Positions 1-64,000 of a DNA stretch of 64,000 nt are shown here, one piece after another. Origin of the DNA: an uncultured Bacteroidales bacterium (GTDB lineage: Bacteria; Bacteroidota; Bacteroidia; Bacteroidales; Paludibacteraceae); the NCBI GenBank assembly GCA_902779705.1, contig CACZCR010000011.1:1-64000 (forward strand), read 5' to 3'. The notes beneath the pieces were generated by a model that saw only the letters and a program-made list of their open reading frames with translations, was not told where the DNA came from and searched no databases. Made by a program: the position numbers and the translations under genes. The first letter of the stretch is position 1. Each line of letters starts with the position of its first letter.

Positions 1-1
1 T

Positions 2-196
2 CCGGACTTAACGGAGTCCGACATGCAGTTTGCTATTTTATCTATCATCGGCGCTTCGGACAGCGACATGGGAATCCTCCTCAATGTCCAGAAACAAACC
101 ATCTATCACCGCCGCCAAATCGTCCGCAAACACGTCGATCCCGCCATCGAAGACATCGACTCCTGGCTCCGTGCCTATGTATTAAAGCAAAACTAA
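2..196 (+). CDS. C-terminal fragment of a helix-turn-helix protein
   Basis: The window opens inside this gene; 64 codons remain before the TAA at 194-196. The fragment reads as a helical DNA-binding tail: an LTESDMQFAILSIIGASDSDMGI-type stretch (about 23 residues), then an ILLNVQKQTIYHRRQIVRKH-like recognition helix. The spacing resembles the C-terminal HTH of Bacteroidota TPR- or LuxR-like regulators, in which an 'LSEEE...NKEIAELL...STVKTRR' pattern occurs. The N-terminal sensor part lies outside the window, so the regulator class is inferred from the tail alone. It ends 158 bp before the convergent GH43 gene, so it may be the regulator of that carbohydrate locus, but nothing in the visible sequence proves it. 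Confidence 0.6.
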   Translation, partial: PDLTESDMQFAILSIIGASDSDMGILLNVQKQTIYHRRQIVRKHVDPAIEDIDSWLRAYVLKQN

Positions 197-320
197 GGTA
201 CAATCGTTCGTCTATGCCACGAGGGCACGATTGCCACGAGATAAGCAAATATCCTGTACGTGACCGTACGGTGCCTTTACCTTTTTATTTTTAAAGTAAA
301 TTACGGTAAACGGAAATACC

Positions 321-354
321 AAGACACATCCGATGCACCAAGCATCGTGTAGTC
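321..354 (-). terminator. possible terminator after the GH43 gene
   Basis: An interrupted stem (GAC-ACA-CGATGC paired with GCATCG-TGT-GTC, loop ACCAA) lies directly after the GH43 stop codon on the minus strand. The T-tract is poor, so termination is only plausible. Confidence 0.35.
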
Positions 355-1911
355 TTACTCGACGTTGATATCGAACCAATCGACATCCAGCCAGCCGGCA
401 TCGTTGAAGCGGCGCGTGTCGCGTGTGCAGAACAAGCCTACCTGCGCGCCGATCCAGTGACCCTCGACGGCTTGGAAAGGTTCTCCTACTTTCGCCCAGT
501 TCTCACCATCCATAGAGGTGTAGAACTGTCCGCGTTGCTTGTCGTCCATCTCCAATCGCAGGTAGCACCATTGGTCCGTTACCGGCGCTTCTAACCGGAA
601 GCTGGCTTTCTTGCCCGTGACAATCATGCCCGCTTGTTCGGCACCGGCCATCTTTTTATCCTTATTAGGCATAAAACGCACACGCGCCGTGGCAGTGAAG
701 GCGGCATAGGGGATCTTCTGGAGCAACATATTAGGCATCCAATCGTCCTCCTCACGCGGGGCGCTATAGAGCCGTAAGATGCCTTTGGCAGCATCGCAAA
801 AATACCATTGCGGCTTCACTCGACCACCGGCCCATTGCCAGTCGAGGGCCAGTTCAGGCGTGTCAAACTCATCCCGCCGCGCAAAATTGGACCATGTAGG
901 TTGAGAATTTTTATTTTTTAATTTTTCATTTTTAATTTCTAAAACAGGTTCTCCGTCCTGCCCCATGACAGGCCAATTGTTCACCCATTTGACAGGTTGC
1001 ATATGGACGATTCGTCCTGCCGCTCCTACGTCCTGAAAATGGATAAACCAGTTCTCGCCGTCCTGTGTGTCGACCCAGCCGCCTTGATGCGGGCCGTTGA
1101 TAGCTGTGTTGCCTTGCGCCAGGGTGATCTTGAGCTCATAGGGGCCGTAGATGTTCTTGGCCCGTTGAACAACCTGCCAACCCGTTGAGACACCGCCGGC
1201 AGGGTGCATGAGATAGTAATAGCCGTTGCGCTTATAGAGTTTGGTACCCTCGCAGGTGGGGTGCTCCTCGTGGCCGTCAAAGATGATTCGGCTGGGCACT
1301 TTGACGCTCAGTCCATCGCTACTCAGTTCGGCCATCATCAGCACACTCTTCAGCCCGAACCGGCTACCTGCCACACCATGACTGAGATAGACGCGGCCGT
1401 CATCGTCCCACAGCGGACAGGGGTCGATATAGCCTTTGGCGGCAATAATCAATACCGGTTCTTCCCACTCTAATGGGAACTTTAATTCCCGTAATCCGTT
1501 ACCCGTAACCGGTAACCCCTTGCTACGAATACAGTAGATGCCGCGGTCTGGGTCGCCATAGTAGATCCATATGCGTCCGTCGTGTTCGCGGATAGCCGGT
1601 GCCCACACAAAATTGCCTGCCACCTTGTCGCCCTCTTCGTAGCCGGGCAAACGGTACCGTATAGCAGCATCCACTATCTGCCAATGCACCAAGTCTTTGG
1701 AGGCTAAGATCTGCAAGCCGGGCACGTTGTTGAACGAGGACGAGGTCATCAGATAGGTGTCTCCAATACGGCACACGTCCGGATCGGAATAGTCGTAGGG
1801 CAGAATGGGGTTGGTATAACTCGGCACGCTTGCATTAGCTAAATTGCCAAATGAACAAATCAATGAACAAATGGTAAATGCTAAAATGGTAAATGATTTG
1901 TTTTTTTTCAT
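355..1911 (-). CDS. secreted glycoside hydrolase family 43 protein
   Basis: 518 residues. An N-terminal signal peptide (about residues 1-27) exports it. Residues about 30-320 form a GH43 five-bladed propeller: the general base is Asp43 in YSDPDV, the pKa-tuning Asp is Asp163 in YIDPC, and the general acid is Glu221 in CEGTKLY. Residues about 345-518 look like the beta-sandwich that follows many beta-xylosidase/arabinofuranosidase-type GH43 enzymes. The likely role is release of xylose or arabinose from plant polysaccharide in the periplasm or at the surface; exact specificity cannot be read. Three low-complexity tracts are embedded in frame: the signal peptide region (1832-1896), residues about 131-145 (GLPVTGNGLREL) and the inter-domain linker (905-942). 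Transcribed divergently from the SGNH esterase from its own promoter. Confidence 0.88.
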   Translation of the reverse strand: MKKNKSFTILAFTICSLICSFGNLANASVPSYTNPILPYDYSDPDVCRIGDTYLMTSSSFNNVPGLQILASKDLVHWQIVDAAIRYRLPGYEEGDKVAGNFVWAPAIREHDGRIWIYYGDPDRGIYCIRSKGLPVTGNGLRELKFPLEWEEPVLIIAAKGYIDPCPLWDDDGRVYLSHGVAGSRFGLKSVLMMAELSSDGLSVKVPSRIIFDGHEEHPTCEGTKLYKRNGYYYLMHPAGGVSTGWQVVQRAKNIYGPYELKITLAQGNTAINGPHQGGWVDTQDGENWFIHFQDVGAAGRIVHMQPVKWVNNWPVMGQDGEPVLEIKNEKLKNKNSQPTWSNFARRDEFDTPELALDWQWAGGRVKPQWYFCDAAKGILRLYSAPREEDDWMPNMLLQKIPYAAFTATARVRFMPNKDKKMAGAEQAGMIVTGKKASFRLEAPVTDQWCYLRLEMDDKQRGQFYTSMDGENWAKVGEPFQAVEGHWIGAQVGLFCTRDTRRFNDAGWLDVDWFDINVE

Positions 1912-1940
1912 AGCGTTGGACTTTCAACTGTTAGCGGGGA

Positions 1941-1972
1941 CAAAATTACTGCTTTTTTTCCACATATCCAAA
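1941..1972 (-). promoter_or_regulatory. Bacteroidota-type promoter of the GH43 gene
   Basis: On the minus strand: TTTG (1969-1972), 20 bp, then TAATTTTG (1941-1948), about 30 bp upstream of the GH43 start. Confidence 0.75.
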
Positions 1973-1988
1973 CAATTGTGCTGAAAAA

Positions 1989-2020
1989 TTTGCGTATATC
2001 AAAAAAAAGCAGTACCTTTG
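1989..2020 (+). promoter_or_regulatory. Bacteroidota-type promoter of the SGNH esterase gene
   Basis: TTTG (1989-1992), 20 bp, TACCTTTG (2013-2020). The -33 box continues as CGTATATCAAA, the partial palindrome seen at other chromosomal promoters in the window. Confidence 0.8.
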
Positions 2021-2048
2021 TACAAAATTAAAAAATAAAAATGAAATC

Positions 2049-3929
2049 ATGAAAAAGATATTTTCTCTTTTTGCAGCTATGCTGCTTTGCCTGCCGTTGA
2101 TGCAGGGTGCTATCAAGGTGCACACAATCGGCGACTCGACCATGGCAGAGTACGACGAGAGCACCACGGACAAACGCGGGTGGGGTATGTACCTGGGTTC
2201 GTTTTTCGATCCTGCCTACGTGACCGTTAACAACCGTGGTAAGTCCGGCGCCGACACCCGTAGTTTCTACACCGGAGCTGCCTATTGGGCATCGGTCAAG
2301 AGCCAGATGAATGCCGGTGACTATCTGCTGATACAGTTTGCTCACAACGACGAAGGTACCGTGACCTACGGTATGGATAACATCGAATATGCACAATATT
2401 GCTCCGACCATGGTCTGCCCGCTCCGACCGATGCACGTGGTACGAATCCGCAGACTACCTATCGCGACATGCTGCGCGCGTTCATCGACGAGGCAAGGGC
2501 GCTGGGCGTTAACCCTGTGCTGGTGGGCCCGATATGCCGCGCGTACTTTCAAGGAAACGATATCAAGCGTAACGGCAAGCATGACCTGGGCGATAAGTTT
2601 TCTAAGATAGAGAACGGCGTGCTGTATGAGAACCAGAGCCTGCCGGCCGGTGACTCGACGATGAGTTATGTCAAGGCGATGAAGGTGGTGGCAGCCGAGA
2701 AGAACGTGCCGTTTATCGACCTGACTGAAGCAACCCGTCAGATCTACTTGTCCTACGGTGAGACCCCGTGTCTGAACCTGCTGTTCTGCCAAGGTGACAG
2801 GACCCACACCAACGCCATGGGCGGTAACCTGATAGCCCGTGCCGCGGCCGATTCGTTGAAGAGTGCCGGCATCCTGGCGGACTATATATCCATCCCAACC
2901 GACATATCTGCGACCCCCAACGCCATCGAGATAGGCGAGACCTACTGCGGTGTGGCGCAGAACAAGGAGTTTCTGCTGACCGGTTATGGCCTGGATCCTA
3001 AGAGCGGCACGGTCAACCTGACGGCAACGGCCAATCTGCAGATCTCGCTCGATAAGGAGACCTATGCTTCGACAGCCAGTGTGAGCTATAGCGGCGGTTC
3101 GATGTTCCAGAAGATCTATGTGCGCGCCAACTACACAGCGGGCGGCGAACAACACGATACGGTCTATGCCACCACGGGTGACCACGCGATAGCGATTCCT
3201 GTCAGCGCCAATGCCATATCGCTGGACGGTGGAGCAGCGGTCAAAGCTACCTGGGCGATTGATGCCAAGCCGGTGCCGGATGCTGTGGTAGAAGGACCGA
3301 TTAGTGCCGCCTTGACGATGAGCTATATGATGGCTGCCGACACCAAAGCCGACTTTACCGATGGCGATGAGACAGGCGTGACGATGGTACGATTCCACAA
3401 CGCCGACGCAGCAGGCGCTAAGACCGCTTGGCCGGCCAACGAGATAGACGAGAACGCCAGCCGTTATCTGGATTTTGCTGTTACCGCTCCCGAAGCGATG
3501 GACGTACGTATAACCGGTATCACGATGGACATAGCTGCACACAGTACGTCTGTCATGTGCTATCATATCAACACCGGCTTTGGCGACGGTTTCACGGACG
3601 TGCAGACCATCGATGAGAAAGTGAACATGCCGAACCTGTCGATTACGCATTTGGCTTTGACGCCGACGCTGACTATCCCGGCCGGCGAGACGCTGCATGT
3701 GCGTATCCTGCCGTGGCATAACTTAGGCGAAGCCAAGAGCGGTAAGTATATATGCGTCAAGAACGTGAAGATCGAAGGTATGGCGTTTGAGCCGCAGGAT
3801 GAAGGCATTGAAGAGGTTACGGGTGACGGGTTACGGGTTACAGGAAAGATTCTCCGCAACGGCCAGTTGCTGATCATCCGTGACGGGAAGACCTACAACG
3901 CCATGGGACAGATGGTCGACGTAGAATAA
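2049..3929 (+). CDS. secreted SGNH/GDSL esterase, rhamnogalacturonan acetylesterase-like
   Basis: 626 residues with a signal peptide (about 1-20). Residues 22-280 carry the SGNH blocks: Ser30 in GDST, block II NRGKSGADTRSF, Asn100 in FAHND, and Asp250/His253 in DRTHTN. This arrangement is that of CE12 rhamnogalacturonan acetylesterases, which deacetylate pectin. The rest (about 290-590) looks like two beta-rich accessory domains. The last ~20 residues (LIIRDGKTYNAMGQMV) match the tails of two other secreted proteins in this window and probably form a sorting or anchoring signal. Just before the tail, VTGDGLRVTG is encoded by an embedded repeat (3815-3845). The catalytic assignment is firm; pectin as substrate is inferred from family and from the GH43 neighbour. 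Confidence 0.85.
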   Translation: MKKIFSLFAAMLLCLPLMQGAIKVHTIGDSTMAEYDESTTDKRGWGMYLGSFFDPAYVTVNNRGKSGADTRSFYTGAAYWASVKSQMNAGDYLLIQFAHNDEGTVTYGMDNIEYAQYCSDHGLPAPTDARGTNPQTTYRDMLRAFIDEARALGVNPVLVGPICRAYFQGNDIKRNGKHDLGDKFSKIENGVLYENQSLPAGDSTMSYVKAMKVVAAEKNVPFIDLTEATRQIYLSYGETPCLNLLFCQGDRTHTNAMGGNLIARAAADSLKSAGILADYISIPTDISATPNAIEIGETYCGVAQNKEFLLTGYGLDPKSGTVNLTATANLQISLDKETYASTASVSYSGGSMFQKIYVRANYTAGGEQHDTVYATTGDHAIAIPVSANAISLDGGAAVKATWAIDAKPVPDAVVEGPISAALTMSYMMAADTKADFTDGDETGVTMVRFHNADAAGAKTAWPANEIDENASRYLDFAVTAPEAMDVRITGITMDIAAHSTSVMCYHINTGFGDGFTDVQTIDEKVNMPNLSITHLALTPTLTIPAGETLHVRILPWHNLGEAKSGKYICVKNVKIEGMAFEPQDEGIEEVTGDGLRVTGKILRNGQLLIIRDGKTYNAMGQMVDVE

Positions 3930-3961
3930 GAACGAAAAGATAAACCTTAAAAATCTAGAAT

Positions 3962-5335
3962 ATGGAACTTCCTTTTGCTGAATCATGGAAAATCAAGATG
4001 GTGGAACCCATCCGCAAGTCCACCCGTCAAGAACGCGAACAATGGCTTCGTGAAGCCAAGAACAACGTGTTTATGCTCAAGTCAGAGCAAGTGTATATCG
4101 ACCTGCTGACCGATTCGGGTACGGGTTCGATGTCCGACCGCCAATGGGCAGCGATGATGATGGGTGACGAGAGCTACTCGGGTGCCCGTTCGTTCTTTGA
4201 GTTTAAGAACGTAGTGACCCAGTTGACCGGCTTTGAGTATGTGATCCCAACCCACCAAGGTCGTGCGGCGGAGAATGTGCTGTTCTCCTATCTGGTCAAA
4301 CCCGGACAGATCATACCCGGTAATGCGCATTTCGATACCACCAAAGGCCATATCGAGGCACGCAAGGCTTTCGCTATCGACGTGACCTGTGACGAGGCCA
4401 AAGATACGCAACTGGAAGCGCCGTTCAAAGGCAATGTGTCGCTCGAGAAACTGGAGAAAGTGTTGAAAGAGAACGAAGGCAATGTGCCGTTTATGGTGCT
4501 GACGGTAACCAACAACACCGTAGGTGGTCAACCCGTCTCGATGGCTAATATCAAAGCTACCTGCGAGCTGTGTCACAAGTATGGCGTGGCAGTCAACATG
4601 GACTCGGCACGCTTTGCAGAGAACGCCTATTTTATCAAGACCCGTGAGGTAGGGTATTCAGACAAGTCGATCAAAGAGATCGCACGCGAGATGTTCAGCT
4701 ACGTGGACTCGATGACCATGTCGGCCAAGAAAGACGGACTGGTGAACATGGGCGGATTTATCGCCACCAACAAAGCCGAGTGGTACGAAGGCTGTAAGCA
4801 GTTCTGTATTCCCTTCGAGGGCTTCTTGACCTACGGCGGTATGAACGGTCGTGATATGGCCGCGCTGGCTGTGGGACTGATGGAGAACACCGAGTTTGAT
4901 ATGCTCGACACCCGTATCCGCCAGGTGCAGTATCTGGCAGCCAAGTTGGACGAGTACGGTATACCGTACCAACGCCCGGCAGGCGGACACGCTATCTTCG
5001 TAGATGCCGACAAGGTACTGACGCATATACCGAAGGAGGAGTTCCCCGCGCAGACCCTGACCTGCGAGCTATATCTGGAGGCCGGTATACGTGCTTGCGA
5101 GATCGGCTATATACTGGCTGACCGTGATCCTGTGACCCGTGAGAATAGGTTTGGCGGACTGGATTTTGTACGCCTATGCATCCCGCGCCGCGTGTATACG
5201 AACAACCATATGGACGTCATCGCAGCAGCGCTGAAGAATGTCTATGACCGTCGCGAACAGCTGACGCGTGGCCTGAAGATAGTAAAAGAAGCACCGCTCA
5301 TGCGGCACTTCACAGTAGAACTGGAGCGTCTATAA
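3962..5335 (+). CDS. tnaA: tryptophanase (tryptophan indole-lyase)
   Basis: 457 residues, full length for the beta-eliminating lyase family. It cleaves L-tryptophan to indole, pyruvate and ammonia using PLP bound to Lys257 in the SAKKDG motif. The family also contains tyrosine phenol-lyase; two positions favour tryptophanase here: GIRACEIG lacks the Arg that tyrosine phenol-lyase has in its equivalent (GVRSMERG), and the C-terminal MRHFTVEL keeps the His of tryptophanase where tyrosine phenol-lyase has Phe. It begins 32 bp after the esterase stop with no promoter of its own visible, so it may be co-transcribed, an odd pairing. Its end is 9 bp from the convergent Nudix gene. No TnaC-like leader peptide is visible upstream. 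Confidence 0.93.
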   Translation: MELPFAESWKIKMVEPIRKSTRQEREQWLREAKNNVFMLKSEQVYIDLLTDSGTGSMSDRQWAAMMMGDESYSGARSFFEFKNVVTQLTGFEYVIPTHQGRAAENVLFSYLVKPGQIIPGNAHFDTTKGHIEARKAFAIDVTCDEAKDTQLEAPFKGNVSLEKLEKVLKENEGNVPFMVLTVTNNTVGGQPVSMANIKATCELCHKYGVAVNMDSARFAENAYFIKTREVGYSDKSIKEIAREMFSYVDSMTMSAKKDGLVNMGGFIATNKAEWYEGCKQFCIPFEGFLTYGGMNGRDMAALAVGLMENTEFDMLDTRIRQVQYLAAKLDEYGIPYQRPAGGHAIFVDADKVLTHIPKEEFPAQTLTCELYLEAGIRACEIGYILADRDPVTRENRFGGLDFVRLCIPRRVYTNNHMDVIAAALKNVYDRREQLTRGLKIVKEAPLMRHFTVELERL

Positions 5336-5344
5336 GGCGTCTAA

Positions 5345-5905
5345 TCATTTGTTATCTGCAAACCACCGCCAGAGTGGGGCTGCATGTAGGGCTTGGATGA
5401 TCTCGCCGTCGCGCAGCATCTCAAGCACTTGAGAAGGATCGAGGATGTCCACATGGATGTCCTCGGTTGGTTCCTGATGCTGCTCACGCACTTTCTCTAC
5501 ACCCGTCGCAAGGAAGGTATAGGAGAGGTTGTTGTGGTTACCCGGATTGGGTGACAGGGTCATATAGAGCTGCCACTCGCCGCCTTCATAGCCGGTCTCT
5601 TCGGATAGCTCACGCTGCGCAGCCTGTAAGGGTGTCTCGCCCGGGTCAATCACGCCTGCCACCAACTCATAGTGGGTCTCGCCCAAGCCGTGGCGGTACT
5701 GGTCTTCCATCACCATCTTACCGTCCTTCGTGATAGCGATGACGTTGATCCAGTTGGGAAACTCCATCACATACCACGTCGGAATCTGCTTGCCGGAGGG
5801 CAGTTCAACACACTCCTGACGCACGGACAACCAGGGCCCGAGATGCAGGATATTCTCACTTTTTAAGACCTTCCAAGATCTGTTTTTTAACTTAGGATAT
5901 GCCAT
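5345..5905 (-). CDS. Nudix hydrolase, ADP-ribose pyrophosphatase-like
   Basis: 186 residues from the ATG at 5903-5905. The Nudix box is complete: GVIDPGE, seven residues, then REL-SEETGY, giving the Mg2+-binding Glu residues. Sequence around it (NWINVIAITKDGKMVMEDQYRHG before, LSPNPGNHNNLSYTFLA after) is that of NDP-sugar/ADP-ribose pyrophosphatases. A longer reading frame extends 32 codons upstream, but it runs through the promoter; the -7 box ends 8 bp before the chosen ATG, so the mRNA is leaderless or nearly so. The gene shares an overlapping divergent promoter region with the SLC13-type transporter and is convergent with tnaA. Confidence 0.88.
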   Translation of the reverse strand: MAYPKLKNRSWKVLKSENILHLGPWLSVRQECVELPSGKQIPTWYVMEFPNWINVIAITKDGKMVMEDQYRHGLGETHYELVAGVIDPGETPLQAAQRELSEETGYEGGEWQLYMTLSPNPGNHNNLSYTFLATGVEKVREQHQEPTEDIHVDILDPSQVLEMLRDGEIIQALHAAPLWRWFADNK

Positions 5906-5913
5906 AACGGGCA

Positions 5914-5945
5914 CAAAAGTAGTAAAAAATTTGCATATACACAAA
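5914..5945 (-). promoter_or_regulatory. promoter of the Nudix gene, overlapping a divergent promoter
   Basis: Minus strand: TTTG (5942-5945), 20 bp, TACTTTTG (5914-5921). Its -33 box and that of the plus-strand promoter at 5930 lie within one 16 bp near-palindrome (5930-5945), so both units compete for one site. Confidence 0.8.
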
Positions 5946-5961
5946 TTTTTTTGTATCTTTG
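5930..5961 (+). promoter_or_regulatory. promoter of the SLC13-type transporter gene
   Basis: TTTG (5930-5933), 20 bp, TATCTTTG (5954-5961). It is followed by a ~100 nt leader before the transporter ATG. Confidence 0.8.
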
Positions 5962-5987
5962 CAGCGCAAAGTTTAAAATGTAATACT

Positions 5988-6038
5988 ATGTCTTGGATCA
6001 TGATTCTTCAGCTTCTGATCGTGTCCAGATCATCATGA
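5988..6038 (+). CDS. possible 16-residue leader peptide upstream of the transporter
   Basis: A short frame, MSWIMILQLLIVSRSS, sits in the leader between the promoter and the transporter start. It is hydrophobic and precedes a 28 bp spacer. A regulatory uORF is possible, but a chance ORF is about as likely; no attenuator hairpin is evident. Confidence 0.2.
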   Translation: MSWIMILQLLIVSRSS

Positions 6039-6066
6039 GATAAATGACTTAATGGAAGATAAATAA

Positions 6067-7863
6067 ATGGAAAATGATTTGATGTTTTTTGGATTTAGTA
6101 TTCATGCATGGATAACGATAGCCACGGTGCTGACGATGTTCAGTGTGCTACTGTTTACGAAATTACGTTCTGACTTGGTCTTTTTGGGAGCTATTGCTAT
6201 TTTGTTCGTAACCGGCGTATTGGATGCCAAGGAAGCATTTTCCGGTTTCAGCAATACGTCAGTCATCGTTATCGGAGTGCTGTTTGTGGTGGTAGCGGGT
6301 CTGACGCATACCGGTGTGTTGCAATGGGTGGTACGGCATTTGTTGGGTCAGCCCAAGACGTATAAAGGCGCTGTGACGCGTCTGATGTTTCCTGTGGCGG
6401 CCCTCAGTTCCTTCCTGAGTAACACGACGGTGGTGGCGCTGTTTGTGGGTATCGTCAAGATGTGGTCCCGCAAATTAGGTATCTCGCCTTCCAAACTGCT
6501 TATTCCGTTGAGTTATGCTTCGGGTATGGGTGGCGTTTGTACGCTCATCGGTACGCCTCCTAATTTGATTATCTCGGGTTTGTACGCCGATCATACAGGC
6601 GAAGCCATGAACGTGCTGGCAACCACTATTCCGGGTCTGTTCTGTTTGGGAATAGGCGTGATGAGTATCATTGCCATGCGCAGGCTGTTACCGGACCGAG
6701 AAACACCGGAAGAGGCATTTGAAGACACGGCTGACTATACTGTAGAACTGATTGTTCCTTCGGATAATCCGTATATTGGTAAGCAGGTAGCCGAAGCCGG
6801 ACTCAAGGATATACATGGAGGTCGGTTGATTGAGATCATCCATTTTGACGAGGTGCTCTCTCCTGTGCCTGACAATGAGCCCATTATGGGGGGGGATCGC
6901 TTGGTGTTCGCCGGACAGATAGACGATATCTTCTGCATCAAGGACAAGTATGGTTTTCAGACAGCGAACAAGACGGTGTTTACCACGGACGAGAATAGCG
7001 GCCGCCGATTACGGACCGCGTACGTGGCGCTGAATAGTAGCCTGATTCATAAATGCCTCTGCGATATCACGTTTGAGAAGGATCACAACCTGACTGTGGT
7101 TGCTATCGCGCGTTATGGCAAACGTTTGGAGAAATCGCCGCACGAGGTCAAGTTGCATGCCGGCGACTCCTTGCTATTGGAATGTTCGCCTAAACTGAAT
7201 ATCAACACGGAGAGTCTGAAATCGCAACTGAATTTCTATGACTCGGAGCAAGTGCCGAACATCGGTCCGCAGACGCTCGTTTCCACCGCTATTATGCTGG
7301 CGATGGTGGTGATATCGGCGCTTAATATCATGCCGCTTTTGAACTGTGCATTTCTGGCAGCGATGGCGATGCTTATTTTCCGATGCTGCACGCCGGCGCA
7401 GGCGATGAAAGCCATCAACTGGGAGATCTTGATGGTCTTTGCCGGTTCGGTGGTCTTGGGCGTGGCTATTCAGAAGACAGGTATCGCGGAATGGTTGGCG
7501 TACAGAACGCTTGATGTATGCGGGACGAATCCGATTATCGTGATGACCGCCATCTGTTTCGTAGCGACCTTCATCACGGAGTTTATCTCCAATACGGCGG
7601 CGGGTGCGATGTTCTTCCCGATCATGTACGAAGCAGCGAACCACTTGGGCTACGAACCTTATCCATTCCTCATCGCCTTGATGATCAGCGTCAGCAGCAG
7701 TTTTGCTACGCCGATCGGTTCGCCTACCCATATGCTCGTCTATGGACCGGGTGGCTACCGGTTCAGTGACTTCCTGAAGATAGGTCTGCTGATGAATCTC
7801 ATCATCCTCGCAGCGAACATCTTCATCGTCAATATCGTCTATCCATTGACGCCGCTGCCCTAA
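6067..7863 (+). CDS. SLC13/DASS-type anion permease with TrkA-C domains
   Basis: 598 residues. Two membrane halves flank a soluble centre. The N-terminal half has ~5 TM segments and the hallmark SNTTVVALF and GTPPNLIISG motifs; the C-terminal half repeats them as EFISNTAAGAMFF and ATPIGSPTHMLVYG, the inverted repeat that builds the substrate and Na+ sites in this family. The central region, about residues 205-370, contains two RCK-C/TrkA-C-like regulatory domains. Members carry sulfate, di-/tricarboxylates or other anions; substrate cannot be told from sequence. It is followed by a cytidylate-kinase-like gene after a repeat-filled 56 bp gap, so the two probably share an mRNA. Confidence 0.88.
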   Translation: MENDLMFFGFSIHAWITIATVLTMFSVLLFTKLRSDLVFLGAIAILFVTGVLDAKEAFSGFSNTSVIVIGVLFVVVAGLTHTGVLQWVVRHLLGQPKTYKGAVTRLMFPVAALSSFLSNTTVVALFVGIVKMWSRKLGISPSKLLIPLSYASGMGGVCTLIGTPPNLIISGLYADHTGEAMNVLATTIPGLFCLGIGVMSIIAMRRLLPDRETPEEAFEDTADYTVELIVPSDNPYIGKQVAEAGLKDIHGGRLIEIIHFDEVLSPVPDNEPIMGGDRLVFAGQIDDIFCIKDKYGFQTANKTVFTTDENSGRRLRTAYVALNSSLIHKCLCDITFEKDHNLTVVAIARYGKRLEKSPHEVKLHAGDSLLLECSPKLNINTESLKSQLNFYDSEQVPNIGPQTLVSTAIMLAMVVISALNIMPLLNCAFLAAMAMLIFRCCTPAQAMKAINWEILMVFAGSVVLGVAIQKTGIAEWLAYRTLDVCGTNPIIVMTAICFVATFITEFISNTAAGAMFFPIMYEAANHLGYEPYPFLIALMISVSSSFATPIGSPTHMLVYGPGGYRFSDFLKIGLLMNLIILAANIFIVNIVYPLTPLP

Positions 7864-7919
7864 ATGGCCAAATGATTAAATGAACAAATAAATCTTAAAT
7901 CGTCAAATCGTAAATTATT
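7864..7919 (+). repeat. reiterated-word tract between two operon genes
   Basis: From the transporter stop to the next start the DNA is built from AAATG-A/CAAATG-like words and then AAATCGT/AAATCGTAAA words with 7-9 bp periods. Stop trinucleotides occur in every frame. Confidence 0.7.
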
Positions 7920-8546
7920 ATGAATATAAACAACAAATTCATCATCACGATTAATCGTGAGTTAGGAAGCGGCGGTCGCACAGTAGGTCGCAAGTTAGCC
8001 GAGAAATTAGGCGTTGAGTACTTCGACAAGGCCGTCATCAACGCCTTGCAGGAGCGCTACAACCTGTCCGTGGAGCAGATAGAGCACCTCAAAGGGCAAG
8101 ACACCGGTTGGTGGGCAGAGTTCAAACGTAAGATGACGTTCTCGGAGGCTGAGTACGAACTCAACCAAACGAACATCGAGACCGAGGATATGTTCCGCGC
8201 AGAGACACAGGTGTTGAAGGCCTTGGCCAAAGAGCAGTCGTGTGTCATTGCCGGTCGTACGGCTTGCTATGTCTTCCGTGAGCACCCCAATCACCTGTCT
8301 ATCTTCATTCAGGCATCGATGCTGAGCCGCATGGATCGTGTGGCACGTGAGCAGAACATGTCCAAAGAGGAAGCACGCATGACGATCGAGAAGGTGGATA
8401 AGATGCGTGAGAACTACGTACAGGAGTTCACCGGCACTTCGCGTTACGACACCCGCAACTATCAGTTGGTTCTCAACATGGACGAAATAAACGAGGACGC
8501 GGCCGTTGACCTCATCCTCGCTTATATCCGTAGTATGGCTGTTTAG
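7920..8546 (+). CDS. cytidylate kinase-like nucleotide kinase
   Basis: 208 residues. The N-terminus FIITINRELGSGGRTVGRKLA holds a P-loop variant typical of the cytidylate-kinase-2 family, followed by GVEYFDKAVI. This family binds ATP and probably phosphorylates a nucleoside monophosphate or related small molecule; it is distinct from housekeeping Cmk, and its true substrate is not established. A C-terminal helical region (DRVAREQNMSKEEARMTIEKVD) corresponds to the lid, with Arg residues that would contact phosphate. The end overlaps the convergent glycosyltransferase by 4 bp. Confidence 0.82.
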   Translation: MNINNKFIITINRELGSGGRTVGRKLAEKLGVEYFDKAVINALQERYNLSVEQIEHLKGQDTGWWAEFKRKMTFSEAEYELNQTNIETEDMFRAETQVLKALAKEQSCVIAGRTACYVFREHPNHLSIFIQASMLSRMDRVAREQNMSKEEARMTIEKVDKMRENYVQEFTGTSRYDTRNYQLVLNMDEINEDAAVDLILAYIRSMAV

Positions 8547-9742
8547 GCAGCAGATGTATAGTGTCGTTTGGTGCGCTTGGGCGCTGAGATGGCCTTGCGG
8601 AACACCTCTATAAGTGCTTTGGCACAACGTCTGATGTCATACCGCTCCATCGATTTGGCATAGCGGAAACCTGTCTCCCAACGCTCTTTGGGGTGATCGA
8701 GCCAGTAGTCGATACGCTCGGCTAGTGCTTTGGCGTCACCTGCAGGGAACGTGCTACGTTCGTCTAAGGCGTAGGTGGCCGTACCGGAATAGCGTGCTGT
8801 TGCTATCACAGGCACAACAGCCTGCTGCAACGCTTCGGTGATACTCATTCCCTCTACTTCGACATAGGCACAGTGAACAGCCAAGTCAGCCTTAGCGGCC
8901 AACTCACGCAGCTGGTCGCGGTTGTAGAATCCCACAACGGGTTTATATCCTACTACGCCATCTTCATATAGTTTCTCGGCCATGCGGGTGTATTCGGCCA
9001 GTTTTGGTCCACGACCTGCTATGTGGAGCCGGATACGCTTAGCGTACTTGCTTAGGCGGATAGCTTGGTATAGGGTAGGCTGATCTTTCTCGATAGCGGT
9101 ACGACCGATATAGATGACGTCCAACGGGCGGTTCTCGTCCAAGTAGTTGTCCGGCGGAAGGACAGGACGGATACAGCGGTCCGGTATGACGCCGTTAGAC
9201 AGCGTGAAGCACTCCGCCTTAACATGATGGCGCTCCAGGCGTTCGCGCACATTGTCCGTAGGACATTGCAGGTACTTGTAGTTGTCGTAGAACACGCGAC
9301 ACCAGTAACGGTACAGTATCTGACAAATCAGGTAACCGCCTTTGTGGCCCAGACAGTTGTACACAATGTTCTCCGGGTGAACGTGGTAGGTGCCGGTGAT
9401 AGGCTTGCCCAGTTTTTTGGCCCAGTTCATAGCTGCGTGGTGCAGAAAGAACGTCTCCTCCAGGTGCACTACATCAGCCCAACGTACGGCTTCTTCTACC
9501 ACCGGACCATGCCAGTCGGCATACGCATAGCCGAAGGAGTCCAATATAGGCTGCATCAGCGGAAAATGGAATTTCTTCATCTCATACTCCGGCTTCGGAC
9601 CATTCGGGTCTTCCAGATTAGGGCCGGACAACACACGCACTTCCTCACCTGCTGCACGCAAGGCTGCAACGGTACGTCTTGCTGATTCGTCAAGGCCATT
9701 ACCTTGACTGAAAAAGTTATTGACTACAAATAGGATCTTCAT
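8543..9742 (-). CDS. glycosyltransferase family 4 (GT-B fold)
   Basis: 399 residues. MKILFVVNNF with an early GNGLDES loop begins the N-terminal Rossmann domain that holds the acceptor. The C-terminal domain has DVIYIGRTAIEKDQPTL, the donor-binding ELAAKADLAVHCAYVE and the EGMSITEALQQAVVPVIAT segment, the E-x7-E-like nucleotide-sugar site of GT4 enzymes. It resembles transferases that glycosylate diacylglycerol or cell-surface glycans; acceptor and sugar are unknown. It has its own promoter at 9785-9816 and stands alone as a single-gene unit, convergent with the kinase-like gene. Confidence 0.85.
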   Translation of the reverse strand: MKILFVVNNFFSQGNGLDESARRTVAALRAAGEEVRVLSGPNLEDPNGPKPEYEMKKFHFPLMQPILDSFGYAYADWHGPVVEEAVRWADVVHLEETFFLHHAAMNWAKKLGKPITGTYHVHPENIVYNCLGHKGGYLICQILYRYWCRVFYDNYKYLQCPTDNVRERLERHHVKAECFTLSNGVIPDRCIRPVLPPDNYLDENRPLDVIYIGRTAIEKDQPTLYQAIRLSKYAKRIRLHIAGRGPKLAEYTRMAEKLYEDGVVGYKPVVGFYNRDQLRELAAKADLAVHCAYVEVEGMSITEALQQAVVPVIATARYSGTATYALDERSTFPAGDAKALAERIDYWLDHPKERWETGFRYAKSMERYDIRRCAKALIEVFRKAISAPKRTKRHYTSAA

Positions 9743-9784
9743 ATTCTTAGCTATTAATTGATGTTATTCTAATCGTTACGACTG

Positions 9785-9816
9785 CAAAAGTACTGCTTTT
9801 TGATGATATATACAAA
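9785..9816 (-). promoter_or_regulatory. promoter of the GT4 gene
   Basis: Minus strand: TTTG (9813-9816), 20 bp, TACTTTTG (9785-9792). The -33 box runs into TATATATCATCAAA. Confidence 0.78.
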
Positions 9817-9906
9817 TTGTTCATATCAATCGTAAATAAAATACTAAAATAAAGCCAAAAATATGAGGAATTGTGTATTTTATCTTAAGAATAGGATATT
9901 ATAGCA

Positions 9907-9942
9907 AATAAAGAACGCACGTGTGTACGCGCGTTCTTTATT
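9907..9942 (-). terminator. terminator of the nqr operon
   Basis: A 12 bp stem, AATAAAGAACGC with GCGTTCTTTATT, encloses a 12 nt loop. It follows nqrF and could act in both directions. Confidence 0.75.
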
Positions 9943-9989
9943 ATACTAGGCGACTAGGAAACTAGGAGCCTAGGAATCTAGGGGGCTAG
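9943..9989 (-). repeat. CTAG-word tract after nqrF
   Basis: CTAG plus four variable bases repeats about six times at an 8 bp period between the nqrF stop and the terminator. Because 8 is not a multiple of 3, TAG falls in all three frames. Confidence 0.7.
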
Positions 9990-11210
9990 TTAGCCGCCGA
10001 AGTTATCAAAGCGGATATCGGCATCGTCTACACCGAGCGAGTGGAGGAGATCCAATACCGTCTTGGCCATCATAGGAGGTCCGCAGAGGTAGTACTCGAC
10101 ATCCTCGGGAGCATCATGCTGCTTGAGGTAGGTGTCGCCCATGACCGGAGCGATGAAGCCCGGGGTGTACTTGATACCCAGTTGGTCTGCCTTCGGGTCC
10201 GGACGATCCAGCGCGAGGTGGAAATGGAAGTTTGGGAACTCCTTCTCCAGCGCGAGGAAATCGTCGAGGAAGAAGACTTCGTCGATCGCACGTGCGCCGT
10301 AGAAATAGTGCATCTCGCGGTCGCGGCAGTTGCGGGTCTTCAACATGTGCATGATCTGCGCACGCAGCGGAGCCATACCGGCACCACCACCGACCCAGAT
10401 CATCTCCTTCTTGCTGTCGTAAACAGGACGGAACTCGCCGTAAGGACCGCTCATGCGCACTTTGTCGCCCGGTTTGAGCGAGAAGATATACGTGGAAGCG
10501 ATACCGCAGGGTACATCCATGAACTCAGGACCATTCGGGCACTGCTCTTTCGGTTTGAACGGCGGCGTCGCGATACGCACGGTAAGCGTAATGATATCGC
10601 CCTCGTCCGGGTAGTTAGCCATGGAGTACGCACGTACCGTTGCCTGGGTGTTCTTCTGTTTGAGTTTGAACAGCCCGAACTTCTGCCATGCCGGCAGGTA
10701 GAGGTCGCCGATGAGCGACTTATCCATGTCGCGGTCGTAGTCGATATCGTACTCAGGGATGATGATCTGTGCGTACGAACCCGGTTCGAAGTTCATGTGC
10801 TCGCCCGGAGGCAGCCATTCCTTAACGCCGAGTACGGACTCGTCGATCTTGAGCTCGAGGTCTTCTTTGACTTTGACTTGGCAACCCAGACGCCATCCTT
10901 CTTTCTGCTGCTTGCGCGAGAAATGAACGGTTTCGGTCGGCAGGATCTCTCCGCCTCCGCTGAGTACCTGGCACTTACATTGTCCGCAGCTACCCTTACC
11001 ACCACAAGCGGAGGGCAGGTGCACACCTGCTTCGCCGAGTTGAGCAAGCAGCGAACCACCGGCTGCTACGTCGTACTCTTTGTCACCATTGATGGTCACT
11101 TTGACGTTGCCGGACGATACAAGATATTTCTTAGCCACCAACAGGATGATGACCAACAGGAGTATTACTACGAGGAATACTGCTACTGCTAATAAAATAG
11201 ATCTTAACAT
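9990..11210 (-). CDS. nqrF: Na+-translocating NADH:quinone reductase subunit F
   Basis: 406 residues; the NADH-oxidising, electron-entry subunit. An N-terminal TM anchor (about 3-25) is followed by a plant-type 2Fe-2S domain with ligands in CGGKGSCGQCKC and a later Cys in LGCQV. The FAD domain has RAYSMANYP; the NADH domain has GGGAGMAPLRAQI and YYLCGPPMM; it ends DNFGG as in other NqrF proteins. Electrons pass from NADH through FAD and the 2Fe-2S centre to the membrane subunits. Last gene of the minus-strand operon, 15 bp after nqrE. Confidence 0.97.
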   Translation of the reverse strand: MLRSILLAVAVFLVVILLLVIILLVAKKYLVSSGNVKVTINGDKEYDVAAGGSLLAQLGEAGVHLPSACGGKGSCGQCKCQVLSGGGEILPTETVHFSRKQQKEGWRLGCQVKVKEDLELKIDESVLGVKEWLPPGEHMNFEPGSYAQIIIPEYDIDYDRDMDKSLIGDLYLPAWQKFGLFKLKQKNTQATVRAYSMANYPDEGDIITLTVRIATPPFKPKEQCPNGPEFMDVPCGIASTYIFSLKPGDKVRMSGPYGEFRPVYDSKKEMIWVGGGAGMAPLRAQIMHMLKTRNCRDREMHYFYGARAIDEVFFLDDFLALEKEFPNFHFHLALDRPDPKADQLGIKYTPGFIAPVMGDTYLKQHDAPEDVEYYLCGPPMMAKTVLDLLHSLGVDDADIRFDNFGG

Positions 11211-11225
11211 AGTTGGTTCCTCCTA

Positions 11226-11834
11226 TTAGATTTTCAGACCACTGAAGCACATGAATGCCATCGCCATCAGACCTACAGTGATGAAGGTGATGCCGAGACC
11301 TTGCAAGGGCTTGGGTACATCGTTATACTCCATTTTCTCACGAATACCTGCCAGGCACACGATTGCCATGAACCATCCTATACCCGAACCGAGTGCGTAG
11401 GCAAAGGCGTCGCCGATGTTGGCGATGGCTTTGACGTTCTCGGGGTCGAGCAGGATACGTTGTTGCATGAACAGCGAACCACCCATGATGGCGCAGTTAA
11501 CGGCAATAAGCGGCAGGAAGATACCCAGACTCGCATAGAGCGACGGGCTGAATTTCTCTACTACCATCTCCACGATCTGCACGATGGCCGCGATCACGGC
11601 GATGAAGAGGATGAAACTCAGGTAGCTCAGATTGAGCGGGTTGAGTACATAGACCTGCAGCAGGTAGTTGACCGGCAATGTGATGAGCAGCACAAACGTA
11701 ACGGCTACTCCGAGGCCGGCAGAGGTCTTCACCGTCTTCGATACAGCCAGGTATGAACACATACCCAGGAAGAAGGCGAAAATCATATTGTCCGCAAAGA
11801 TCGAGCGAACAAACAAACTTAAAGCATGTTCCAT
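11226..11834 (-). CDS. nqrE: Na+-translocating NADH:quinone reductase subunit E
   Basis: 202 residues, about six TM segments. NqrE and NqrD are homologous inverted-topology membrane proteins whose conserved cysteines coordinate the intramembrane iron centre that relays electrons during Na+ transport. Start [33 protein letters not shown] matches the family N-terminus, with the conserved Cys in FLGMCSY. One base separates it from nqrD. Confidence 0.96.
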
Positions 11835-11835
11835 A

Positions 11836-12453
11836 TTATTTCTCCTCCTTGTTTAATGAGCGGTGCGCCCAGATGATACAACCTACTAAGATCAATGCCA
11901 TAGCCGGCATCATCATCATACCGCAGTTCTCATAGCCGGCAGCATACCAGCTATCGGGAATGATCTGATAGCCGAGCAATGCGCCCGAGCCAAGCAGCTC
12001 GCGGAAGAATGCGACGATAACGAGGATGATGGCATAGCCAAGACCGTTGCCCAGACCGTCGAGGAGCGAATCCCACGCATTGTTGGTCATGGCAAACGCT
12101 TCGAGGCGTCCCATAAGAATACAGTTGGTGATGATCAAACCGAGATAGACGGATAGCTGCATCGCCACGTCGTAAGCAAACGCCTTGAGGATCTCGCTGA
12201 CGAGTGTTACCAGCGCAGCTACCACTACCAACTGGATAATGATACGGATACGCATCGGGATCGTATTGCGGATGAGCGACACAATGACGTTCGCCATCGC
12301 TACGATGATGGTTACTGCGATACCCATGACGAGTGCAGGCTTGAGTTGCACCGTTACGGCCAGAGCCGAACAGATACCGAGCACCTGTACTACGACGGGG
12401 TTATTGATATTAAGAGGACCGAGTAATGTGTCCTTAGTCTTCTGACTCAACAT
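11836..12453 (-). CDS. nqrD: Na+-translocating NADH:quinone reductase subunit D
   Basis: 205 residues from the chosen ATG at 12451-12453. A frame opens seven codons upstream, but the family begins with the [18 protein letters not shown] stretch, and a strong GGAGG lies 6 bp before the chosen ATG, inside the extra codons. Six TM segments; [10 protein letters not shown] contains the conserved Cys of the shared NqrD/NqrE iron site. The start overlaps the nqrC end by 20 bp, consistent with translational coupling. Confidence 0.96.
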
Positions 12454-13117
12454 GGTCTTCCTCCTTTCCTTCATTCGTTAATTCTTTCATTCCTTCATCC
12501 AGGAACTCTTTATACTCATCACAGAGGTTTGCCTTGAGCATATCACTCACGCCGGTGGAGGTGATGGTAGCGCCGCTTACGGCATCTACCTGGTCTTCAC
12601 CGTTCTCTGCCTGATTGCCTTTCTTGAGCACTACTACGCTCACAATCTCATTCTCAGCATTGCGGATATGCTTGCCGATGAACTGGCTGCGGAAGGGCTC
12701 CTCTACGATGAGGGCACCCAGACCCGGAGTCTCGGACTCGTGGTTGAAGTTGATGCCGAAGATGGTGTTCTTGTCCTCATCGAGGGCGATGTATCCACCG
12801 ATACCGCCCCACAGACCGGCACCATGCAGACGCAGCACATATTTGGTTGCGCCATCCACTTCGAAGCGGAAGATACCCGGCTTGGCGTTCTCTTTGTCGA
12901 TCGTGTCACGCACGAGGCTCTCGTAGAGGGCTGCTGGATCAGCACCCAGCTCTTGGTTGAGCGCTACAAGCATTTGCTTCTGCTGGTCAAGCTTGACGTT
13001 AGCTGCCTGACGCGGCGAGAGCACTTGGCTCACGAGCGCCAAAAGGACAGCCACGATGATGACCACGATAGTTGCATATACGATGGTATATACATTGCTG
13101 TTGGTATTCAGTTTCAT
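12434..13117 (-). CDS. nqrC: Na+-translocating NADH:quinone reductase subunit C
   Basis: 227 residues. One N-terminal TM helix (about 9-31) and a periplasmic FMN-binding domain. The covalent FMN attachment site is the second Thr of SGATITS in DAVSGATITSTGV, the phosphoester-threonyl-FMN motif installed by ApbE. A charged tail rich in Glu/Asp follows. Sits between nqrB (11 bp gap) and nqrD (20 bp overlap). No apbE gene lies in this window. Confidence 0.96.
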   Translation of the reverse strand: MKLNTNSNVYTIVYATIVVIIVAVLLALVSQVLSPRQAANVKLDQQKQMLVALNQELGADPAALYESLVRDTIDKENAKPGIFRFEVDGATKYVLRLHGAGLWGGIGGYIALDEDKNTIFGINFNHESETPGLGALIVEEPFRSQFIGKHIRNAENEIVSVVVLKKGNQAENGEDQVDAVSGATITSTGVSDMLKANLCDEYKEFLDEGMKELTNEGKEEDHVESED

Positions 13118-13128
13118 AGCTTCACCTC

Positions 13129-14346
13129 CTATTTTTCAAGTTTGACGCTAGCGCTGTTTGAGCGCTTCGCGCGTTTAGAAATGTTTGATTGAACTACGCA
13201 CCAGTCGATGAGCGGTGCAAAGGCGTTCATGAGCAGGATAGCGAGCATCATTCCCTCCGGATAACCCGGGTTGAGTACACGTACGATCACAGCCACCAGA
13301 CCGATCAGGAAGCCGTAGATCCACTTGCCACACTCGGTACGAGCAGAGGTCACAGGATCGGTAGCCATGAAGACTGCACCGAACGCGAAACCGCCGCTTA
13401 CCAGATGGAAGTACCACGGATACTGGCCTACGAGATTGTCTGTTGCACCGAACTGGTTGAAGAGCCAAGCAGTCAGACCGCCACCGATGAAGGTAGCCAA
13501 CATCGTCTTCCAGCTAGCTACACCCGTTGCGATGAGAAGACAAGCACCGAGCAATATTGCCCAGAGGCAGGTCTCACCCACCGAACCCGGAATCAGACCA
13601 TTAGCCATGTCCCAGAACGACTGAGCGACAGGTGTACCGGTTGCCAGTTGGGTCAATGGCGTAGCACCGGTGAATCCGTCCACGAGGGCGTGACCACCGT
13701 CCCAGCCCCATGTACCTTCGGTGCGGATGAACATCTTGTCACCGGTCATCGAAGAGGGGTATGCAAAGAACAGGAACGCACGCGTGATGAGTGCTACGTT
13801 GAAGATGTTATAACCCGTACCTCCGAACACCTCTTTGGCAAAGATGACTGCAAAAGCGACAGCTATCGCTACCTGCCATAGCGGCGTGTTGATCGGAACG
13901 ATCAGCGGGATAATGAATCCTGTTACGAGGAATCCTTCTGCCACTTCTTCGTGTTTGATCTGCGCTACGATGAACTCGATGCCCAGACCGACAGCGTAGG
14001 CTACGATGATGTAGGGCAGTACAGCCAGCAGACCGAAGCCGAAAGCTTTCCACCAGAGAGCACAGGTCAGACCGCAGCAAGGAATCTGTCCCGTTGCCAG
14101 CAGGTGCTGGTAGCCGACATTGAACATACCGAACAACATAGCGGGCACCAATGCCATGACTACAAGAATCATCGTGCGCTTGGAGTCGCTACCATCGTGG
14201 ATATGTGTTCCGTTGCGTTTAGCGGTGGTCTGCGGTGTGAACAGGAAGGTATCAAAGGCGTCATAGAACGAGCTGAGTTTCTCCAGCTTACCGCCTTGCT
14301 CGAAGTTCTGACCGAACTTCTTCCAAATTTCATAAAGCTTTTTCAT
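13129..14346 (-). CDS. nqrB: Na+-translocating NADH:quinone reductase subunit B
   Basis: 405 residues with about ten TM helices; the main Na+ channel subunit. The covalent FMN Thr is in VDGFTGATPLTQL. The N-terminal cytoplasmic helix (MKKLYEIWKKFGQNFEQGG) and the HIHDGSDSKRTM loop are typical. The subunit also binds riboflavin and takes part in quinone reduction with NqrA. The start codon overlaps the nqrA stop (TAATG), indicating coupled translation. Confidence 0.96.
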   Translation of the reverse strand: MKKLYEIWKKFGQNFEQGGKLEKLSSFYDAFDTFLFTPQTTAKRNGTHIHDGSDSKRTMILVVMALVPAMLFGMFNVGYQHLLATGQIPCCGLTCALWWKAFGFGLLAVLPYIIVAYAVGLGIEFIVAQIKHEEVAEGFLVTGFIIPLIVPINTPLWQVAIAVAFAVIFAKEVFGGTGYNIFNVALITRAFLFFAYPSSMTGDKMFIRTEGTWGWDGGHALVDGFTGATPLTQLATGTPVAQSFWDMANGLIPGSVGETCLWAILLGACLLIATGVASWKTMLATFIGGGLTAWLFNQFGATDNLVGQYPWYFHLVSGGFAFGAVFMATDPVTSARTECGKWIYGFLIGLVAVIVRVLNPGYPEGMMLAILLMNAFAPLIDWCVVQSNISKRAKRSNSASVKLEK

Positions 14347-15701
14347 TACTCAATCTCCTTCTTTAAATTGTCCAACGCCTCGCGAACGATAGCCTGCAAC
14401 GGCATCTTGGATGTGCAGACGAACTCGCACAGCGCAAAATCTTCCGGAGCTACCTCGTACGCGCCGAGGGCTTCCATTCGGTCGATATTGCCGGCTATCA
14501 TTGCTTTGATCAAATACTCAGGATAGATGTCCATCGGGAAGACGCGGTCGTACTCGCCGCTAACGATGATGGCACGGCGTCCACCTTTGAGGCGAGCATC
14601 CCAGTTGTACTTCTTCGGACCGAAGAGCCAGCGCGTGAAGCAGTTGTCCAGCATCTTGGCAGGATCAGTACAACCGGCGTTGAAGTCCTTAAAGCGCGGC
14701 AAGAGCCAGCCCATGAACTCAGCTTTGTCTGCTCCGTCTTCGAGTACAGTGAACTGGTTGTCATAGAGCGAGATCATATCGCTCTCAGGGCATAGTTGAC
14801 GTCCACTGAGCACGTTGCCTGCGATGTAACGGCAGGGTACCTCGGTGTGTACGTTGCTGGTGAAGATAGCGCTAACAGGCATGCCGGGCAGTACGTTGTA
14901 GTACTGACGACCGTAAGCCAGCGGACCGGTGAGGGCCACTTTCTTTTGCATGTCGACGATACCTTTCTGGAACAGGCGTCCGATGAGAGCTAGGTCTTGG
15001 ATGTTGACGGTGAAGACTGTCTCACCCTTGGCCAGAGGCGCGAGGTTGTTGAGCTGTACACCGACGTTACCTGCAGGATGCGGACCTGCTACTTCATAGA
15101 GCGTGCAGTCTTTGAGCTCGCGGAACTCAACAGCTTTGCTGCCGGTTTTGAGACCAATGAAGACCGGTGCCAATTGGCTGAGCGCTGTGACTGCTGCTTG
15201 CAGCACAGGCATTTGACCTTTGAGCACCCACTCATAGTTCGGAGCCACAGGAGCCGTGTCGAACGAAGAGATGAAGATTGCACGAGGCGTCTTGTTCGGC
15301 AGCGCGATACAGTCGTAGGGACGCTGACGAAGCAATGCCCACAAACCGGACTTGAGAAGAAGCGCTTTCACGTCCCCGGTGGTGTCGAACTGCTCGTAAG
15401 CGATAGTAGCATCAGCTTGGATGTCGATCGACATCACTTTGCGACGCTCACCGCGTACGATATCCACGACCTTACCCGAGACGGGCGACGTGAACTGCAT
15501 CTGCTCAAACGCCTTGTCGTGAAAGAGGGGAGAACCCGCTTTCACCTGGTCGCCGACTTTGACATCCAGCTTAGGGGTGATGCCGGCGAAGTGGTCAGGC
15601 ACAATATGAAAGACCTCCGGACGACGAACGCTACCCAGCGTTAGTGCCGCAGATCCTTCAAAAGGGATGTCCAAACCACGTTTCAGTTTGATAGTTTGCA
15701 T
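14346..15701 (-). CDS. nqrA: Na+-translocating NADH:quinone reductase subunit A
   Basis: 451 residues, the soluble cytoplasmic subunit associated with ubiquinone/menaquinone binding. The start IKLKRGLDIPFEGSA and the HFAGITPKLDVKVGDQVKAGSPLFHDK biotinyl-lipoyl-like fold match the family. First gene of nqrABCDEF. Transcription begins about 130 nt upstream at a CTTG-20-TACCTTTG promoter, giving a long leader with two direct copies of GTCGGACT and a TATATA-rich palindrome. Confidence 0.96.
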   Translation of the reverse strand: MQTIKLKRGLDIPFEGSAALTLGSVRRPEVFHIVPDHFAGITPKLDVKVGDQVKAGSPLFHDKAFEQMQFTSPVSGKVVDIVRGERRKVMSIDIQADATIAYEQFDTTGDVKALLLKSGLWALLRQRPYDCIALPNKTPRAIFISSFDTAPVAPNYEWVLKGQMPVLQAAVTALSQLAPVFIGLKTGSKAVEFRELKDCTLYEVAGPHPAGNVGVQLNNLAPLAKGETVFTVNIQDLALIGRLFQKGIVDMQKKVALTGPLAYGRQYYNVLPGMPVSAIFTSNVHTEVPCRYIAGNVLSGRQLCPESDMISLYDNQFTVLEDGADKAEFMGWLLPRFKDFNAGCTDPAKMLDNCFTRWLFGPKKYNWDARLKGGRRAIIVSGEYDRVFPMDIYPEYLIKAMIAGNIDRMEALGAYEVAPEDFALCEFVCTSKMPLQAIVREALDNLKKEIE

Positions 15702-15833
15702 GTTGTTAATAATTAATTATTGTGTTTTTTCAAAATCACGGGATATATACATAGTATATATAGGCTGTTGTGGGGTACGATGCAAGTCCGACGAGAGTCC
15801 GACGCTAATAGTACGTACGACACAATCAGCCTG

Positions 15834-15865
15834 CAAAGGTACAAAAAATATTTGATATACGCAAG
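15834..15865 (-). promoter_or_regulatory. promoter of nqrABCDEF
   Basis: Minus strand: CTTG (15862-15865, one mismatch to TTTG), 20 bp, TACCTTTG (15834-15841). CGTATATCAAA follows the -33 box. Confidence 0.7.
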
Positions 15866-15910
15866 TGCGCGCGCATATTTTTAATAAAAAAGTGATTTTT
15901 GATAAATAAA

Positions 15911-15942
15911 TTTGCACATGTGCGGAAATTTTTGTATTTTTG
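15911..15942 (+). promoter_or_regulatory. promoter of the first acyl-CoA ligase gene
   Basis: TTTG (15911-15914), 20 bp, TATTTTTG (15935-15942). CACATGTGCGGA replaces the usual CATATATGCAAA after the -33 box. Confidence 0.75.
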
Positions 15943-15947
15943 CACCC

Positions 15948-15989
15948 GATTTTGGATTAGAATGGTTTGATTTTGGATTAGAATGGTTT
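15948..15989 (+). repeat. 21 bp direct duplication in the ligase leader
   Basis: Two exact tandem copies of a 21 bp unit (beginning GATTTTGG, ending ATGGTTT) lie between promoter and ATG. The second copy ends at a TTG, giving an alternative start three codons early. Confidence 0.85.
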
Positions 15990-15996
15990 GTGGAAT

Positions 15997-17634
15997 ATGA
16001 AAAAACATTATCTGGAATATTTGAACAACGTCATGGCTCATCAGTGGGATGACCCAGCGTTGACAGACTACAACGAGGAGCAGGAATATACATTCGGCGA
16101 GTTGGCCAATGAGATGCAGCGTTTGCATATTTTGTTCCAATCGCTGGGAATCAAAAAGGGCGACAAGATTGCTTTGGCAGGTCGTAACTGCGCCAATTGG
16201 GCAGTTGCTTATCTGGCTATCATGTCCTATCAAGCTGTTGTGGTGAGCATCTTGCAGGATTTCAAGGCAGAGGATATCAGCCATCTGTTGCAGCACTCGG
16301 ATTCGAAGTTGCTGTTTGTTGGCCCATATGTGTGGAAAGAACTGCAGAACCAGCCGATGCATGATGTACAGGCTGTGTTGTCGTTGGTTGATTTCTCGGC
16401 ATTGTATGCAACAGACGGCATTCATGTGCCTTCGGATGCAGAGATCGATATTGCCTATAAGGTGCGTTTTCCGCAAGGCTTGGAGCCGGAGGATATACAT
16501 TTTGAGGCTGATTCGGACGCCCTGTGCTTGATCAACTATACATCGGGTTCGACGGGTTCGCCTAAAGGCGTGATGCTCAACGGACGCAGCATTAGCAACA
16601 ACATCGAGATCGGTATGCAGATGTTGCCTGTAGATCCGGGACAGCGATTGGTGTCGATGTTGCCGTTGGCACATATGTTCGGTCAAGTGTGCGAGTTGCT
16701 CTATCCTTTGTGTAGCGGAACGCATATCTATTTCCTGACCAAGAGTCCGACCCCGTCGATCTTGCTCAAAGCCTTGAAAGAGGTGCAACCGTATCTGGTG
16801 GTGACTGTACCGCTGGTGATCGAGAAGATCTATCAGAAGAACCTGAACCCGATGCTCAGCAAATGGGCTATCCGTACCTTGTGGTATACGCCTATCGCCA
16901 GCACGATCATCAGACGTCGCGTCAAGTCGGCTTTGAAGAGTGCTTTTGGCGGCCGTTTGCGCTATTTCATCTGCGGTGGAGCAGCTATGAACCCCACGGT
17001 AGAGAAGTGTCTAATGGATATTCATTTCCCCTTGTCTATAGGCTATGGCATGACTGAATGTGGCCCGCTGATTGGTGGCAATCCGCCTAAGTACTTCAAG
17101 GCGCGTTCGGGTGGTGTACCGGTGATGAACATGGAGGTTAAGATCGACGAACCCAATGCCGAAGGCATAGGCGAGATACTGGTTAAGGGTGAGAATGTGA
17201 TGTTGGGTTACTATAAGAACGAAGAAGCTACCAAGGCTGCTTTCACTGAGGACGGATGGATGCGTACCGGTGATCTGGGCTGTCTGGATAAGCGGAAGAA
17301 CATCTTCATCAAGGGCCGCAACAAGACCATGATCTTGGGTGCCAGCGGACAGAATATCTACCCCGAAGAGATTGAGGACAAACTCAATAATCAGACCGGA
17401 GTAGGGGAGTCGTTGGTCGTAGAGCGCGAAGGCAAACTGGTAGCGCTTGTTTTCCCCGACGAGACATTGGCTAAACGTCTGACATTGGAGGAGTTGCAGC
17501 GACAGATGAAAGAGAATCTGCAGAAACTCAACAAACTCATCCCCGGCTACTCGCAAGTGTCGGATATAGAGATCAAAGAAGAACCGTTTGAGAAGACGCC
17601 TAAGAAATCGATTAAACGTTTCTTATACAAGTAA
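15997..17634 (+). CDS. AMP-forming long-chain acyl-CoA ligase
   Basis: 545 residues from ATG 15997 (a TTG nine bases earlier is in frame but lies in the duplicated leader). ANL-superfamily motifs in order: P-loop YTSGSTGSPKGV, GYGMTECGPL, hinge-proximal GWMRTGDLG, and the C-terminal ASGQNIYPEEIE with the catalytic Lys in TPKKSIKRF. It adenylates a fatty acid and transfers it to CoA. A second, clearly homologous ligase is at 30527-32203 with the same LHILF...GIKK-DKIA opening, so the pair are paralogues. The 3' end overlaps the convergent mnmA by 12 bp. Confidence 0.9.
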   Translation: MKKHYLEYLNNVMAHQWDDPALTDYNEEQEYTFGELANEMQRLHILFQSLGIKKGDKIALAGRNCANWAVAYLAIMSYQAVVVSILQDFKAEDISHLLQHSDSKLLFVGPYVWKELQNQPMHDVQAVLSLVDFSALYATDGIHVPSDAEIDIAYKVRFPQGLEPEDIHFEADSDALCLINYTSGSTGSPKGVMLNGRSISNNIEIGMQMLPVDPGQRLVSMLPLAHMFGQVCELLYPLCSGTHIYFLTKSPTPSILLKALKEVQPYLVVTVPLVIEKIYQKNLNPMLSKWAIRTLWYTPIASTIIRRRVKSALKSAFGGRLRYFICGGAAMNPTVEKCLMDIHFPLSIGYGMTECGPLIGGNPPKYFKARSGGVPVMNMEVKIDEPNAEGIGEILVKGENVMLGYYKNEEATKAAFTEDGWMRTGDLGCLDKRKNIFIKGRNKTMILGASGQNIYPEEIEDKLNNQTGVGESLVVEREGKLVALVFPDETLAKRLTLEELQRQMKENLQKLNKLIPGYSQVSDIEIKEEPFEKTPKKSIKRFLYK

Positions 17635-18693
17635 GGCGCCGCCAACCAATAGGTCGTCCTGGTACATCACCAGCGATTGACCCGGAGTAATGCCCCACAC
17701 CGCTTGTTCGAATTGCAAGTGTAGTGTGGGGTAATTGGTTAGATCAATCGTGGCCGCCACGGCCTGCGAACGATAGCGTACACGTGCCACTATATGCGGA
17801 TTGTTTTTGAGTCGCTCCAGGTCAATGATACGCGGCTGGGTAGCTGTTACATCGGTGGTCAGCAGATCGTCGTGATCGCCCAGCGTGATCTCGTTGCGGG
17901 TGGCATCGATCTTGGTCACAAAACGCGGTTTGCCTAATGCTATTCCCAGGCCTTTGCGTTGACCGATCGTGTAGAACGGAAAACCTTCGTGCTCGCCTAA
18001 GATCGTACCTTCGGCATCGACGTAACTGCCCTTTGTTACCTCCACACCTTCATCGCGTAGGAAACGGCGGTAGTCATTGTCCGGCACAAAGCAGATCTCC
18101 TGACTTTCAGCTTTTTGGCTCAGTTGAATAAACCCGTGCTGGCGCGCTATCTCGCGTACCTCGGCCTTAGTCAGTCCACCCAGCGGAAAGAGTGTGCGTT
18201 GGAGGTTCTCTTCGGTCAGCATCCATAGAAAATAGGTCTGATCTTTGTGGGTGTCAACGGCCTGTTGCAGAAAATAGTGGCCGTCTTGTTCGGCGATGCG
18301 TGCGTAGTGGCCGGTTGCGATATAGTCGCAGCCCAGGTCATCTGCCATCTTGAGCAACTTGCCCCACTTGATATGCGAATTACACAGCACGCAAGGATTA
18401 GGCGTACGTCCGTGGGCATACTCGTCCACAAAATTGGCGATGACACACTCGCGGAAGGTATCTCTGAAATCCAGTATATGGTGCTCAAAACCAAGCGTTT
18501 GAGCCATATGTCTGGCTTCCATGATGCTGTCTATCGAGCAGCATCCTTTCTCCTTTGCCAAACATGACTCGCGAATGGAGTCAAACGTACGAAACGTGCA
18601 GCCTACCAACTCGTAGCCCTGCTCCAACAGAAGTATCGCCGCAACCGTCGAATCGATACCTCCGGACATCGCCATTAGTACTTTTTTTGCCAT
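17623..18693 (-). CDS. mnmA: tRNA 2-thiouridylase MnmA
   Basis: 356 residues from ATG 18691-18693, usual length. It thiolates U34 of Lys/Glu/Gln tRNAs using ATP and a persulfide. Motifs: PP-loop MSGGIDSTVAA at the N-terminus, the first catalytic Cys in NPCVLCN, ATGHYARI, and the second Cys in EICFVPD, followed by C-terminal beta-barrel domains. The frame stays open 28 codons further upstream but that part overlaps the promoter; the -7 box ends 8 bp before the ATG, so the transcript is nearly leaderless. Confidence 0.95.
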   Translation of the reverse strand: MAKKVLMAMSGGIDSTVAAILLLEQGYELVGCTFRTFDSIRESCLAKEKGCCSIDSIMEARHMAQTLGFEHHILDFRDTFRECVIANFVDEYAHGRTPNPCVLCNSHIKWGKLLKMADDLGCDYIATGHYARIAEQDGHYFLQQAVDTHKDQTYFLWMLTEENLQRTLFPLGGLTKAEVREIARQHGFIQLSQKAESQEICFVPDNDYRRFLRDEGVEVTKGSYVDAEGTILGEHEGFPFYTIGQRKGLGIALGKPRFVTKIDATRNEITLGDHDDLLTTDVTATQPRIIDLERLKNNPHIVARVRYRSQAVAATIDLTNYPTLHLQFEQAVWGITPGQSLVMYQDDLLVGGALLV

Positions 18694-18701
18694 TGAGTTT
18701 G

Positions 18702-18733
18702 CAAAAGTACGAAAAAATTTGTATATATGCAAA
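18702..18733 (-). promoter_or_regulatory. promoter of mnmA, overlapping a divergent promoter
   Basis: Minus strand: TTTG (18730-18733), 20 bp, TACTTTTG (18702-18709). Shares the palindrome TTTGTATATATGCAAA (18718-18733) with the plus-strand promoter. Confidence 0.82.
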
Positions 18734-18749
18734 AAATGTTGTAACTTTG
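18718..18749 (+). promoter_or_regulatory. promoter of the O-acetylation cassette
   Basis: TTTG (18718-18721), 20 bp, TAACTTTG (18742-18749), 20 bp before the SGNH ATG. Confidence 0.82.
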
Positions 18750-18768
18750 CGCGATTTTTTTGCAAAAC

Positions 18769-19551
18769 ATGAAACATTTTAGCTTAGTATTAGTCTGTTT
18801 GATGGCGGCGACTATTGTGTCTGCGCGCGATATACGCTATGCTTTTTTAGGCGATAGCAATACATGGAATGGTGGTGTTGAATGCACCAAAAATGACAGT
18901 TGGACCTACTGGTTCATGCAACAAATGCAGCCTGCATCGTGTTATAACTACGCCCGCTCGGGCGCGACGTGGACCAACAGTTCTGAGACGCGTCGCGAAC
19001 CGATGGACAGCACAGCAGTGATCAGCGACCAGAATGTGGTGTTCAACCAAGCAGTACGTTTGTTACGTGAGACACAGTTGGGACGTCCTGCTCCGGATGT
19101 GATCATCATCATGGCCGGTACCAACGATGCCTGGTTTGAAGCCAAGCGTCCGGATATGTGGTCAATGTCTGTGGAGCAAGCGTGGGAGATGCCGTCTGAG
19201 CGTTTGGCTAAGATCGAACCTAATCAGGCAACGAGTCTGGCGATGTCTGTCAGACTGACTTGTGAGACATTGCAACGCGCTTATCCTCTGGCTGATATAG
19301 TGCTGCTTACCCCCATGCAGACCACCAAGACTTCGACAGCTAACATCGCCCGCGTAGGTGATATGATTGAGGGCTGTGGTCTGGTACTCGGACTGCCGGT
19401 GATACGTCTGGACAACGAGCAGTATATCTCCCGCCAGCAGGAGTTGAAACAGTTAATCAACACCAAAGATGGCGTGCACACCAACCTTACCGGTGCGCGT
19501 CGTATTGGTAACAAAATTGCTTCTTTGATTACAAAATATGGTATTCGCTGA
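18769..19551 (+). CDS. secreted SGNH/GDSL-type hydrolase of an O-acetylation cassette
   Basis: 260 residues from ATG 18769, with signal peptide (about 1-19, cleavage after VSA). SGNH blocks: Ser in FLGDSNTW, Gly in ARSGATW, Asn in AGTNDAW, and Asp/His in DGVHTN. It is the first of three genes followed by an MBOAT acyltransferase (14 bp overlap) and a DHHW protein; in such cassettes the SGNH protein transfers or removes acetyl groups on an exported polysaccharide. Whether it acts as transferase or esterase cannot be decided from sequence. Confidence 0.85.
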   Translation: MKHFSLVLVCLMAATIVSARDIRYAFLGDSNTWNGGVECTKNDSWTYWFMQQMQPASCYNYARSGATWTNSSETRREPMDSTAVISDQNVVFNQAVRLLRETQLGRPAPDVIIIMAGTNDAWFEAKRPDMWSMSVEQAWEMPSERLAKIEPNQATSLAMSVRLTCETLQRAYPLADIVLLTPMQTTKTSTANIARVGDMIEGCGLVLGLPVIRLDNEQYISRQQELKQLINTKDGVHTNLTGARRIGNKIASLITKYGIR

Positions 19552-20941
19552 TTTATTCTTTTTGTTTGGATTCTTACCTGCTTTTGCCATCCTCTATCTG
19601 CTGGCAAAAGTGCTTGATAAAGGATTTGGCGGCTTTCATGCGCGCAACATCATATTGGTGCTCTTCTCCCTGATTTTCTATGCGTGGGGTGAACCGGTCT
19701 ATGTGTTGTTGATGCTGGGCTGCGTGCTGCTCAACTATATCGCCGGACTGATCATTGATCGTGCTAATCAAGGATGGCGTACGACGGCATTGGTCTTTGG
19801 CTTGATAGGTAATATCGCTATTCTAGGCACGTTTAAGTATGCCAATTTCATTGCCGGTCTGCTGGCACAAGCAGGACTGCCGGTCACCAGCCCTGAGATC
19901 AGTTTGCCGATAGGTATCAGTTTCTATACTTTCCAGTCTATCAGCTATTTGGTGGATGTCTATCGTCGCGAATCGCCCGCGCAGAAACGGTTTACCAACC
20001 TGTTGCTGTATATATCGATGTTCCCGCAGTTGATAGCCGGTCCTATCGTTCGCTATGATACGGTTGCACGCGAGATTTCCGATCGCCATGTGTCGGCAGA
20101 TGATCTGGCGGAAGGCCTCTATCGGTTCATGCTCGGTTTGGGTAAGAAAGTGATCATTGCCAACCAGATATCGGTCATCTGTGACCAACTCTTAGGTGCG
20201 CTCAATGAGCAGACTACTTCGCTGGGAGCATTGGTTGGACTGGTGGCGTTTGCGTTGCAGATCTATTTTGACTTCTCCGGATACTCAGATATGGCTATCG
20301 GTATAGGTCGTTGTCTGGGCTTCCACTTCAAGGAGAATTTTAATAATCCGTATTGCTGTACATCGATTACCGATTTCTGGCGTCGCTGGCATATATCGCT
20401 TGGTAGTTTCTTCCGCGATTACGTCTATATTCCAATGGGCGGCAATCGTCGTCACCAGGCGCTTAACATCCTGGTAGTATGGTTCTTGACCGGTCTGTGG
20501 CACGGAGCAAGCTGGAATTTTATCATCTGGGGTCTGTACTTCGGTATCATCGTAGCCCTAGAGAAATTTTCGATTGTTAAGTTGGAGAAATATCTCTGGG
20601 CGCGCCCTCTGCTGCATATATACAGCCTCGTGCTGGTGTTGTTGGGCTGGGGTGTGTTCTATTTTGAGGATTTCCATCAATTACTGCTCTTCTATCGTCA
20701 GTTGTTTACTGCCGGAGGCGGTTTAGACTTCCTGACTCAGTCCTTGCTGATGAACAAACTCTGGCTGTGGGTGCTGGCTGTCGTATGCTGTCTGCCACTA
20801 CGTAGATGGTTACAGTCGGGCATCAAGAATGAGTCCGTACGCATGGTGGCACGCTTGATCGTTTCGGTGGTCATACTGACAGTTAGCATCGCGTTGCTTG
20901 TAGGCGCCACCAATAATCCTTTCTTGTATACACGTTTCTGA
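19538..20941 (+). CDS. MBOAT O-acyltransferase, AlgI-like
   Basis: 467 residues, about eleven TM helices. Conserved MBOAT/AlgI landmarks: SFYTFQSISYLVDVYRR, YFDFSGYSDMAIGIG, FNNPYCCTSITDFWRRWHISLG and the catalytic His in GLWHGASWNF. It moves acetyl groups from a cytoplasmic donor across the inner membrane to periplasmic acetyltransferases that decorate alginate-like or other exopolysaccharides. Overlaps the upstream SGNH gene by 14 bp and precedes the DHHW gene by 18 bp, so the three are one operon. Confidence 0.92.
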   Translation: MVFADLFFLFGFLPAFAILYLLAKVLDKGFGGFHARNIILVLFSLIFYAWGEPVYVLLMLGCVLLNYIAGLIIDRANQGWRTTALVFGLIGNIAILGTFKYANFIAGLLAQAGLPVTSPEISLPIGISFYTFQSISYLVDVYRRESPAQKRFTNLLLYISMFPQLIAGPIVRYDTVAREISDRHVSADDLAEGLYRFMLGLGKKVIIANQISVICDQLLGALNEQTTSLGALVGLVAFALQIYFDFSGYSDMAIGIGRCLGFHFKENFNNPYCCTSITDFWRRWHISLGSFFRDYVYIPMGGNRRHQALNILVVWFLTGLWHGASWNFIIWGLYFGIIVALEKFSIVKLEKYLWARPLLHIYSLVLVLLGWGVFYFEDFHQLLLFYRQLFTAGGGLDFLTQSLLMNKLWLWVLAVVCCLPLRRWLQSGIKNESVRMVARLIVSVVILTVSIALLVGATNNPFLYTRF

Positions 20942-20959
20942 TTTATATTGTTTAGTGAA

Positions 20960-22327
20960 ATGAAACAAAGTTACCTATATATTGTTCTTATGGCGCTGGT
21001 GTTGATTGTCATCACCGGCATCTTCTATATCTTGCCGCGTCCTGTGTTCTCCGAGTTAGAGCGAAGAGACTTGACTGAGTTTCCGTCTTTGCCTTCGTGG
21101 CAATCCGACTCCATACAGAATGGATTGTACACCAAGACGATTGCTCAGTGGTTCTCGGATACAGAGCCGTTCCGTGAGCAGTTGTTGCAGTGGAGTATGT
21201 TCATAGACAAACATGCGGGACTGCGTATCGGCTCAGCTGAAGAGGGTATCACTTTCCATGCGGCAGACAACAATAGCAACGAAGGGGAGGACCTGGAGGA
21301 GTTAGGTATGACCAACGATCGCGAGATTGCCGAATACCAGAATATGCAGAATGCGGACGAAGCGGCTAAGATAGCCGGTGCGGGAATCATCATCTGCGGA
21401 CCACAAGGCAAAGTGCGTGCGCTGAGTGCTTATCACGGCACGAAGGGAGGCGAGAAATATGCTAATGTGTGCAACGAGTATAAGAAGGTCTTTCCGGACG
21501 TGAATGTCTATTGTATGATCATTCCTACCGCCGTGGAGTACTACTGCCCGGATGCTGCCAAATCGAGCACCAAACCCGAACTGTCCACTATTCGTAACAT
21601 CTATTCCTTGCTGGACGACTCGGTCAAAGCGGTAGATATATACACAGCTCTGGGCAAACATGCTTCGGAGGATATCTTCCTGCGAACCGACCACCACTGG
21701 GCTCCCCTTGGCGCCTATTATGCCGCCGAGCGTTTTGCTAAGGTGGCAGATGTGCCTTATCTCCCCTTGAGCGAGTATAACCGAGAGGTGGTGCACAACT
21801 ATGTGGGTACGATGTACGGCTATTCGCACGATATATCTGTCAAGGAGTCGCCGGAGGATTTTGTCTATTACACGCCTAAGGACTCGGCCTATGAGACCAC
21901 CTATATCGTCTATACGGTCAGCAAATCCTATAAGGTTACCGCCGAAGCAGCCCCCACCACCGGTGCGTTCTTTGGCCATTTCCGTGACGGAAGTTCTGGC
22001 GCATACTGCACTTTTATGGGTGGAGATGGCAAGATCACACAGGTTCGTACTTCTCAAACCAACGGACGCCGCCTGCTGATCCTAAAGGACAGCTTTGGCA
22101 ACGCGTTGGCCGGGTATCTGTTTGGCTCGTTTGAAGAAGTACACATCGTCGATGGACGCTACTTTACCAAGAATATGAAGGAATATGTCCGCCAGAACGG
22201 CATCACAGACATCCTCTTCTGTAATAATGTGTTCAAAGCCTATGCGGGCGGAGATAACTATATGCGCTTCTTAACCCAACAGGGCTGGCCTTATAAGGGT
22301 CAAAACCCTGCTGTAGCACGCAATTGA
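20960..22327 (+). CDS. DHHW (AlgJ/AlgX-like) polysaccharide acetylation protein
   Basis: 455 residues from ATG 20960; an earlier TTG is less likely. One N-terminal TM segment (about 7-27) anchors a periplasmic SGNH-like domain. The defining motif is FLRTDHHW; the likely Ser nucleophile is in LKDSFGNAL. Such proteins accept acetyl from the MBOAT partner and acetylate glycan chains. The 3' end overlaps convergent mutY by 28 bp. No glycan-synthesis genes are adjacent, so the decorated polymer is unknown. Confidence 0.87.
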   Translation: MKQSYLYIVLMALVLIVITGIFYILPRPVFSELERRDLTEFPSLPSWQSDSIQNGLYTKTIAQWFSDTEPFREQLLQWSMFIDKHAGLRIGSAEEGITFHAADNNSNEGEDLEELGMTNDREIAEYQNMQNADEAAKIAGAGIIICGPQGKVRALSAYHGTKGGEKYANVCNEYKKVFPDVNVYCMIIPTAVEYYCPDAAKSSTKPELSTIRNIYSLLDDSVKAVDIYTALGKHASEDIFLRTDHHWAPLGAYYAAERFAKVADVPYLPLSEYNREVVHNYVGTMYGYSHDISVKESPEDFVYYTPKDSAYETTYIVYTVSKSYKVTAEAAPTTGAFFGHFRDGSSGAYCTFMGGDGKITQVRTSQTNGRRLLILKDSFGNALAGYLFGSFEEVHIVDGRYFTKNMKEYVRQNGITDILFCNNVFKAYAGGDNYMRFLTQQGWPYKGQNPAVARN

Positions 22328-23379
22328 TCCAGGGCCTTGAGCGTCAATCGGCTCAGCCCGTACGCATCCAGTTCGCTTAGTCGAACGCATCGCGTACCCT
22401 CTATCTGAGGTAATCGGTCTGTACGGCAGATGGCAAAACGCGCGTGCAACCGCTGGTGAGAAAGTACATGATTGATATCCACATAGGGTGTACCCTTATG
22501 CAAAGCGAGGACGTGGTTCTCGCTTTCTTCTAATACAAACTCCCACAAGTGTTGCCAGATATCCTTGGCGGTACGCTGGTGAATCAGCGTACAGATTTCG
22601 CCGTCTTGCTCGCTTAGATAAATAGTGTAGTTCAGATACCGGTCCTTTAATTGCGGACGCGGTTTACGTACAGGCAACAGCTCGGCCGTGTGATGTTGAT
22701 ATCCCTCGCACACCTCTTTTATTACGCAGCGCTCGCACACGCACGCGCCCGTCTCGCTATCTGTCAGCGAAGGGGTGCAATAGAGGGCACCAAACTCCAT
22801 GATAGCCGAATTGAATAGTCTCGGCTGCTCGCGATCCAATAGCTGCTCTATCTTTTGATGAAAAAGTTTCTTACCCGCAGTGGTATCAAAGGCTTCGGAA
22901 CAGTCGGTTAGTCTCGCTACTACCCGATAGACATTGCCGTCCATGGCAGGGTAGGGCAAGTTGTATGCAAAACTGGCTATCGCACCCGCTGTATAATCGC
23001 CTACACCCGGCAAAGCCCGTAGTTCGTCATAGGTTTGCGGAAAAATAACTCTCTCCCCCCTTGAGAGGGGGCCGGAGGGTGTTCCTTTCTCGACCATTTG
23101 TCGCGCCGCCTTGTGCAGATTGCGTGCACGGGAGTAGTAACCTAAGCCTTGCCACTCACGGAGTACCTCTTGCTCGTCGGCTTGGGCTAGTGCCTCGACA
23201 TCAGGCCACCGATTTATAAAGCGCATATAGTACTCCATGCCTTGTTGAACCCGTGTCTGCTGCAAGATGATTTCGCTCAGCCATATACGATATCCGTCCT
23301 CTGTATCACGCCAAGGCAACTCACGTTTGTTTTGCTCCCACCAGTGATAAAGTTGACGATAAAAGTACTCCAAATTCAT
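22300..23379 (-). CDS. mutY: A/G-specific adenine DNA glycosylase MutY
   Basis: 359 residues from ATG 23377-23379. Removes A mispaired with 8-oxoG. Catalytic Glu in SEIILQQTRV, HhH motif LPGVGDYTAGAI, catalytic Asp in AMDGNVYR, 4Fe-4S ligands ending CERCVIKEVC, and a C-terminal MutT-like domain. Two oddities: a ~15-residue insert (GTPSGPLSRGERV) before FPQTYDEL, encoded by a GC-rich palindromic repeat at 23045-23085; and the first cluster Cys is 13 residues, not 6, from the C-x2-C pair, with an extra DSETGA stretch and an extra Cys. A longer frame upstream is promoter DNA (weak TAATTTTG at 23401-23408). Confidence 0.92.
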   Translation of the reverse strand: MNLEYFYRQLYHWWEQNKRELPWRDTEDGYRIWLSEIILQQTRVQQGMEYYMRFINRWPDVEALAQADEQEVLREWQGLGYYSRARNLHKAARQMVEKGTPSGPLSRGERVIFPQTYDELRALPGVGDYTAGAIASFAYNLPYPAMDGNVYRVVARLTDCSEAFDTTAGKKLFHQKIEQLLDREQPRLFNSAIMEFGALYCTPSLTDSETGACVCERCVIKEVCEGYQHHTAELLPVRKPRPQLKDRYLNYTIYLSEQDGEICTLIHQRTAKDIWQHLWEFVLEESENHVLALHKGTPYVDINHVLSHQRLHARFAICRTDRLPQIEGTRCVRLSELDAYGLSRLTLKALDQLRATAGF

Positions 23380-23458
23380 TGATTTACTACATTTTGGGTG
23401 CAAAATTACAAAAAAATAATGAAAAAAACGATTTTTTTTGAAAAAAAATGCAAAAAAA

Positions 23459-23490
23459 CTTTTATATATCAATTATTTGTAGTAACTTTG
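23459..23490 (+). promoter_or_regulatory. promoter of the HU gene
   Basis: CTTT (23459-23462; weak -33), 20 bp, TAACTTTG (23483-23490). Confidence 0.6.
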
Positions 23491-23540
23491 CACCCGTTTT
23501 GTAAAAATACGAACTGAAAACTTTTAAATAGTATAGTAAT

Positions 23541-23813
23541 ATGACAAAAGCTGACCTAGTTAATTCGATTGCCATAACAACTGGATACGACAAGACAACT
23601 ATCCAACATATTGTAGAGGCAATGATGTCTTCTATCAAGAACACCATGAGTGAGGGTGAGAATGTATACCTCCGTGGTTTTGGTACATTTGTGCTTAAGA
23701 CGCGTAAAGCTAAAGTGGCTCGTAATATCTCGAAGAATATCTCGATTGATGTACCGCAGCACAACGTGGTATCCTTCCGTGCCGCTCAGAGCTTTGAGGA
23801 AATGGTTCGATAA
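23541..23813 (+). CDS. HU/IHF-family DNA-binding protein
   Basis: 90 residues, full length. The helical N-terminus (MTKADLVNSIA...TIQHIVEAMM) forms the dimer body and RGFGTFVLKTRKAKVARN begins the DNA-bending arm; the tip RNISKNISIDVPQHNVVSF has the Pro that intercalates between bases. It compacts or bends chromosomal DNA. It heads a unit with a tiny basic peptide and RNase G, an order that suggests coupling of nucleoid and RNA-processing functions. Confidence 0.93.
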   Translation: MTKADLVNSIAITTGYDKTTIQHIVEAMMSSIKNTMSEGENVYLRGFGTFVLKTRKAKVARNISKNISIDVPQHNVVSFRAAQSFEEMVR

Positions 23814-23846
23814 ACATTATTAACACTTTATAAATTTTTAATCATT

Positions 23847-23936
23847 ATGCCAAACGGAAAGAAGCATAAGAGACATAAGATGTCTACGCACAAGCGTAAA
23901 AAACGCCTGCGTAAGAATCGTCATAAGCATAAGTAA
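23847..23936 (+). CDS. tiny basic COX24/AURKAIP1-like, probably ribosome-associated peptide
   Basis: 29 residues starting MPNGKKHKRHKMSTHK and continuing with KRKKRLRKNRHKHK; 18 Lys/Arg/His. The K-R-H-K-M and K-R-R-L-R-K-N-R pattern matches the COX24/AURKAIP1 C-terminal domain found in the mitochondrial small-subunit protein and in mycobacterial bS22-like peptides, so a ribosomal role is likely. 33 bp after HU and before the RNase G attenuator. Too short for most ORF callers; conservation of this peptide in Bacteroidota is recalled, not computed. Confidence 0.78.
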   Translation: MPNGKKHKRHKMSTHKRKKRLRKNRHKHK

Positions 23937-23964
23937 ACCATAGACGATTCTGTCAACTATGTCT

Positions 23965-24017
23965 TGTGGCGATAAGCTTGTCTGGGCGCAGACAGGCTTG
24001 CCACAGGGCATTTTTTT
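23965..24017 (+). terminator. terminator/attenuator between the HU unit and RNase G
   Basis: Strong interrupted hairpin (TGTGGC...AAGC-TGTCTG, loop GGCG, CAGACA-GCTT-GCCACA) followed by GGGCA and seven T. No promoter is visible between it and the RNase G ATG, so RNase G may depend on read-through. Confidence 0.8.
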
Positions 24018-24045
24018 ATTTATTGAAAAATTGTACAAAAATCCT

Positions 24046-25590
24046 ATGAAAAGCGAATTAATTGTGGACGTACAACCACAAGAGATTGCAATTGCGCTGA
24101 CCGAGGATGACCGCCTTCAGGAGATCAATCGCGAAAAACGCAACGAGGACAACTTCGCCGTCGGAAATATCTATTACGGACGAGTGAAGAAAGTGATGCC
24201 CGCTTTGAATGCAGTCTTTGTGGATGTAGGTTATGAGAAAGAAGCTTTTCTGCATTATTTGGATTTAGGGTCGCAGTTTCGAACGCTACAGAGTTATGTA
24301 ACCAAAGTCGTATCTGATCGTCGCAGACTACCCGCTATTGACAAGATCAAACGCCTGCCGGAAGTGGGCAAAGAGGGCAAGATCGAAGATGTGCTCAAAG
24401 TAGGAGATACACTGCTTGTTCAGGTGTCCAAAGAGCCGATTAATACCAAAGGCCCCCGACTTACAGCCGAGATATCCATTGCCGGACGTAACATGGTGAT
24501 AATGCCCCTCTCAGACGGCGTGATGGTAAGCCAGAAGATCAAACGCGAGAGTGAGCGATCACGACTAAAACAACTCGTCACATCTATCAAACCCCACGGC
24601 TATGGCGTCATCGTACGTACCGTGGCAGAGGACAAACGCGTAGCTGAATTGGATTCAGAACTACGTCTGCTCGTCGACAGATGGCACGAGACAATCAAGA
24701 CACTGCAACAAAAAGAACCCGTCAGCCTCGTCAGCGAAGAACTGGGACGAACACTCGGTATCGTACGAGATATGTTATCCCCCAGCTTCTCCAGTATCCA
24801 GATCAACGACAAAGCTATCTACGATGAGGTGCAACAATACCTTAAGCTGATTGCACCCGAGAGCGCTAAGATCGTTAAACTCTACAAAGGCGAGCAACCT
24901 ATCTTTGATAAGTTTGATATCACACGACAAATGAAGACCGGTCTTGGTCGTACCGTGGGATTCAAACATGGTGGGTATCTGATTATCGACAAAACGGAGG
25001 CATTGTACTCCATCGATGTTAACTCGGGTAGCAAGAAACTGTACGACAACCAAGAAGAGAATGCCTTCCAGTACAATATCATGGCAGCAGACGAGATCAT
25101 GCACCAGCTGCGTCTACGTGATATCGGAGGAATCATCATCATCGACTTTATCGACATGGATTCCAAAGACCACCAACAACAGTTGTATGATCATATGCGT
25201 GAACTGATGAAGCGCGACCGCGCCAAACATAATGTACTGCCATTGAGCAAGTTCGGACTGATGCAGATCACCCGCCAACGTGTGCGCCCCGCGGTGGAAA
25301 TGGAGATCAAAGAGACTTGTCCTACTTGCATGGGCAAAGGCAAAATCCAATCTTCCATCCTGTTCACAGAACAACTAGAGGAGGAGATCAAACACTTGTA
25401 CGAGCACCACGGACGCGGACTCAAACTGCACCTGCACCCTTATGTGTATGCCTATGTTTGCCGCGGATTGCTCCGAAGCATTAGACACAAATGGTTTGTC
25501 GAATATGGCATTCGGGTAGTGGAAAACCAAGCATTGGGAATGCTCGAGACACGTTTCTATGATGCTAAAGGAAATATTGCAGAAAAGTAA
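24046..25590 (+). CDS. rng: ribonuclease G/E family endoribonuclease
   Basis: 514 residues from ATG 24046 (29 earlier in-frame codons run through the terminator hairpin). S1 domain at about 35-120 (VGNIYYGRVKKVMPALNAVFVDVG), RNase H-like region, catalytic Asp residues in YSIDVNSGS and IIIIDFIDM, and the Zn-link CPTCMGKGK. The length fits RNase G rather than RNase E (no scaffold tail). It cleaves single-stranded AU-rich RNA, maturing 16S rRNA and starting mRNA decay. The hairpin upstream could be a target for self-control. Confidence 0.94.
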   Translation: MKSELIVDVQPQEIAIALTEDDRLQEINREKRNEDNFAVGNIYYGRVKKVMPALNAVFVDVGYEKEAFLHYLDLGSQFRTLQSYVTKVVSDRRRLPAIDKIKRLPEVGKEGKIEDVLKVGDTLLVQVSKEPINTKGPRLTAEISIAGRNMVIMPLSDGVMVSQKIKRESERSRLKQLVTSIKPHGYGVIVRTVAEDKRVAELDSELRLLVDRWHETIKTLQQKEPVSLVSEELGRTLGIVRDMLSPSFSSIQINDKAIYDEVQQYLKLIAPESAKIVKLYKGEQPIFDKFDITRQMKTGLGRTVGFKHGGYLIIDKTEALYSIDVNSGSKKLYDNQEENAFQYNIMAADEIMHQLRLRDIGGIIIIDFIDMDSKDHQQQLYDHMRELMKRDRAKHNVLPLSKFGLMQITRQRVRPAVEMEIKETCPTCMGKGKIQSSILFTEQLEEEIKHLYEHHGRGLKLHLHPYVYAYVCRGLLRSIRHKWFVEYGIRVVENQALGMLETRFYDAKGNIAEK

Positions 25591-25592
25591 AC

Positions 25593-25622
25593 AATAAAGC
25601 CGGCAAACGCCGGCTTTATTTA
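25593..25622 (+). terminator. terminator of rng
   Basis: Perfect 12 bp stem AATAAAGCCGGC / GCCGGCTTTATT with loop AAAC. Symmetric, so it can also serve the convergent gene. Confidence 0.88.
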
Positions 25623-25662
25623 TTTCTCTAATCCACTAACCCTTAATCCACTAATCCCTCTT
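25623..25662 (-). repeat. CTAATCC/CTAACCC word tract spanning a stop codon
   Basis: Words CTAATCCA, CTAACCCTTAATCCA and CTAATCCC repeat at 7-8 bp. The tract straddles the stop of the RNR-domain gene, so the last coding residues GLVD and a second in-frame GLVD after the stop come from two copies. Confidence 0.7.
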
Positions 25663-26134
25663 CTGATTCTGCCCCCGGAATATATCGCTTCAATACACGC
25701 GCCACACCGGTGGTCCAGTTGTTGATCGAGTCGTTGTCCATCTCCAAACCGCTGATCATGTGCACTACTTGGTCAATCGGCATGCCGTAACGCAACACAC
25801 CCGAAATCAAGCGGGCGTAGTTCCAGAACTCGCGGTCAAACTTATAACTCAGTCCCTCCACCGTCGTCTTAAACCCACGCGTGTTAACAAACTGAAAATC
25901 ATATCGTTTAGTTCCATCCTCTCTGACCACCTTGATGATCTTGCCTTTGGTCACAGACTTGGGCAATGCAATGCCCATCTCATCATCCGCCAAACCCGTG
26001 AAGATCTCGTACGGATGACCGTCCTTAAGACCTACAAACGCGATCCACTTGTCTTTTTGGTTCTGAAAACGTACTACGTCACATTCCAATTCCGCCGGAC
26101 GCTTCAACAATGTAATATTCTCTTGATTTTCCAC
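25643..26134 (-). CDS. stand-alone class II ribonucleotide-reductase C-terminal domain
   Basis: 163 residues. LKRPAELECDVVRFQNQKDKW, then PYEIFTGL and the end SINNWTTGVARVLKRYIP match the C-terminal part of adenosylcobalamin-dependent (class II) ribonucleotide reductases, downstream of the catalytic barrel. The barrel itself, with its radical and thiol residues, is absent: upstream is a repeat tract and a thioesterase gene. So this is either the small part of a split reductase whose large part is elsewhere, or a domain with a separate role. Not an obvious pseudogene, since the frame is intact and starts with a clean ATG. Confidence 0.72.
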   Translation of the reverse strand: MENQENITLLKRPAELECDVVRFQNQKDKWIAFVGLKDGHPYEIFTGLADDEMGIALPKSVTKGKIIKVVREDGTKRYDFQFVNTRGFKTTVEGLSYKFDREFWNYARLISGVLRYGMPIDQVVHMISGLEMDNDSINNWTTGVARVLKRYIPGAESEEGLVD

Positions 26135-26160
26135 AAATTCTTAATTCTTAATTTTGAATT
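26135..26160 (-). repeat. AATTCTT-word tract before the RNR-domain gene
   Basis: AATTCTTAATTCTTAATTTT words fill the gap and cover the thioesterase stop codon. The same words recur at 26862-26887 before the thioesterase start. Confidence 0.65.
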
Positions 26161-26861
26161 GTTATCTTCGCCGAGCAACTGGTCTCGTCGTATCTGTTCT
26201 TTTGTTGGTATTGTACACCATCTTCGCTTACCAGATAATAGGTCTGCAACTCGTCGCCCATCATCGCCTCTTTCGAGTAGTTGATATCCAGCCTTACTTT
26301 CTTGCCATAGTACGCCGGCAGATAGGCGTCTGTCATCGCTTGCAGATAGCGGCAACTGTTACAATGACCGTTATAATCGATATCCGAATAGACTATCTTG
26401 TGCTTGGCGCAGCCTGTCGGTTCGGGAATAGTGGTCATCCTTATGCGCGACATCTCTATCACCTCGCCATCTACGCAGCCTTCAAACATCGGATCGTCAA
26501 AGATGTTCACTATCTCGCGTTTTTTTAGGTCCAGTACCGCCCACACACTCTTGCATTGGCCGATCAGTCTGTCACCCGAGTAGATCCTGAAATCACGCGT
26601 ACTCAGCATATGTGCGTTGGACTCAATCCAGGTCTCAAACCGCACCTTCTGACAATGCGTCGGCAGCTCATACATCTCTACACTCAGCCGAGTCAGTATC
26701 CATGTCAACCCGATAGGGTGCAACGTGGCAATACCAAAACCCAGCTCGTCTGCCACAGTCCCGGCTATTTCCAGCAGGTAGTTCTCCAGGTTAAACAGCC
26801 TCAATCTCTTCTGCCCATCTACCTCCTGGTACTTGATCTCATATTCGTAAGAATATTTCAC
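26148..26861 (-). CDS. acyl-ACP thioesterase
   Basis: 237 residues, double hot-dog fold. It hydrolyses acyl-ACP to free fatty acid. The first hot-dog has GLTWILTRLSVEMYELP; the second holds the active-site DIDYNGHCNSCRY, matching the N-x-H motif of plant FatA/FatB-type and bacterial homologues, with a nearby acidic residue. With the two acyl-CoA ligases in this window it could form a fatty-acid release/re-activation loop. Preceded by an AATTTTTAATT-word tract and followed by the RNR-domain gene. Confidence 0.86.
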   Translation of the reverse strand: MKYSYEYEIKYQEVDGQKRLRLFNLENYLLEIAGTVADELGFGIATLHPIGLTWILTRLSVEMYELPTHCQKVRFETWIESNAHMLSTRDFRIYSGDRLIGQCKSVWAVLDLKKREIVNIFDDPMFEGCVDGEVIEMSRIRMTTIPEPTGCAKHKIVYSDIDYNGHCNSCRYLQAMTDAYLPAYYGKKVRLDINYSKEAMMGDELQTYYLVSEDGVQYQQKNRYDETSCSAKITIQN

Positions 26862-26887
26862 AATAATTTTTAATTCTTAATTTTTAA

Positions 26888-29053
26888 TTACTTCAACCAC
26901 TGATCCAGCCATCCTCTAAACTCACGTTGCCACAATATACCGTTCTGCGGCTTCAATACCCAATGGTTCTCATCTGGGAAAATCAGCAGTTTGGCCGGTA
27001 CCCCACGCATCTTAGCGGCATCAAAAGCAGCCATCGCTTGGTTAGCCAATATACGGTAGTCCTTCTCGCCGTGGATGCACAGGATAGGGGTGTCCCACTT
27101 GTCCACAAACTTATGCGGACTATTGGCAAACGTACGCTGAGCGACAGCATTATCCTTCTCCCAGTACGCGCCACCCATATCCCAGTTGGCAAACCATTTC
27201 TCCTCAGTCTCCAGATACTGCATCTCCAAGTTGAAGATACCATCATGCGCAATGAAGGCTTTGAATCGTCCGTCGTGATGTCCGGCTATCCAATAGACGC
27301 TAAAGCCGCCAAACGACGCACCTACGCAGCCCAGATGGTCCTTGTCTACATATGGCTCGTTGCAGAACTCATCAATAGCCGAGAAATAGTCCTTCATACA
27401 TTGTCCGCCGTAGTCACCGCTGATCTCTTCGTTCCACTCTTTGCCAAAGCCCGGCAGACCGCGACGATTAGGCGCTACAATGATATAGTCACCCGCCGAC
27501 ATCATCATAAAGTTCCAACGGTACGACCAAAACTGGCTCACCGGACTCTGCGGACCGCCCTCGCAATAGAGGATGGTCGGATATTTCTTCTTGGGGTCAA
27601 ACTTAGGCGGATAGATCACCCAAGTCAACATCTTTTTGCCGTCCGATGTCTTCTGCCAACGCGGCTCCACCGTACTCAGTTCGATCTGGTCATAGATATT
27701 TTTGTTCTCGTTGGTCAAACGCTCCAATGGCTGGTATTCGGCTACCGACGCCAAACCGGCCGCTACATCCAGTCGATAGATATCATTCGGTTCGCGCATC
27801 GAGTGCTTGAGCACGTACGCATATTTGTCACATACATCGCCCAGACTGACATCAAACTGACCTTCGGTCAACTTAGCTGCCGAACCGTCCAAACCGATAG
27901 CCCACAAGTGGATCGTGCCTTGGATAACAGCTGTGCCAAGTAGGGTAGAATCATTATACCACGCATACTCATCGATATTGGTATCCATCACCTCGCTTAA
28001 CCAGCGTTGCTCACCGGTCTTCAGGTTCTTGACCATCAACCTGTTCTCGTCGCTCTCATAGCCGTCCCGCTCCATCGACAGCCAAGCTATCCATTCGCCG
28101 TTAGGCGAGTAGCTCGGATTGATATCGTAACCCTTGTTTTCTTCGGTCAGATTGCGTTCTTCCGTAACCTGTAACCCCTCACCCGTAACCGTTACCAGAT
28201 AGATATCACTATTTGTGCTCACCGCATACTCCAAGCCGGTCTTCTTGCGGCAAGTGTAGGCTATCTCTTCGTTATTCGGATTCCAAGCCAGCTGCTCAAT
28301 GCCGCCAAACGGTTTCATCGGGCTCTCATAAGCTGTGCCTTCCAACAGGTTGACACCTTCGCCCATCTTGGCCGATTTAACCCGAACGCCGCGGCCGTAC
28401 TTGACCTCCAGCGGGCAGACAAAAGGCTGAGGAGCGGTCTCGGTCCATTCGTCCCAATGCTTATACATCAGGTCTTCATGCGTATGTCCCGTTGCCAACG
28501 GCAGATCCGGATACTTGTCCGCGGTCGTCTCTACGGTCTTCACCTGCTTGATCACGATCACCTTATCGCGCTTAGGCGAGATTAGAAATCCTTCGATATC
28601 CTCATTCTCACCCTTCACCTTGACGTCGTCTCCGTCTTGACGCAGACACAACTTGCCATCGCGCAGATAAGCCAGCGTGCCGCTATTGCCAAACCATGCC
28701 GGATCACTACCTACAAACTCGTCCAGCAACTCGCCGTTGAGCATCCCGTCTTCAGTCTGGCCTTCGCCGAACGGATTGACGATACGGATCCAAGTCGTTG
28801 AGCGGTTCTGCTCTACGCTATAGTAACTCACCGTATAAGCGATCCAGCCGGTCTCAATGTCGCTCACTACGCTGCCGATACGACCCATTGCCCACAAAGC
28901 CTCCGGAGTCAACCGGCCGCCTTCAATCTTGATCTGAGGCTTCTCAATAGGATTCTTGCTCTCAGCTTTCGCCTTTTTGCTTTCGACTTTACCACTGCAT
29001 CCTGCTCCCAACAGAGTGATTGCTGCCATAATAATAGGTATAATTTTTTTCAT
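26888..29053 (-). CDS. S9 family prolyl-oligopeptidase-type lipoprotein, DPP5-like
   Basis: 721 residues from ATG 29051-29053. The lipobox LLGAGC makes it a lipoprotein (Cys about residue 19). Residues about 40-450 are a beta-propeller; about 460-721 the alpha/beta hydrolase with Ser580 in GASFGG, Asp665 in GEKDYR and His697 in DENHW. It releases dipeptides in the periplasm, as the Porphyromonas DPP5 does. In the propeller, TVTGEGLQVTEER is encoded by a TAACCCGTAACC-type repeat in antisense (28157-28197). A longer upstream frame runs through the promoter and is rejected. Confidence 0.9.
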   Translation of the reverse strand: MKKIIPIIMAAITLLGAGCSGKVESKKAKAESKNPIEKPQIKIEGGRLTPEALWAMGRIGSVVSDIETGWIAYTVSYYSVEQNRSTTWIRIVNPFGEGQTEDGMLNGELLDEFVGSDPAWFGNSGTLAYLRDGKLCLRQDGDDVKVKGENEDIEGFLISPKRDKVIVIKQVKTVETTADKYPDLPLATGHTHEDLMYKHWDEWTETAPQPFVCPLEVKYGRGVRVKSAKMGEGVNLLEGTAYESPMKPFGGIEQLAWNPNNEEIAYTCRKKTGLEYAVSTNSDIYLVTVTGEGLQVTEERNLTEENKGYDINPSYSPNGEWIAWLSMERDGYESDENRLMVKNLKTGEQRWLSEVMDTNIDEYAWYNDSTLLGTAVIQGTIHLWAIGLDGSAAKLTEGQFDVSLGDVCDKYAYVLKHSMREPNDIYRLDVAAGLASVAEYQPLERLTNENKNIYDQIELSTVEPRWQKTSDGKKMLTWVIYPPKFDPKKKYPTILYCEGGPQSPVSQFWSYRWNFMMMSAGDYIIVAPNRRGLPGFGKEWNEEISGDYGGQCMKDYFSAIDEFCNEPYVDKDHLGCVGASFGGFSVYWIAGHHDGRFKAFIAHDGIFNLEMQYLETEEKWFANWDMGGAYWEKDNAVAQRTFANSPHKFVDKWDTPILCIHGEKDYRILANQAMAAFDAAKMRGVPAKLLIFPDENHWVLKPQNGILWQREFRGWLDQWLK

Positions 29054-29082
29054 AAATCGGATTATTGCATAGTTTGAGCGTG

Positions 29083-29114
29083 CAAAAGTACAATTTTTTT
29101 TGCATATATGCAAA
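29083..29114 (-). promoter_or_regulatory. promoter of the S9 peptidase gene
   Basis: Minus strand: TTTG (29111-29114), 20 bp, TACTTTTG (29083-29090). The -33 box lies in the perfect 16 bp palindrome TTTGCATATATGCAAA (29099-29114), although no plus-strand -7 box matches here. Confidence 0.82.
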
Positions 29115-29171
29115 TATTATGTCAAAAATTTTTGTTTATCTGCGTATGTTTATTTAAAAAATACAAATCCA

Positions 29172-29203
29172 TTTGTATATATCATTTATTTTTCGTACCT
29201 TTG
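29172..29203 (+). promoter_or_regulatory. promoter of the ddh operon
   Basis: TTTG (29172-29175), 20 bp, TACCTTTG (29196-29203), 27 bp before the ddh ATG. Confidence 0.83.
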
Positions 29204-29230
29204 CAGCGTCAATTGTCTAAATCAAGAAAA

Positions 29231-30106
29231 ATGAAAGTTGCAATCTTAGGATACGGCAATATCGGTCGTGCTGCAGAGCAAGCGATCCTTTCTGCTCCGG
29301 ATATGGAGCTTGCCGGTATTTATCACCATGGTGAGATCAATGATCAGCTGGTTAAAAACCAAATGGCCGGACGTGTAGACGCAGTCCTGCTGTGTACTCC
29401 GACTCGCGAGGTGCCCCGTTTTGCAGAGCTGTTTGCTCAGCACGGTATCTGTACGGTCGATAGTTTTGATATCCATGGCCAGATCTATGACCTGCGTAGC
29501 CGTCTGATGCCCGTTTGTGAGCAGAACCGCGCGCTCAGTATCATCTCTGCCGGCTGGGATCCGGGTACGGACTCTATGGTACGTGCTCTGTTGCTGGCGA
29601 TGGCGCCTAAGGGCTTGACCTATACCAATTTCGGTCCGGGCCGCTCGATGGGACACACCGTGGCTGCCAAGGCAATCAAGGGCGTTAAGAATGCCCTGTC
29701 GATGACTATCCCTCTGGGCACGGGTATCCACCGTCGTATGGTGTATGTCGAGCTCGAAGAGGGCGCTGACTTCAAGACCGTAGAAGCCAACCTGCTGGCG
29801 GATGACTATTTTGCACACGACGAGACACACGTCATTCCCGTGGACTGTATCGATACGCTCAACAATGTGGCCCATGGTGTTAACCTCGTTCGCTCCGGCG
29901 TATCGGGTGCTACTCACAACCAGCGTTTTGAGTTCAATATGGAGATTGACAACCCTGCACTGACAGGACAAGTGATGGTCAGCTGCGCTCGTGCAGCCAT
30001 CCGCATGCAACAACGTGGTGAGTACGGTTGCCGCACGATGATTGAGCTTCGTCCTATCGACCTGCTACCCGGTAAAACAGAGAACCTCATTAAATCGATC
30101 GTATAA
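29231..30106 (+). CDS. ddh: meso-diaminopimelate D-dehydrogenase
   Basis: 291 residues from ATG 29231; earlier in-frame codons cover the promoter. It makes meso-diaminopimelate from tetrahydrodipicolinate with NADPH and ammonia, for lysine and peptidoglycan. Rossmann start MKVAILGYGNIGRAAE, CTPTREVP, SAGWDPGTDSM and GPGRSMGHTVAAKAI are family signatures. First gene of a run with a membrane protein, an acyl-CoA ligase and coaX, most junctions overlapping or short. Confidence 0.95.
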   Translation: MKVAILGYGNIGRAAEQAILSAPDMELAGIYHHGEINDQLVKNQMAGRVDAVLLCTPTREVPRFAELFAQHGICTVDSFDIHGQIYDLRSRLMPVCEQNRALSIISAGWDPGTDSMVRALLLAMAPKGLTYTNFGPGRSMGHTVAAKAIKGVKNALSMTIPLGTGIHRRMVYVELEEGADFKTVEANLLADDYFAHDETHVIPVDCIDTLNNVAHGVNLVRSGVSGATHNQRFEFNMEIDNPALTGQVMVSCARAAIRMQQRGEYGCRTMIELRPIDLLPGKTENLIKSIV

Positions 30107-30489
30107 TGGAAACAAAAGCCAAAGTCATCGCTTGGAGCAGCACAATCACTGTGCTGGCAGTTGCGTTGTTCATCTTCTTTAAGTTCTGCTTTGTCTATTC
30201 CGAAGGCGTCAACGAAGGAGATATCAACTATTTCCAAAAAGAGGGATTCATTTTCAAGACCTACGAGGGTAAGATGATCCAGTCCGGCCTCAAGTCCAAG
30301 CCGGCACAGGGAGCCGTTCAGTCCAACGAGTTTAAATTCTCGGTGGACAACGAGCGTGTGGCACAACAGATCATGGAGAATCCCAACACCAACGTCAAAC
30401 TGCACTGGCATCGCTACCTCGGCACGCTGCCTTGGCGCGGTAACAGCCAGTTTGTGGTGGACTCCATCTATACGGTGCCCAACAAATAA
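30106..30489 (+). CDS. conserved single-TM protein of unknown function
   Basis: 127 residues, TAATG overlap with ddh. One N-terminal TM helix (about 9-30), then a soluble domain with KEGFIFKTYEGKMIQSGL and KLHWHRYLGTLPWRG. I recall similar proteins in Bacteroidales but no function. The topology suggests a periplasmic domain. Confidence 0.75.
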   Translation: METKAKVIAWSSTITVLAVALFIFFKFCFVYSEGVNEGDINYFQKEGFIFKTYEGKMIQSGLKSKPAQGAVQSNEFKFSVDNERVAQQIMENPNTNVKLHWHRYLGTLPWRGNSQFVVDSIYTVPNK

Positions 30490-30526
30490 ATCGTAAATCG
30501 TCAATCAATCGTAAATCGTAAATAGT
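30490..30526 (+). repeat. AATCGTAAATCGTCAAT word tract
   Basis: From stop codon to next start the gap is made of ATCGTAA/ATCGTCA words at 7-8 bp. Confidence 0.75.
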
Positions 30527-32203
30527 ATGATGAACGAAGAAAAATACAATTTTGTCAAGATGTTCGAGCGTTCGTTCCGCGAGAACTGGGACCTCGAAGC
30601 TGTTAGCGACTGGGGAACGAATGTCACCTTGACCTATGGCCAGCTGGCCATCAACATCGAGAAGCTGCATATACTCTTCAAAGAGTGCGGCATCAAAAAG
30701 GACGACAAGATTGCCGTTATGGGTAAGAACAATAGCAATTGGATTGCTGTCTATCTGGCTACGATCACTTATGGTGCGATCATCGTGCCGATCCTGCAGG
30801 ATTTCCGTGCGAACGATGCGATTCACATCATCAACCACTCGGGTTCGAAGTTGCTCTTCATCAGCGATATCAATTGGGAGGGTATTGAGTTGGATCAGAT
30901 CCCGCATGTGTTGGCATCCGTCAGCCTCAATGACTGGCACCCGATCTCATTGGCCTTAGACCCGAAGAAGATCAACTACGATGCGATTCAGGCAAAGTTT
31001 AAAGCGAAACATCCGGACGGCTATTGGGCAAAGGATGTGCATTTCGACGACCGCCCCAACAGCGAGATAGGTTCGATTAACTATACCTCCGGAACGACCG
31101 GTTTCAGCAAAGGCGTCATCATGCCGCTGAACGGTTTGGCCGGCAATGTGCGTTTCGGTATTGAGTCGGGTTTGGCTTTCAAGGGCGCGCGCTTCGTGAC
31201 CTTCCTGCCTTTGGCGCACGCGTACGGATGCGCGTTCGACTTCCTGTCCTGCCTCGCAGCCGGTGGTCATACCTGGTTGGTAGGCCGTACGCCGTCGCCG
31301 AAGATCTTGCTCAAGGCCTTCTCGGAAGTGAAGCCGACGCTGATCCTCTCTGTGCCGCTGATCCTCGAGAAGATATACAAGAAGATGATTGTTCCGCAGA
31401 TCCAGAAGCCGCCCGTTAGTTGGGTACTCAAAGTGCCGTTCCTGGATTCGGTGGTATGCTCGAAGATCCGCGAACAGCTCGTTCAGGCTTTCGGAGGCGA
31501 GTTCCGTCAGATCATCATCGGCGGTGCGCCGCTCAACCCGGAAGTGGAGGCGTTCCTCTACCGCATCAAGTTCCCCGTGTCGGTGGGCTACGGTATGACG
31601 GAGTGCGCGCCGCTGATCGCCTTCACGCCGTACGACTGCGGCAGTAAACCGTATTCCTGCGGTAAACCGCTGCCTGGCATCATGGAGGTGAAGATCGTTA
31701 ACCCGAATGCGGAAGGAGTAGGTGAGGTAGTCGTTCGCGGCGAGAACACCATGACCGGATACTACAAGAACGCGCAGGCAACCAAAGAGAGCTTTACTTC
31801 CGACGGATGGCTCCGTACAGGTGACCTCGGTATGCTCGACGAGGACGGATTCCTCTATATCAAGGGCCGCTGCAAGACGATGTTGCTCGGTCCGAGCGGA
31901 CAGAATATCTACCCGGAGGAGATAGAGGCCAAACTCAATAACATGCCGTATGTACTCGAGTCGCTCGTGCTGCAACACGAAGACAACCGCCTGGTAGCGC
32001 TTATCTGTCCGGACTATAACGAGGTGGACGCCAGCGATATGTCTCGCGAGCAGCTCGACCAGTATATGGAGGACGCACGCAAACAGGTCAATGCCGAACT
32101 GGCAGCCTATGAGCAGATAGCAGTCGTCAAACTCTATCCGCATGAGTTTGAGAAGACTCCTAAGAAATCTATCAAACGATTCCTATATACCAATATGGTC
32201 TGA
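30527..32203 (+). CDS. AMP-forming long-chain acyl-CoA ligase (second copy)
   Basis: 558 residues; ATGATG start. Motifs as in its paralogue at 15997: YTSGTTGFSKGV, GYGMTECAPL, GWLRTGDLG, SGQNIYPEEIE, and the C-terminal Lys in TPKKSIKRF. Compared with the first copy it has a slightly longer N-terminus and differs around the fatty-acid pocket, so the two may prefer different chain lengths. TGATG overlap with coaX shows coupled translation. Confidence 0.9.
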   Translation: MMNEEKYNFVKMFERSFRENWDLEAVSDWGTNVTLTYGQLAINIEKLHILFKECGIKKDDKIAVMGKNNSNWIAVYLATITYGAIIVPILQDFRANDAIHIINHSGSKLLFISDINWEGIELDQIPHVLASVSLNDWHPISLALDPKKINYDAIQAKFKAKHPDGYWAKDVHFDDRPNSEIGSINYTSGTTGFSKGVIMPLNGLAGNVRFGIESGLAFKGARFVTFLPLAHAYGCAFDFLSCLAAGGHTWLVGRTPSPKILLKAFSEVKPTLILSVPLILEKIYKKMIVPQIQKPPVSWVLKVPFLDSVVCSKIREQLVQAFGGEFRQIIIGGAPLNPEVEAFLYRIKFPVSVGYGMTECAPLIAFTPYDCGSKPYSCGKPLPGIMEVKIVNPNAEGVGEVVVRGENTMTGYYKNAQATKESFTSDGWLRTGDLGMLDEDGFLYIKGRCKTMLLGPSGQNIYPEEIEAKLNNMPYVLESLVLQHEDNRLVALICPDYNEVDASDMSREQLDQYMEDARKQVNAELAAYEQIAVVKLYPHEFEKTPKKSIKRFLYTNMV

Positions 32204-32961
32204 TGAATATTTGTATTGACCAGGGAAATAGTCGCACCAAGGTGGCGCTGTTCCAGAACGGCAAATTAACCCACCATTTCATATACAAAGCGTTCGCATC
32301 TTCGGATGTCGAACGCCTGTTTGCGCTCTATCCCATCACCGATTCGATTATCTCGTCTGTGGTTAATATAGAGCCGGCTGTGGTCAATACACTCCATCGT
32401 CTTAGCCGCCAGTTCATCCTCTTCGACCACCAGACACCCGTACCCATCATCAACCGTTACGACACGCCCGAGACACTCGGACAAGACCGTCTGGCTGCAG
32501 CGGTGGGGGCGAACGCACTCTCGCCTAACGAGAACCTGCTCATCATCGATGCCGGTTCGGCTATCACCTATGACTTTGTGTCGGCCGAAGGCACCTATAT
32601 GGGCGGAAACATCGCACCGGGGATGAAAATGCGTTTCACTATGCTCCAGCGAATGACCAAAAAGCTGCCTATGGTTGAGACCGAAGAGAACGAGCTCCTC
32701 CCGCTGTTTGGCTCCAACACACGTGACGCTATCGCGGCCGGAGTCATTCGGGGCGTTGCCTACGAGGCCAAAGGCTATATGCGAACACTCAGTAAACGGG
32801 TAGAGCACTTCCAGACCTACCTCACCGGAGGTAACGCTCCTTATATTTTACGCAACGTGCGCGAACCGCAACTCGAATTGCCCGCTATCAAGTATGAGAA
32901 ACATCTTGTACTGATCGGATTGAATCATATTTTGGAGTATAACAAACAAAAAACAGCATAA
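32203..32961 (+). CDS. coaX: type III pantothenate kinase
   Basis: 252 residues. ASKHA fold: phosphate-1 loop IDQGNSRTK, DAGSAITYDFV, GGNIAPGM and GVIRGVAYEAKGYM. It phosphorylates pantothenate, the first step of CoA synthesis, and needs a monovalent cation. Position right after an acyl-CoA ligase links CoA supply with CoA use. Confidence 0.94.
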   Translation: MNICIDQGNSRTKVALFQNGKLTHHFIYKAFASSDVERLFALYPITDSIISSVVNIEPAVVNTLHRLSRQFILFDHQTPVPIINRYDTPETLGQDRLAAAVGANALSPNENLLIIDAGSAITYDFVSAEGTYMGGNIAPGMKMRFTMLQRMTKKLPMVETEENELLPLFGSNTRDAIAAGVIRGVAYEAKGYMRTLSKRVEHFQTYLTGGNAPYILRNVREPQLELPAIKYEKHLVLIGLNHILEYNKQKTA

Positions 32962-32964
32962 AAA

Positions 32965-32996
32965 TTTGTGAGTTCCAGAAATTTTGCGTATCTTTG
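32965..32996 (+). promoter_or_regulatory. promoter of the outer-membrane protein operon
   Basis: TTTG (32965-32968), 20 bp, TATCTTTG (32989-32996), 15 bp before the ATG; very short leader. Confidence 0.8.
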
Positions 32997-33010
32997 CAGG
33001 CTGAAATCAT

Positions 33011-34240
33011 ATGAGAATACTTAAACGACATATTTTAGCATCTTTGCTGCTCTTGATAGCAGTTTCTCTTGTTGCGCAGAATCAGACCTCGTCGCCTTTC
33101 TCTGCCTTTGCATATGGTGACCTCAATGACAACACCCCCAATGCCTATCGCGCTATGGGTGGTGTCTCTGCCGGAATGCGTAACAACAAGGTGATCAACC
33201 CTGCTCAGCCGGCTTCTTATACCTCGTGCGATAGTCTTACGTTTATGTTTGACATCGCCGCTTCGGCTATGTGGTCGCGATATAGCGATGCATCCGGGAT
33301 GCGTAACAGGGCCAACGGTAACCTCGAGTATATATCGCTCCAGTTGCCGCTCTATAAGCGCTATATCGCCCTCTCGGCTGGTGTACTGCCGTATAGCTCG
33401 GTGGGCTATGATATCACGATTGCCGATTCTATCAACTCCGACTACCACTATACCAAGTCTTATGTAGGCGAGGGTGGTATCAGCGAGGTCTATGGTGGTC
33501 TGGGCTTCAATATATGCGACTGGGTAGCACTCGGCGCCAATATCTACTATATGTTCGGCGATATCGAGCACCTGCGTACACTCAGTTTTTCTGAGTCTAA
33601 CCTCCATTCCACTATCCAGGACGAGATCATGGAGGTCAGTTCGTTGCGCTTCCGCTATGGACTGCAACTCTTCCACACCTTTGGCGACCACTCGTTCACG
33701 CTGGGCGGTATATTCGAGAATAAGATGAAACTCAATAGCCATTTCTACGAGCTCGAGACCTCAGAGACCGATACGATTCAGGTCTACGAAGGCTTGTTCC
33801 AAACGCCGATGATCTACGGTGGCGGACTGAGCTATAGCTGGGCCAACCGCCTCACGCTGGCTTTTGACTACCAGCGCCAATGTATGTCGTCTGCGCTCTA
33901 TCTGGGTATGCCGGGTCAGTATAGTGGCTTGCAGGATCGCAATCGCTATGCTTTCGGTTTTGAGTATCGTCACAATCCTACCGGCCGCCGTTATGTGGAC
34001 CGTGTGATGTGGCGAGGCGGTATGACGATAGCTGATGAGTATCAGAATACCATTCCTAACAAGGCCATCACGGCTTCTATTGGTGTGGGTTTCCCGCTCC
34101 GTGCAGCAGGAACGGTCATCAATACCACGCTCGAGTACCAACATCGCGGTAGCCGCGCTATCGGACTAGAGGACAACTCCCTACGTCTGGTCATCAACGC
34201 ATCGGTAGCCGAGAACTGGTTCTTCAAGCGCAAACTGTAG
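33011..34240 (+). CDS. predicted outer-membrane beta-barrel protein
   Basis: 409 residues with a signal peptide (about 1-22, VAQ). The mature part alternates hydrophobic/polar residues in aromatic-rich strands (FALGFEYRHN-like, TLAFDYQRQ, NTTLEYQHRG) and begins SSPFSAFAYGDLNDN...RAMGGVSAGMRN, an opening typical of Bacteroidota FadL/PorV-like outer-membrane proteins. Specific function unknown. First of an envelope group: TPR protein, then LptC. Confidence 0.75.
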   Translation: MRILKRHILASLLLLIAVSLVAQNQTSSPFSAFAYGDLNDNTPNAYRAMGGVSAGMRNNKVINPAQPASYTSCDSLTFMFDIAASAMWSRYSDASGMRNRANGNLEYISLQLPLYKRYIALSAGVLPYSSVGYDITIADSINSDYHYTKSYVGEGGISEVYGGLGFNICDWVALGANIYYMFGDIEHLRTLSFSESNLHSTIQDEIMEVSSLRFRYGLQLFHTFGDHSFTLGGIFENKMKLNSHFYELETSETDTIQVYEGLFQTPMIYGGGLSYSWANRLTLAFDYQRQCMSSALYLGMPGQYSGLQDRNRYAFGFEYRHNPTGRRYVDRVMWRGGMTIADEYQNTIPNKAITASIGVGFPLRAAGTVINTTLEYQHRGSRAIGLEDNSLRLVINASVAENWFFKRKL

Positions 34241-34242
34241 TT

Positions 34243-34339
34243 TGGCACGATAATTGCAAATCGTCAATTAACTAAATCGTCAATCAATCGTAAATCGTCA
34301 ATTGTCCAATTGTCAATTAATAAAATAAATTATAAAATT
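34243..34339 (+). repeat. long AATCGTCAAT/CAATTGTC word tract
   Basis: Almost 100 bp from the barrel gene stop to the TPR gene start, made of AATCGTCAATTAA, AATCGTCAATC and CAATTGTC words. No promoter of the usual type seen. Confidence 0.75.
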
Positions 34340-35746
34340 ATGAAACTCAGATCCTTATTAATCATTGCTTTGGCAGCTGCAGTTCCTGCAATGGCTTGCG
34401 CTAAGAAGCCGAAGAAATCCAAAGAGCCGGTTGAGCCGGTAGTGGTGAATCCTTATCTTGTTCCTGAAGCTGAGTGCGAGGACTATTTCTCCTTGGAGCA
34501 CGAGAGCTTGAAGAACAAAGACTACGAGACCGCTTACGAGCAATGGATGACCGTTTATACATCCTGCCCGGGTATCCAGCGTCAGCTCTATACCGATGGT
34601 GCACGTATCATGGAGGCACTCTACAAGCGTGCCAAAGCGGAGGGTAACGAGCAGGAGATGATCCGCATCGCTAACCAGATCATGGACATGTATGACAAGC
34701 GAATGCAGTATTTCGGTGACGACGAGCGTTATCCGATCTCCTACATCCTCTCGACCAAGGCTGTTGATTATAAGACCTACTTCGAGGGCACTGAGGCATA
34801 TAGCCGCGACACTGTCTATGCATGGTTGCACGAGGCTATGAAGCACGACCAGGCTTCACCGTTCTTGACGGCTTTGGAGATGCTGTTCAATATGTCCTAT
34901 GAGAACTACCAAGCTGACAAGACCAACCAGGAGAAAGCAGACCTCTTCGTCGAGGACTATAACAACGTATTGGTAGGTCTGGCTATCTTGGTCGATGATA
35001 CGACTTATGCTAACCGTGAGTTGGCCGGTCAGAAGAAAGACTGGTACGACCAACAGTTCGCTCAATCGGGTGTAGCTGACTGCTCTAAGCTCGACGAGCT
35101 CTATGGCAAAGTGGTAGAGGAGAACAAGAACGACTATTCGATCCTGCGTCGTCTGGCTGCTCTGTATCGTCAGATGGACTGTGAGGAGTCGCCTGTCTAC
35201 TTGGCAGCAGTGGCTCAGATGAAAGCCCTGCGTCCTACCGAGTCTTACGGTTCGGGTTCGGCAGGTTTGGCTAAGAAGTGCCTCAAGAACAAAGACTACT
35301 CGGGCGCTATCGCTAACTTCAACAAGGCCCTCTCTGAGACCTCTTCTGCTTCAGACAAGGCTGACTATCTCTACCTGATCGCACAGTGCTACTATGCATC
35401 TAAGAGCTATCAGAACGCAGCCAACTATGCTAAGCAGTCGCTGGGCGTTAAGCCGGGTCAAGGACGTTGCTACATGCTGATCGGTAACTGCTACGCAACT
35501 GCTAAGCCTTATCCGGGCAACACCGCTAAGGACAAGATCCTGAACAAGACCGTCTTCTGGGCAGCATGTGATATGTTTGAGCGCGCTAAGGCCGATCCTT
35601 CGACGGCTGGTAAGGCTGCATCAGCTATCGCTACCTACAGCAAGTACTTCCCGACCAAAGAGGAGCGCTTCGACCTGCCGAAGGAGTTCAAGGGTTCGAC
35701 CTTCTATGTAGGCGGCTGGGTGAACGTTACGACACGTATCCGCTAA
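34340..35746 (+). CDS. exported tetratricopeptide-repeat protein
   Basis: 468 residues from ATG 34340; ten earlier codons come from the repeat tract. Signal peptide about 1-22 ending AMACAKK; the Cys could be lipidated. TPR-like helices occur at about 50-115 (LKNKDYETAYEQWMTVY) and 320-400 (CLKNKDYSGAIANFNKAL, YASKSYQNAANYAKQSL). Likely a periplasmic protein-interaction platform between the barrel protein and LptC. Confidence 0.8.
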   Translation: MKLRSLLIIALAAAVPAMACAKKPKKSKEPVEPVVVNPYLVPEAECEDYFSLEHESLKNKDYETAYEQWMTVYTSCPGIQRQLYTDGARIMEALYKRAKAEGNEQEMIRIANQIMDMYDKRMQYFGDDERYPISYILSTKAVDYKTYFEGTEAYSRDTVYAWLHEAMKHDQASPFLTALEMLFNMSYENYQADKTNQEKADLFVEDYNNVLVGLAILVDDTTYANRELAGQKKDWYDQQFAQSGVADCSKLDELYGKVVEENKNDYSILRRLAALYRQMDCEESPVYLAAVAQMKALRPTESYGSGSAGLAKKCLKNKDYSGAIANFNKALSETSSASDKADYLYLIAQCYYASKSYQNAANYAKQSLGVKPGQGRCYMLIGNCYATAKPYPGNTAKDKILNKTVFWAACDMFERAKADPSTAGKAASAIATYSKYFPTKEERFDLPKEFKGSTFYVGGWVNVTTRIR

Positions 35747-35761
35747 ATCTCTCTATCCCAC

Positions 35762-36325
35762 ATGACGAATCATGGTCGTCATATAGGTTTGCTTATCGTC
35801 ATCGCCGGTCTTGTGCTGGCGGTGACGAGTTGTGAACACCACGACCCTCGCTTCACCACTTCGGCGGTGGAGGATCGGGCAGCTATACCGGTGCTCGAGG
35901 CACACCAAGTGACGACACTGATCTCCGATTCGGGTGTCACGCGCTATCGTATATCTGCCCCCCAATGGCTCGTCTATGACAAATCGACGCCACCTTTCTG
36001 GGATTTCCCCAAAGGCATCCTGCTCGAGCAGTTTGACCAGAAACTCAAGGTCGAAGCATCGCTTAGGGCCGATTTTGCCTATTATGACACCGATGCACAA
36101 GTCTGGCGACTGCGTGGGCATGTTCGGGCTAAGAACAAAGCGGGAGACCGGTTTATGACCGAGGAATTGTATTGGGAGCAACCGACCGAACGTATCTATT
36201 CTGATTCGGCTATTGCTATCCAACAGCAGAAGACCATCATTCGTGGTATCGGCTTTGATGCCAACCAGAATATGACCCAATACACCATCCGCCAAACCAA
36301 CGGCGTCATCCCCGTAAAGGACTAA
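35762..36325 (+). CDS. lptC: LPS export periplasmic protein LptC
   Basis: 187 residues. N-terminal hydrophobic segment ending VTSCEHH, a lipoprotein-type signal as usual for Bacteroidota LptC. The DSGVTRYRISAPQW and TDAQVWRLRGHVRAKNKAGD repeats form the beta-jellyroll that passes LPS from LptB2FG to LptA. 15 bp after the TPR gene. Confidence 0.87.
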   Translation: MTNHGRHIGLLIVIAGLVLAVTSCEHHDPRFTTSAVEDRAAIPVLEAHQVTTLISDSGVTRYRISAPQWLVYDKSTPPFWDFPKGILLEQFDQKLKVEASLRADFAYYDTDAQVWRLRGHVRAKNKAGDRFMTEELYWEQPTERIYSDSAIAIQQQKTIIRGIGFDANQNMTQYTIRQTNGVIPVKD

Positions 36326-36394
36326 TGTTATTGACAATTGTACAAGTGACAATTAGACAAGTGATTGTATTATTGTACAATTGATTGAATTATT
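36326..36394 (+). repeat. GACAATTGTACAAGTGA word tract
   Basis: Words GACAATT, GTACAAGTG, GACAATTAGACAAGTG and ATTGATTGAATTATT fill the gap before the four-helix-bundle gene. Confidence 0.75.
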
Positions 36395-36769
36395 ATGACA
36401 ACAGAAGAACTTAAGGAAAGATTTCGTAAATTCTCGATCAGTATCGTTAAACTGGTTAATATTATGCCGAATAATATTGCTGGTAACGCGATCGCACGGC
36501 AGATAATACGCTCGGGTACTTCTCCAGCTGCTAATTATAGAGCTGCGTGTTTAGCTAAATCTCCCAAAGACTTCCTTAATAAATTAAAAATGGTGGAAGA
36601 GGAGATAGATGAGACAGAACATTGGTTAGGCCTTATTATGGACACAGAATTGCTTCCTCGCACAAAGGTTGAATTCCTTTATGATGAGAGTGTGGCACTT
36701 AAGCGAATTATTGTGCGCTCAATTACTACGATTAAACAGACTATAGATGCGCAAGAGCGCCCAGAATAA
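36395..36769 (+). CDS. four-helix-bundle (S23/IVS-type) protein
   Basis: 124 residues. Pattern MTTEELKERFRKFSISIVKLV, ARQIIRSGTSPAANYRAA and FLNKLKMVEEEIDETEHWLGLI is that of the 23S-rRNA intervening-sequence four-helix-bundle family, related in fold to Avd of diversity-generating retroelements. No reverse transcriptase is nearby. Codon use is AT-richer than its neighbours, suggesting transfer. It lies between LptC and FabG with the densest word tracts of the window on both sides. Confidence 0.85.
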   Translation: MTTEELKERFRKFSISIVKLVNIMPNNIAGNAIARQIIRSGTSPAANYRAACLAKSPKDFLNKLKMVEEEIDETEHWLGLIMDTELLPRTKVEFLYDESVALKRIIVRSITTIKQTIDAQERPE

Positions 36770-36943
36770 ATCGTCAATTAAATTAAATCGTAAATCAATC
36801 GTAAATCGTCAATCGTCAAATCGTCAATATAAATGACAATTGGACAAGTGACGATTGGACAATTGATTGAATTATTGAACAATTGAACAATTATAAAAAT
36901 CGTAAATAAATCGTAAATCGTCAATCGTCAAATCGTCAATTAT
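36770..36943 (+). repeat. 174 bp composite word tract before fabG
   Basis: Starts as AATCGTCAATT words, changes to GACAATTGGACAAGTGACGATTGGACAATT words, then back to AATCGTAAATCG words up to the fabG ATG. The middle ~55 bp matches the tract upstream of aspA (47345-47412, other strand). Confidence 0.82.
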
Positions 36944-37684
36944 ATGATGTTATCAAACAAGACGGCCTTGATCACGGGAGCTGCTCGTGGAATAGGCAAA
37001 CAGATTGCTTTGGCTTTTGCTAACGAGGGCTGCAACATCGCCTTTACTGATCTCGAACTCAACGACGCTTGTGTCGAGACCTCTAACCAGCTCAAAGCCC
37101 TTGGCGTCAAAGTGCAGGCTTATGCCTCTAATGCTGCTTCGTTCGATGCGGCGCACGCTGTCGTGGACGATGTAGTCAAAGACTTTGGCCGTATCGATAT
37201 CCTTGTTAATAACGCGGGCATCACGCGCGACACGCTCATCATGCGCATGACAGAGCAGCAGTGGGACCAAGTGATAGAGGTCAACCTCAAGTCGGCCTTC
37301 AATTTTACCCACGCTGTCACACCTGTCATGATGCGCCAGCGCAGCGGTTCGATTATCTCGCTTAGCTCCGTTGTAGGCATCAATGGTAATGCCGGACAGG
37401 CCAATTATGCAGCGTCTAAGGCGGGTATCATTGCGCTGACTAAGTCGGTAGCCAAAGAGCTTGGCGGACGCGGTATACGTGCCAACGCTATCGCGCCGGG
37501 CTTTATCTTGACTGATATGACTAAGGCCTTGCCGGAGGACACGCTCAAGCAGTTTGTCTCGCTCATCCCAATGCGACGGGGTGGGGAGCCCGAAGAGGTA
37601 GCTAAGGTGGCATTGTTCTTAGCATCTGATTTGGCTTCTTATGTCTCCGGACAGGTCATCCAAGTTAATGGAGCGATGGCTTGA
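36944..37684 (+). CDS. fabG: 3-oxoacyl-ACP reductase
   Basis: 246 residues, ATGATG start. SDR fold: TALITGAARGIGK cofactor site, NNAGITRD, catalytic Ser in SLSSVVG, Tyr/Lys in QANYAASKAGI, and RANAIAPGF. It reduces 3-oxoacyl-ACP with NADPH in fatty-acid elongation. No other fab gene adjacent; a terminator follows. Confidence 0.93.
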   Translation: MMLSNKTALITGAARGIGKQIALAFANEGCNIAFTDLELNDACVETSNQLKALGVKVQAYASNAASFDAAHAVVDDVVKDFGRIDILVNNAGITRDTLIMRMTEQQWDQVIEVNLKSAFNFTHAVTPVMMRQRSGSIISLSSVVGINGNAGQANYAASKAGIIALTKSVAKELGGRGIRANAIAPGFILTDMTKALPEDTLKQFVSLIPMRRGGEPEEVAKVALFLASDLASYVSGQVIQVNGAMA

Positions 37685-37749
37685 TTTTCTGCCACATTAT
37701 CGGACGTTTGTAATAGTTGCATTGGACTCTCGTCGGAGTTTTATTGCAT

Positions 37750-37785
37750 AGCAAAGCGAGCAAAAATTGTTCGCTTTGCTTTTGT
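37750..37785 (+). terminator. terminator after fabG
   Basis: AGCAAAGCGA paired with TCGCTTTGCT, loop of about 11 nt, then TTTTGT. Confidence 0.75.
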
Positions 37786-37829
37786 GTGTGTTTTTTTTTA
37801 TGCATTTTTTGTATAAAAATACATTTATT

Positions 37830-37861
37830 TTTGTGTGCGCAATATTTTTTTCTTACCTTTG
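37830..37861 (+). promoter_or_regulatory. promoter of the 1539-residue secreted protein
   Basis: TTTG (37830-37833), 20 bp, TACCTTTG (37854-37861), leaving a ~80 nt AT-rich leader. Confidence 0.8.
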
Positions 37862-37948
37862 CGACAGATTTGGAATATTTTTATACCACTCCCAAGTAGA
37901 AACGAATAAAAATAATTAATATATTGTTTAACAAAAAATTTAAGTATT

Positions 37949-40900
37949 ATGTTCAAAAAGTTTTACTTATTTTTAACCCTCCTTACCGCCTTCCTATGGC
38001 TGGGATCCGGTAGTGCGTGGGGAGATCCGATCAGTATTGATCCGGAAAATCCGTATTTTACAGGATTTGAAGATGATGCTCTCAATGCATTACCTTCAGG
38101 TTGGACTACGTCGAGTAACGGTACAAGTTATGTAGACAACAAAAACAACATTAGTGTCAAAGCAGGATCTAAAGCTCTCTACGTAGGAGCTAATAGAGGA
38201 AAAACTTTCGTGCTTATTTTTCCTGAGTTCTCTGATGACATTCAGTATTTAAGTTTGTCTTTCTATCAGCGAAAAGGTTCAAAGAACGCAACATATCGAT
38301 TAGGTTATTACAGTAGTGGAACATTTACATCGCTGAAAAGTTTTAATACTTCAGGATCGACCACTTATTCGGAAGTTACTCAAGACTATAGTGGTGCACC
38401 CTCTGGCGCTTTAATGGCAATTCAAATTAATAGCACAGAAACTTCTGGTTCCTCGAAGAGCACATTGTACATTGACAATGTAACCGTTACTACCAGCAAG
38501 CCTGCTGGAGGTGGAGATGAATCTTCTTGTGCCAATCCGACCCTCGGTACTCCGACTATTCTTCCGGACGGTGTTACCGTTACTTGGACTGCCGGTGGAG
38601 AAGAGACTGCTTATCAGTACGCATGTGTAGCAAAGGGGGCTACTCCGGAGACTTGGACAGATGTACCGGGTACGGAACTCACTCTTACGCTTCACGGTCT
38701 CACCGCTGGTACTTCCTATGACCTCTATGTTCGTTCCGATTGCGGCGAAGAGCAGAGCTCGGGTGCTAAAGTAAACTTCACACCTACATGCCCCGCTCCA
38801 TCGTATCCGACAACTCCGGTAACGAATAAAACGCATAATTCAGCTACCGTTACATGGAATGCAGCAGAAGGTATTTCTAAATACCAATATGTATGCGTTG
38901 CGCAAGGCACCACTCCTGAATGGACAGGTGTCGAGGCAAAAGCAGTTACATCTGTGGACTTGTCTGGTTTGGCAGAACTGACAAACTACGATTTCTATGT
39001 TCGTTCGTGGTATAGTGAAACGGCGCAAAGCGCAGCCCAAAAGACCTCTTTCCAAACTACTGCTGATTGTTCTGCAAAAACTATTGATGCAGAGCACCCG
39101 TGGACAGAAAACTTCACTAACCAAACAACCAATGCAATGCCTCTTTGTTGGACTGCTGCTGGTTATGATGGAGCTGTTTATGTCGCTTCAAGTTCAAGTT
39201 ATATTACGTTTAGTTATGGAAAAGCGTTGTATTTTACAGGTAGCGGTAATGCTTATGCCTATGCAATCCTTCCTGACTTTACGAACGATTTGAATACCCT
39301 GCAGATTACTTTCTCACATGTTGAGGAGAGTTCTACCAAGAGTGGACAAATTCAATTCGGCTATTACAAAGATGCTACATTTACACCGCTCCATACGTGT
39401 GCATACTCCACTTCTTCCTCGGCTTGGAGAGATGAAACTGCTATCGTTATTACGGGTGTGCCTACTGGCGCTAAATTGGCATTCGGATATAAACCAAATC
39501 AAAGTTCTTACACGGCAGCGGTAGACAATATTTCTATTAGTTTGTATGAGGCACCCGCTTGTGCTGCTCCGACGGCTTTGGCAGTAAGCGAGATTGGTAC
39601 GAATAGCGCTAAGGTAACTTGGAATTCTGAGGCTACCGACTTTGCCCTTGAGTACAAGAAGACTTCCGATGAAGACTGGACTGCTGCAACAGGTACAATC
39701 GCTTCTCCGTTTACGTTGAGCGGCTTGGCTGCTAACGAAACCGAGTACACCGTTCGCGTTCAAGCTATCTGCGGCGAGACTCCGAGCGACTGGGTTGAAT
39801 TGGCTACTCCGTTCGAGACTAAGTGCCAGGCTAACACTATCGGCTGGGCTGAGGACTTTGATGGTGCAACCGCTCTGCCTGCTTGTTGGACGGCTGGTGC
39901 TTACGGTACCGGCAACGGACAATGGAACATCACTTCCGATGCTGCTCGTTTCAACGCAAGAACAAATAGCAACGTTGATTTGACTACTCCTGAAATTACG
40001 CTTTCGGAAGCTGCTCAACTGCAATTCACTCACTCCAACGCTATGGCAACCGGTAGTGTGTATGTAAAAGAAGGTGATAACGAGCCGGTTCTCTTGGCAA
40101 ATATATCTACAGCTTCGTCGGCTAAATTGGAGAAAATCAACCTGACCGATTATACCGGCAAGACGGTGAAGATTATTTTCCGTGGACACGGATACAATGC
40201 TTATACTACAACTTATTTCTATCTGGAGGATGTAACTGTTATTGCTAAGCCTTGTGTTGTTCCAGCCATCACCGCTGCAACTGCAACTTCGACGGGCGCA
40301 GTTGTTACCTGGACTGCAGGTGACGATGAGGGTCAGTGGAATCTTCAATATCGTGAGATTGCAGAGCCGGAGAATAGTTGGAATCTTGTTGAGGATGTAA
40401 CCACGGGTTACGAAATCACCGGTCTGGAAATCGGTCATAACTACGAGGTACAAGTTCAAGCTTATTGCGATGCAACTCACCAGAGTGCATGGTCTGCTTC
40501 GACTGAGTTCTCGCCGATTTGCGGCGCTGCTCCGAGCAACTTGACCGTTTCTGCTCGCACGACCAATAGCGCAACGCTGACTTGGGAAGGCGCAGAGAAC
40601 GCATTCAAGTTGCAGACATCGCAAGATAACAGCACATGGTCTGACGCTATTGATGTAAATGCAAAGACATACAACTTGAGTGGTCTTAGCGCAGGTCAGA
40701 CATACTACGTACGTGTTCAGAACGCTTGCGGTGGAGCTTATGCTTCGACATCGTTCAAGACCTGGTGCGGTCTCGCTGATGCAGCAGAACTGCCGCTCAA
40801 CGTAACAAGCTTCACCGCTGTTCCTGAGTGCTGGGAGATCAACTTTGTTGGGGAGTACTCCGGTATATCTAACAATAAGATCTATTTCTACGGAAACGCT

Positions 40901-42568
40901 GAGCAAATGGCTGTTCTTCCGGCATATAACATTGAGTTGAATAAACTCTCTGTAACCTTCGGATACTCGACATCTGCAAGCCTTGAATTCGGATATCTGG
41001 ATGAGCCGAACGGAGCATTCCATGCGTTCGCTTCGCAACCTGCAAGTGGCGAAGAACTGAATCTCGAGAACGAAGCAGCGGCTGTTAAGTATATCGCTGT
41101 TCGTTACACCAGCACCAGCGCATATGCTTCTGGCTCTATCACCAGCGTACAACTCCGCAAGACTCCGACTTGCTTGAAGCCTGGTACTCCGAGTGTAACT
41201 CCGGGCGTTGGTAGTGCTTCTATCAACTGGACAAGCGATGCAAGTGCTTGGAACCTCCAGTATAAGACCGGTTCTGCAGATTGGACAACAGTTGCTGTTT
41301 CTACTAAACCGTACGAACTCTCTGGTCTGGAGCAAGGAGTATCTTATAAGGTACGCGTACAGGCGAACTGCGGTGAGGAACTGAGCGATTGGTCGGACGA
41401 GGCTTCGTTTATTACTGACTGCGAGGGTATCGCTGCTCTGCCTTGGTACGCTGACTTTAGTCAAAATCTCTCTGCTTGCTGGACGATCTATGCACAGGAC
41501 GAGACATACTACAAACCGGCTGCTAACACCTATTCGCAGGATATGAACATTAGCGGTGGTAAGGATGGCGCAAGCAACAACGTAGTTGTTCTGCCGGCTA
41601 TCTCTGCTGACCTGACAAATGCCGTTATGTCCTTCGAGTATTATGGATCGACCGGTGCTAACTACGCACAACTCGAGGCTGGTTATGTTACCGACAAGGC
41701 TGATGCAAGCACCTTCACGGTTCTTGAGACCTTAGACCAGGCTGGTTCTTATACAGAGGCTCGCGTAGCTCTGGCTACTGTTCCGGCAGGCAAATATCTA
41801 GCCTTCCGCGTTGCAGGTGCTAGCAGCCAGACAGATATGCGCGTTAAGAACCTCCGTGTAATCAATGCATACAACTTTGCTGACAATGTAGACAATAGCG
41901 GAACGCTTGCAGCTCTCAATGGTCAGACCGTAGATGTTACTATCGAACGTACGCTTGTGGCTGCAGACTACTATAACACTATCTGCTTGCCGTTTGACGT
42001 GCCGACATTGACTGGTACTCCGCTTGAAGGTGGTGACCTTTGGGCATTCAAGTATGCTAAGGTTGAGAACGAAGAACTCTTGTTCCGTATCATTGAGGCT
42101 GATCATATTGAGGCAGGTGTTCCGTATCTCATCGCCTTCCCGAACAACCCGGAGAACATCGTTAACCCGTTCTTCAAGAATGTAACAATCGCTGCTTCGG
42201 AAGGTCAGAAAGTAGGTGACGCATCGGTTGCTCAGTTCGTAGGTATCCTCAAACCGGAGACATTCGAGCCGGGCATTAAGGGCAAACTGTTCCTCTATGA
42301 GAACAATACCCTCTACTGGTGGAATGGTGACGCTGCAAGCGACCTCAAGAGCTTCCGTGCTTACTTTAATGTTAACACCAACAGTGGCGCTAACTACGCT
42401 CCGCGTCATGGCATGAAGGCACGTATCATCAAGAGCGAGCAATCGGCTACCGATGTGGACAATATCTATAACAACGACGTACAGAGCATCAAACTGCTGG
42501 AGAATAATCAAGTGGTGATCATCCGCAATGGTGTTAAGTACAACGTTCAAGGACAAGTAATTCGCTAA
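37949..42568 (+). CDS. large secreted protein with jelly-roll and fibronectin type III domains
   Basis: 1539 residues, signal peptide about 1-26 (SAWG). Jelly-roll (choice-of-anchor-J/MAM-like) domains at about 30-185, 375-535, 630-770, 950-1070 and 1155-1310 alternate with FN3 modules at about 195-370, 540-625, 775-945 and 1075-1150; FN3 units carry the ATVTW and TSYDLYVRSDCG-type signatures. Residues 1315-1500 form another beta domain (YYNTICLPFDVP). The tail VVIIRNGVKYNVQGQVI matches two other secreted proteins here. No catalytic domain is seen: probably a surface adhesin or scaffold. Confidence 0.83.
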   Translation: MFKKFYLFLTLLTAFLWLGSGSAWGDPISIDPENPYFTGFEDDALNALPSGWTTSSNGTSYVDNKNNISVKAGSKALYVGANRGKTFVLIFPEFSDDIQYLSLSFYQRKGSKNATYRLGYYSSGTFTSLKSFNTSGSTTYSEVTQDYSGAPSGALMAIQINSTETSGSSKSTLYIDNVTVTTSKPAGGGDESSCANPTLGTPTILPDGVTVTWTAGGEETAYQYACVAKGATPETWTDVPGTELTLTLHGLTAGTSYDLYVRSDCGEEQSSGAKVNFTPTCPAPSYPTTPVTNKTHNSATVTWNAAEGISKYQYVCVAQGTTPEWTGVEAKAVTSVDLSGLAELTNYDFYVRSWYSETAQSAAQKTSFQTTADCSAKTIDAEHPWTENFTNQTTNAMPLCWTAAGYDGAVYVASSSSYITFSYGKALYFTGSGNAYAYAILPDFTNDLNTLQITFSHVEESSTKSGQIQFGYYKDATFTPLHTCAYSTSSSAWRDETAIVITGVPTGAKLAFGYKPNQSSYTAAVDNISISLYEAPACAAPTALAVSEIGTNSAKVTWNSEATDFALEYKKTSDEDWTAATGTIASPFTLSGLAANETEYTVRVQAICGETPSDWVELATPFETKCQANTIGWAEDFDGATALPACWTAGAYGTGNGQWNITSDAARFNARTNSNVDLTTPEITLSEAAQLQFTHSNAMATGSVYVKEGDNEPVLLANISTASSAKLEKINLTDYTGKTVKIIFRGHGYNAYTTTYFYLEDVTVIAKPCVVPAITAATATSTGAVVTWTAGDDEGQWNLQYREIAEPENSWNLVEDVTTGYEITGLEIGHNYEVQVQAYCDATHQSAWSASTEFSPICGAAPSNLTVSARTTNSATLTWEGAENAFKLQTSQDNSTWSDAIDVNAKTYNLSGLSAGQTYYVRVQNACGGAYASTSFKTWCGLADAAELPLNVTSFTAVPECWEINFVGEYSGISNNKIYFYGNAEQMAVLPAYNIELNKLSVTFGYSTSASLEFGYLDEPNGAFHAFASQPASGEELNLENEAAAVKYIAVRYTSTSAYASGSITSVQLRKTPTCLKPGTPSVTPGVGSASINWTSDASAWNLQYKTGSADWTTVAVSTKPYELSGLEQGVSYKVRVQANCGEELSDWSDEASFITDCEGIAALPWYADFSQNLSACWTIYAQDETYYKPAANTYSQDMNISGGKDGASNNVVVLPAISADLTNAVMSFEYYGSTGANYAQLEAGYVTDKADASTFTVLETLDQAGSYTEARVALATVPAGKYLAFRVAGASSQTDMRVKNLRVINAYNFADNVDNSGTLAALNGQTVDVTIERTLVAADYYNTICLPFDVPTLTGTPLEGGDLWAFKYAKVENEELLFRIIEADHIEAGVPYLIAFPNNPENIVNPFFKNVTIAASEGQKVGDASVAQFVGILKPETFEPGIKGKLFLYENNTLYWWNGDAASDLKSFRAYFNVNTNSGANYAPRHGMKARIIKSEQSATDVDNIYNNDVQSIKLLENNQVVIIRNGVKYNVQGQVIR

Positions 42569-42582
42569 TTGACGATAACACT

Positions 42583-42717
42583 ATGAAAAGTAATTATATT
42601 CAACCATCCGTAGAGACCGTTGACATGATTGCATCCAATGTGCTGCAAGCAGAGTCGAAGTTTGACCTCAATATTGGCGGTGGATCAACAACAATTCCAC
42701 CTTCACAGGGTCTCTAA
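42583..42717 (+). CDS. 44-residue peptide downstream of the giant secreted protein
   Basis: Begins MKSNYIQPSVETVDMIASN and ends SKFDLNIGGGSTTIPPSQGL. The pattern (basic start, Y-I-x-P-x-V-E-x-V-x-M, small-residue tail) resembles short Bacteroidales peptides that follow secreted-protein genes; no function is known to me. 14 bp after the 1539-residue gene and before a strong terminator, so in the same transcript. Confidence 0.65.
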   Translation: MKSNYIQPSVETVDMIASNVLQAESKFDLNIGGGSTTIPPSQGL

Positions 42718-42751
42718 CAAAAACCTCGCGCGATAAGCGCTGATTGGCCTG

Positions 42752-42797
42752 AAAAGTGCATTTTGTGGCCATTTTGGTTGCAAAATGCACTTTTTTG
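42752..42797 (+). terminator. terminator after the 44-residue peptide gene
   Basis: 14 bp stem AAAAGTGCATTTTG / CAAAATGCACTTTT with a 15 nt loop and further T. Confidence 0.88.
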
Positions 42798-42824
42798 TAA
42801 ATACTAATGACTGTATTATATATT

Positions 42825-45800
42825 ATGAAAAAACTATTCCTATTTTTCGCGGCAGTTTTGTTCTGCGCGACCGTGAATGCCGATCAGGCAATCACAATCA
42901 ACAATGGCGGAAGTGCTAAGCAAAGCCATTTCCCTATCTATGGCGACAACGCCGACTCTGAGGGCCACAAGGTGCAAGCTATCTATCTGGCTGACCAGCT
43001 CAAAGGCATCGCCGAAGGTAGTCAAATCAAAGCACTGACCTTCTATTCCGCCAACCAAAACCAATCTTGGGGTAAAGCTGAGTTCAAAGTATCTCTCGCC
43101 AAGACCGATTACTCCTACTTCCAGAACTCCTCAGGAACATGGGCTACCGCTTCGGATGGCAGCACGCTTACCCAAGTGTTTGACGGTCCTCTGTCTGTAG
43201 CAGATGGAGAGCTGACTATCAATTTTGCCACCCCGTACACTTACGAGGGAGGCAATCTGCTGATTCAGGTAGAGATATCGCGCGCCGGTACCTATTCTGC
43301 ATCTTCTTTCTATTCCGCATCATCGGATTACTTGATCAAGTATGCTCATAGCGGTTCTTCCCGCGAGGCTAAACAGCCGAAGCTCACGCTGGTGATCGCA
43401 GGTGGCGGCGATGATCCTATCAGCCAAGAATGCAATGCACCTACAGCCGTTACGGTAGAGTCGGTTACTGAGTCAACCGCCACTGTTTCGTGGAAGGGCG
43501 ACGCTTCGCAGTATCAGTACTGCCTCGCATTCGAAGGTGAGCAACCTGACTGGACCGCTGCAACCCTTACGGACCAAAAATCTGTCTCACTGACCAATCT
43601 TTATGACGAGCAGAAATATTATCTCTACGTACGCTCTTATTGCTCTGCAACAGAAGTAAGTGAGACCGTCAAAGCTACTTTCAAGACTGCTTGTGCTCGT
43701 CTGAACGTACCTTGGATCGAGACCTTCACCCGCGATGCATCAGGTAGCGAGGCTGCTGGTGATGTAGCTCCTGAGTGCTGGATCATTTCTTCCGCTAATC
43801 CTCAAGTAACTATCGTAGCAGTCAAAGAAGATGACGGTAGCGGTGAGATGATACCTACTGGTGAACAATATCTCAATGCACGTGGAGGTGGCGCCACTTC
43901 CGCTCAGATCTTTGCGCTTCCTCTCTTCAATGCGCAACTCGACACCTGCGAGCTGGCGTTTGACTACCGCACCAACGTGGTTAGCGAGTCTTACGGCTCG
44001 TTGGAAATCGGTTACATGACCAATCCTTCTGACGCTTCTACGTTCGTTGCTCTTAATAAGTTTGAGCAGACTACTACCAGCCAACACGTGATATTTCCAT
44101 TGTCCGGTCTGCCCGCAGGCATACAGTCTATCGCCTTCCGTTTTGCCGGTGGTACCAGCAATTTCGGCAGCGTGTCATTGGACAACTTCGTTCTGGCCGG
44201 TATCGGCAAGTCCGCTGAAGTGGATTTTGATGACGAAGACATCCCTGATGCATCGATCTATTCGCTGAGTTATTGCGAGGCTGCGTTCACCTGGTATGCT
44301 AACAACAGTTCTGCTTTTGCTATTGGTCTGTTCAATGCTACAAGCCAACAGCTGGTAGCAGGTATCACCGTTACATCCGAAGAGTGTGACCGTTTTGCTT
44401 ACCAGGACGGTGCAACCGTTTCGTCAGAGAAGATCTATTACGCCTCCACCAAGTGGATCCTCAACGTCGAGGAGGATGGCATGCAACGTGGCGACGCTTG
44501 GGCTACCAGTGTCAAGAACGTCGGTACCGCATCCTCACCGCTCCTGGGTCTGAACCCGGGCAGCTACCAAGTACAGGTTTATGATTTGGTACAAGGCCAA
44601 TCAGGCTACTCGAGGGGTGACCTGCTGGCTACTATTCCGTTCACCTTGGAGTCCAAAGAGGTGACTAATCTCAAGGCTACTGTAGCCGAAGACAAAGCTT
44701 CTGCTACGCTCACATGGGATACACCGGAGCTTGATCCGGGCGAGCGCCTCTACGTACGTGTTTGGTCGGGTAATACCGTTGCATATGACAACTTCGAAAA
44801 CACCACAGACCGTCCTACCAGCCCGCTGACCGTTGAGGTAACCGAAGGTAAGACCTACGAGGCTATTGTACAGATCCTTGACCGCAACAAGAACCCGATG
44901 GGTGACGAAGTAGCAATCAACTTCACCGTAGGTGTCAACGCTTACGAGCCGCAGAATCCGCACGCTGAAGTATTCGGCGGCGACAATGTTACCTTCTCGT
45001 GGACAGCAGCTACCGAAGCTGACGCATATGTAATCGAGCTCTATGCTGATGGCGAGTTCTATACCACACTCACCGTTCATGGCACTACCAAGACCACCAC
45101 TATGCCTAAGAACGCTACGTGGACTTGGACCGTTCAGGCCTTCACTATCGGTTCTAACGGCAACTACTTCGAGGCTTCTATGCCGATCGAGGGTAATGCC
45201 TTCACGACCGTGGCTGCAGACATCCCTGAGGACGCTATCGTGCTCAACGTAGCTGAGATGGATGCGTTCTATATCGAGCCGACCAACCACTACTACCAAC
45301 CTGGTTTGAACACTTGGATCGTTCAGTTCGCTACCGGCGAGGAGGGTGACCCGGGCTATCCTCTCGCTTGGTTCTTGGTTTATACGGCTAAGGAGTCCGC
45401 TCTGTCGGGTGTTTACAACACTGCACGCCAGAACCTCGACCTCGAGAGCACACTGCTTATTCCGCAAGCAGGCAAGCCGGACGAGTCTATGCTCGCTACC
45501 GATGCTGAACTGCGTCTGAACTTCGACGGCTTTGACGAGGAGCTCTTTGAGCAAGGCTACGGCTATGCTTACTACACCGGTTCGTTCCGTATCGTCAACG
45601 GCGGTAAGACCTATGTGGCTAAGTTTATGGAGACCAAGTGTAACTCCTTCGGCTACACCAACTATGAGACCGGCAATGTCCTCAACCACGTAGGTATGTG
45701 GGACGAGGATTACGCCCATGGTATCGACCAAATCGACCTCACTGATACCACTACCCGCAAGGTACTGATCGACGGTACGATCTATATCGTTCGCGAGAAC

Positions 45801-45836
45801 GCTGTCTATGACCTCAACGGTAATCGCGTTCGTTAA
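42825..45836 (+). CDS. large secreted protein with FN3 and jelly-roll domains
   Basis: 1003 residues from ATG 42825; six upstream codons are leader. Signal peptide about 1-19 (VNA). Residues about 20-200: beta domain ending KLTLVIAGG; 210-295: FN3 (STATVSWKG); 300-470: jelly-roll (LDNFVLAG); 480-730: two FN3-like units; 735-830: FN3; C-terminal beta domain to about 960. The tail IYIVRENAVYDLNGNRVR is a variant of the shared C-terminal motif. No clear promoter of the usual form upstream; it follows the terminator by 28 bp, so it may rely on read-through. Role unknown, likely surface-exposed. Confidence 0.8.
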   Translation: MKKLFLFFAAVLFCATVNADQAITINNGGSAKQSHFPIYGDNADSEGHKVQAIYLADQLKGIAEGSQIKALTFYSANQNQSWGKAEFKVSLAKTDYSYFQNSSGTWATASDGSTLTQVFDGPLSVADGELTINFATPYTYEGGNLLIQVEISRAGTYSASSFYSASSDYLIKYAHSGSSREAKQPKLTLVIAGGGDDPISQECNAPTAVTVESVTESTATVSWKGDASQYQYCLAFEGEQPDWTAATLTDQKSVSLTNLYDEQKYYLYVRSYCSATEVSETVKATFKTACARLNVPWIETFTRDASGSEAAGDVAPECWIISSANPQVTIVAVKEDDGSGEMIPTGEQYLNARGGGATSAQIFALPLFNAQLDTCELAFDYRTNVVSESYGSLEIGYMTNPSDASTFVALNKFEQTTTSQHVIFPLSGLPAGIQSIAFRFAGGTSNFGSVSLDNFVLAGIGKSAEVDFDDEDIPDASIYSLSYCEAAFTWYANNSSAFAIGLFNATSQQLVAGITVTSEECDRFAYQDGATVSSEKIYYASTKWILNVEEDGMQRGDAWATSVKNVGTASSPLLGLNPGSYQVQVYDLVQGQSGYSRGDLLATIPFTLESKEVTNLKATVAEDKASATLTWDTPELDPGERLYVRVWSGNTVAYDNFENTTDRPTSPLTVEVTEGKTYEAIVQILDRNKNPMGDEVAINFTVGVNAYEPQNPHAEVFGGDNVTFSWTAATEADAYVIELYADGEFYTTLTVHGTTKTTTMPKNATWTWTVQAFTIGSNGNYFEASMPIEGNAFTTVAADIPEDAIVLNVAEMDAFYIEPTNHYYQPGLNTWIVQFATGEEGDPGYPLAWFLVYTAKESALSGVYNTARQNLDLESTLLIPQAGKPDESMLATDAELRLNFDGFDEELFEQGYGYAYYTGSFRIVNGGKTYVAKFMETKCNSFGYTNYETGNVLNHVGMWDEDYAHGIDQIDLTDTTTRKVLIDGTIYIVRENAVYDLNGNRVR

Positions 45837-45855
45837 CCTCCATCTTGTATATACG

Positions 45856-45887
45856 AAAAATGGCTGCCCCACGGCAGCCATTTTTTG
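45856..45887 (+). terminator. terminator between convergent genes
   Basis: 13 bp stem AAAAATGGCTGCC / GGCAGCCATTTTT with loop CCAC; works for both directions (also aspA). Confidence 0.88.
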
Positions 45888-45920
45888 TACCACTAATCCA
45901 CTAATCGGTAACCCGTCCCC

Positions 45921-47306
45921 CTAGCACATATTCTTCGGATCCAGCAGCTCATCCAGCTGCTCTTTGCTCAGTATGCCGTGCTCCAGCACCAGGTCATACA
46001 CACCTTTGCCGGTCTCCAGCGCCTCTTTGGCGATCTTGGTCGATGCCTTGTAGCCGATCACCGGATTCAACGCTGTCACTATACCGATCGACTGCTTCAC
46101 CGTCTGAGCGTTGTGCGCCTTGTTGACCGTGATACCCTCGATGCACTTCTCGCGCAGTATATGCATCACGTTGCGCAGCCAAGTGATCGACTCAAAGATA
46201 CATTCGGTAATGATCGGCTCCATCACGTTCAACTGCAGCTGGCCTGCCTCGGCAGCAAAGCACACAGCCGTGTCGTTGCCTATCACCTTAAAGCATACCT
46301 GGTTGGTCACCTCCGGTATCACAGGGTTCACCTTACCCGGCATGATTGAGCTTCCCGGTGCCATTGGCGGCAGGTTGATCTCGCCCAAGCCACAACGTGG
46401 ACCGCTGGCCATCAGTCTCAGGTCATTACAGGTCTTGCTCAGCTTGACTGCCAGACGCTTAAGCGCGGCCGAATAGCTCACATATGCACCCGTGTCAGGC
46501 GTTGCCTCTACCAGGTCTTCTGCCAGCAGGAACGGCTCACCCGTCAACTCGCACATTTTCTTGGTGCACAGCTCAGCGTAACCCTTCTCGGCATTCAGTC
46601 CTGTACCGATAGCCGTACCACCCATGTTGATCTCATACAGCAGGTTGACGTTGCGCTCCAGGTTCTTGATTTCCTCCTTGAGATTGTCCGCAAACGCGTG
46701 AAACTCCTGACCGCTGGTCATCGGCACAGCGTCCTGCAGCTGGGTACGACCCATCTTGATACAGTCGCTAAACTCGTCACCTTTCTTCTCCAACGCCTCG
46801 ATCAACATCGTCAGCGCCTCTACCAGGCTTTTGTTCATGCGGATGAACGCATAACGGAACGCAGAAGGGTAGGTGTCGTTGGTCGATTGTGCACAGTTGA
46901 CGTGGTCGTTAGGCGAGCAGTACTGATATTCGCCTCGCTCGTGACCCATGATCTCCAGCGCACGGTTGGCGATCACCTCGTTGGCGTTCATGTTCACCGT
47001 TGTGCCGGCGCCGCCTTGCACCATGTCGGTTGGGAACTGGTCATGCATCTTACCGTCAATGATCTCGCGGCACGCTTGCGCGATTGCGCTGTAGATCTCG
47101 TCGTTGATCACGCCCAACTCATGGTTGGCCTCCACAGCTGCCAACTTGATGTACGCCATCGCGATGATGTACTCCGGAAAATCCGACATCTTCAGACACG
47201 ACACCTTGTAGTTGTTGATACCACGCTGCGTCTGTACGCCGTAGTATGCCTCTGCAGGCACCTTCAACTCGCCCAGCAGATCGGACTCAATACGATATTT
47301 TTCCAT
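45921..47306 (-). CDS. aspA: aspartate ammonia-lyase
   Basis: 461 residues. Converts L-aspartate to fumarate and ammonia. Signature GSSIMPGKVNPV with the catalytic-loop Ser, plus TDMVQGGAGTTVNMNANEV and SPNDHVNCAQSTNDTYPS, identify the fumarase/aspartase family; aspartase is preferred over class II fumarase by overall resemblance (QTQRGINNY, STNDTYPSAFRYA). It would feed fumarate respiration, in keeping with NQR. Its leader is a word tract shared with fabG. Confidence 0.9.
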   Translation of the reverse strand: MEKYRIESDLLGELKVPAEAYYGVQTQRGINNYKVSCLKMSDFPEYIIAMAYIKLAAVEANHELGVINDEIYSAIAQACREIIDGKMHDQFPTDMVQGGAGTTVNMNANEVIANRALEIMGHERGEYQYCSPNDHVNCAQSTNDTYPSAFRYAFIRMNKSLVEALTMLIEALEKKGDEFSDCIKMGRTQLQDAVPMTSGQEFHAFADNLKEEIKNLERNVNLLYEINMGGTAIGTGLNAEKGYAELCTKKMCELTGEPFLLAEDLVEATPDTGAYVSYSAALKRLAVKLSKTCNDLRLMASGPRCGLGEINLPPMAPGSSIMPGKVNPVIPEVTNQVCFKVIGNDTAVCFAAEAGQLQLNVMEPIITECIFESITWLRNVMHILREKCIEGITVNKAHNAQTVKQSIGIVTALNPVIGYKASTKIAKEALETGKGVYDLVLEHGILSKEQLDELLDPKNMC

Positions 47307-47428
47307 AGTATAATTGTGTTGTTTATTGACAATTTTACGATTTACAATTTACGATTTATTGACGAGTTTTATAATTGTTCAATTGTTCAATAATTCAATC
47401 AATTGTCCAATCGTCACTTGTCCAATCG
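47307..47428 (-). repeat. word tract between ftsY and aspA
   Basis: Read on the minus strand: GACGATTGGACAAGTGACGATTGGACAATTGATTG-type words, then ATCGTAAATTG words to the aspA ATG. About 55 bp coincide with the tract before fabG. Confidence 0.8.
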
Positions 47429-48388
47429 TCACTTGTCAGTCCCTATGAGGGACTTGACAAACTCCACTCTGTTGAAGCATTGCAGGTCGGTCATCTGCTC
47501 GCCCAGTCCGATGTACTTAACCGGTATCTTAAACTGGTCGCTTATGCCGATCACTACGCCACCTTTGGCAGTGCCGTCCAGCTTGGTGATAGCCAGCGAA
47601 CTCACCTGCGTAGCAGCCGTGAACTGGCGTGCTTGTTCAAACGCGTTCTGACCTGTCGAGCCGTCCAGCACCAGCATCACGTCGTGCGGTGCATCGGGCA
47701 CCACTTTCTGCATCACGTTCTTGATCTTGGTCAACTCGTTCATCAGGCCGACTTTGTTGTGCAGTCGTCCTGCTGTGTCTATCAGCACCACGTCTGCATC
47801 GTTGGCCTTGGCCGATTGGAGCGTGTCAAACGCTACCGATGCGGGGTCTGAACCCTGCTGCTGTTTGATCACCGGCACGCCTACGCGCTCGCCCCATATA
47901 CACAGCTGCTCTACTGCAGCGGCGCGGAACGTGTCTGCAGCGCCCAAATACACCTTTTTGCCGGCCTGTTTATATTGGTACGCCAGCTTACCGATGGTCG
48001 TCGTCTTGCCTACGCCGTTCACGCCCACTACCATCACTACGTACGGCTTAGCCGGGAGTGGGGCAGAGAAGTCCTCTACGTCGGCCACGTTGTTCTCTTG
48101 CAGCAACGCGGCTATCTCGTCCACCAGTATCGCGTTCAGCTCGTCTGTACCTACATATTTATCGCGTTTCACGCGCTCTTGTATACGCTCGATGATACGC
48201 AATGTTGTCTCTACACCTACGTCGGAGGTAATCAGTGCTTCTTCCAGATTGTCAAGCACTTCGTCATCAACGGTTGACTTACCAACGATGGCGTGTCCTA
48301 TTTTTGACAGCACAGATTCTTTGCTCTTCTCCAGTCCCTTGTCGAGCGTCTCTTTTTTCTCTTTACTAAACCATCCAAAAAATGCCAT
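47429..48388 (-). CDS. ftsY: signal recognition particle receptor FtsY
   Basis: 319 residues. N-terminal helical N domain, then G domain: G1 GVNGVGKTTTIGKLA, DTFRAAAVEQL, G3 DTAGRLHNK, G4 TKLDGTAKGG and GLGEQMTDL. It docks ribosome-SRP complexes at the inner membrane. The acidic N-terminal extension is short, as usual in Bacteroidota. The leader contains a CCGGAG-GCT-CTCCGG stem-loop and an upstream ATG frame of 23 codons (MPPEALRLQ...) overlapping the ftsY start; the promoter-leader is duplicated, inverted, at 58138-58224. Confidence 0.95.
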   Translation of the reverse strand: MAFFGWFSKEKKETLDKGLEKSKESVLSKIGHAIVGKSTVDDEVLDNLEEALITSDVGVETTLRIIERIQERVKRDKYVGTDELNAILVDEIAALLQENNVADVEDFSAPLPAKPYVVMVVGVNGVGKTTTIGKLAYQYKQAGKKVYLGAADTFRAAAVEQLCIWGERVGVPVIKQQQGSDPASVAFDTLQSAKANDADVVLIDTAGRLHNKVGLMNELTKIKNVMQKVVPDAPHDVMLVLDGSTGQNAFEQARQFTAATQVSSLAITKLDGTAKGGVVIGISDQFKIPVKYIGLGEQMTDLQCFNRVEFVKSLIGTDK

Positions 48389-48403
48389 AATATCTCAATT
48401 TGC

Positions 48404-48491
48404 AATTTCGCTGCAACCGGAGAGCCTCCGGAGGCATAATTATTCAAAATCGCTGCAAAGTTACGAAAAAAATCTGACATATGCAAATTTT
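48404..48491 (-). repeat. left copy of an 88 bp promoter-leader inverted repeat
   Basis: Read on the minus strand this is the ftsY promoter and leader. The right copy (58138-58224) is nearly identical in the opposite orientation, with two or three small indels. The 9.6 kb between them is the accessory island. Confidence 0.85.
48456..48487 (-). promoter_or_regulatory. ftsY promoter
   Basis: Minus strand: TTTG (48484-48487), 20 bp, TAACTTTG (48456-48463). Confidence 0.85.
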
Positions 48492-48492
48492 A

Positions 48493-48524
48493 TTTGCTAA
48501 TCTCGTTTTTTTTCACTACCTTTG
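48493..48524 (+). promoter_or_regulatory. island promoter for a short RNA or attenuated leader
   Basis: TTTG (48493-48496), 20 bp, TACCTTTG (48517-48524). It abuts the left inverted repeat. It lacks the TATAT palindrome of chromosomal promoters. Confidence 0.75.
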
Positions 48525-48530
48525 CACCCA

Positions 48531-48637
48531 AATTCGTGGCATACATAAAAGGTCCCTTAAATTTCGACAAACATATCTCATAAAAACAGGTCTCTTATCC
48601 TATATTTTTGTAGTCCCAAGTAACGGGACTTTTTTTG
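48531..48637 (+). ncRNA. candidate ~107 nt small RNA or attenuated leader
   Basis: Defined only by a promoter at one end and an intrinsic terminator (48612-48636) at the other. There is no ATG-started frame within. It could be a leader controlling the genes from 48672 onward. Confidence 0.4.
48612..48636 (+). terminator. intrinsic terminator AGTCCC/GGGACT
   Basis: AGTCCC, loop AAGTAAC, GGGACT, then seven T. A second hairpin, CTACTAC/GTAGTAG, follows at 48639-48660. Confidence 0.75.
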
Positions 48638-48671
48638 GCTACTACTCCTTCTCGTAGTAGCTCTATTCATC

Positions 48672-49091
48672 GTGTGGTTAGGTTCGCGTGACACGCGGCA
48701 TCGCAATCTCGTTTATTGCGAGCATATTCCTGAGCTTTACGTGCCCGTATTCTATTGCGCGGACTCGCTTAATTCTTATATGGAGCGCGCGACGCGCGAC
48801 TCTTCTGATCTGGAGGCAATTACTATTGTCGCCACGGCGGCGTATAATGTCCGTGTTTTCGATAAGCAGGCTTTCGATTCGCTGCCGGCGATCGAGCTCG
48901 ACAAGGCGGACGCGCTACTCATGCGCGCAGCGGAGAGAGGCTACGAACCGGCTTTTGTCATCATTCGTTATCTGAACGATCTCAAGGTCTGGAATCACCC
49001 CATTCCGGAAGCCAATCCCACCTTCTCCGAAGACGGCACCCTCCCCGCTCCCAACGACCCGGACTATACCAAAATGGTAGTTAAGAAATAA
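48672..49091 (+). CDS. hypothetical protein, possibly missing its N-terminal anchor
   Basis: 139 residues from a GTG start. No family recognised. The middle has helical NSYMERATRDSSDLEAITIVATAAYN and LLMRAAERGYEPAFVIIRYL. Odd: upstream, in frame and without a stop, codons 48624-48671 read RDFFWLLLLLVVALFIVW, a convincing TM helix, but no start codon precedes it before the TAA at 48621. Either translation starts at a rare codon, or the gene has lost its original start next to the T7 tract. The end is 30 bp before the restriction genes. Confidence 0.5.
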   Translation: MWLGSRDTRHRNLVYCEHIPELYVPVFYCADSLNSYMERATRDSSDLEAITIVATAAYNVRVFDKQAFDSLPAIELDKADALLMRAAERGYEPAFVIIRYLNDLKVWNHPIPEANPTFSEDGTLPAPNDPDYTKMVVKK

Positions 49092-49121
49092 ATCCCTCTA
49101 ACGATAAAGAGATAATACTAT

Positions 49122-50909
49122 ATGAGAACTGAAGATCAAGTAAGAAGTGATGCCGCCATTATTCTTGGATTTAATGAAGTGGAAAATGGCATAAAGCAAG
49201 GCGTAGGACAATTAACTACCTTTAATGAGCTCGGTTTTTCCGGTGTGAGCGACAAGCCGGACGGCTGGTATCTACCAGACGATAGAGGGAGCGTTGCTAT
49301 TATATTTGAGGCGAAAGCAGAGAGGGTTGATATATCCAAACAAAAGTGGGTAGACGAGGTGTTAAAAAATATCCGGATAGCCAATACTAAATATAGCAAA
49401 GTCGTTGGTATTCTGTATAATGGTGTAGAGATACGTGTGTTTAAGAATGAGGAAGAAGTGACCTCTCCGGCCGCTACTTTGCAGCAAAAGTCTTACTATA
49501 TTTCACTTTTTACCGGAGAGAAGATAGATAAGAAGAAGATATATAGCCTGACAAAACAAATCAACGATTGCCTGCATACAGAGTTCGGACTGAAGAATCT
49601 TAACCACCGAATGATATTTACAGCGTGCGCGTTAGTTGCTAAACGGTACGGTGCTTTGCTGCATAAGGGGATGAATTTTCAAACCCTGAAGCAAAGTATT
49701 CTAAGTACTCTTTCTAATGAGATACAAGCGGATGTACAGCAAAATATCAAACTACAATACCTCACAAAAGTATATGACGGTATTGAGGTAAATAATGAGA
49801 ATAATCAAGAGGCTATAGATAATTTTATCAAATGGGTTGCAGAAATATCGGAGTGTGTCAATTCCGATAATTGGAATGGTGAGGATGTAATGGGTATCTT
49901 CTTTAATGAGTTTAACCGCTATAAGAAAAAATCCGAGTCGGGACAGATCTTTACTCCCGACCACATTACTTCCTTCATGTATCGTCTCATTGATGTACAT
50001 AAATCCGACCGCGTTTTAGATGCTACTTGTGGTTCGGGTGCGTTCCTTGTAAAGGCGATGTGTAATATGATCAAGGAAGCTGGTGGTATAAATACAATCG
50101 AGGCAAAACAAATCAAAGGACAACAACTATACGGGATAGAGAACGATAAGGATATTTATGCGCTTGCGTGCGCAAATATGCTTATACATAAGGACGGGAA
50201 GACCAATCTGGAATTTCTCGATTCACGTAGTACGGAAGCCGGAGAATGGATTAAATCCAAAGATATTACGAAGGTTCTTATGAACCCGCCTTATGAGCGT
50301 AAATACGGCTGCTTGAAAATAGTACAAAACGTGCTGGATTCGGTACCCGAAGGGACAAAATGCGCGTTTATTCTTCCTGATAAGAAATTAGAGAAAGACT
50401 TTACAGATAACAGGTTTGGAAATAAACTCCTGAAGAAGCACCGTCTTACTACTATCATAAAACTGCCAGAGAATTTATTCTTTGGTGTTGGTGTCACTAC
50501 ATCAATCTTTGTCTTTACAGCAGGACAGCCACAAGCAGGCAGGGATATTATCGGCTACTATATTGAAGAAGACGGACTTGTTACCGTTAAGAACCAAGGA
50601 CGCCAGGATATATATGAGCGTTGGCCCGAGAAAGAAGACTATTGGGTAACATCGATTCAAAACGGCACAGACGAACTATATAATACTCGACAGATAATTC
50701 ATCCCTCGGAGCACCTTTCCTACCAGATGCCAGAAAAGCCTTTCGAGATTTTTGAGGAGGATTTTATCAAGACCATGACGGACTACGAGTTCTTCCGGCA
50801 AGGAATAGACGTAAAGGCCTTTAATGAGAAACTGCTACAAACAATTATGTATAGCAGTTCAGTTAACCAATTACTTAACACCACTACCATAACCATCAAA
50901 AGCGAATAA
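49122..50909 (+). CDS. BcgI-like restriction enzyme, nuclease-adenine methylase subunit
   Basis: 595 residues. N-terminal PD-(D/E)XK-type nuclease: Asp in SDKPDGWYLP and EAK in VAIIFEAKAER (about residues 45-70). Middle helical domain, then an N6-adenine methylase with motif I DATCGSGAFLVKA and motif IV NPPY in MNPPYERKY. Nuclease plus methylase in one chain, followed one base later by an S-type subunit, is the plan of type IIB/IIG BcgI systems, which cut on both sides of their site. It acts in cytoplasmic defence or selfish maintenance of the island. AT-richer than the flanking chromosome. Confidence 0.87.
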   Translation: MRTEDQVRSDAAIILGFNEVENGIKQGVGQLTTFNELGFSGVSDKPDGWYLPDDRGSVAIIFEAKAERVDISKQKWVDEVLKNIRIANTKYSKVVGILYNGVEIRVFKNEEEVTSPAATLQQKSYYISLFTGEKIDKKKIYSLTKQINDCLHTEFGLKNLNHRMIFTACALVAKRYGALLHKGMNFQTLKQSILSTLSNEIQADVQQNIKLQYLTKVYDGIEVNNENNQEAIDNFIKWVAEISECVNSDNWNGEDVMGIFFNEFNRYKKKSESGQIFTPDHITSFMYRLIDVHKSDRVLDATCGSGAFLVKAMCNMIKEAGGINTIEAKQIKGQQLYGIENDKDIYALACANMLIHKDGKTNLEFLDSRSTEAGEWIKSKDITKVLMNPPYERKYGCLKIVQNVLDSVPEGTKCAFILPDKKLEKDFTDNRFGNKLLKKHRLTTIIKLPENLFFGVGVTTSIFVFTAGQPQAGRDIIGYYIEEDGLVTVKNQGRQDIYERWPEKEDYWVTSIQNGTDELYNTRQIIHPSEHLSYQMPEKPFEIFEEDFIKTMTDYEFFRQGIDVKAFNEKLLQTIMYSSSVNQLLNTTTITIKSE

Positions 50910-50910
50910 C

Positions 50911-52023
50911 ATGAAACGCATTGATACATCGAAGTGGAATGAGTTCCAAGTGAAGGAATTGTTTGTTACTGAGAAAGATGGCAAACAAGTTCCGACGGGT
51001 GCAAGTATCCCTAAGTTAGAACTTAAAGATAATGGTTCTACTCCTCGCATATCAGTTACTGGTATAAATAATGGGATATTAGGATATTTTGATTATATCG
51101 GTTTGAATGCAAATAATTACCGCATATATAATAATTTTATAAGCGTTTCTTTCTTAGGGACTGTTTTTTATCAAAAAGGCTCTGCTTCTCTTGATATGAA
51201 GGTCCATTGCTTAAAACCGTTAAATACCGAATTAAATGAATACACAGGATCGTTTCTTGTTGCAGCCATAAAGGCTTCATTAAAGAATTATGCGTATTCA
51301 GATCAGTTATCAAGTACAGTCCTACCTAATGTAAACATAAAACTCCCTGCTACTCCCTCCAACGAACCCGATTGGGAGTTTATGGAGAATTACATGCGCA
51401 AGTATGAGCAACAAACAAGTGACTCGATAAAGGCTCTAAAACATCTTACCGAAACCCACAAACCTAAACGCATTGATACATCTAATTGGAAGGAGTTCAC
51501 TCTGAAGGAAATAGGCTTTGAGAATTTTCATGGTAAGCGACTAACAAAAGCTGAGCGCAAAGATGGAAATACTCCATTTATTACAGCGGGCAAAGAAAAT
51601 CAAGGGATTATAGGAACTATTGGTAATAATAGGCCTACATACAATAATGCAATTACGGTAGATATGTTTGGAAACGTATTTTATCACCAAGGCGAATTAG
51701 CTGGAGATGATAATATCTACTTTTTTGTAAACGACACATTAAACGAGTATGTAAAACAATTTATAGTAGTATCGTTGCAAAGCGTGATTAAGTCTTCTTT
51801 CGAATATAGAGATCAATTTAGACAAGATAATGCTGATAATGCCAAAGTATACCTGCCTATTACTTCATCCGGTGAGCCAGATTGGAATCTAATGGAGCAA
51901 TATATGCGACAGGTAGAGCTACAGGTCAAAAATTCAATCATTGCTCTAACAACACCAACACCACAAGTACAACAAGAAACCAACCTCGTCAACTACGGCA
52001 CCGTAAACATTTACGAGAGATAA
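50911..52023 (+). CDS. BcgI-like target-recognition (S) subunit
   Basis: 370 residues, two half-repeats: KRIDTSKWNEFQVKELF (about 2-18) and KRIDTSNWKEFTLKEIGF (about 186-203) start the two recognition domains; EPDWEFMENYMRKYE (about 151) and EPDWNLMEQYMRQVE (about 323) start the two spacing helices. Each half binds one half of a bipartite site. The two TRDs differ, so the site is asymmetric. The tail NYGTVNIYER resembles the start of the next protein (NFGVVNFYEN). Confidence 0.88.
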   Translation: MKRIDTSKWNEFQVKELFVTEKDGKQVPTGASIPKLELKDNGSTPRISVTGINNGILGYFDYIGLNANNYRIYNNFISVSFLGTVFYQKGSASLDMKVHCLKPLNTELNEYTGSFLVAAIKASLKNYAYSDQLSSTVLPNVNIKLPATPSNEPDWEFMENYMRKYEQQTSDSIKALKHLTETHKPKRIDTSNWKEFTLKEIGFENFHGKRLTKAERKDGNTPFITAGKENQGIIGTIGNNRPTYNNAITVDMFGNVFYHQGELAGDDNIYFFVNDTLNEYVKQFIVVSLQSVIKSSFEYRDQFRQDNADNAKVYLPITSSGEPDWNLMEQYMRQVELQVKNSIIALTTPTPQVQQETNLVNYGTVNIYER

Positions 52024-52091
52024 AGTACGGTCAGCTCTTAGACCTTAAACTGGAGGACATATAGCGCACAGCGCAAGAAGGCATAATTCTT

Positions 52092-52201
52092 AACGGCAAG
52101 TCGGCAAACTTATTAGTAACGAAAAGAATGTATGTCCCTTTTAACCGTGTAACCGCATGGGTGAGAGGGATATTCGTTACGAGTTTGCCGACTTTGCCGT
52201 T
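52092..52201 (+). repeat. 110 bp imperfect palindrome (MITE-like or structural)
   Basis: AACGGCAAGTCGGCAAACT at the left end pairs with AGTTTGCCGACTTTGCCGTT at the right, then GTAACGAA with TTCGTTAC and TCCCT with AGGGA further in. It would fold into one long hairpin. A 36-codon frame (52128-52238) inside it overlaps the next start by ATGA. Confidence 0.82.
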
Positions 52202-52234
52202 TATCCCTCCCGCCTGTGCTTTTTTTAGAAAATT

Positions 52235-52621
52235 ATGACAGCTAATATCAACAACTTTGGAGTAGTCAACTTCTACGAAAACAACGCTCCTAAACAAGAG
52301 CCATCTAAGAAAGCAGAACCCGTCTGCGAAGATATCACACCAGTTCAAGAAGACAATCCCCAACCTATAGATTCTATCATTTTTACCAAGAAAGCTAAGA
52401 AGGAGGGCAAACAGCAGCTTATCCTCTCAACCTTGCGGCGATCCGTCGAGGGGCGACGTGACAAAACCCGTGCTTTTGTACAAGAACTACAGGAGTGGCA
52501 AAAAGAGGGGTATATTGATGCCCATTACAACGCACGCGTTATGTACGATGAGTTAGACAAATTGACTCCTCTAACGTTCGGTTATGAGGTCTTCAAAAAG
52601 CATTATAACAATACGATTTAG
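52235..52621 (+). CDS. hypothetical protein with charged helical C-terminus
   Basis: 128 residues. N-terminal INNFGVVNFYEN repeats the tail motif of the upstream S subunit; a proline/acid-rich linker follows (about 15-45), then a basic region KKAKKEGKQQLILSTLRRSVEGRRDKTRAFVQELQ and a helical end. No family recognised. The shared motif suggests it belongs with the restriction system, perhaps as an accessory or regulator. Confidence 0.55.
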   Translation: MTANINNFGVVNFYENNAPKQEPSKKAEPVCEDITPVQEDNPQPIDSIIFTKKAKKEGKQQLILSTLRRSVEGRRDKTRAFVQELQEWQKEGYIDAHYNARVMYDELDKLTPLTFGYEVFKKHYNNTI

Positions 52622-52624
52622 CAT

Positions 52625-52691
52625 TACCGATTTGTTACCGTTTTAGTACCGTTTTAGTACCGAAAGTACCGAAATATTACCGTCAGTACCG
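52625..52691 (+). repeat. seven TACCG boxes at ~11 bp spacing
   Basis: TACCG begins at 52625, 52636, 52647, 52658, 52667, 52678 and 52687: steps 11, 11, 11, 9, 11, 9, so mostly on one face of the helix. Directly upstream of a terminator-promoter; operator-like. Confidence 0.8.
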
Positions 52692-52694
52692 AAC

Positions 52695-52724
52695 GAGTCC
52701 CGATTTTTGGGACTCTTTTTTTTT
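52695..52724 (+). terminator. terminator overlapping the next promoter
   Basis: GAGTCCC, loop GATTTTT, GGGACTC, nine T. The -33 TTTG of the following promoter is partly the loop. Confidence 0.85.
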
Positions 52725-52737
52725 ATTCTGAACTTTG
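52706..52737 (+). promoter_or_regulatory. island promoter inside a terminator
   Basis: TTTG (52706-52709, within the hairpin), 20 bp, GAACTTTG (52730-52737). The first base of the -7 box deviates from T. Confidence 0.65.
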
Positions 52738-52781
52738 CACCGGATTTCCGAGTCGGCAACGTCGCCGCTCATAAAGATCCG

Positions 52782-53405
52782 ATGCTTATGAATTATCAAT
52801 CTATTACTACAATCCTCTTTGAGGACACAACCCTACGCCTTGTTCCGCACAATCCGGACAACGGCTACCGGTTCTATGTCTCTAACGACGGCAAAATCGG
52901 CCTACGTATCGCACCCGATGGCACACAAACATTGGTTAACGCCACACCTTCCACCAGCATCAACAGCAAAATCCAATATGACGCAAAACGCGTCCAGCGG
53001 TATCTGATGTTTAAAGGTGCTTGGGAACACGGTAAGCATACCCTTGTCTCACGTGCCGTCTATCTGGCTTGGAGTGGTCAGCCAATTCCGCCGAACCACC
53101 AGATCCACCACCTCACAGGTATCATCACTGACAACTGCATCGACAACCTCCTATGCGTCAATTTTCGGGAACATCGCTCTGTCACTGATGTACGACAAAA
53201 AACCCTACGAACCGTCGTTCCCGACGGCGACCTATACTGCTTCACCTACGACCGGCTACGCGAGCTTCAAGACCCAGGCAACCTCTCCGACGAGCAGTTC
53301 CAAGCCGAACTGGAAGCCATACGCGCAAAAGGTTTCCACAAGGTAGACCCCGAAGCTCAAATGAACTACGAAATCACCCACCATGTCGAATTTTTAGAAC
53401 ACTAA
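52782..53405 (+). CDS. HNH endonuclease-like protein
   Basis: 207 residues from ATG 52782; upstream codons in the same frame run through the terminator and promoter. The HNH fold is seen as NHQIHHLTG, then DNCIDNLLCVNFREHR (about 110-145): His-His, Asn and His positions of phage HNH_3 proteins. Before it is a WG-like or AP2-like beta region (YRFYVSNDGKIGLRIAPDG). Such proteins are common phage or mobile-element freeloading nucleases. 5 bp before the next gene. Confidence 0.72.
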   Translation: MLMNYQSITTILFEDTTLRLVPHNPDNGYRFYVSNDGKIGLRIAPDGTQTLVNATPSTSINSKIQYDAKRVQRYLMFKGAWEHGKHTLVSRAVYLAWSGQPIPPNHQIHHLTGIITDNCIDNLLCVNFREHRSVTDVRQKTLRTVVPDGDLYCFTYDRLRELQDPGNLSDEQFQAELEAIRAKGFHKVDPEAQMNYEITHHVEFLEH

Positions 53406-53410
53406 GCACA

Positions 53411-53902
53411 ATGGAAAATTTATTTTTGCAACAACATCGCGTCATGTCGGTGGCTAATATCCTACAGCGTGAGCTGTCCGTACGGACTATCATCACCAGC
53501 GGCCCGACGCTCACCCTTAACCAACGTCGCTCATCCGCCTTGCTCGATGCTTGGGACCTCGAGCATCTACGCAACGCAATGCGAGTCAGTGTCGTCCGCT
53601 TCTCTTACGTCAAAGACAACGGCGACATCCGCGAGGCACGCGGTACCCTCTGTTTTGACCTCATCCCAACCGAGCATCATCCGAAACCTTTGTCAGGTGC
53701 TCCGGACGTCAGGCCGGAGAATTACGAGACTTTCGTCTACTACGACCTCGACCGCCAAGCCTGGCGCAACTTCAAAGTGATCAACTACATCGGCTATGTC
53801 GAAGATCAAACGCCGTCCTCTCCTCGCCGCTACTCCGGCGAGCAAACTCCGTCCCCCGCCGAGCAAGTTTCGTCCATTGTACCGGATACTATCCGGGCTT
53901 AA
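53411..53902 (+). CDS. Sm/SH3-like beta-barrel protein (DUF2693 type)
   Basis: 163 residues. Core MRVSVVRFSYVKDNGDIREARGTL and FVYYDLDRQAWRNFKVINYIGY match the WYL-related SH3 barrel family frequent in Bacteroidota phages and conjugative elements; the barrel may bind nucleic acid or nucleotide. The N-terminal ~55 residues are helical. The tail is Ser/Pro-rich. Function unknown. Confidence 0.7.
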   Translation: MENLFLQQHRVMSVANILQRELSVRTIITSGPTLTLNQRRSSALLDAWDLEHLRNAMRVSVVRFSYVKDNGDIREARGTLCFDLIPTEHHPKPLSGAPDVRPENYETFVYYDLDRQAWRNFKVINYIGYVEDQTPSSPRRYSGEQTPSPAEQVSSIVPDTIRA

Positions 53903-53960
53903 GAAAGTAACCATGAACCTCTACGTTCGAGAAATTTAATAACACTCAATCGTGACGAAT

Positions 53961-54176
53961 ATGGAAACAATAAAATGTGAAGTCTGCGGTAAAGAGATAC
54001 CCAAAGACGAAGCCTATCAAGTAGGCGAAGATAGTGGTGTTTTTATATGCGAAGAGTGCTACGAAAACGAGTGCGTCAAGTGCGACCGGTGTGGAGATAT
54101 CATATTTTACGATGATGCCCACCACACGCACTACGGCGACCTCTGCGACTGTTGCCACGATGATTTATTCGGATAA
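53961..54176 (+). CDS. small zinc-finger protein with paired treble clefs
   Basis: 71 residues from ATG 53961; a GTG nine bases earlier is in frame. Cysteine pairs: CEVCGK, CEECYEN, CDRCGD, CDCCHD. The spacing is LIM-like: two double-zinc knuckles. Acidic overall, so protein binding is more likely than DNA binding. No family certain. Confidence 0.68.
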   Translation: METIKCEVCGKEIPKDEAYQVGEDSGVFICEECYENECVKCDRCGDIIFYDDAHHTHYGDLCDCCHDDLFG

Positions 54177-54225
54177 TTAAAACAAATTTTTGATTTATGA
54201 GTAACTTTTAGAAAGGAGGACTGTT

Positions 54226-54366
54226 ATGATAGACAAAGAAAACTGCGGACATTGTCCAAGACCCGAAACTTGGCACGAGCGTGACGATGATGGCTCTTGG
54301 GGCCTCGAAGTCTGTTCGTTAATGGACAAGTATAGCTGCAAAGGATGCAAGTGGTACATGAAATGA
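54226..54366 (+). CDS. 46-residue cysteine-rich peptide
   Basis: Preceded by a strong Shine-Dalgarno, AAAGGAGGA, unusual for this window. The peptide has C-x2-C near the start (NCGHCPRPETWHE), a lone Cys (EVCSLMD) and C-x2-C near the end (YSCKGCKWYMK): one zinc site plausible. Close after the treble-clef protein, so the two may act together. Function unknown. Confidence 0.6.
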   Translation: MIDKENCGHCPRPETWHERDDDGSWGLEVCSLMDKYSCKGCKWYMK

Positions 54367-54393
54367 TAACTTCATGAAAACTTATCAATTGAT

Positions 54394-55155
54394 ATGAAAC
54401 TCCTTCTCGACGATAAGCAACACAACGGCTGTGCCCTCAATGCCAACGAGGCGTGTATCTTTGCCGCCATTCTCAAATGCACCCGTGCTGGGCGCGGTTG
54501 GTACGGCAATTATCGCGAACTCGCCGCCGCTATGCCTTTCGTCATGTCACGTCAGACCGCATCGAGAGCGGTTGACAAGTTACTAACTTTGGGGTTGATT
54601 GAGGTTCGGGAAAATGAGACTCTTTGGGCTACCATAACGGAACAAACAAGCGTCCAAAATGGACGCCAAACCGTCCAAAATGGACAAACAAGCGTCCAAA
54701 ATGGACGCCAAACCGTCCAAATTGTACCCCCCCCTAATAACCCCCCTATAAATAATAATATGAACGAAAAAGAAAAAGAGCAGCAACGCGCGCTATGCGC
54801 ACGCGATTGCGAATCCCAAGCCCCTTCTTTTGAAGATTTAATTAAGGCTTATGAAGAAAAAGCCGGTAGAGGTCAACTAGCAAGAAATGGAGCAACCGAC
54901 CTTGCTCGTGACGCTTGGAACAAATGCTCAAAAACCAAAAAGGTTAAACTTGTGGAGGCTATCAAATCGGGAGCGCATTTCAAACAGCGGCTCGATTGGT
55001 CCATTACCGACTTCCCCGAACCGCAACCCGACTTCCTCCGCGGAGACGAACCCGGCGACCTCGTCCAAGTCAAGTATGGCGACCGTATCAAAATATGCAC
55101 CCGCGCCACAATGGAGCTCTTCGGACTAGAGTGGTACGCAGACTGGAATAGTTAA
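54394..55155 (+). CDS. winged-helix replication-type protein with internal iterons
   Basis: 253 residues. N-terminal wHTH (LNANEACIFAAILKCT ... SRQTASRAVDKLLTLGLIEVRENE, about 15-75) like replisome organisers of Bacteroidota phages. A linker of three to four heptapeptides (TSVQNGR, QTVQNGQ) at about 86-111, then a Pro/Asn and Lys/Glu stretch; a C-terminal domain (about 140-250: FEDLIKAYEEKAGRG ... AWNKC) of unknown fold. The linker DNA is four iterons at a 21 bp period followed by AT-rich DNA, the arrangement seen in phage lambda O. Probably initiates replication of the island or of its phage ancestor. Confidence 0.7.
   Translation: MKLLLDDKQHNGCALNANEACIFAAILKCTRAGRGWYGNYRELAAAMPFVMSRQTASRAVDKLLTLGLIEVRENETLWATITEQTSVQNGRQTVQNGQTSVQNGRQTVQIVPPPNNPPINNNMNEKEKEQQRALCARDCESQAPSFEDLIKAYEEKAGRGQLARNGATDLARDAWNKCSKTKKVKLVEAIKSGAHFKQRLDWSITDFPEPQPDFLRGDEPGDLVQVKYGDRIKICTRATMELFGLEWYADWNS
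54650..54727 (+). repeat. four 21 bp iterons, candidate replication origin
   Basis: GTCCAAAATGGAC cores start at 54652, 54673, 54694 and 54715, exactly 21 bp apart; copies 1 and 3 extend to the palindrome GCGTCCAAAATGGACGC, copy 4 is degenerate. C-runs and an AT-rich stretch (54743-54770) follow. Confidence 0.75.
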
Positions 55156-55160
55156 GACCT

Positions 55161-55349
55161 ATGACAAAGAAAAGAGAAATCCCACCTTGGTGGAAATACA
55201 ACCAACCGACACCGGAAGAGGTTGCCCTGCGTCAAGAAGAGATCGCCTATTGGCGGCAGCTCCGCAAGGAGCCAAAGATAGGACCCGAAGCACGCTCCCG
55301 CGACCAGATCCGGCAAGACCTTCAGAAATTTAGAAAACTATATCATTAA
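55161..55349 (+). CDS. hypothetical charged protein
   Basis: 62 residues, 5 bp after the replication-type gene. Starts MTKKREIPPWWKYNQPTPEEVALRQ and continues as charged helix with a basic end. No family recognised. Size, position and charge would suit a helicase-loader or small accessory of the replication protein, but that is only a positional guess. Confidence 0.5.
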   Translation: MTKKREIPPWWKYNQPTPEEVALRQEEIAYWRQLRKEPKIGPEARSRDQIRQDLQKFRKLYH

Positions 55350-55368
55350 CTATCAAACAATTACAACT

Positions 55369-55857
55369 ATGGCAAAAGAATTAAAAAAAATCTACATCGA
55401 CGACATCTCAAAACAAACACAGGAGATGTTAGAACGTGCATCAAAAAAGCACAAGTCCATTACCGCTTACTGCATTTTCGTCGAAGGAGACCACTATCAC
55501 GCGCTCACACCGGAGTATGAGAGCGAAAAGGAGAGAATGAGAGCGACAAGGAAACTGATGAATGTCCTAATAGAGCGCCCGGATATCTGTGACAAATTTG
55601 CAGAGTTCGTTATGGCACCTGCACGTTTCCACGAACGCGAAGCTAAGAAACAGACTGTCGTGGCAGATAAAGAACTAGGCGTTAAAATCAACATTGCATA
55701 CGCAACCATGCCGGAGGCAGAGCGCCAGCGGTACGCAGAAGAGTGGCTTAATGCTAGGTATGAGTACAACGGCAAAGAGTATAACACCCTTCGCGCGTAT
55801 ATCCTTGCACGTCTGCACGACGAACTCAAATCGGCTAAAGCCGACCAAGGGGCTTAA
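55369..55857 (+). CDS. hypothetical helical protein
   Basis: 162 residues, not recognised. Predominantly helical and charged (ISKQTQEMLERASKKHKS, ERMRATRKLMNVLIERPD, PEAERQRYAEEWLNARYE). No membrane segment or cysteine cluster. Followed by an 11 bp repeat block, then another small gene. Confidence 0.5.
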   Translation: MAKELKKIYIDDISKQTQEMLERASKKHKSITAYCIFVEGDHYHALTPEYESEKERMRATRKLMNVLIERPDICDKFAEFVMAPARFHEREAKKQTVVADKELGVKINIAYATMPEAERQRYAEEWLNARYEYNGKEYNTLRAYILARLHDELKSAKADQGA

Positions 55858-55898
55858 CGGACTTTTATCGGACTTTTATCGGATGTTTATCGTATGAC
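55858..55898 (+). repeat. 11 bp tandem CGGACTTTTAT repeats
   Basis: CGGACTTTTAT at 55858 and 55869, CGGATGTTTAT at 55880, then a decayed copy. Exact 11 bp steps from the end of one gene to near the start of the next. Confidence 0.8.
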
Positions 55899-55917
55899 CG
55901 ATTAAATTTTATGCATT

Positions 55918-56262
55918 ATGGAAATCATACTTAGCGGCAATATCAAAAGCCTTTCGGGCTCGCTCGGACGAGGTTTTGGGTATTTCATAGTTCGGAGGCT
56001 GGACGTAAACAAGAAACCGTGTTTTATTTCTCAGCGATCCCGGTACAGCGTTCCTAAAGACGGACACCTCCGGTTCATCTTAGCTTGCGCAGTACTCGCC
56101 AAAATAGGCTTACATATAAAAGACATTAGAGTGTCCGTCAGAGAACTGAATGAAGCTATTGAGGAAGCGACCGGTTATAGAATATATACCTTGGATTATG
56201 AGGAAGGCAAAATACTCGATGCTAAACAAGTACTAACCCTCAAAAAAGCGTATTACTTATGA
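55918..56262 (+). CDS. hypothetical protein
   Basis: 114 residues, not recognised. A Gly/Ser-rich, beta-like N-terminus (SGNIKSLSGSLGRGFGYFIVRRLD) precedes a helical segment (LRFILACAVLAKIGLHIKD) that is only weakly hydrophobic. The end overlaps the next start by 4 bp, so both are made from one mRNA. Confidence 0.5.
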   Translation: MEIILSGNIKSLSGSLGRGFGYFIVRRLDVNKKPCFISQRSRYSVPKDGHLRFILACAVLAKIGLHIKDIRVSVRELNEAIEEATGYRIYTLDYEEGKILDAKQVLTLKKAYYL

Positions 56263-56492
56263 ATGAAGAAAAGAAAATCTTGATCATCTCAGTCTTAAAT
56301 CATTTGCAGAAGCGAGATCCCGATTGGAAGCACGTGAAGATGCTGCCGAAAGTAAAAATTCTATACCAGAGTTGGGCAGCAAAATGCATCAAGCATCATA
56401 AGCACGCCAAATTTTATTACTCCCGAAAATGGCGGGAAGGATGGCTGCCTGTAGATGAATATATGGACTTTTTCAAATATGCAATGCAGTAA
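56259..56492 (+). CDS. hypothetical basic protein
   Basis: 77 residues, strongly basic with many His/Lys (CIKHHKHAKFYYSRKWREGW). No family recognised; could bind nucleic acid. Last gene before a terminator-promoter element. Confidence 0.5.
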   Translation: MNEEKKILIISVLNHLQKRDPDWKHVKMLPKVKILYQSWAAKCIKHHKHAKFYYSRKWREGWLPVDEYMDFFKYAMQ

Positions 56493-56511
56493 AGTTGTCA
56501 ATTGTCAACGG

Positions 56512-56546
56512 ACGAGACCCCAAAATTTGGCGGTCTCGTTTTTTTT
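56512..56546 (+). terminator. terminator with promoter -33 box in its loop
   Basis: ACGAGACC / GGTCTCGT stem, 12 nt loop CCAAAATTTGGC, then seven T. The loop contains the TTTG of the next promoter. Confidence 0.88.
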
Positions 56547-56557
56547 CTCTACCTTTG
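56526..56557 (+). promoter_or_regulatory. promoter of the lysis-like genes
   Basis: TTTG (56526-56529, inside the terminator loop), 20 bp, TACCTTTG (56550-56557). Confidence 0.85.
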
Positions 56558-56635
56558 CACCGTCAAACGAAAAAGACGTTGGACGCGCCTATAAAGAAAG
56601 TCCATTTTAGAGTATTAACCAAAACCTTAACTATT

Positions 56636-57025
56636 ATGGCAGTTGTAACTTATTCACCGGGTATTGACTATGTTCAAGGCTCGCTGGTAAAAGCCAAAAA
56701 GAAAGACGGTCACCGTTGTGGAGAGTACCTTATCGGTACACACCGCACTGCACCAACCACCAACCCCAACTGTACTCGTCTGTACATCCGCAAGGGTGAG
56801 ACGTACGACCAGAGCAATCGCCAGTTGTCGCAGAAGGAGACCGCTACACGCGCTATGTTCGCGGCTGTATCGACTATGGTGGCAACCCGCCGCAAGTCGC
56901 TGGAGCACATTGCTGCTGACAAGCAAGCCTTCGACGCACAGAAGGATCTGCCGGAAGGCAAGAAGACCATGACCGCCTACCTCTGGGCAGTCTGCAAAGC
57001 TCAGTACGAGTCCGCACAAGGCTAA
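56636..57025 (+). CDS. conserved hypothetical protein of Bacteroidota mobile elements
   Basis: 129 residues from ATG 56636; a longer frame upstream is promoter DNA. Begins MAVVTYSPGIDYVQGSLVKAKKK and has NPNCTRLYIRKGETYD, then a helical half ending LWAVCKAQYESAQG. I recall similar proteins encoded next to phage-type lysis genes in Bacteroidales, without known function. It is the first gene of a transcript with a membrane protein, lipoprotein and M15 peptidase. Confidence 0.62.
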   Translation: MAVVTYSPGIDYVQGSLVKAKKKDGHRCGEYLIGTHRTAPTTNPNCTRLYIRKGETYDQSNRQLSQKETATRAMFAAVSTMVATRRKSLEHIAADKQAFDAQKDLPEGKKTMTAYLWAVCKAQYESAQG

Positions 57026-57099
57026 ACCGTCTCTCAATCAGTATCGCGACGCAAGAAAATCCTACGTCGCGGTACTGATCACTAAAACCAAGTAACATT

Positions 57100-57300
57100 A
57101 TGAAAGAACATCCAAACATACAACTCCTCACTGCCGCTATACTGGCTGTCTCGGGAATGATCATGCTCTACTGCGGCATGTTTATTGCCCCGCAAGGCGA
57201 ACTCCACGAGTCCGTCCTCGTTGCCTTCGGTGAGGTCGCAACCTTTGCCGGTGCAATAATGGGTGTCGATTACAATTATCGACACCGGGGTCCCCAGTAA
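57100..57300 (+). CDS. small two-TM, holin-like protein
   Basis: 66 residues. Two hydrophobic segments, about 9-30 (LLTAAILAVSGMIMLYCGMF) and 37-55 (VLVAFGEVATFAGAIMGV), short loop between and a charged YNYRHRG end. Size, topology and place before a cell-wall peptidase fit a holin, but holins cannot be proved by sequence. Confidence 0.55.
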   Translation: MKEHPNIQLLTAAILAVSGMIMLYCGMFIAPQGELHESVLVAFGEVATFAGAIMGVDYNYRHRGPQ

Positions 57301-57365
57301 TTTTAATTTCTGGGGAGAGGAGGAAGTGCGGCGACCCCAAGCTCACTGGAGAAGTAATATCCGCT

Positions 57366-57569
57366 ATGAGAAAGCATTGTCCTAAATCATGGAAAGTAGT
57401 GCTGTTTAGCGCACTCATCCCTGCCGCAATCACCTGCGGCGTCTGTAGTTGCAAGGCTTGGCGTACCATCACTACCAACGCAACTTACGTTCAGCAAAAC
57501 GATTCCGTCAAAACGACTACGACCATCTCGACCAAGACGGTAGAGGAATACCAAGGTCACAAGAAATAA
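57366..57569 (+). CDS. small lipoprotein-like protein
   Basis: 67 residues. N-terminal basic-hydrophobic signal (KVVLFSALIPAAITCGVCSC) with two candidate lipobox cysteines, then a Thr-rich tail (TTTTISTKTVEE). Similar in place and size to spanin-like lipoproteins before endolysins; alternatively an entry-exclusion or surface lipoprotein. Confidence 0.5.
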   Translation: MRKHCPKSWKVVLFSALIPAAITCGVCSCKAWRTITTNATYVQQNDSVKTTTTISTKTVEEYQGHKK

Positions 57570-57603
57570 TTGATCCAGTCGACCAGTTAACCAGTAGACC
57601 ATT
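57570..57603 (+). repeat. GACCAGT-word tract
   Basis: ATCCAGTCGACCAGTTAACCA and AGTAGACCATT: CCAGT words at 8 bp, with TAA and TAG, fill the gap from stop to next start. Confidence 0.7.
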
Positions 57604-58044
57604 ATGGAAATCCGTCTATCCCGCAATTTTGTCCTCTCGGAGTTCACACGCTCCACTACTGCCGCTAAATTAGGCATTCCAAACACGCCCTCACCGGAGG
57701 ATATCGCACGGCTCAAGCAGCTATGCACAAAGACCCTCCAACCCATACGGGATGCGTGGGGATCTGCACTAAATGTCACTTCCGGCTTTCGTGGCTTCCG
57801 CCTCAACAAAGCAGTAGGAGGCTCAGACACCGGAGTACACCCTCTTGGCTGGGCAGCGGATATAGTCCCTGCTAACGGCAAGATCAAAGAGTTCAAAGCC
57901 TTTGTCAAGTTCCTTCTAAAGAAAGGCCATATTCCCTTCGACCAATGTATCGACGAGAAGGATGGCAAACACGAATGGGTCCACATAGGCTACGCCAACC
58001 GCAAAGGCTTACAGAGAAAGCAATTTTTAACAAAACATAGATGA
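57604..58044 (+). CDS. M15-type peptidoglycan peptidase (endolysin-like)
   Basis: 146 residues, no signal peptide. Zinc site: TSGFRGFRLNKAVGG, then His and Asp in GVHPLGWAADI, and the second His in EWVHIGY: the H-x6-D...H pattern of D-Ala-D-Ala carboxypeptidase/L-Ala-D-Glu endopeptidases of family M15A. It would cut peptide stems in peptidoglycan; lack of a signal is consistent with dependence on a holin. Ends the island transcript before a terminator. Confidence 0.85.
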   Translation: MEIRLSRNFVLSEFTRSTTAAKLGIPNTPSPEDIARLKQLCTKTLQPIRDAWGSALNVTSGFRGFRLNKAVGGSDTGVHPLGWAADIVPANGKIKEFKAFVKFLLKKGHIPFDQCIDEKDGKHEWVHIGYANRKGLQRKQFLTKHR

Positions 58045-58091
58045 TTCATAGTAAAAAAGGGTTTAAGTTTAGGTAGAATTGATTAATGGAG

Positions 58092-58123
58092 CAGGCTTCG
58101 TTGTGAAACGAGGCCTGTTTTTT
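58092..58123 (+). terminator. terminator of the lysis-like unit
   Basis: CAGGC-TCGTT stem with AACGA-GCCTG, loop GTGA, then six T. Confidence 0.85.
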
Positions 58124-58137
58124 AATAATTTCTTATT

Positions 58138-58224
58138 AAAATTTGCATATGTCAGATTTTTTTCGTAACTTTGCAGCGATTTTGAGATAATATGCCTCCG
58201 GAGGCTCTCCGGTGCAGCGAAATT
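58138..58224 (+). repeat. right copy of the 88 bp promoter-leader inverted repeat
   Basis: Contains promoter, GCAGCGATTTTGA and the GCCTCCGGAGGCTCTCCGG leader. Inverted match to 48404-48491. Confidence 0.85.
58142..58173 (+). promoter_or_regulatory. promoter of the RelA/SpoT-like gene
   Basis: TTTG (58142-58145), 20 bp, TAACTTTG (58166-58173). Same sequence as the ftsY promoter. Confidence 0.85.
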
Positions 58225-59670
58225 ATGGAAGATAGCAACAAAGTACTATATCAGATACTGACGAACCGGTTGGAGAAGCTGAGGGAGTTGGACAAGGAAG
58301 GCGACTCGGATAGACGTCGGCATGTGGCGCGTGAGACACAGAAGCTGCATGCACCAATGGCGCACAAGCTGGGCCTGTACCAGATCAAGACCGAGATGGA
58401 AGACCTGTCGCTCAAGTTTCTTGACTACACGACCTACAAATATATCGCGCACGCGCTAAACGCCAAACGTGCCGAACGCGAAGAGTACATCGCCCGGTTC
58501 ATAGCTCCGCTGGAGAAGAAACTGAGCGAGGCGGGGTTTGTGTTCACCATCAAGGGTAGGCCCAAGTCGATTCACTCGATCTACCACAAGATGCAGGCAC
58601 AACACTGCGACGTGGACCGCATATATGACCTGTTTGCCATCCGTATCATCCTGGACTCGCCCCCTGAGCGCGAGAAATCGGACTGCTGGATGGTGTACTC
58701 GATGATAACAGATGTGTTCCGTCCCGACCCGCGCCGACTGCGTGACTGGCTGTCCAATCCCAAAGAGAACGGCTACGAGTCGCTGCATACGACAGTCAAA
58801 GGACCGGATGACCGCTGGGTGGAGATACAGATACGCTCCAAGCGCATGGACGAGATAGCCGAGAAAGGTGTGGCGGCCCACTGGTCGTACAAGGGCGTGA
58901 AAGGCAATGTGCTGGATCTGGACAAGCAGTATGTGTATGCCTTCACCCCGACAGGTGACCTGCGTCGATTGCCTGCCGGCGCGACAGTACTGGATTTTGC
59001 GTACTCGATACACACCGACGTAGGCAGTCACTGCGTAGGCGGACGGATCCGCAATCAGCAGGTGTCGATACGCCAAGAGGTGATGAATGGCGATCAGGTG
59101 GAGATACTGACTTCGCCAAGCCAGAAGCCGAATGCTGACTGGTTGAACTTTGTCAAGAGCACCAAGGCTAAGAACAAGATCCGCCAGCAACTCAAAGAGA
59201 TAGAGTTTAAGAACGCCGCCGAAGGACGCGAGATGCTGGAGCGACGATTCAAGAACTGGAAGATAGAGTACAACGAGACCAATGTGGCACGGCTGTCGGA
59301 CAAGTTGGGCTATAAGTCGGTATCGGACTTCTACCAGACCTTGGCTTCGGGCAAAGAGGACATACTGCGCCTAAAAGACATCTATCTGGCGCTGGACGAA
59401 CAGCCGCAGATAGTGCACACCGAACACACTGAGTATGTGCCGCAAGAGAACCTGCGCGGACTGGCCATAGAGGTGGATATGAACGTCAAGAACGTTGACT
59501 ATAACCTGTCCAAATGCTGCAACCCGCAGCCGGGCGAACCGATCTTCGGCTTCATATCCGTGACCAAGGGTATACGTATCCACCGCATCGACTGCCCCAA
59601 CGCAGCCAACATACGCGAACGCTATCCATACAGAATGATACCTGCCCGCTGGGCCAAGAAAGATGAGTGA
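58225..59670 (+). CDS. RelA/SpoT homologue lacking HD and ACT domains
   Basis: 481 residues from ATG 58225; an in-frame ATG at 58192 lies in the duplicated leader. Only the last helices of the HD region ([11 protein letters not shown]) remain, so no ppGpp hydrolase. The synthetase is intact: [60 protein letters not shown]. Then TGS ([23 protein letters not shown]), a helical domain and the cysteine domain ([16 protein letters not shown]). It stops where the ACT domain would begin. Typical RSH proteins have 720-750 residues. Overlaps recR by 8 bp. Likely a (p)ppGpp synthetase without its own brake, or a decayed copy under new control. Confidence 0.85.
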
Positions 59671-60283
59671 TTACCCAAGCATACTTTTGGAGAACGCAGT
59701 CGAGCAGTTTGCCTCGCTGCCGGGCATAGGACGCAAGACTGCCTTGCGCCACGTGTTGCGTATGTTGCGACTGAGCGAGCAGGAGGTGGAAGTGTTTGCC
59801 AACTCGCTAGTCAAACTGCGCAAAGAGGTGCACTACTGCCGCCAGTGTCACAACATCACCGACCAAGAGCTCTGTCCGATCTGTCAATCGACACGCCGCG
59901 ACAGACGACTGGTGTGCGTGGTAGAGAACGTGCAAGACGTGATGTCGATAGAGAACACGGGCCAGTATAACGGCCTGTATCACGTGCTGGGCGGTATCAT
60001 CTCGCCTATGGACGGCATCGGACCGGCTGACCTGGAGGTGGACTCGCTGATAGAACGATTGGGTAGGGAGCCGATAGAGGAGATCATCCTGGCACTGCCG
60101 ACCACCATGGAGGGCGATACCACCAATTTTTACCTCTACCGACGCATACAGAACGCCGGACTGGACAACACGCCCAAAGTGAGCCAATTGGCACGAGGCG
60201 TGGCCATCGGCAACGAACTGGAATATACCGACGAGATCACACTCGGACGATCAATAGTCAACCGTATAGATTTTAAGATATAA
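59663..60283 (+). CDS. recR: recombination mediator RecR
   Basis: 206 residues. HhH region [13 protein letters not shown]4 zinc finger CRQCHNI...CPIC, Toprim ([28 protein letters not shown]) and ALPTTMEGD. With RecO it loads RecA at gaps. Overlaps the RSH end by 8 bp and precedes a membrane-protein gene by 1 bp. Confidence 0.95.
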
Positions 60284-60284
60284 G

Positions 60285-60719
60285 ATGGACAATGTAATCA
60301 AAAAACTGAACTGGATCTACTATAGCCAGATGCTGATCACCTGCATCGTGTGGGGCGCGATGACCTATGCCTATTCACACGGCCTGTACCAACCGCTGGA
60401 TATCCTCTCGCCGATGGGTACAACTGTACAATATATACTGATCATCGATGCGTTGATCACTATTCCGCTGGGCTTGTACCTGATCAAGTGGCTCAAGCCG
60501 CAGACCAATGAGCGCTACTTTAAACTGGCCGGAGCACGGATACTGATGGTGAGCAACACGATGCCACTGGGTGTGTTCGCTTTCTACTGGCTGGGAGGCT
60601 ATAGATCGATGATATGGCTGGCCGCTATCGGCGCTATAGGATGGTATTTCACCAAACCGACACGGGGCAAGATGGAGCAGGAGATGACTCCGGAGGACCC
60701 TAATGTGCCGACGTATTAA
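60285..60719 (+). CDS. conserved membrane protein of unknown function
   Basis: 144 residues with four TM segments (about 8-28, 44-64, 82-102, 106-124). No motif recognised. Co-transcribed with recR by spacing (1 bp). The C-terminus (MEQEMTPEDPN) is acidic and cytoplasmic by charge rule. Confidence 0.72.
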   Translation: MDNVIKKLNWIYYSQMLITCIVWGAMTYAYSHGLYQPLDILSPMGTTVQYILIIDALITIPLGLYLIKWLKPQTNERYFKLAGARILMVSNTMPLGVFAFYWLGGYRSMIWLAAIGAIGWYFTKPTRGKMEQEMTPEDPNVPTY

Positions 60720-60747
60720 ATCGTAAATCGTAAAATCCTCAATCATA
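60720..60747 (+). repeat. AATCGTAAATCGTAAAATC word tract
   Basis: ATCGTAA words from stop to next start. Confidence 0.7.
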
Positions 60748-61176
60748 ATGATAATAGCTTGTGACTTTGATGGTACGATCGTGACCCACGAGTACCCGAA
60801 AATCGGCAAACCGATACCGTTTGCTATCCAGACCCTGAAGAAACTGCAAGAGGAGGACCATCATCAGATCATCCTCTGGACGGTGCGTGAAGGGGAACTG
60901 CTGCAAGAGGCTGTGGACTACTGCAAGTCCAAAGGACTGGAGTTCTATGCTGTCAACTCCAACTATCCCGAGGAAGAACCTGCTCATCGTCCGGCCCGTA
61001 AGCTGGTGGCAGACCTGTGGATAGACGACCGTAATCTGGGCGGACTGCCCGACTGGGGAATCATCTACAACATGATTCACACCGGCAACATGTATAAACC
61101 TGCTCCGCAGGGTAACATGGAGGACCTGCAACAGCACCGTCATAAGAAAGGACTGTTTGAACGCCTCTTCGGCTAA
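60748..61176 (+). CDS. HAD-superfamily phosphatase, BT0820-like
   Basis: 142 residues. ACDFDGTIV (Asp nucleophile and acid/base) at residues 4-12; LWTVREGE for motif II; Lys in ARKLVADLWIDDRN; motif IV Asp pair in WIDDRNLGG. Small HAD without a large cap, like BT0820 of B. thetaiotaomicron. Substrate unknown. Confidence 0.82.
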   Translation: MIIACDFDGTIVTHEYPKIGKPIPFAIQTLKKLQEEDHHQIILWTVREGELLQEAVDYCKSKGLEFYAVNSNYPEEEPAHRPARKLVADLWIDDRNLGGLPDWGIIYNMIHTGNMYKPAPQGNMEDLQQHRHKKGLFERLFG

Positions 61177-61223
61177 CCCATAACCCATAACCCATAACCC
61201 ATAACCCATAACCCACTAACCCG
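61174..61223 (+). repeat. TAACCCA heptamer array
   Basis: Six TAACCCA units at exactly 7 bp plus a CTAACCCG end. The first TAA is the stop codon of the HAD gene; the last unit abuts the GNAT ATG. Seven is not a multiple of three, so TAA falls in all frames. Confidence 0.9.
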
Positions 61224-61736
61224 ATGCTGACACTACGCAAACTCGAGCCCTCGGACCTGCCGTACCTGTATCAATGGGAGAACGATGCGGCAATGTGGAG
61301 TGATGCGGACACCCACAACCCGCTCTCACAGCAAGACCTGCGCGACTATATCGGCTCCACGACCGGCGACCTCTACCGTGACGGTCAACTGCGTCTCGTC
61401 ATCGAACAGCAGACCGAGACCGAGCGGATGACCATCGGCTGTGTGGACCTGTTTGACCTGGATGTACGTAACCGCAAAGCTGCCATCGGGCTGTATATAG
61501 CGCCTGCGTATCGCGGTCAAGGACTGGGACGACAGACCGTAGAAGAGTTGGAGAAGTATGCGTTCGGGTTCTTGCAACTAAGGTTGCTATACGCCATCAT
61601 CGCCACCCGCAACGAGGCTAGCTCGGCACTCTATCTGGCAGCAGGATACACGCCTTCGTCCGTGTTAAGCCACTGGACGATCGAGTCGGACGCTATACTA
61701 TGGTGGAAAACCAATCCGCAAGAAATGCAAAAATAA
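61224..61736 (+). CDS. GNAT N-acetyltransferase
   Basis: 170 residues. Motif A of GNATs, IGLYIAPAYRGQGLGRQTVEEL (about 92-113), binds acetyl-CoA; LLYAIIATRNEASSALYLAAGYTPS is motif B. Resembles RimJ/RimL-type enzymes acting on amino groups; substrate unknown. No promoter; translated from the recR transcript. Confidence 0.86.
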   Translation: MLTLRKLEPSDLPYLYQWENDAAMWSDADTHNPLSQQDLRDYIGSTTGDLYRDGQLRLVIEQQTETERMTIGCVDLFDLDVRNRKAAIGLYIAPAYRGQGLGRQTVEELEKYAFGFLQLRLLYAIIATRNEASSALYLAAGYTPSSVLSHWTIESDAILWWKTNPQEMQK

Positions 61737-61754
61737 TATTTTTTTGCAAATAAA

Positions 61755-61786
61755 TTTGCATATATGCAAAATTATTACTAACTTTG
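61755..61786 (+). promoter_or_regulatory. pdxJ promoter
   Basis: TTTG (61755-61758), 20 bp, TAACTTTG (61779-61786). Perfect 16 bp palindrome TTTGCATATATGCAAA at 61755-61770. Confidence 0.85.
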
Positions 61787-61805
61787 CACCCGTTAAAGAA
61801 TAAAC

Positions 61806-61833
61806 GCCACCGGAGGCTCTCCGGTTGCAGTCG
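61806..61833 (+). promoter_or_regulatory. CCGGAG-GCT-CTCCGG leader stem-loop before pdxJ
   Basis: GCCACCGGAGGCTCTCCGG then TTGCAGTCG: third copy of the leader element also found before ftsY (48404-48435) and the RSH gene (58194-58224). Confidence 0.8.
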
Positions 61834-61850
61834 ATAAAGAATAAAGCACT

Positions 61851-62567
61851 ATGACAAGGTTAAGCGTTAATATCAACAAAGTGGCAACGCTGCGTAACTC
61901 ACGCGGAGGCAAGTTGCCCGATGTAGAACTGTTTGCTCAGGACTGTGAGCGCTTTGGTGCGCAGGGTATAACGGTTCATCCGCGTCCGGACGAGCGCCAT
62001 ATACGCCGTGAGGATGTGTATGAGTTGAAGCGCCTGGTCAAGACCGAGTTTAACATCGAGGGCAACCCGACCGAGGAGTTCTTGGCGCTGGTGGCGGACA
62101 TCCGTCCTACGCAGGTGACCTTGGTGCCAGACGATCCCAACCAGCTGACCAGTAACCACGGATGGGACGTGGCTAAGCACCTGAACGAGCTCAAAGGCAT
62201 CGTCAACCAGCTGCACGCCAGTCGTATCAGAGTGAGCATCTTTGTTGATCCGGATCCGCTGATGGTAGAGTATGCCAAGACGACCGGCGCTGACCGCATA
62301 GAGCTTTATACCGGCCCTTATGCCGAGATCTATGAACAGGACCCGCAGCGTGCAATCGATAAGTATCGTCCGGCTGCAGAGAAAGCCCACGAACTGGGAC
62401 TGGGCATGAACGCCGGCCACGATCTGAACCTGCTGAACCTGCGTGCATTTGTAGCCGCTTTTCCCTGGACGGCAGAAGTGAGCATCGGTCACGCCCTGAT
62501 AGCCGACGCCTTGTATATGGGCATTGAGCGCACCATCAATGAGTATCGTAAACAATTAGAATTCTAA
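61851..62567 (+). CDS. pdxJ: pyridoxine 5'-phosphate synthase
   Basis: 238 residues. Condenses 3-amino-1-hydroxyacetone phosphate with deoxyxylulose 5-phosphate to pyridoxine phosphate, the precursor of [43 protein letters not shown] and AGHDLNLLN are family motifs. The leader element it shares with ftsY and the RSH gene suggests common post-transcriptional control. Confidence 0.95.
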
Positions 62568-62571
62568 ATAT

Positions 62572-63240
62572 ATGATTTTCTTACAAGCAACAACGGCTGC
62601 CGAGACAGTCGTAACCAAATCAATCAACCTGTGGACAATGGCGCAATACGGCGGCTGGATCATGATCATTCTGGCCCTGCTGTTCTTAGGCGCAGTGTAT
62701 ATCTTCATCGAGCGTATGGTGGTGATCAAGGCTGCTACGCAAGAGGACAAGACTTTTATGAACCGTATTCGTGACTATATCCACGAGGGCAAGATCGATT
62801 CGGCTATCAAGCTCTGTCAGCAGACCAACACACCTTCGGCTCGAATGGTAGAGAAGGGTATCACCCGTATTGGCCGTCCGATGCAGGATGTACAGGTAGC
62901 TATCGAGAACGTAGGTGACCTGGAGGTCAGCAAGCTGGAGAAAGGCCTGGTATTGATGGCTACAATCGCCGGTGGTGCTCCGATGTTGGGTTTCCTCGGT
63001 ACGGTGCTGGGTATGGTGCAGACCTTCTTTGAAATGGCCAACAAAGCCGGCGGCTCGATCGACATGACCACCTTGTCAACCGGTATGTATCAGGCCATGG
63101 TGACCACTATCGGCGGTCTGATAGTAGGTATCATCGCGATGTTTGCTTACAACCTGCTGGTAGCACGTATCGACCATGTGGTACGTCGTCTCGAGTCCCG
63201 TACGATGGAGTTTATGGACGTGCTGAACGATCCCTCCTAA
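62572..63240 (+). CDS. exbB: ExbB/TolQ-type proton channel
   Basis: 222 residues. Three TM segments (about 26-46, 123-143, 165-190) with GLVLMATIAGGAPMLGFLGTVLGMV and MVTTIGGLIVGIIAMFAYN, the pore helices. With ExbD it couples proton-motive force to TonB. Four bases after pdxJ, followed by exbD after a word tract. Confidence 0.92.
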   Translation: MIFLQATTAAETVVTKSINLWTMAQYGGWIMIILALLFLGAVYIFIERMVVIKAATQEDKTFMNRIRDYIHEGKIDSAIKLCQQTNTPSARMVEKGITRIGRPMQDVQVAIENVGDLEVSKLEKGLVLMATIAGGAPMLGFLGTVLGMVQTFFEMANKAGGSIDMTTLSTGMYQAMVTTIGGLIVGIIAMFAYNLLVARIDHVVRRLESRTMEFMDVLNDPS

Positions 63241-63280
63241 AAAATCGTAAATTGTCAATCGTCCAATCGTCAATAGCTTT
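63241..63280 (+). repeat. ATCGTAAATTGTCAATCGTCC word tract
   Basis: ATCGTAA, GTCAATC and GTCCAATC words from stop to next start. Confidence 0.7.
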
Positions 63281-63712
63281 ATGTCATTAAAACGTCGAAA
63301 TAAAGTAGAGGCAACCTTTGCGATGTCATCGATGACCGACTTGATCTTCCTGCTGTTGCTGTTCTTCATCATGGCCAGCACGATGTCGTCGCCCAATGAT
63401 ATCAAGATCAACCTGCCTCAAGCGCGCTCGAACGACACAACCAAGCCTCAGATGGCCAAGGTGTCGATCGACAATCTGGGTCAGTACTATCTGGCAGTGG
63501 GAGACCAACAGCCTGAGATGATAGCCCCCGAAGCGCTCGAAGGACGTCTGCAAGAGATGCAGCGCAGCGATTCCACCCTGACAATCGCTCTGCACGCAGA
63601 CATGGATATAGCATATAAGGAAGTGGTTCGCGTGCTCGATATAGCCAACGAGAATCATATGAAACTGGTGGTAGCAACCCACCATACAGAGGATAGTGAA
63701 ACAGGAGAGTAA
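63281..63712 (+). CDS. exbD: ExbD/TolR-type protein
   Basis: 143 residues. One N-terminal TM (about 15-38) holds the proton-binding Asp in SSMTDLIFLLLLFF; the rest is a periplasmic beta-alpha domain (STLTIALHADMDIAYKEVVRVLD). Partner of ExbB. The end overlaps the next gene by 17 bp. Confidence 0.92.
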   Translation: MSLKRRNKVEATFAMSSMTDLIFLLLLFFIMASTMSSPNDIKINLPQARSNDTTKPQMAKVSIDNLGQYYLAVGDQQPEMIAPEALEGRLQEMQRSDSTLTIALHADMDIAYKEVVRVLDIANENHMKLVVATHHTEDSETGE

Positions 63713-64000
63713 ATCACATATAATTGCTTCCGTAGGTACGGTGATAGTGGCCGTGCTGGTGTTCCTGTTCTTGTGGTTCTACCTGATCTATCTGTCGGAC
63801 GACAAGGAACTGGAGGATCCGGGTATAGAGATCGCTTTTGCTGATATGCCTGATCCTGAGTTGCCTTTGCCGTTCAAAGCAGAGCAGGGCGCCGAGGGCA
63901 GCAGTGCCGCAGAGGGTGAACCTCAACCGGCTCCGCTGACACCTACTACACAGCCGACCAAGTCGGAAGCCACTCGTCCCTTAGTGCCGCAAGAAGCGAC
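63696..64000 (+). CDS. TonB-like energy transducer (5' part)
   Basis: 101 codons seen, from a GTG with AGAGGA four bases upstream, running off the window. TM helix at about residues 12-32 (ASVGTVIVAVLVFLFLWFYL), then a Pro/Glu-rich periplasmic stretch (DMPDPELPLPF, EPQPAPLTPTTQPT), the plan of TonB/TolA proteins that span the periplasm. Place after exbBD supports this; the C-terminal receptor-binding domain is outside the window. Confidence 0.78.
   Translation, partial: MKQESKSHIIASVGTVIVAVLVFLFLWFYLIYLSDDKELEDPGIEIAFADMPDPELPLPFKAEQGAEGSSAAEGEPQPAPLTPTTQPTKSEATRPLVPQEA

Follow-up and report, generated by a model that had tools for sequence, protein, structure and literature searches.

The short repeated words that fill gene junctions in this genome are best explained as dispersed simple-sequence filler that likely spreads by copying from one locus to another, undergoes remodelling through slippage and is sifted by selection, a reading to which a probability of roughly 0.6 is given. 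The tract phenomenon itself is largely real and wider than the original prediction had reported: a limited word dictionary recurs at unrelated gaps and in proteins, and each genome favours its own dialect. The window (the whole stretch of DNA analysed, 64,000 nucleotides) comes from an uncultured genus of gut bacteria in the Paludibacteraceae (Bacteroidales).

Distribution of the tracts in the window and the genus

Tandem Repeats Finder (TRF) detects arrays of 7–9 nt units (also of 11 and 14–20 nt) at or near the places originally listed (Table 1). Of the 14 gaps that had been described as built of short repeated words, 11 stand out from dinucleotide shuffles at P ≤ 0.02 (7864, 9943, 26135, 26862, 30490, 34243, 36770, 47307, 60720, 61174, and 63241), whereas 25623 lies above that level (P = 0.03) and neither 36326 (P = 0.11) nor 57570 (P = 0.12) reaches significance by this score. 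Among all window gaps of at least 20 nt, 14/40 lie at P < 0.02. The proposed siting from stop codon to start codon agrees with the medians: tracts start at a median offset of −1 nt from the upstream stop codon and end a median of 5 nt from the next start. It fails at 25623 and at 9943, where some 200 nt separate the array from the next gene, and is uncertain at 57570, a gap called divergent by the gene finder and with an uncertain upstream gene.

Table 1. Word arrays and related features of the window, in order of position
Position	Strand	Feature	P
906..942	-	In-frame AATTAAA-type 7-nt array inside GH43 gene (355-1911)	
1488..1518	-	In-frame GGGTTAC 7-nt array, GH43 gene loop	
3815..3841	+	In-frame GGTTACG 7-nt array, close to end of GDSL lipase gene (2100-3929)	
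7864..7919	+	Stop-to-start gap, AAATGG/AAATCGT-type 7-8-nt words	0.007
9944..9982	-	CCTAGNNN 8-nt array, stop codon to terminator-like hairpin, away from start codon	
12458..12498	-	In-frame GAATGAAA-type 8-nt array, close to end of FMN-binding gene	
25628..25659	.	CTAATCCA 8-nt array, convergent gap, adjoins terminator-like hairpin	0.03
26135..26164	-	AATTCTT (AAGAATT) array, same-direction junction of 13 nt; adjacent start predicted as GTG	
26862..26889	-	AATTTTT/AATTCTT array, fills 26-nt same-direction gap	
30487..30527	+	TAAATCG array, stop codon to next ATG	
34258..34345	+	AAATCGTCAATC/CAATTGTC words, 99-nt gap	
36326..36394	+	GACAATTG-type 8-nt words, 69-nt gap	0.11 (lag score, not significant)
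36770..36943	+	174-nt gap: AAATCGT words and dispersed block copy (36837-36941)	
45890..45906	.	CCACTAAT 8-nt words, convergent gap (45837-45920), overlooked originally	0.01
47307..47428	-	Gap between FtsY-like and fumarase/aspartase-family genes, filled by dispersed block (47325-47426)	
57575..57603	+	CCAGTAGA 8-nt words directly before ATG	0.12 (not significant)
60717..60748	+	TAAATCG array, stop codon to next ATG	
61174..61222	+	TAACCCA array, 7 copies, stop codon to 2 nt short of ATG	
61404..61436	+	GNAT acetyltransferase loop, insert site in relatives; own copy 33 nt, no clear array	
63241..63280	+	AATCGT/CAATCGTC words, fill 40-nt gap	0.02

Arrays are abundant well beyond the window. In 461 kb of the same genome (the window plus 20 further stretches, 25% of the genome), short same-direction gaps hold 59 arrays at a TRF score of at least 36, against a shuffle mean of 2.4, and 18 at a score of at least 50, a level at which shuffles yield none. 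Array density per 100 kb is 547 in short same-direction gaps versus 8.6 in coding sequence. Period 7 accounts for 165/278 gap arrays, and 131 distinct canonical units are found among 341 arrays; the own genome uses several words, not a single favoured one.

Arrays of 7/8 nt occur at 37/300 same-direction junctions sampled from 13 of the genome’s 16 contigs, and at 178/1042 across 72 related loci (L074–L145), which carry an anchor protein at least 77% identical, are placed in the genus by inference and represent one genomic region, so that 685 of the 1042 junctions repeat 17 orthologous ones. In these loci, the suggested comparison of co-directional with convergent gaps bears out a preference for the former: arrays are present at 9/123 convergent junctions (Fisher P = 0.004) and at 3/100 divergent ones (P = 4e-5). 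The same pipeline finds arrays at only 3/181 and 3/188 same-direction junctions in other genera and families, loci shorter than 10 kb being omitted (2/19 from the order, 3/19 from the family). The excess is thus genus-specific (37/300 in the own genome vs 6/369 elsewhere, P = 1e-8). Loci L146–L153, treated separately as an outgroup, contain five arrays in short same-direction gaps (2.8 kb in all) and six in coding sequence.

Turnover, word dialects and copied blocks

Tracts turn over between species. The 17 orthologous junctions carry a tract in only 138/685 instances, with up to 22 different words at one of them, which speaks against the view that a given gap needs its tract; 251 of the 547 tract-less instances, counting overlaps, are no longer than 8 nt. 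Sister species often show no tract or a different word at one gap, as do L090 and L098, which are 96% identical and carry different words. When 14 close pairs were compared at 153 junctions, the length differences among those listed include −16, −15, −7, +7, and +8 nt.

Words are shared mainly within genomes. With the own genome excluded, within-genome tract pairs have words in common in 15.1% of cases (107/709), versus 4.0% for between-genome pairs (2277/56315). Column shuffles, which preserve composition and period, give 2.7% (maximum 4.2%) and 1.6% (maximum 1.75%), respectively, in 20 runs.

A block of about 105 bp fills eight gaps of the own genome, including rimP–nusA and nusA–infB. Seven copies measure 102–112 bp at 89–100% identity and one measures 57 bp; all eight run along the gene direction, and their alignments end no more than about 12 bp from the edges of the gap. 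In the alignment, judged by eye, the copies have ragged ends with no fixed limits and are built of 7/8-nt words, and in 6/8 of these gaps the upstream stop codon itself lies inside a tract word. Neighbouring genes include IVP–SDR, FtsY-like–lyase, RelA/SpoT, HD, MscS, and RimP–NusA–IF-2; RimP, IF-2, SRP54-type and other domains are Pfam calls, while NusA and FtsY are names presumed from sequence and position.

Arrays of the same kind also occur inside genes, in frame in protein loops. At the GH43 loop (1488..1518), relatives carry other words or no insert. Of 47 in-coding arrays, 12 were set aside for having under five orthologs; among the other 35, 15 proved to be missing from at least half of their orthologs, versus 3.6% of control segments. 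The GNAT loop measures 18–27 nt in 25/58 orthologs and 33–102 nt in 33/58, and many of the longer loops hold gap-type words in frame; L119 and L126, 94% identical, have loops of 42 and 18 nt. By eye, empty GNAT loops are unlike the words that fill them in other orthologs. Two points at this loop weigh against the filler reading: its dialect signal, taken alone, is weak (11/33 vs a permuted mean of 6.9, P = 0.049), and the own copy has no clear array.

The proposed mechanism has three steps. A short stretch of an existing tract would be copied to a new place by ectopic copying, through either template switching or gene conversion between tracts; there it would grow, shrink, and change its word in 7- and 8-nt steps by replication slippage; and selection would decide which tracts survive, both between neighbouring stop and start codons and in protein loops. 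Copying is read from its products, and ectopic copying as the spreading step, like selective survival, is a proposal. The earlier suggestion that tracts are maintained by slippage or copying is supported on both counts, by the unit-sized length differences in close pairs and by the copied block. In coding sequence, survival would be limited to stop-free frames whose length is a multiple of three.

A bolder version holds that the genus runs a genome-wide copy-paste of tiny tandem words with no recognised transposase or reverse transcriptase, with dictionaries peculiar to each species and rewriting that outpaces the adjacent genes; this is put forward tentatively, the odds being somewhat against it. 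The sites it names are operon junctions, including those among the most highly conserved genes (rimP–nusA–infB), and, in frame, enzyme loops.

Local birth alone, in which slippage from a chance seed creates each tract with no copying between loci, is unlikely. It would account for the unit-sized length changes among the junctions listed for close pairs, and studies to which two reports refer (PMC4679880, PMC4692102) give heptamers as the commonest longer repeat unit of many bacteria, but it fits poorly with a ~105-bp block at eight gaps, with word sharing within genomes far beyond column shuffles, and with empty GNAT loops that show by eye no likeness to the filling words.

Stop codons and translation

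Stop codons are oriented within tracts. Among 215 tracts, 132 have more stops in the forward than in the reverse direction and 49 the opposite; by genome, 32 are net forward, 9 net reverse, and 13 tied. Forward stops number 3.89 per tract vs 3.46 in column shuffles (P = 0.007), and reverse stops 2.33 vs 2.68 (P = 3e-4). Tracts lying over 5 nt away from the stop codon still show the bias (35:11), which stop supply alone would not account for; at 0–5 nt it is 24:14 and not significant (P = 0.14). Both results weigh against the filler reading. A-richness as sole cause is likewise insufficient, T-rich tracts still showing 38:19. Under the filler reading, tracts oriented so that their stops can be read along the genes would probably be favoured in gaps, since one that replaces the end of the upstream gene has to provide a stop and keep the next start open.

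The frame-closing logic originally described is not general. Tracts had been said nearly always to contain one stop per unit, but 25/215 lack any forward stop and 128/215 close all three frames; within the window, at least one gene-direction frame is stop-free inside 26135, 34243, 60720, and 63241. Frame closure is also rejected as the reason for the period, because 58/98 arrays within coding sequence likewise have periods of 7 or 8. The tract and start region together fold at −5.2 kcal/mol, vs −6.2 kcal/mol with the tract reversed (P = 0.01), a weaker folding near the start that a translational role would predict. Searches of the window, L008, L020, L087, and L145 gave no match to curated RNA families.

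Selection of the tracts for function, as putative translation stops in every frame or as unstructured linkers for reinitiation, would be in keeping with this folding, with a forward-stop bias that exceeds column shuffles and extends away from the stop codon, and with the preference for same-direction junctions. It is nevertheless improbable: orthologous gaps are mostly tract-less (547/685), tracts of the same kind lie within coding sequence, some tracts have no forward stop at all, and the majority of same-direction junctions in the genus loci (864/1042) do without one.

Candidate machinery and known relatives

Several candidate machineries were considered. For a telomerase-like reverse transcriptase, RVT_1 (PF00078) has no match in the own genome, the only one searched. 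For templated-insertion end joining, Ku is absent from the own genome and present in 1/99 genomes of the order. For a REP/Y1 transposase, PF01797 is unmatched in the own genome; it occurs in 26/41 genomes of the family and in one of the two other same-genus genomes covered by that search. Loss of mismatch repair was rejected, MutS being present in the own genome and in 30/31 searched. Certain exonucleases limit tandem-repeat growth in Escherichia coli. RecJ was found in 37/37 genomes (35 above cut-off), which dismisses its loss; the ExoVII large subunit was found in the own genome and in 34/37 and 41/41 searched. In the own genus it is matched in two pieces, but ExoVII was dropped as a cause because this split recurs in many of the family’s tract-poor genera.

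A dedicated mobile element or enzyme that writes the words, whether a telomerase-like reverse transcriptase, a Y1/REP transposase or templated-insertion end-joining, is accordingly quite doubtful. The genus-specific excess would suit such a gained or lost factor, and DRT10 systems make short tandem-repeat DNA in bacteria by means of a reverse transcriptase (PMC12632851), but no RVT_1 is found here, all three families tried (RVT_1, Ku, and Y1_Tnp) are unmatched at E ≤ 0.001 in a 98% complete genome, and the block copies have no fixed ends. An assembly or gene-calling artefact is scarcely credible: nearly all the related genomes are metagenome assemblies and genes were called with the authors’ own script in place of a standard caller, but tracts recur in numerous genomes that several projects assembled separately, inserts keep reading frames, and arrays are rare in shuffles and in other genera under the same pipeline.

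The nearest known kind is the bacterial intergenic heptanucleotide repeat, of which these tracts are a many-word variant with genome-specific dialects: their 7-nt tandem units lie far above chance and are mainly intergenic. STRR heptamers and long simple sequence repeats, in cyanobacteria and others, comprise several intergenic heptanucleotide words per genome; dialects, copied blocks and in-frame loop inserts do not figure in the STRR descriptions compared. REP/MITE and Rickettsia palindromic elements are short sequences dispersed in gaps, the Rickettsia element also lying in frame inside genes, and both are palindromes or have inverted ends, unlike the block copies here, whose ends are not fixed and which consist of 7/8-nt words.

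The statement that no named element of this kind is known does not hold, since heptamer repeats that close all forward frames shortly before a start codon were published in 2015 (PMC4679880). These TAACTGA direct repeats occur in Beggiatoaceae, Cyanobacteria, and five Bacteroidetes; they run forward near the next start, close all three forward frames, and some overlap the upstream stop codon (MacGregor 2015, PMC4679880). The present tracts share with them 7-nt tandem units that are mostly intergenic. As to siting and frames, the tracts here end a median of 5 nt from the next start, and 128/215 close three frames while 25/215 close none. They differ in that the TAACTGA repeats consist of one word, related heptamers being rarely repeated in that genome (PMC4679880), whereas here 131 units are found, with genome dialects, words that change at orthologous gaps and in-frame inserts in protein loops. 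The G-rich heptamers GGGAATC and GGGGA(T/C)T of Xanthomonas and Nostoc (Rehm et al. 2015, PMC4692102) are likewise abundant, intergenic and variable in length and sequence between close relatives, with slippage proposed as the cause; they have one consensus and are quadruplex-capable, while the tracts here are mostly A+T-rich and of many words. A limited literature search found no prior description of many-word tracts of this kind.

One family of simple words fills and rewrites both operon junctions and protein loops between close species. A striking gap sequence with all-frame stops can, as a caution, reflect mutation followed by selective filtering and need not be a dedicated signal. Two questions become testable: why heptamers are a favoured bacterial repeat unit, and how new linkers and protein loops originate.

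Tracts in the window and in its genome

The window spans bases 1-64000 of contig C11 in a genome of 1.82 Mb (16 contigs, 98.4% complete). Tandem Repeats Finder (TRF) located arrays of short period at the listed sites or close to them. The original prediction had read 14 gaps as built of repeated words; against dinucleotide shuffles of each gap this holds at P≤0.02 for 11, whereas of the remaining three one gives P=0.03 and two P~0.11-0.12. Two further claims stand only in part: placement from stop codon to start codon fails for two listed tracts, and closure of every frame fails for four gaps (table).

Coordinates of the features discussed (L-numbers denote other sampled loci)
Locus	Position	Feature
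Window	906; 1488; 3815; 12458	Like arrays within coding sequence
Window	9943	Listed tract, not stop to start; precedes terminator-like hairpin
Window	25623	Listed tract, not stop to start; convergent gap
Window	26135; 34243; 60720; 63241	Listed gaps with at least one open frame
Window	36395-36769	IVP (23S rRNA-intervening-sequence) protein gene, tract-filled gaps on both sides
Window	54642-54721	Perfect 42-bp repeat, 1.9 copies, composed of 21-bp CGTCCAAAATGGACGCCAAAC-like units
Window	58045-58224	~196-bp dispersed repeat, as in L020
Window	60748-61176	Conserved protein gene
Window	61224-61736	GNAT gene
L009; L016	18713-18776; 4414-4478	16-nt CAGCGAAGCGGTC-type word, own-genome coding sequence; also in GNAT loop of other species (L080, L087, L107, L139)
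L013	9859-10150	Own genome: long array, 10-nt period, TRF score 320, within 960-nt divergent gap
L020	14451-14930; 9556-9939	Different dispersed repeat, ~196 bp, 92% identity, two long gaps, inverted orientation
L087	~9858-10000	142-149-bp filler in gap before anchor gene

The own-genome sample comprised the window plus 20 further stretches (397 kb); genes were called by script (381 genes, 91.7% coding). At a TRF score of at least 36, short same-direction gaps (10.6 kb) held 59 arrays vs 2.4 in shuffles, coding sequence (422 kb) 87 vs 13, long same-direction gaps 18 vs 1.8, divergent gaps 7 vs 0.6 and convergent gaps 2 vs 0.4. Counted per junction (7/8-nt arrays, score at least 40), arrays mark 37/300 same-direction junctions and 1/30 each of the convergent and divergent ones (P=0.04, same-direction vs the other two together).

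Distribution and turnover among relatives

Relatives of the conserved protein belong to named Paludibacteraceae genomes from rumen and gut; 72 of 80 loci (1.25 Mb), probably of one genus, were compared. Arrays occur at 178/1042 same-direction, 9/123 convergent and 3/100 divergent junctions, and in 76/171 same-direction gaps of 31-60 nt. Outside the genus, the same pipeline on stretches of up to 20 kb each gave 3/181 for 16 loci from elsewhere in the family and 3/188 for 17 loci from elsewhere in the order, which amounts to a seven- to ten-fold array excess in one genus.

Within it, tracts turn over. Across 29 loci, where the orthologs of the gaps around the conserved gene are readable, the genes overlap or are separated by a handful of bases, by another tract or by unrelated sequence. 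Seventeen orthologous same-direction junctions carry a tract in 138/685 instances; at one of them, 24 of 51 genomes have a tract, and these tracts use 22 different words. Close pairs show unit-sized length changes (L129/L131, -16; L094/L145, -15 and -7; L090/L098, +7; L076/L077, +8), unlike words in one gap (L090 vs L098, 96% identical) or a tract in one member and none in the other (L076 vs L077, 91%). In two gaps of L145, a hairpin-like element of ~58 bp, CCGGAGCGTCTTCCCGACGG...AAAGGTTTT, lies within AATCACC tracts and is absent from L094 (97.7% identical).

Non-genic arrays of the 72 loci have periods of 7 (165), 11 (48), 8 (43), 9 (9), 10 (7), 12 (4) and 6 (2); coding arrays, 7 (35), 8 (23), 12 (21), 9 (13), 11 (5) and 6 (1). 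Multiples of three are expected to be favoured in coding sequence. Periods 7 and 8 lead there too, which suggests that the array-making process itself sets the period. Among the 278 non-genic arrays, period 11 ranks second with 48; slippage thus also takes steps other than 7 and 8 nt.

Shared words, dispersed blocks and protein loops

Among the arrays that contain a full unit (341), 131 canonical units occur. Array pairs share words in 15.1% of cases within a genome (own genome excluded) and 4.0% between genomes, vs 2.7% and 1.6% in column shuffles that keep composition and period; taken by itself, the GNAT loop gives a weak within-genome match (11/33, permuted mean 6.9, P=0.049).

A dispersed block, GACAATTGGACAAGTGACGATTGG...AAATCGTAAAT, is direct evidence of copying. 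Eight copies occur in the own genome, all along the gene direction: seven span 102-112 bp at 89-100% identity, and the eighth spans 57 bp. The flanking genes carry dissimilar domains, and the RimP/NusA and NusA/IF-2 gaps are included. The rimP-nusA gap measures 115 nt here and at most 42 nt in 22/28 readable relatives. In 18 other same-genus genomes, none among the matches listed covers more than 80 of the 112 bases. Variants that copies have in common (AATAATTGAAAAATTGG in two) suggest serial copying. A different dispersed filler (142-149 bp), whose end GCCAGCAGCG(A/T) abuts the ATG, occurs in L087, L026, L028 and L031; it is absent from L138, where stop and start lie one base apart, and in L087 has no Rfam match.

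Coding arrays numbered 47, of which 35 were evaluable; 15/35 are missing in half or more of the orthologs, vs 3.6% of control segments. One loop of the window GH43 gene has GGGTTAC units, replaced by CAATTTA in L052 and CTTTCA-type units in L055, with none in L056-L058. The GNAT loop spans 18-27 nt in 25/58 orthologs and 33-102 nt in 33/58, and differs between close relatives (L119 vs L126, 94%: 42 vs 18 nt). Many long loops hold in-frame CTCTAAC, CAATCACC/CAATGACC, AAATGGT, CTTTCAA, AGCAATC, CCCGTAAC or a 16-nt CAGCGAAGCGGTCTGT word; some longer ones, including the own copy (33 nt), lack a clear array.

Orientation, mechanism and precedents

In 215 tracts of short same-direction gaps (own sample plus the 72 loci), stops per 10 nt number 1.08 in the gene direction, 0.65 in reverse and 0.82 in letter shuffles. 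Forward stops exceed reverse ones in 132 tracts and the opposite holds in 49; all three frames are closed forward in 128 and in reverse in 71. The predicted stop in nearly every unit is not supported, as 25 tracts lack any forward stop. Genome by genome, forward stops are in excess in 32 and reverse stops in 9, with 13 tied. The forward:reverse bias is 73:24 for tracts overlapping the upstream stop, 24:14 (not significant) at 0-5 nt from it, 35:11 beyond 5 nt and 38:19 in T-rich tracts. TGA and TCA counts are 457 and 463 in non-tract gaps (no asymmetry) and 312 and 165 in tracts. The orientation is therefore likely under selection. Part of the bias is accounted for by tracts that supply the stop codon: the upstream stop belongs to a tract word in 6/8 block-bearing gaps.

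Tracts fold slightly more weakly than their column-shuffled versions (-1.75 vs -1.95 kcal/mol, P=0.03). Reversing the tract makes the tract and start region together more folded (-6.2 vs -5.2 kcal/mol as found, P=0.01, 166 tracts). A translational function of the tracts is possible; copying is better supported. The best account, at a probability of roughly 0.6, joins ectopic copying between tracts, 7/8-nt slippage and a selection filter; we infer the copying step from its products. Ectopic copying would move tract sequence between loci, slippage in 7/8-nt steps would alter it, and selection would filter what was copied and slipped. The own genome has MutS, RecJ and ExoVII, and no match to RVT_1, Ku or Y1 transposase. 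In this genus, as in much of its family, the Exonuc_VII_L profile matches the ExoVII large subunit in two pieces, the middle missing, a pattern expected of a protein shortened in one part.

The closest precedent comes from Beggiatoaceae, Cyanobacteria and five Bacteroidetes, where TAACTGA repeats lie upstream of start codons and stop all forward frames, some of them overlapping the stop codon of the gene before; other heptamers are recorded in Gramella, Aequorivita and Elizabethkingia (MacGregor 2015, PMC4679880). Xanthomonas and Nostoc carry G-rich heptamers (Rehm et al. 2015, PMC4692102). Surveys cited in both papers report heptamers as overrepresented and propose polymerase slippage. DRT10 tandem-repeat DNA synthesis (PMC12632851) is a further known system compared. 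Our literature search turned up no published description of many words, genome dialects, tracts in both gaps and loops, or block copies. The tracts are a variant of the already known heptamer-repeat kind, and the phenomenon is real, limited to the genus and striking.
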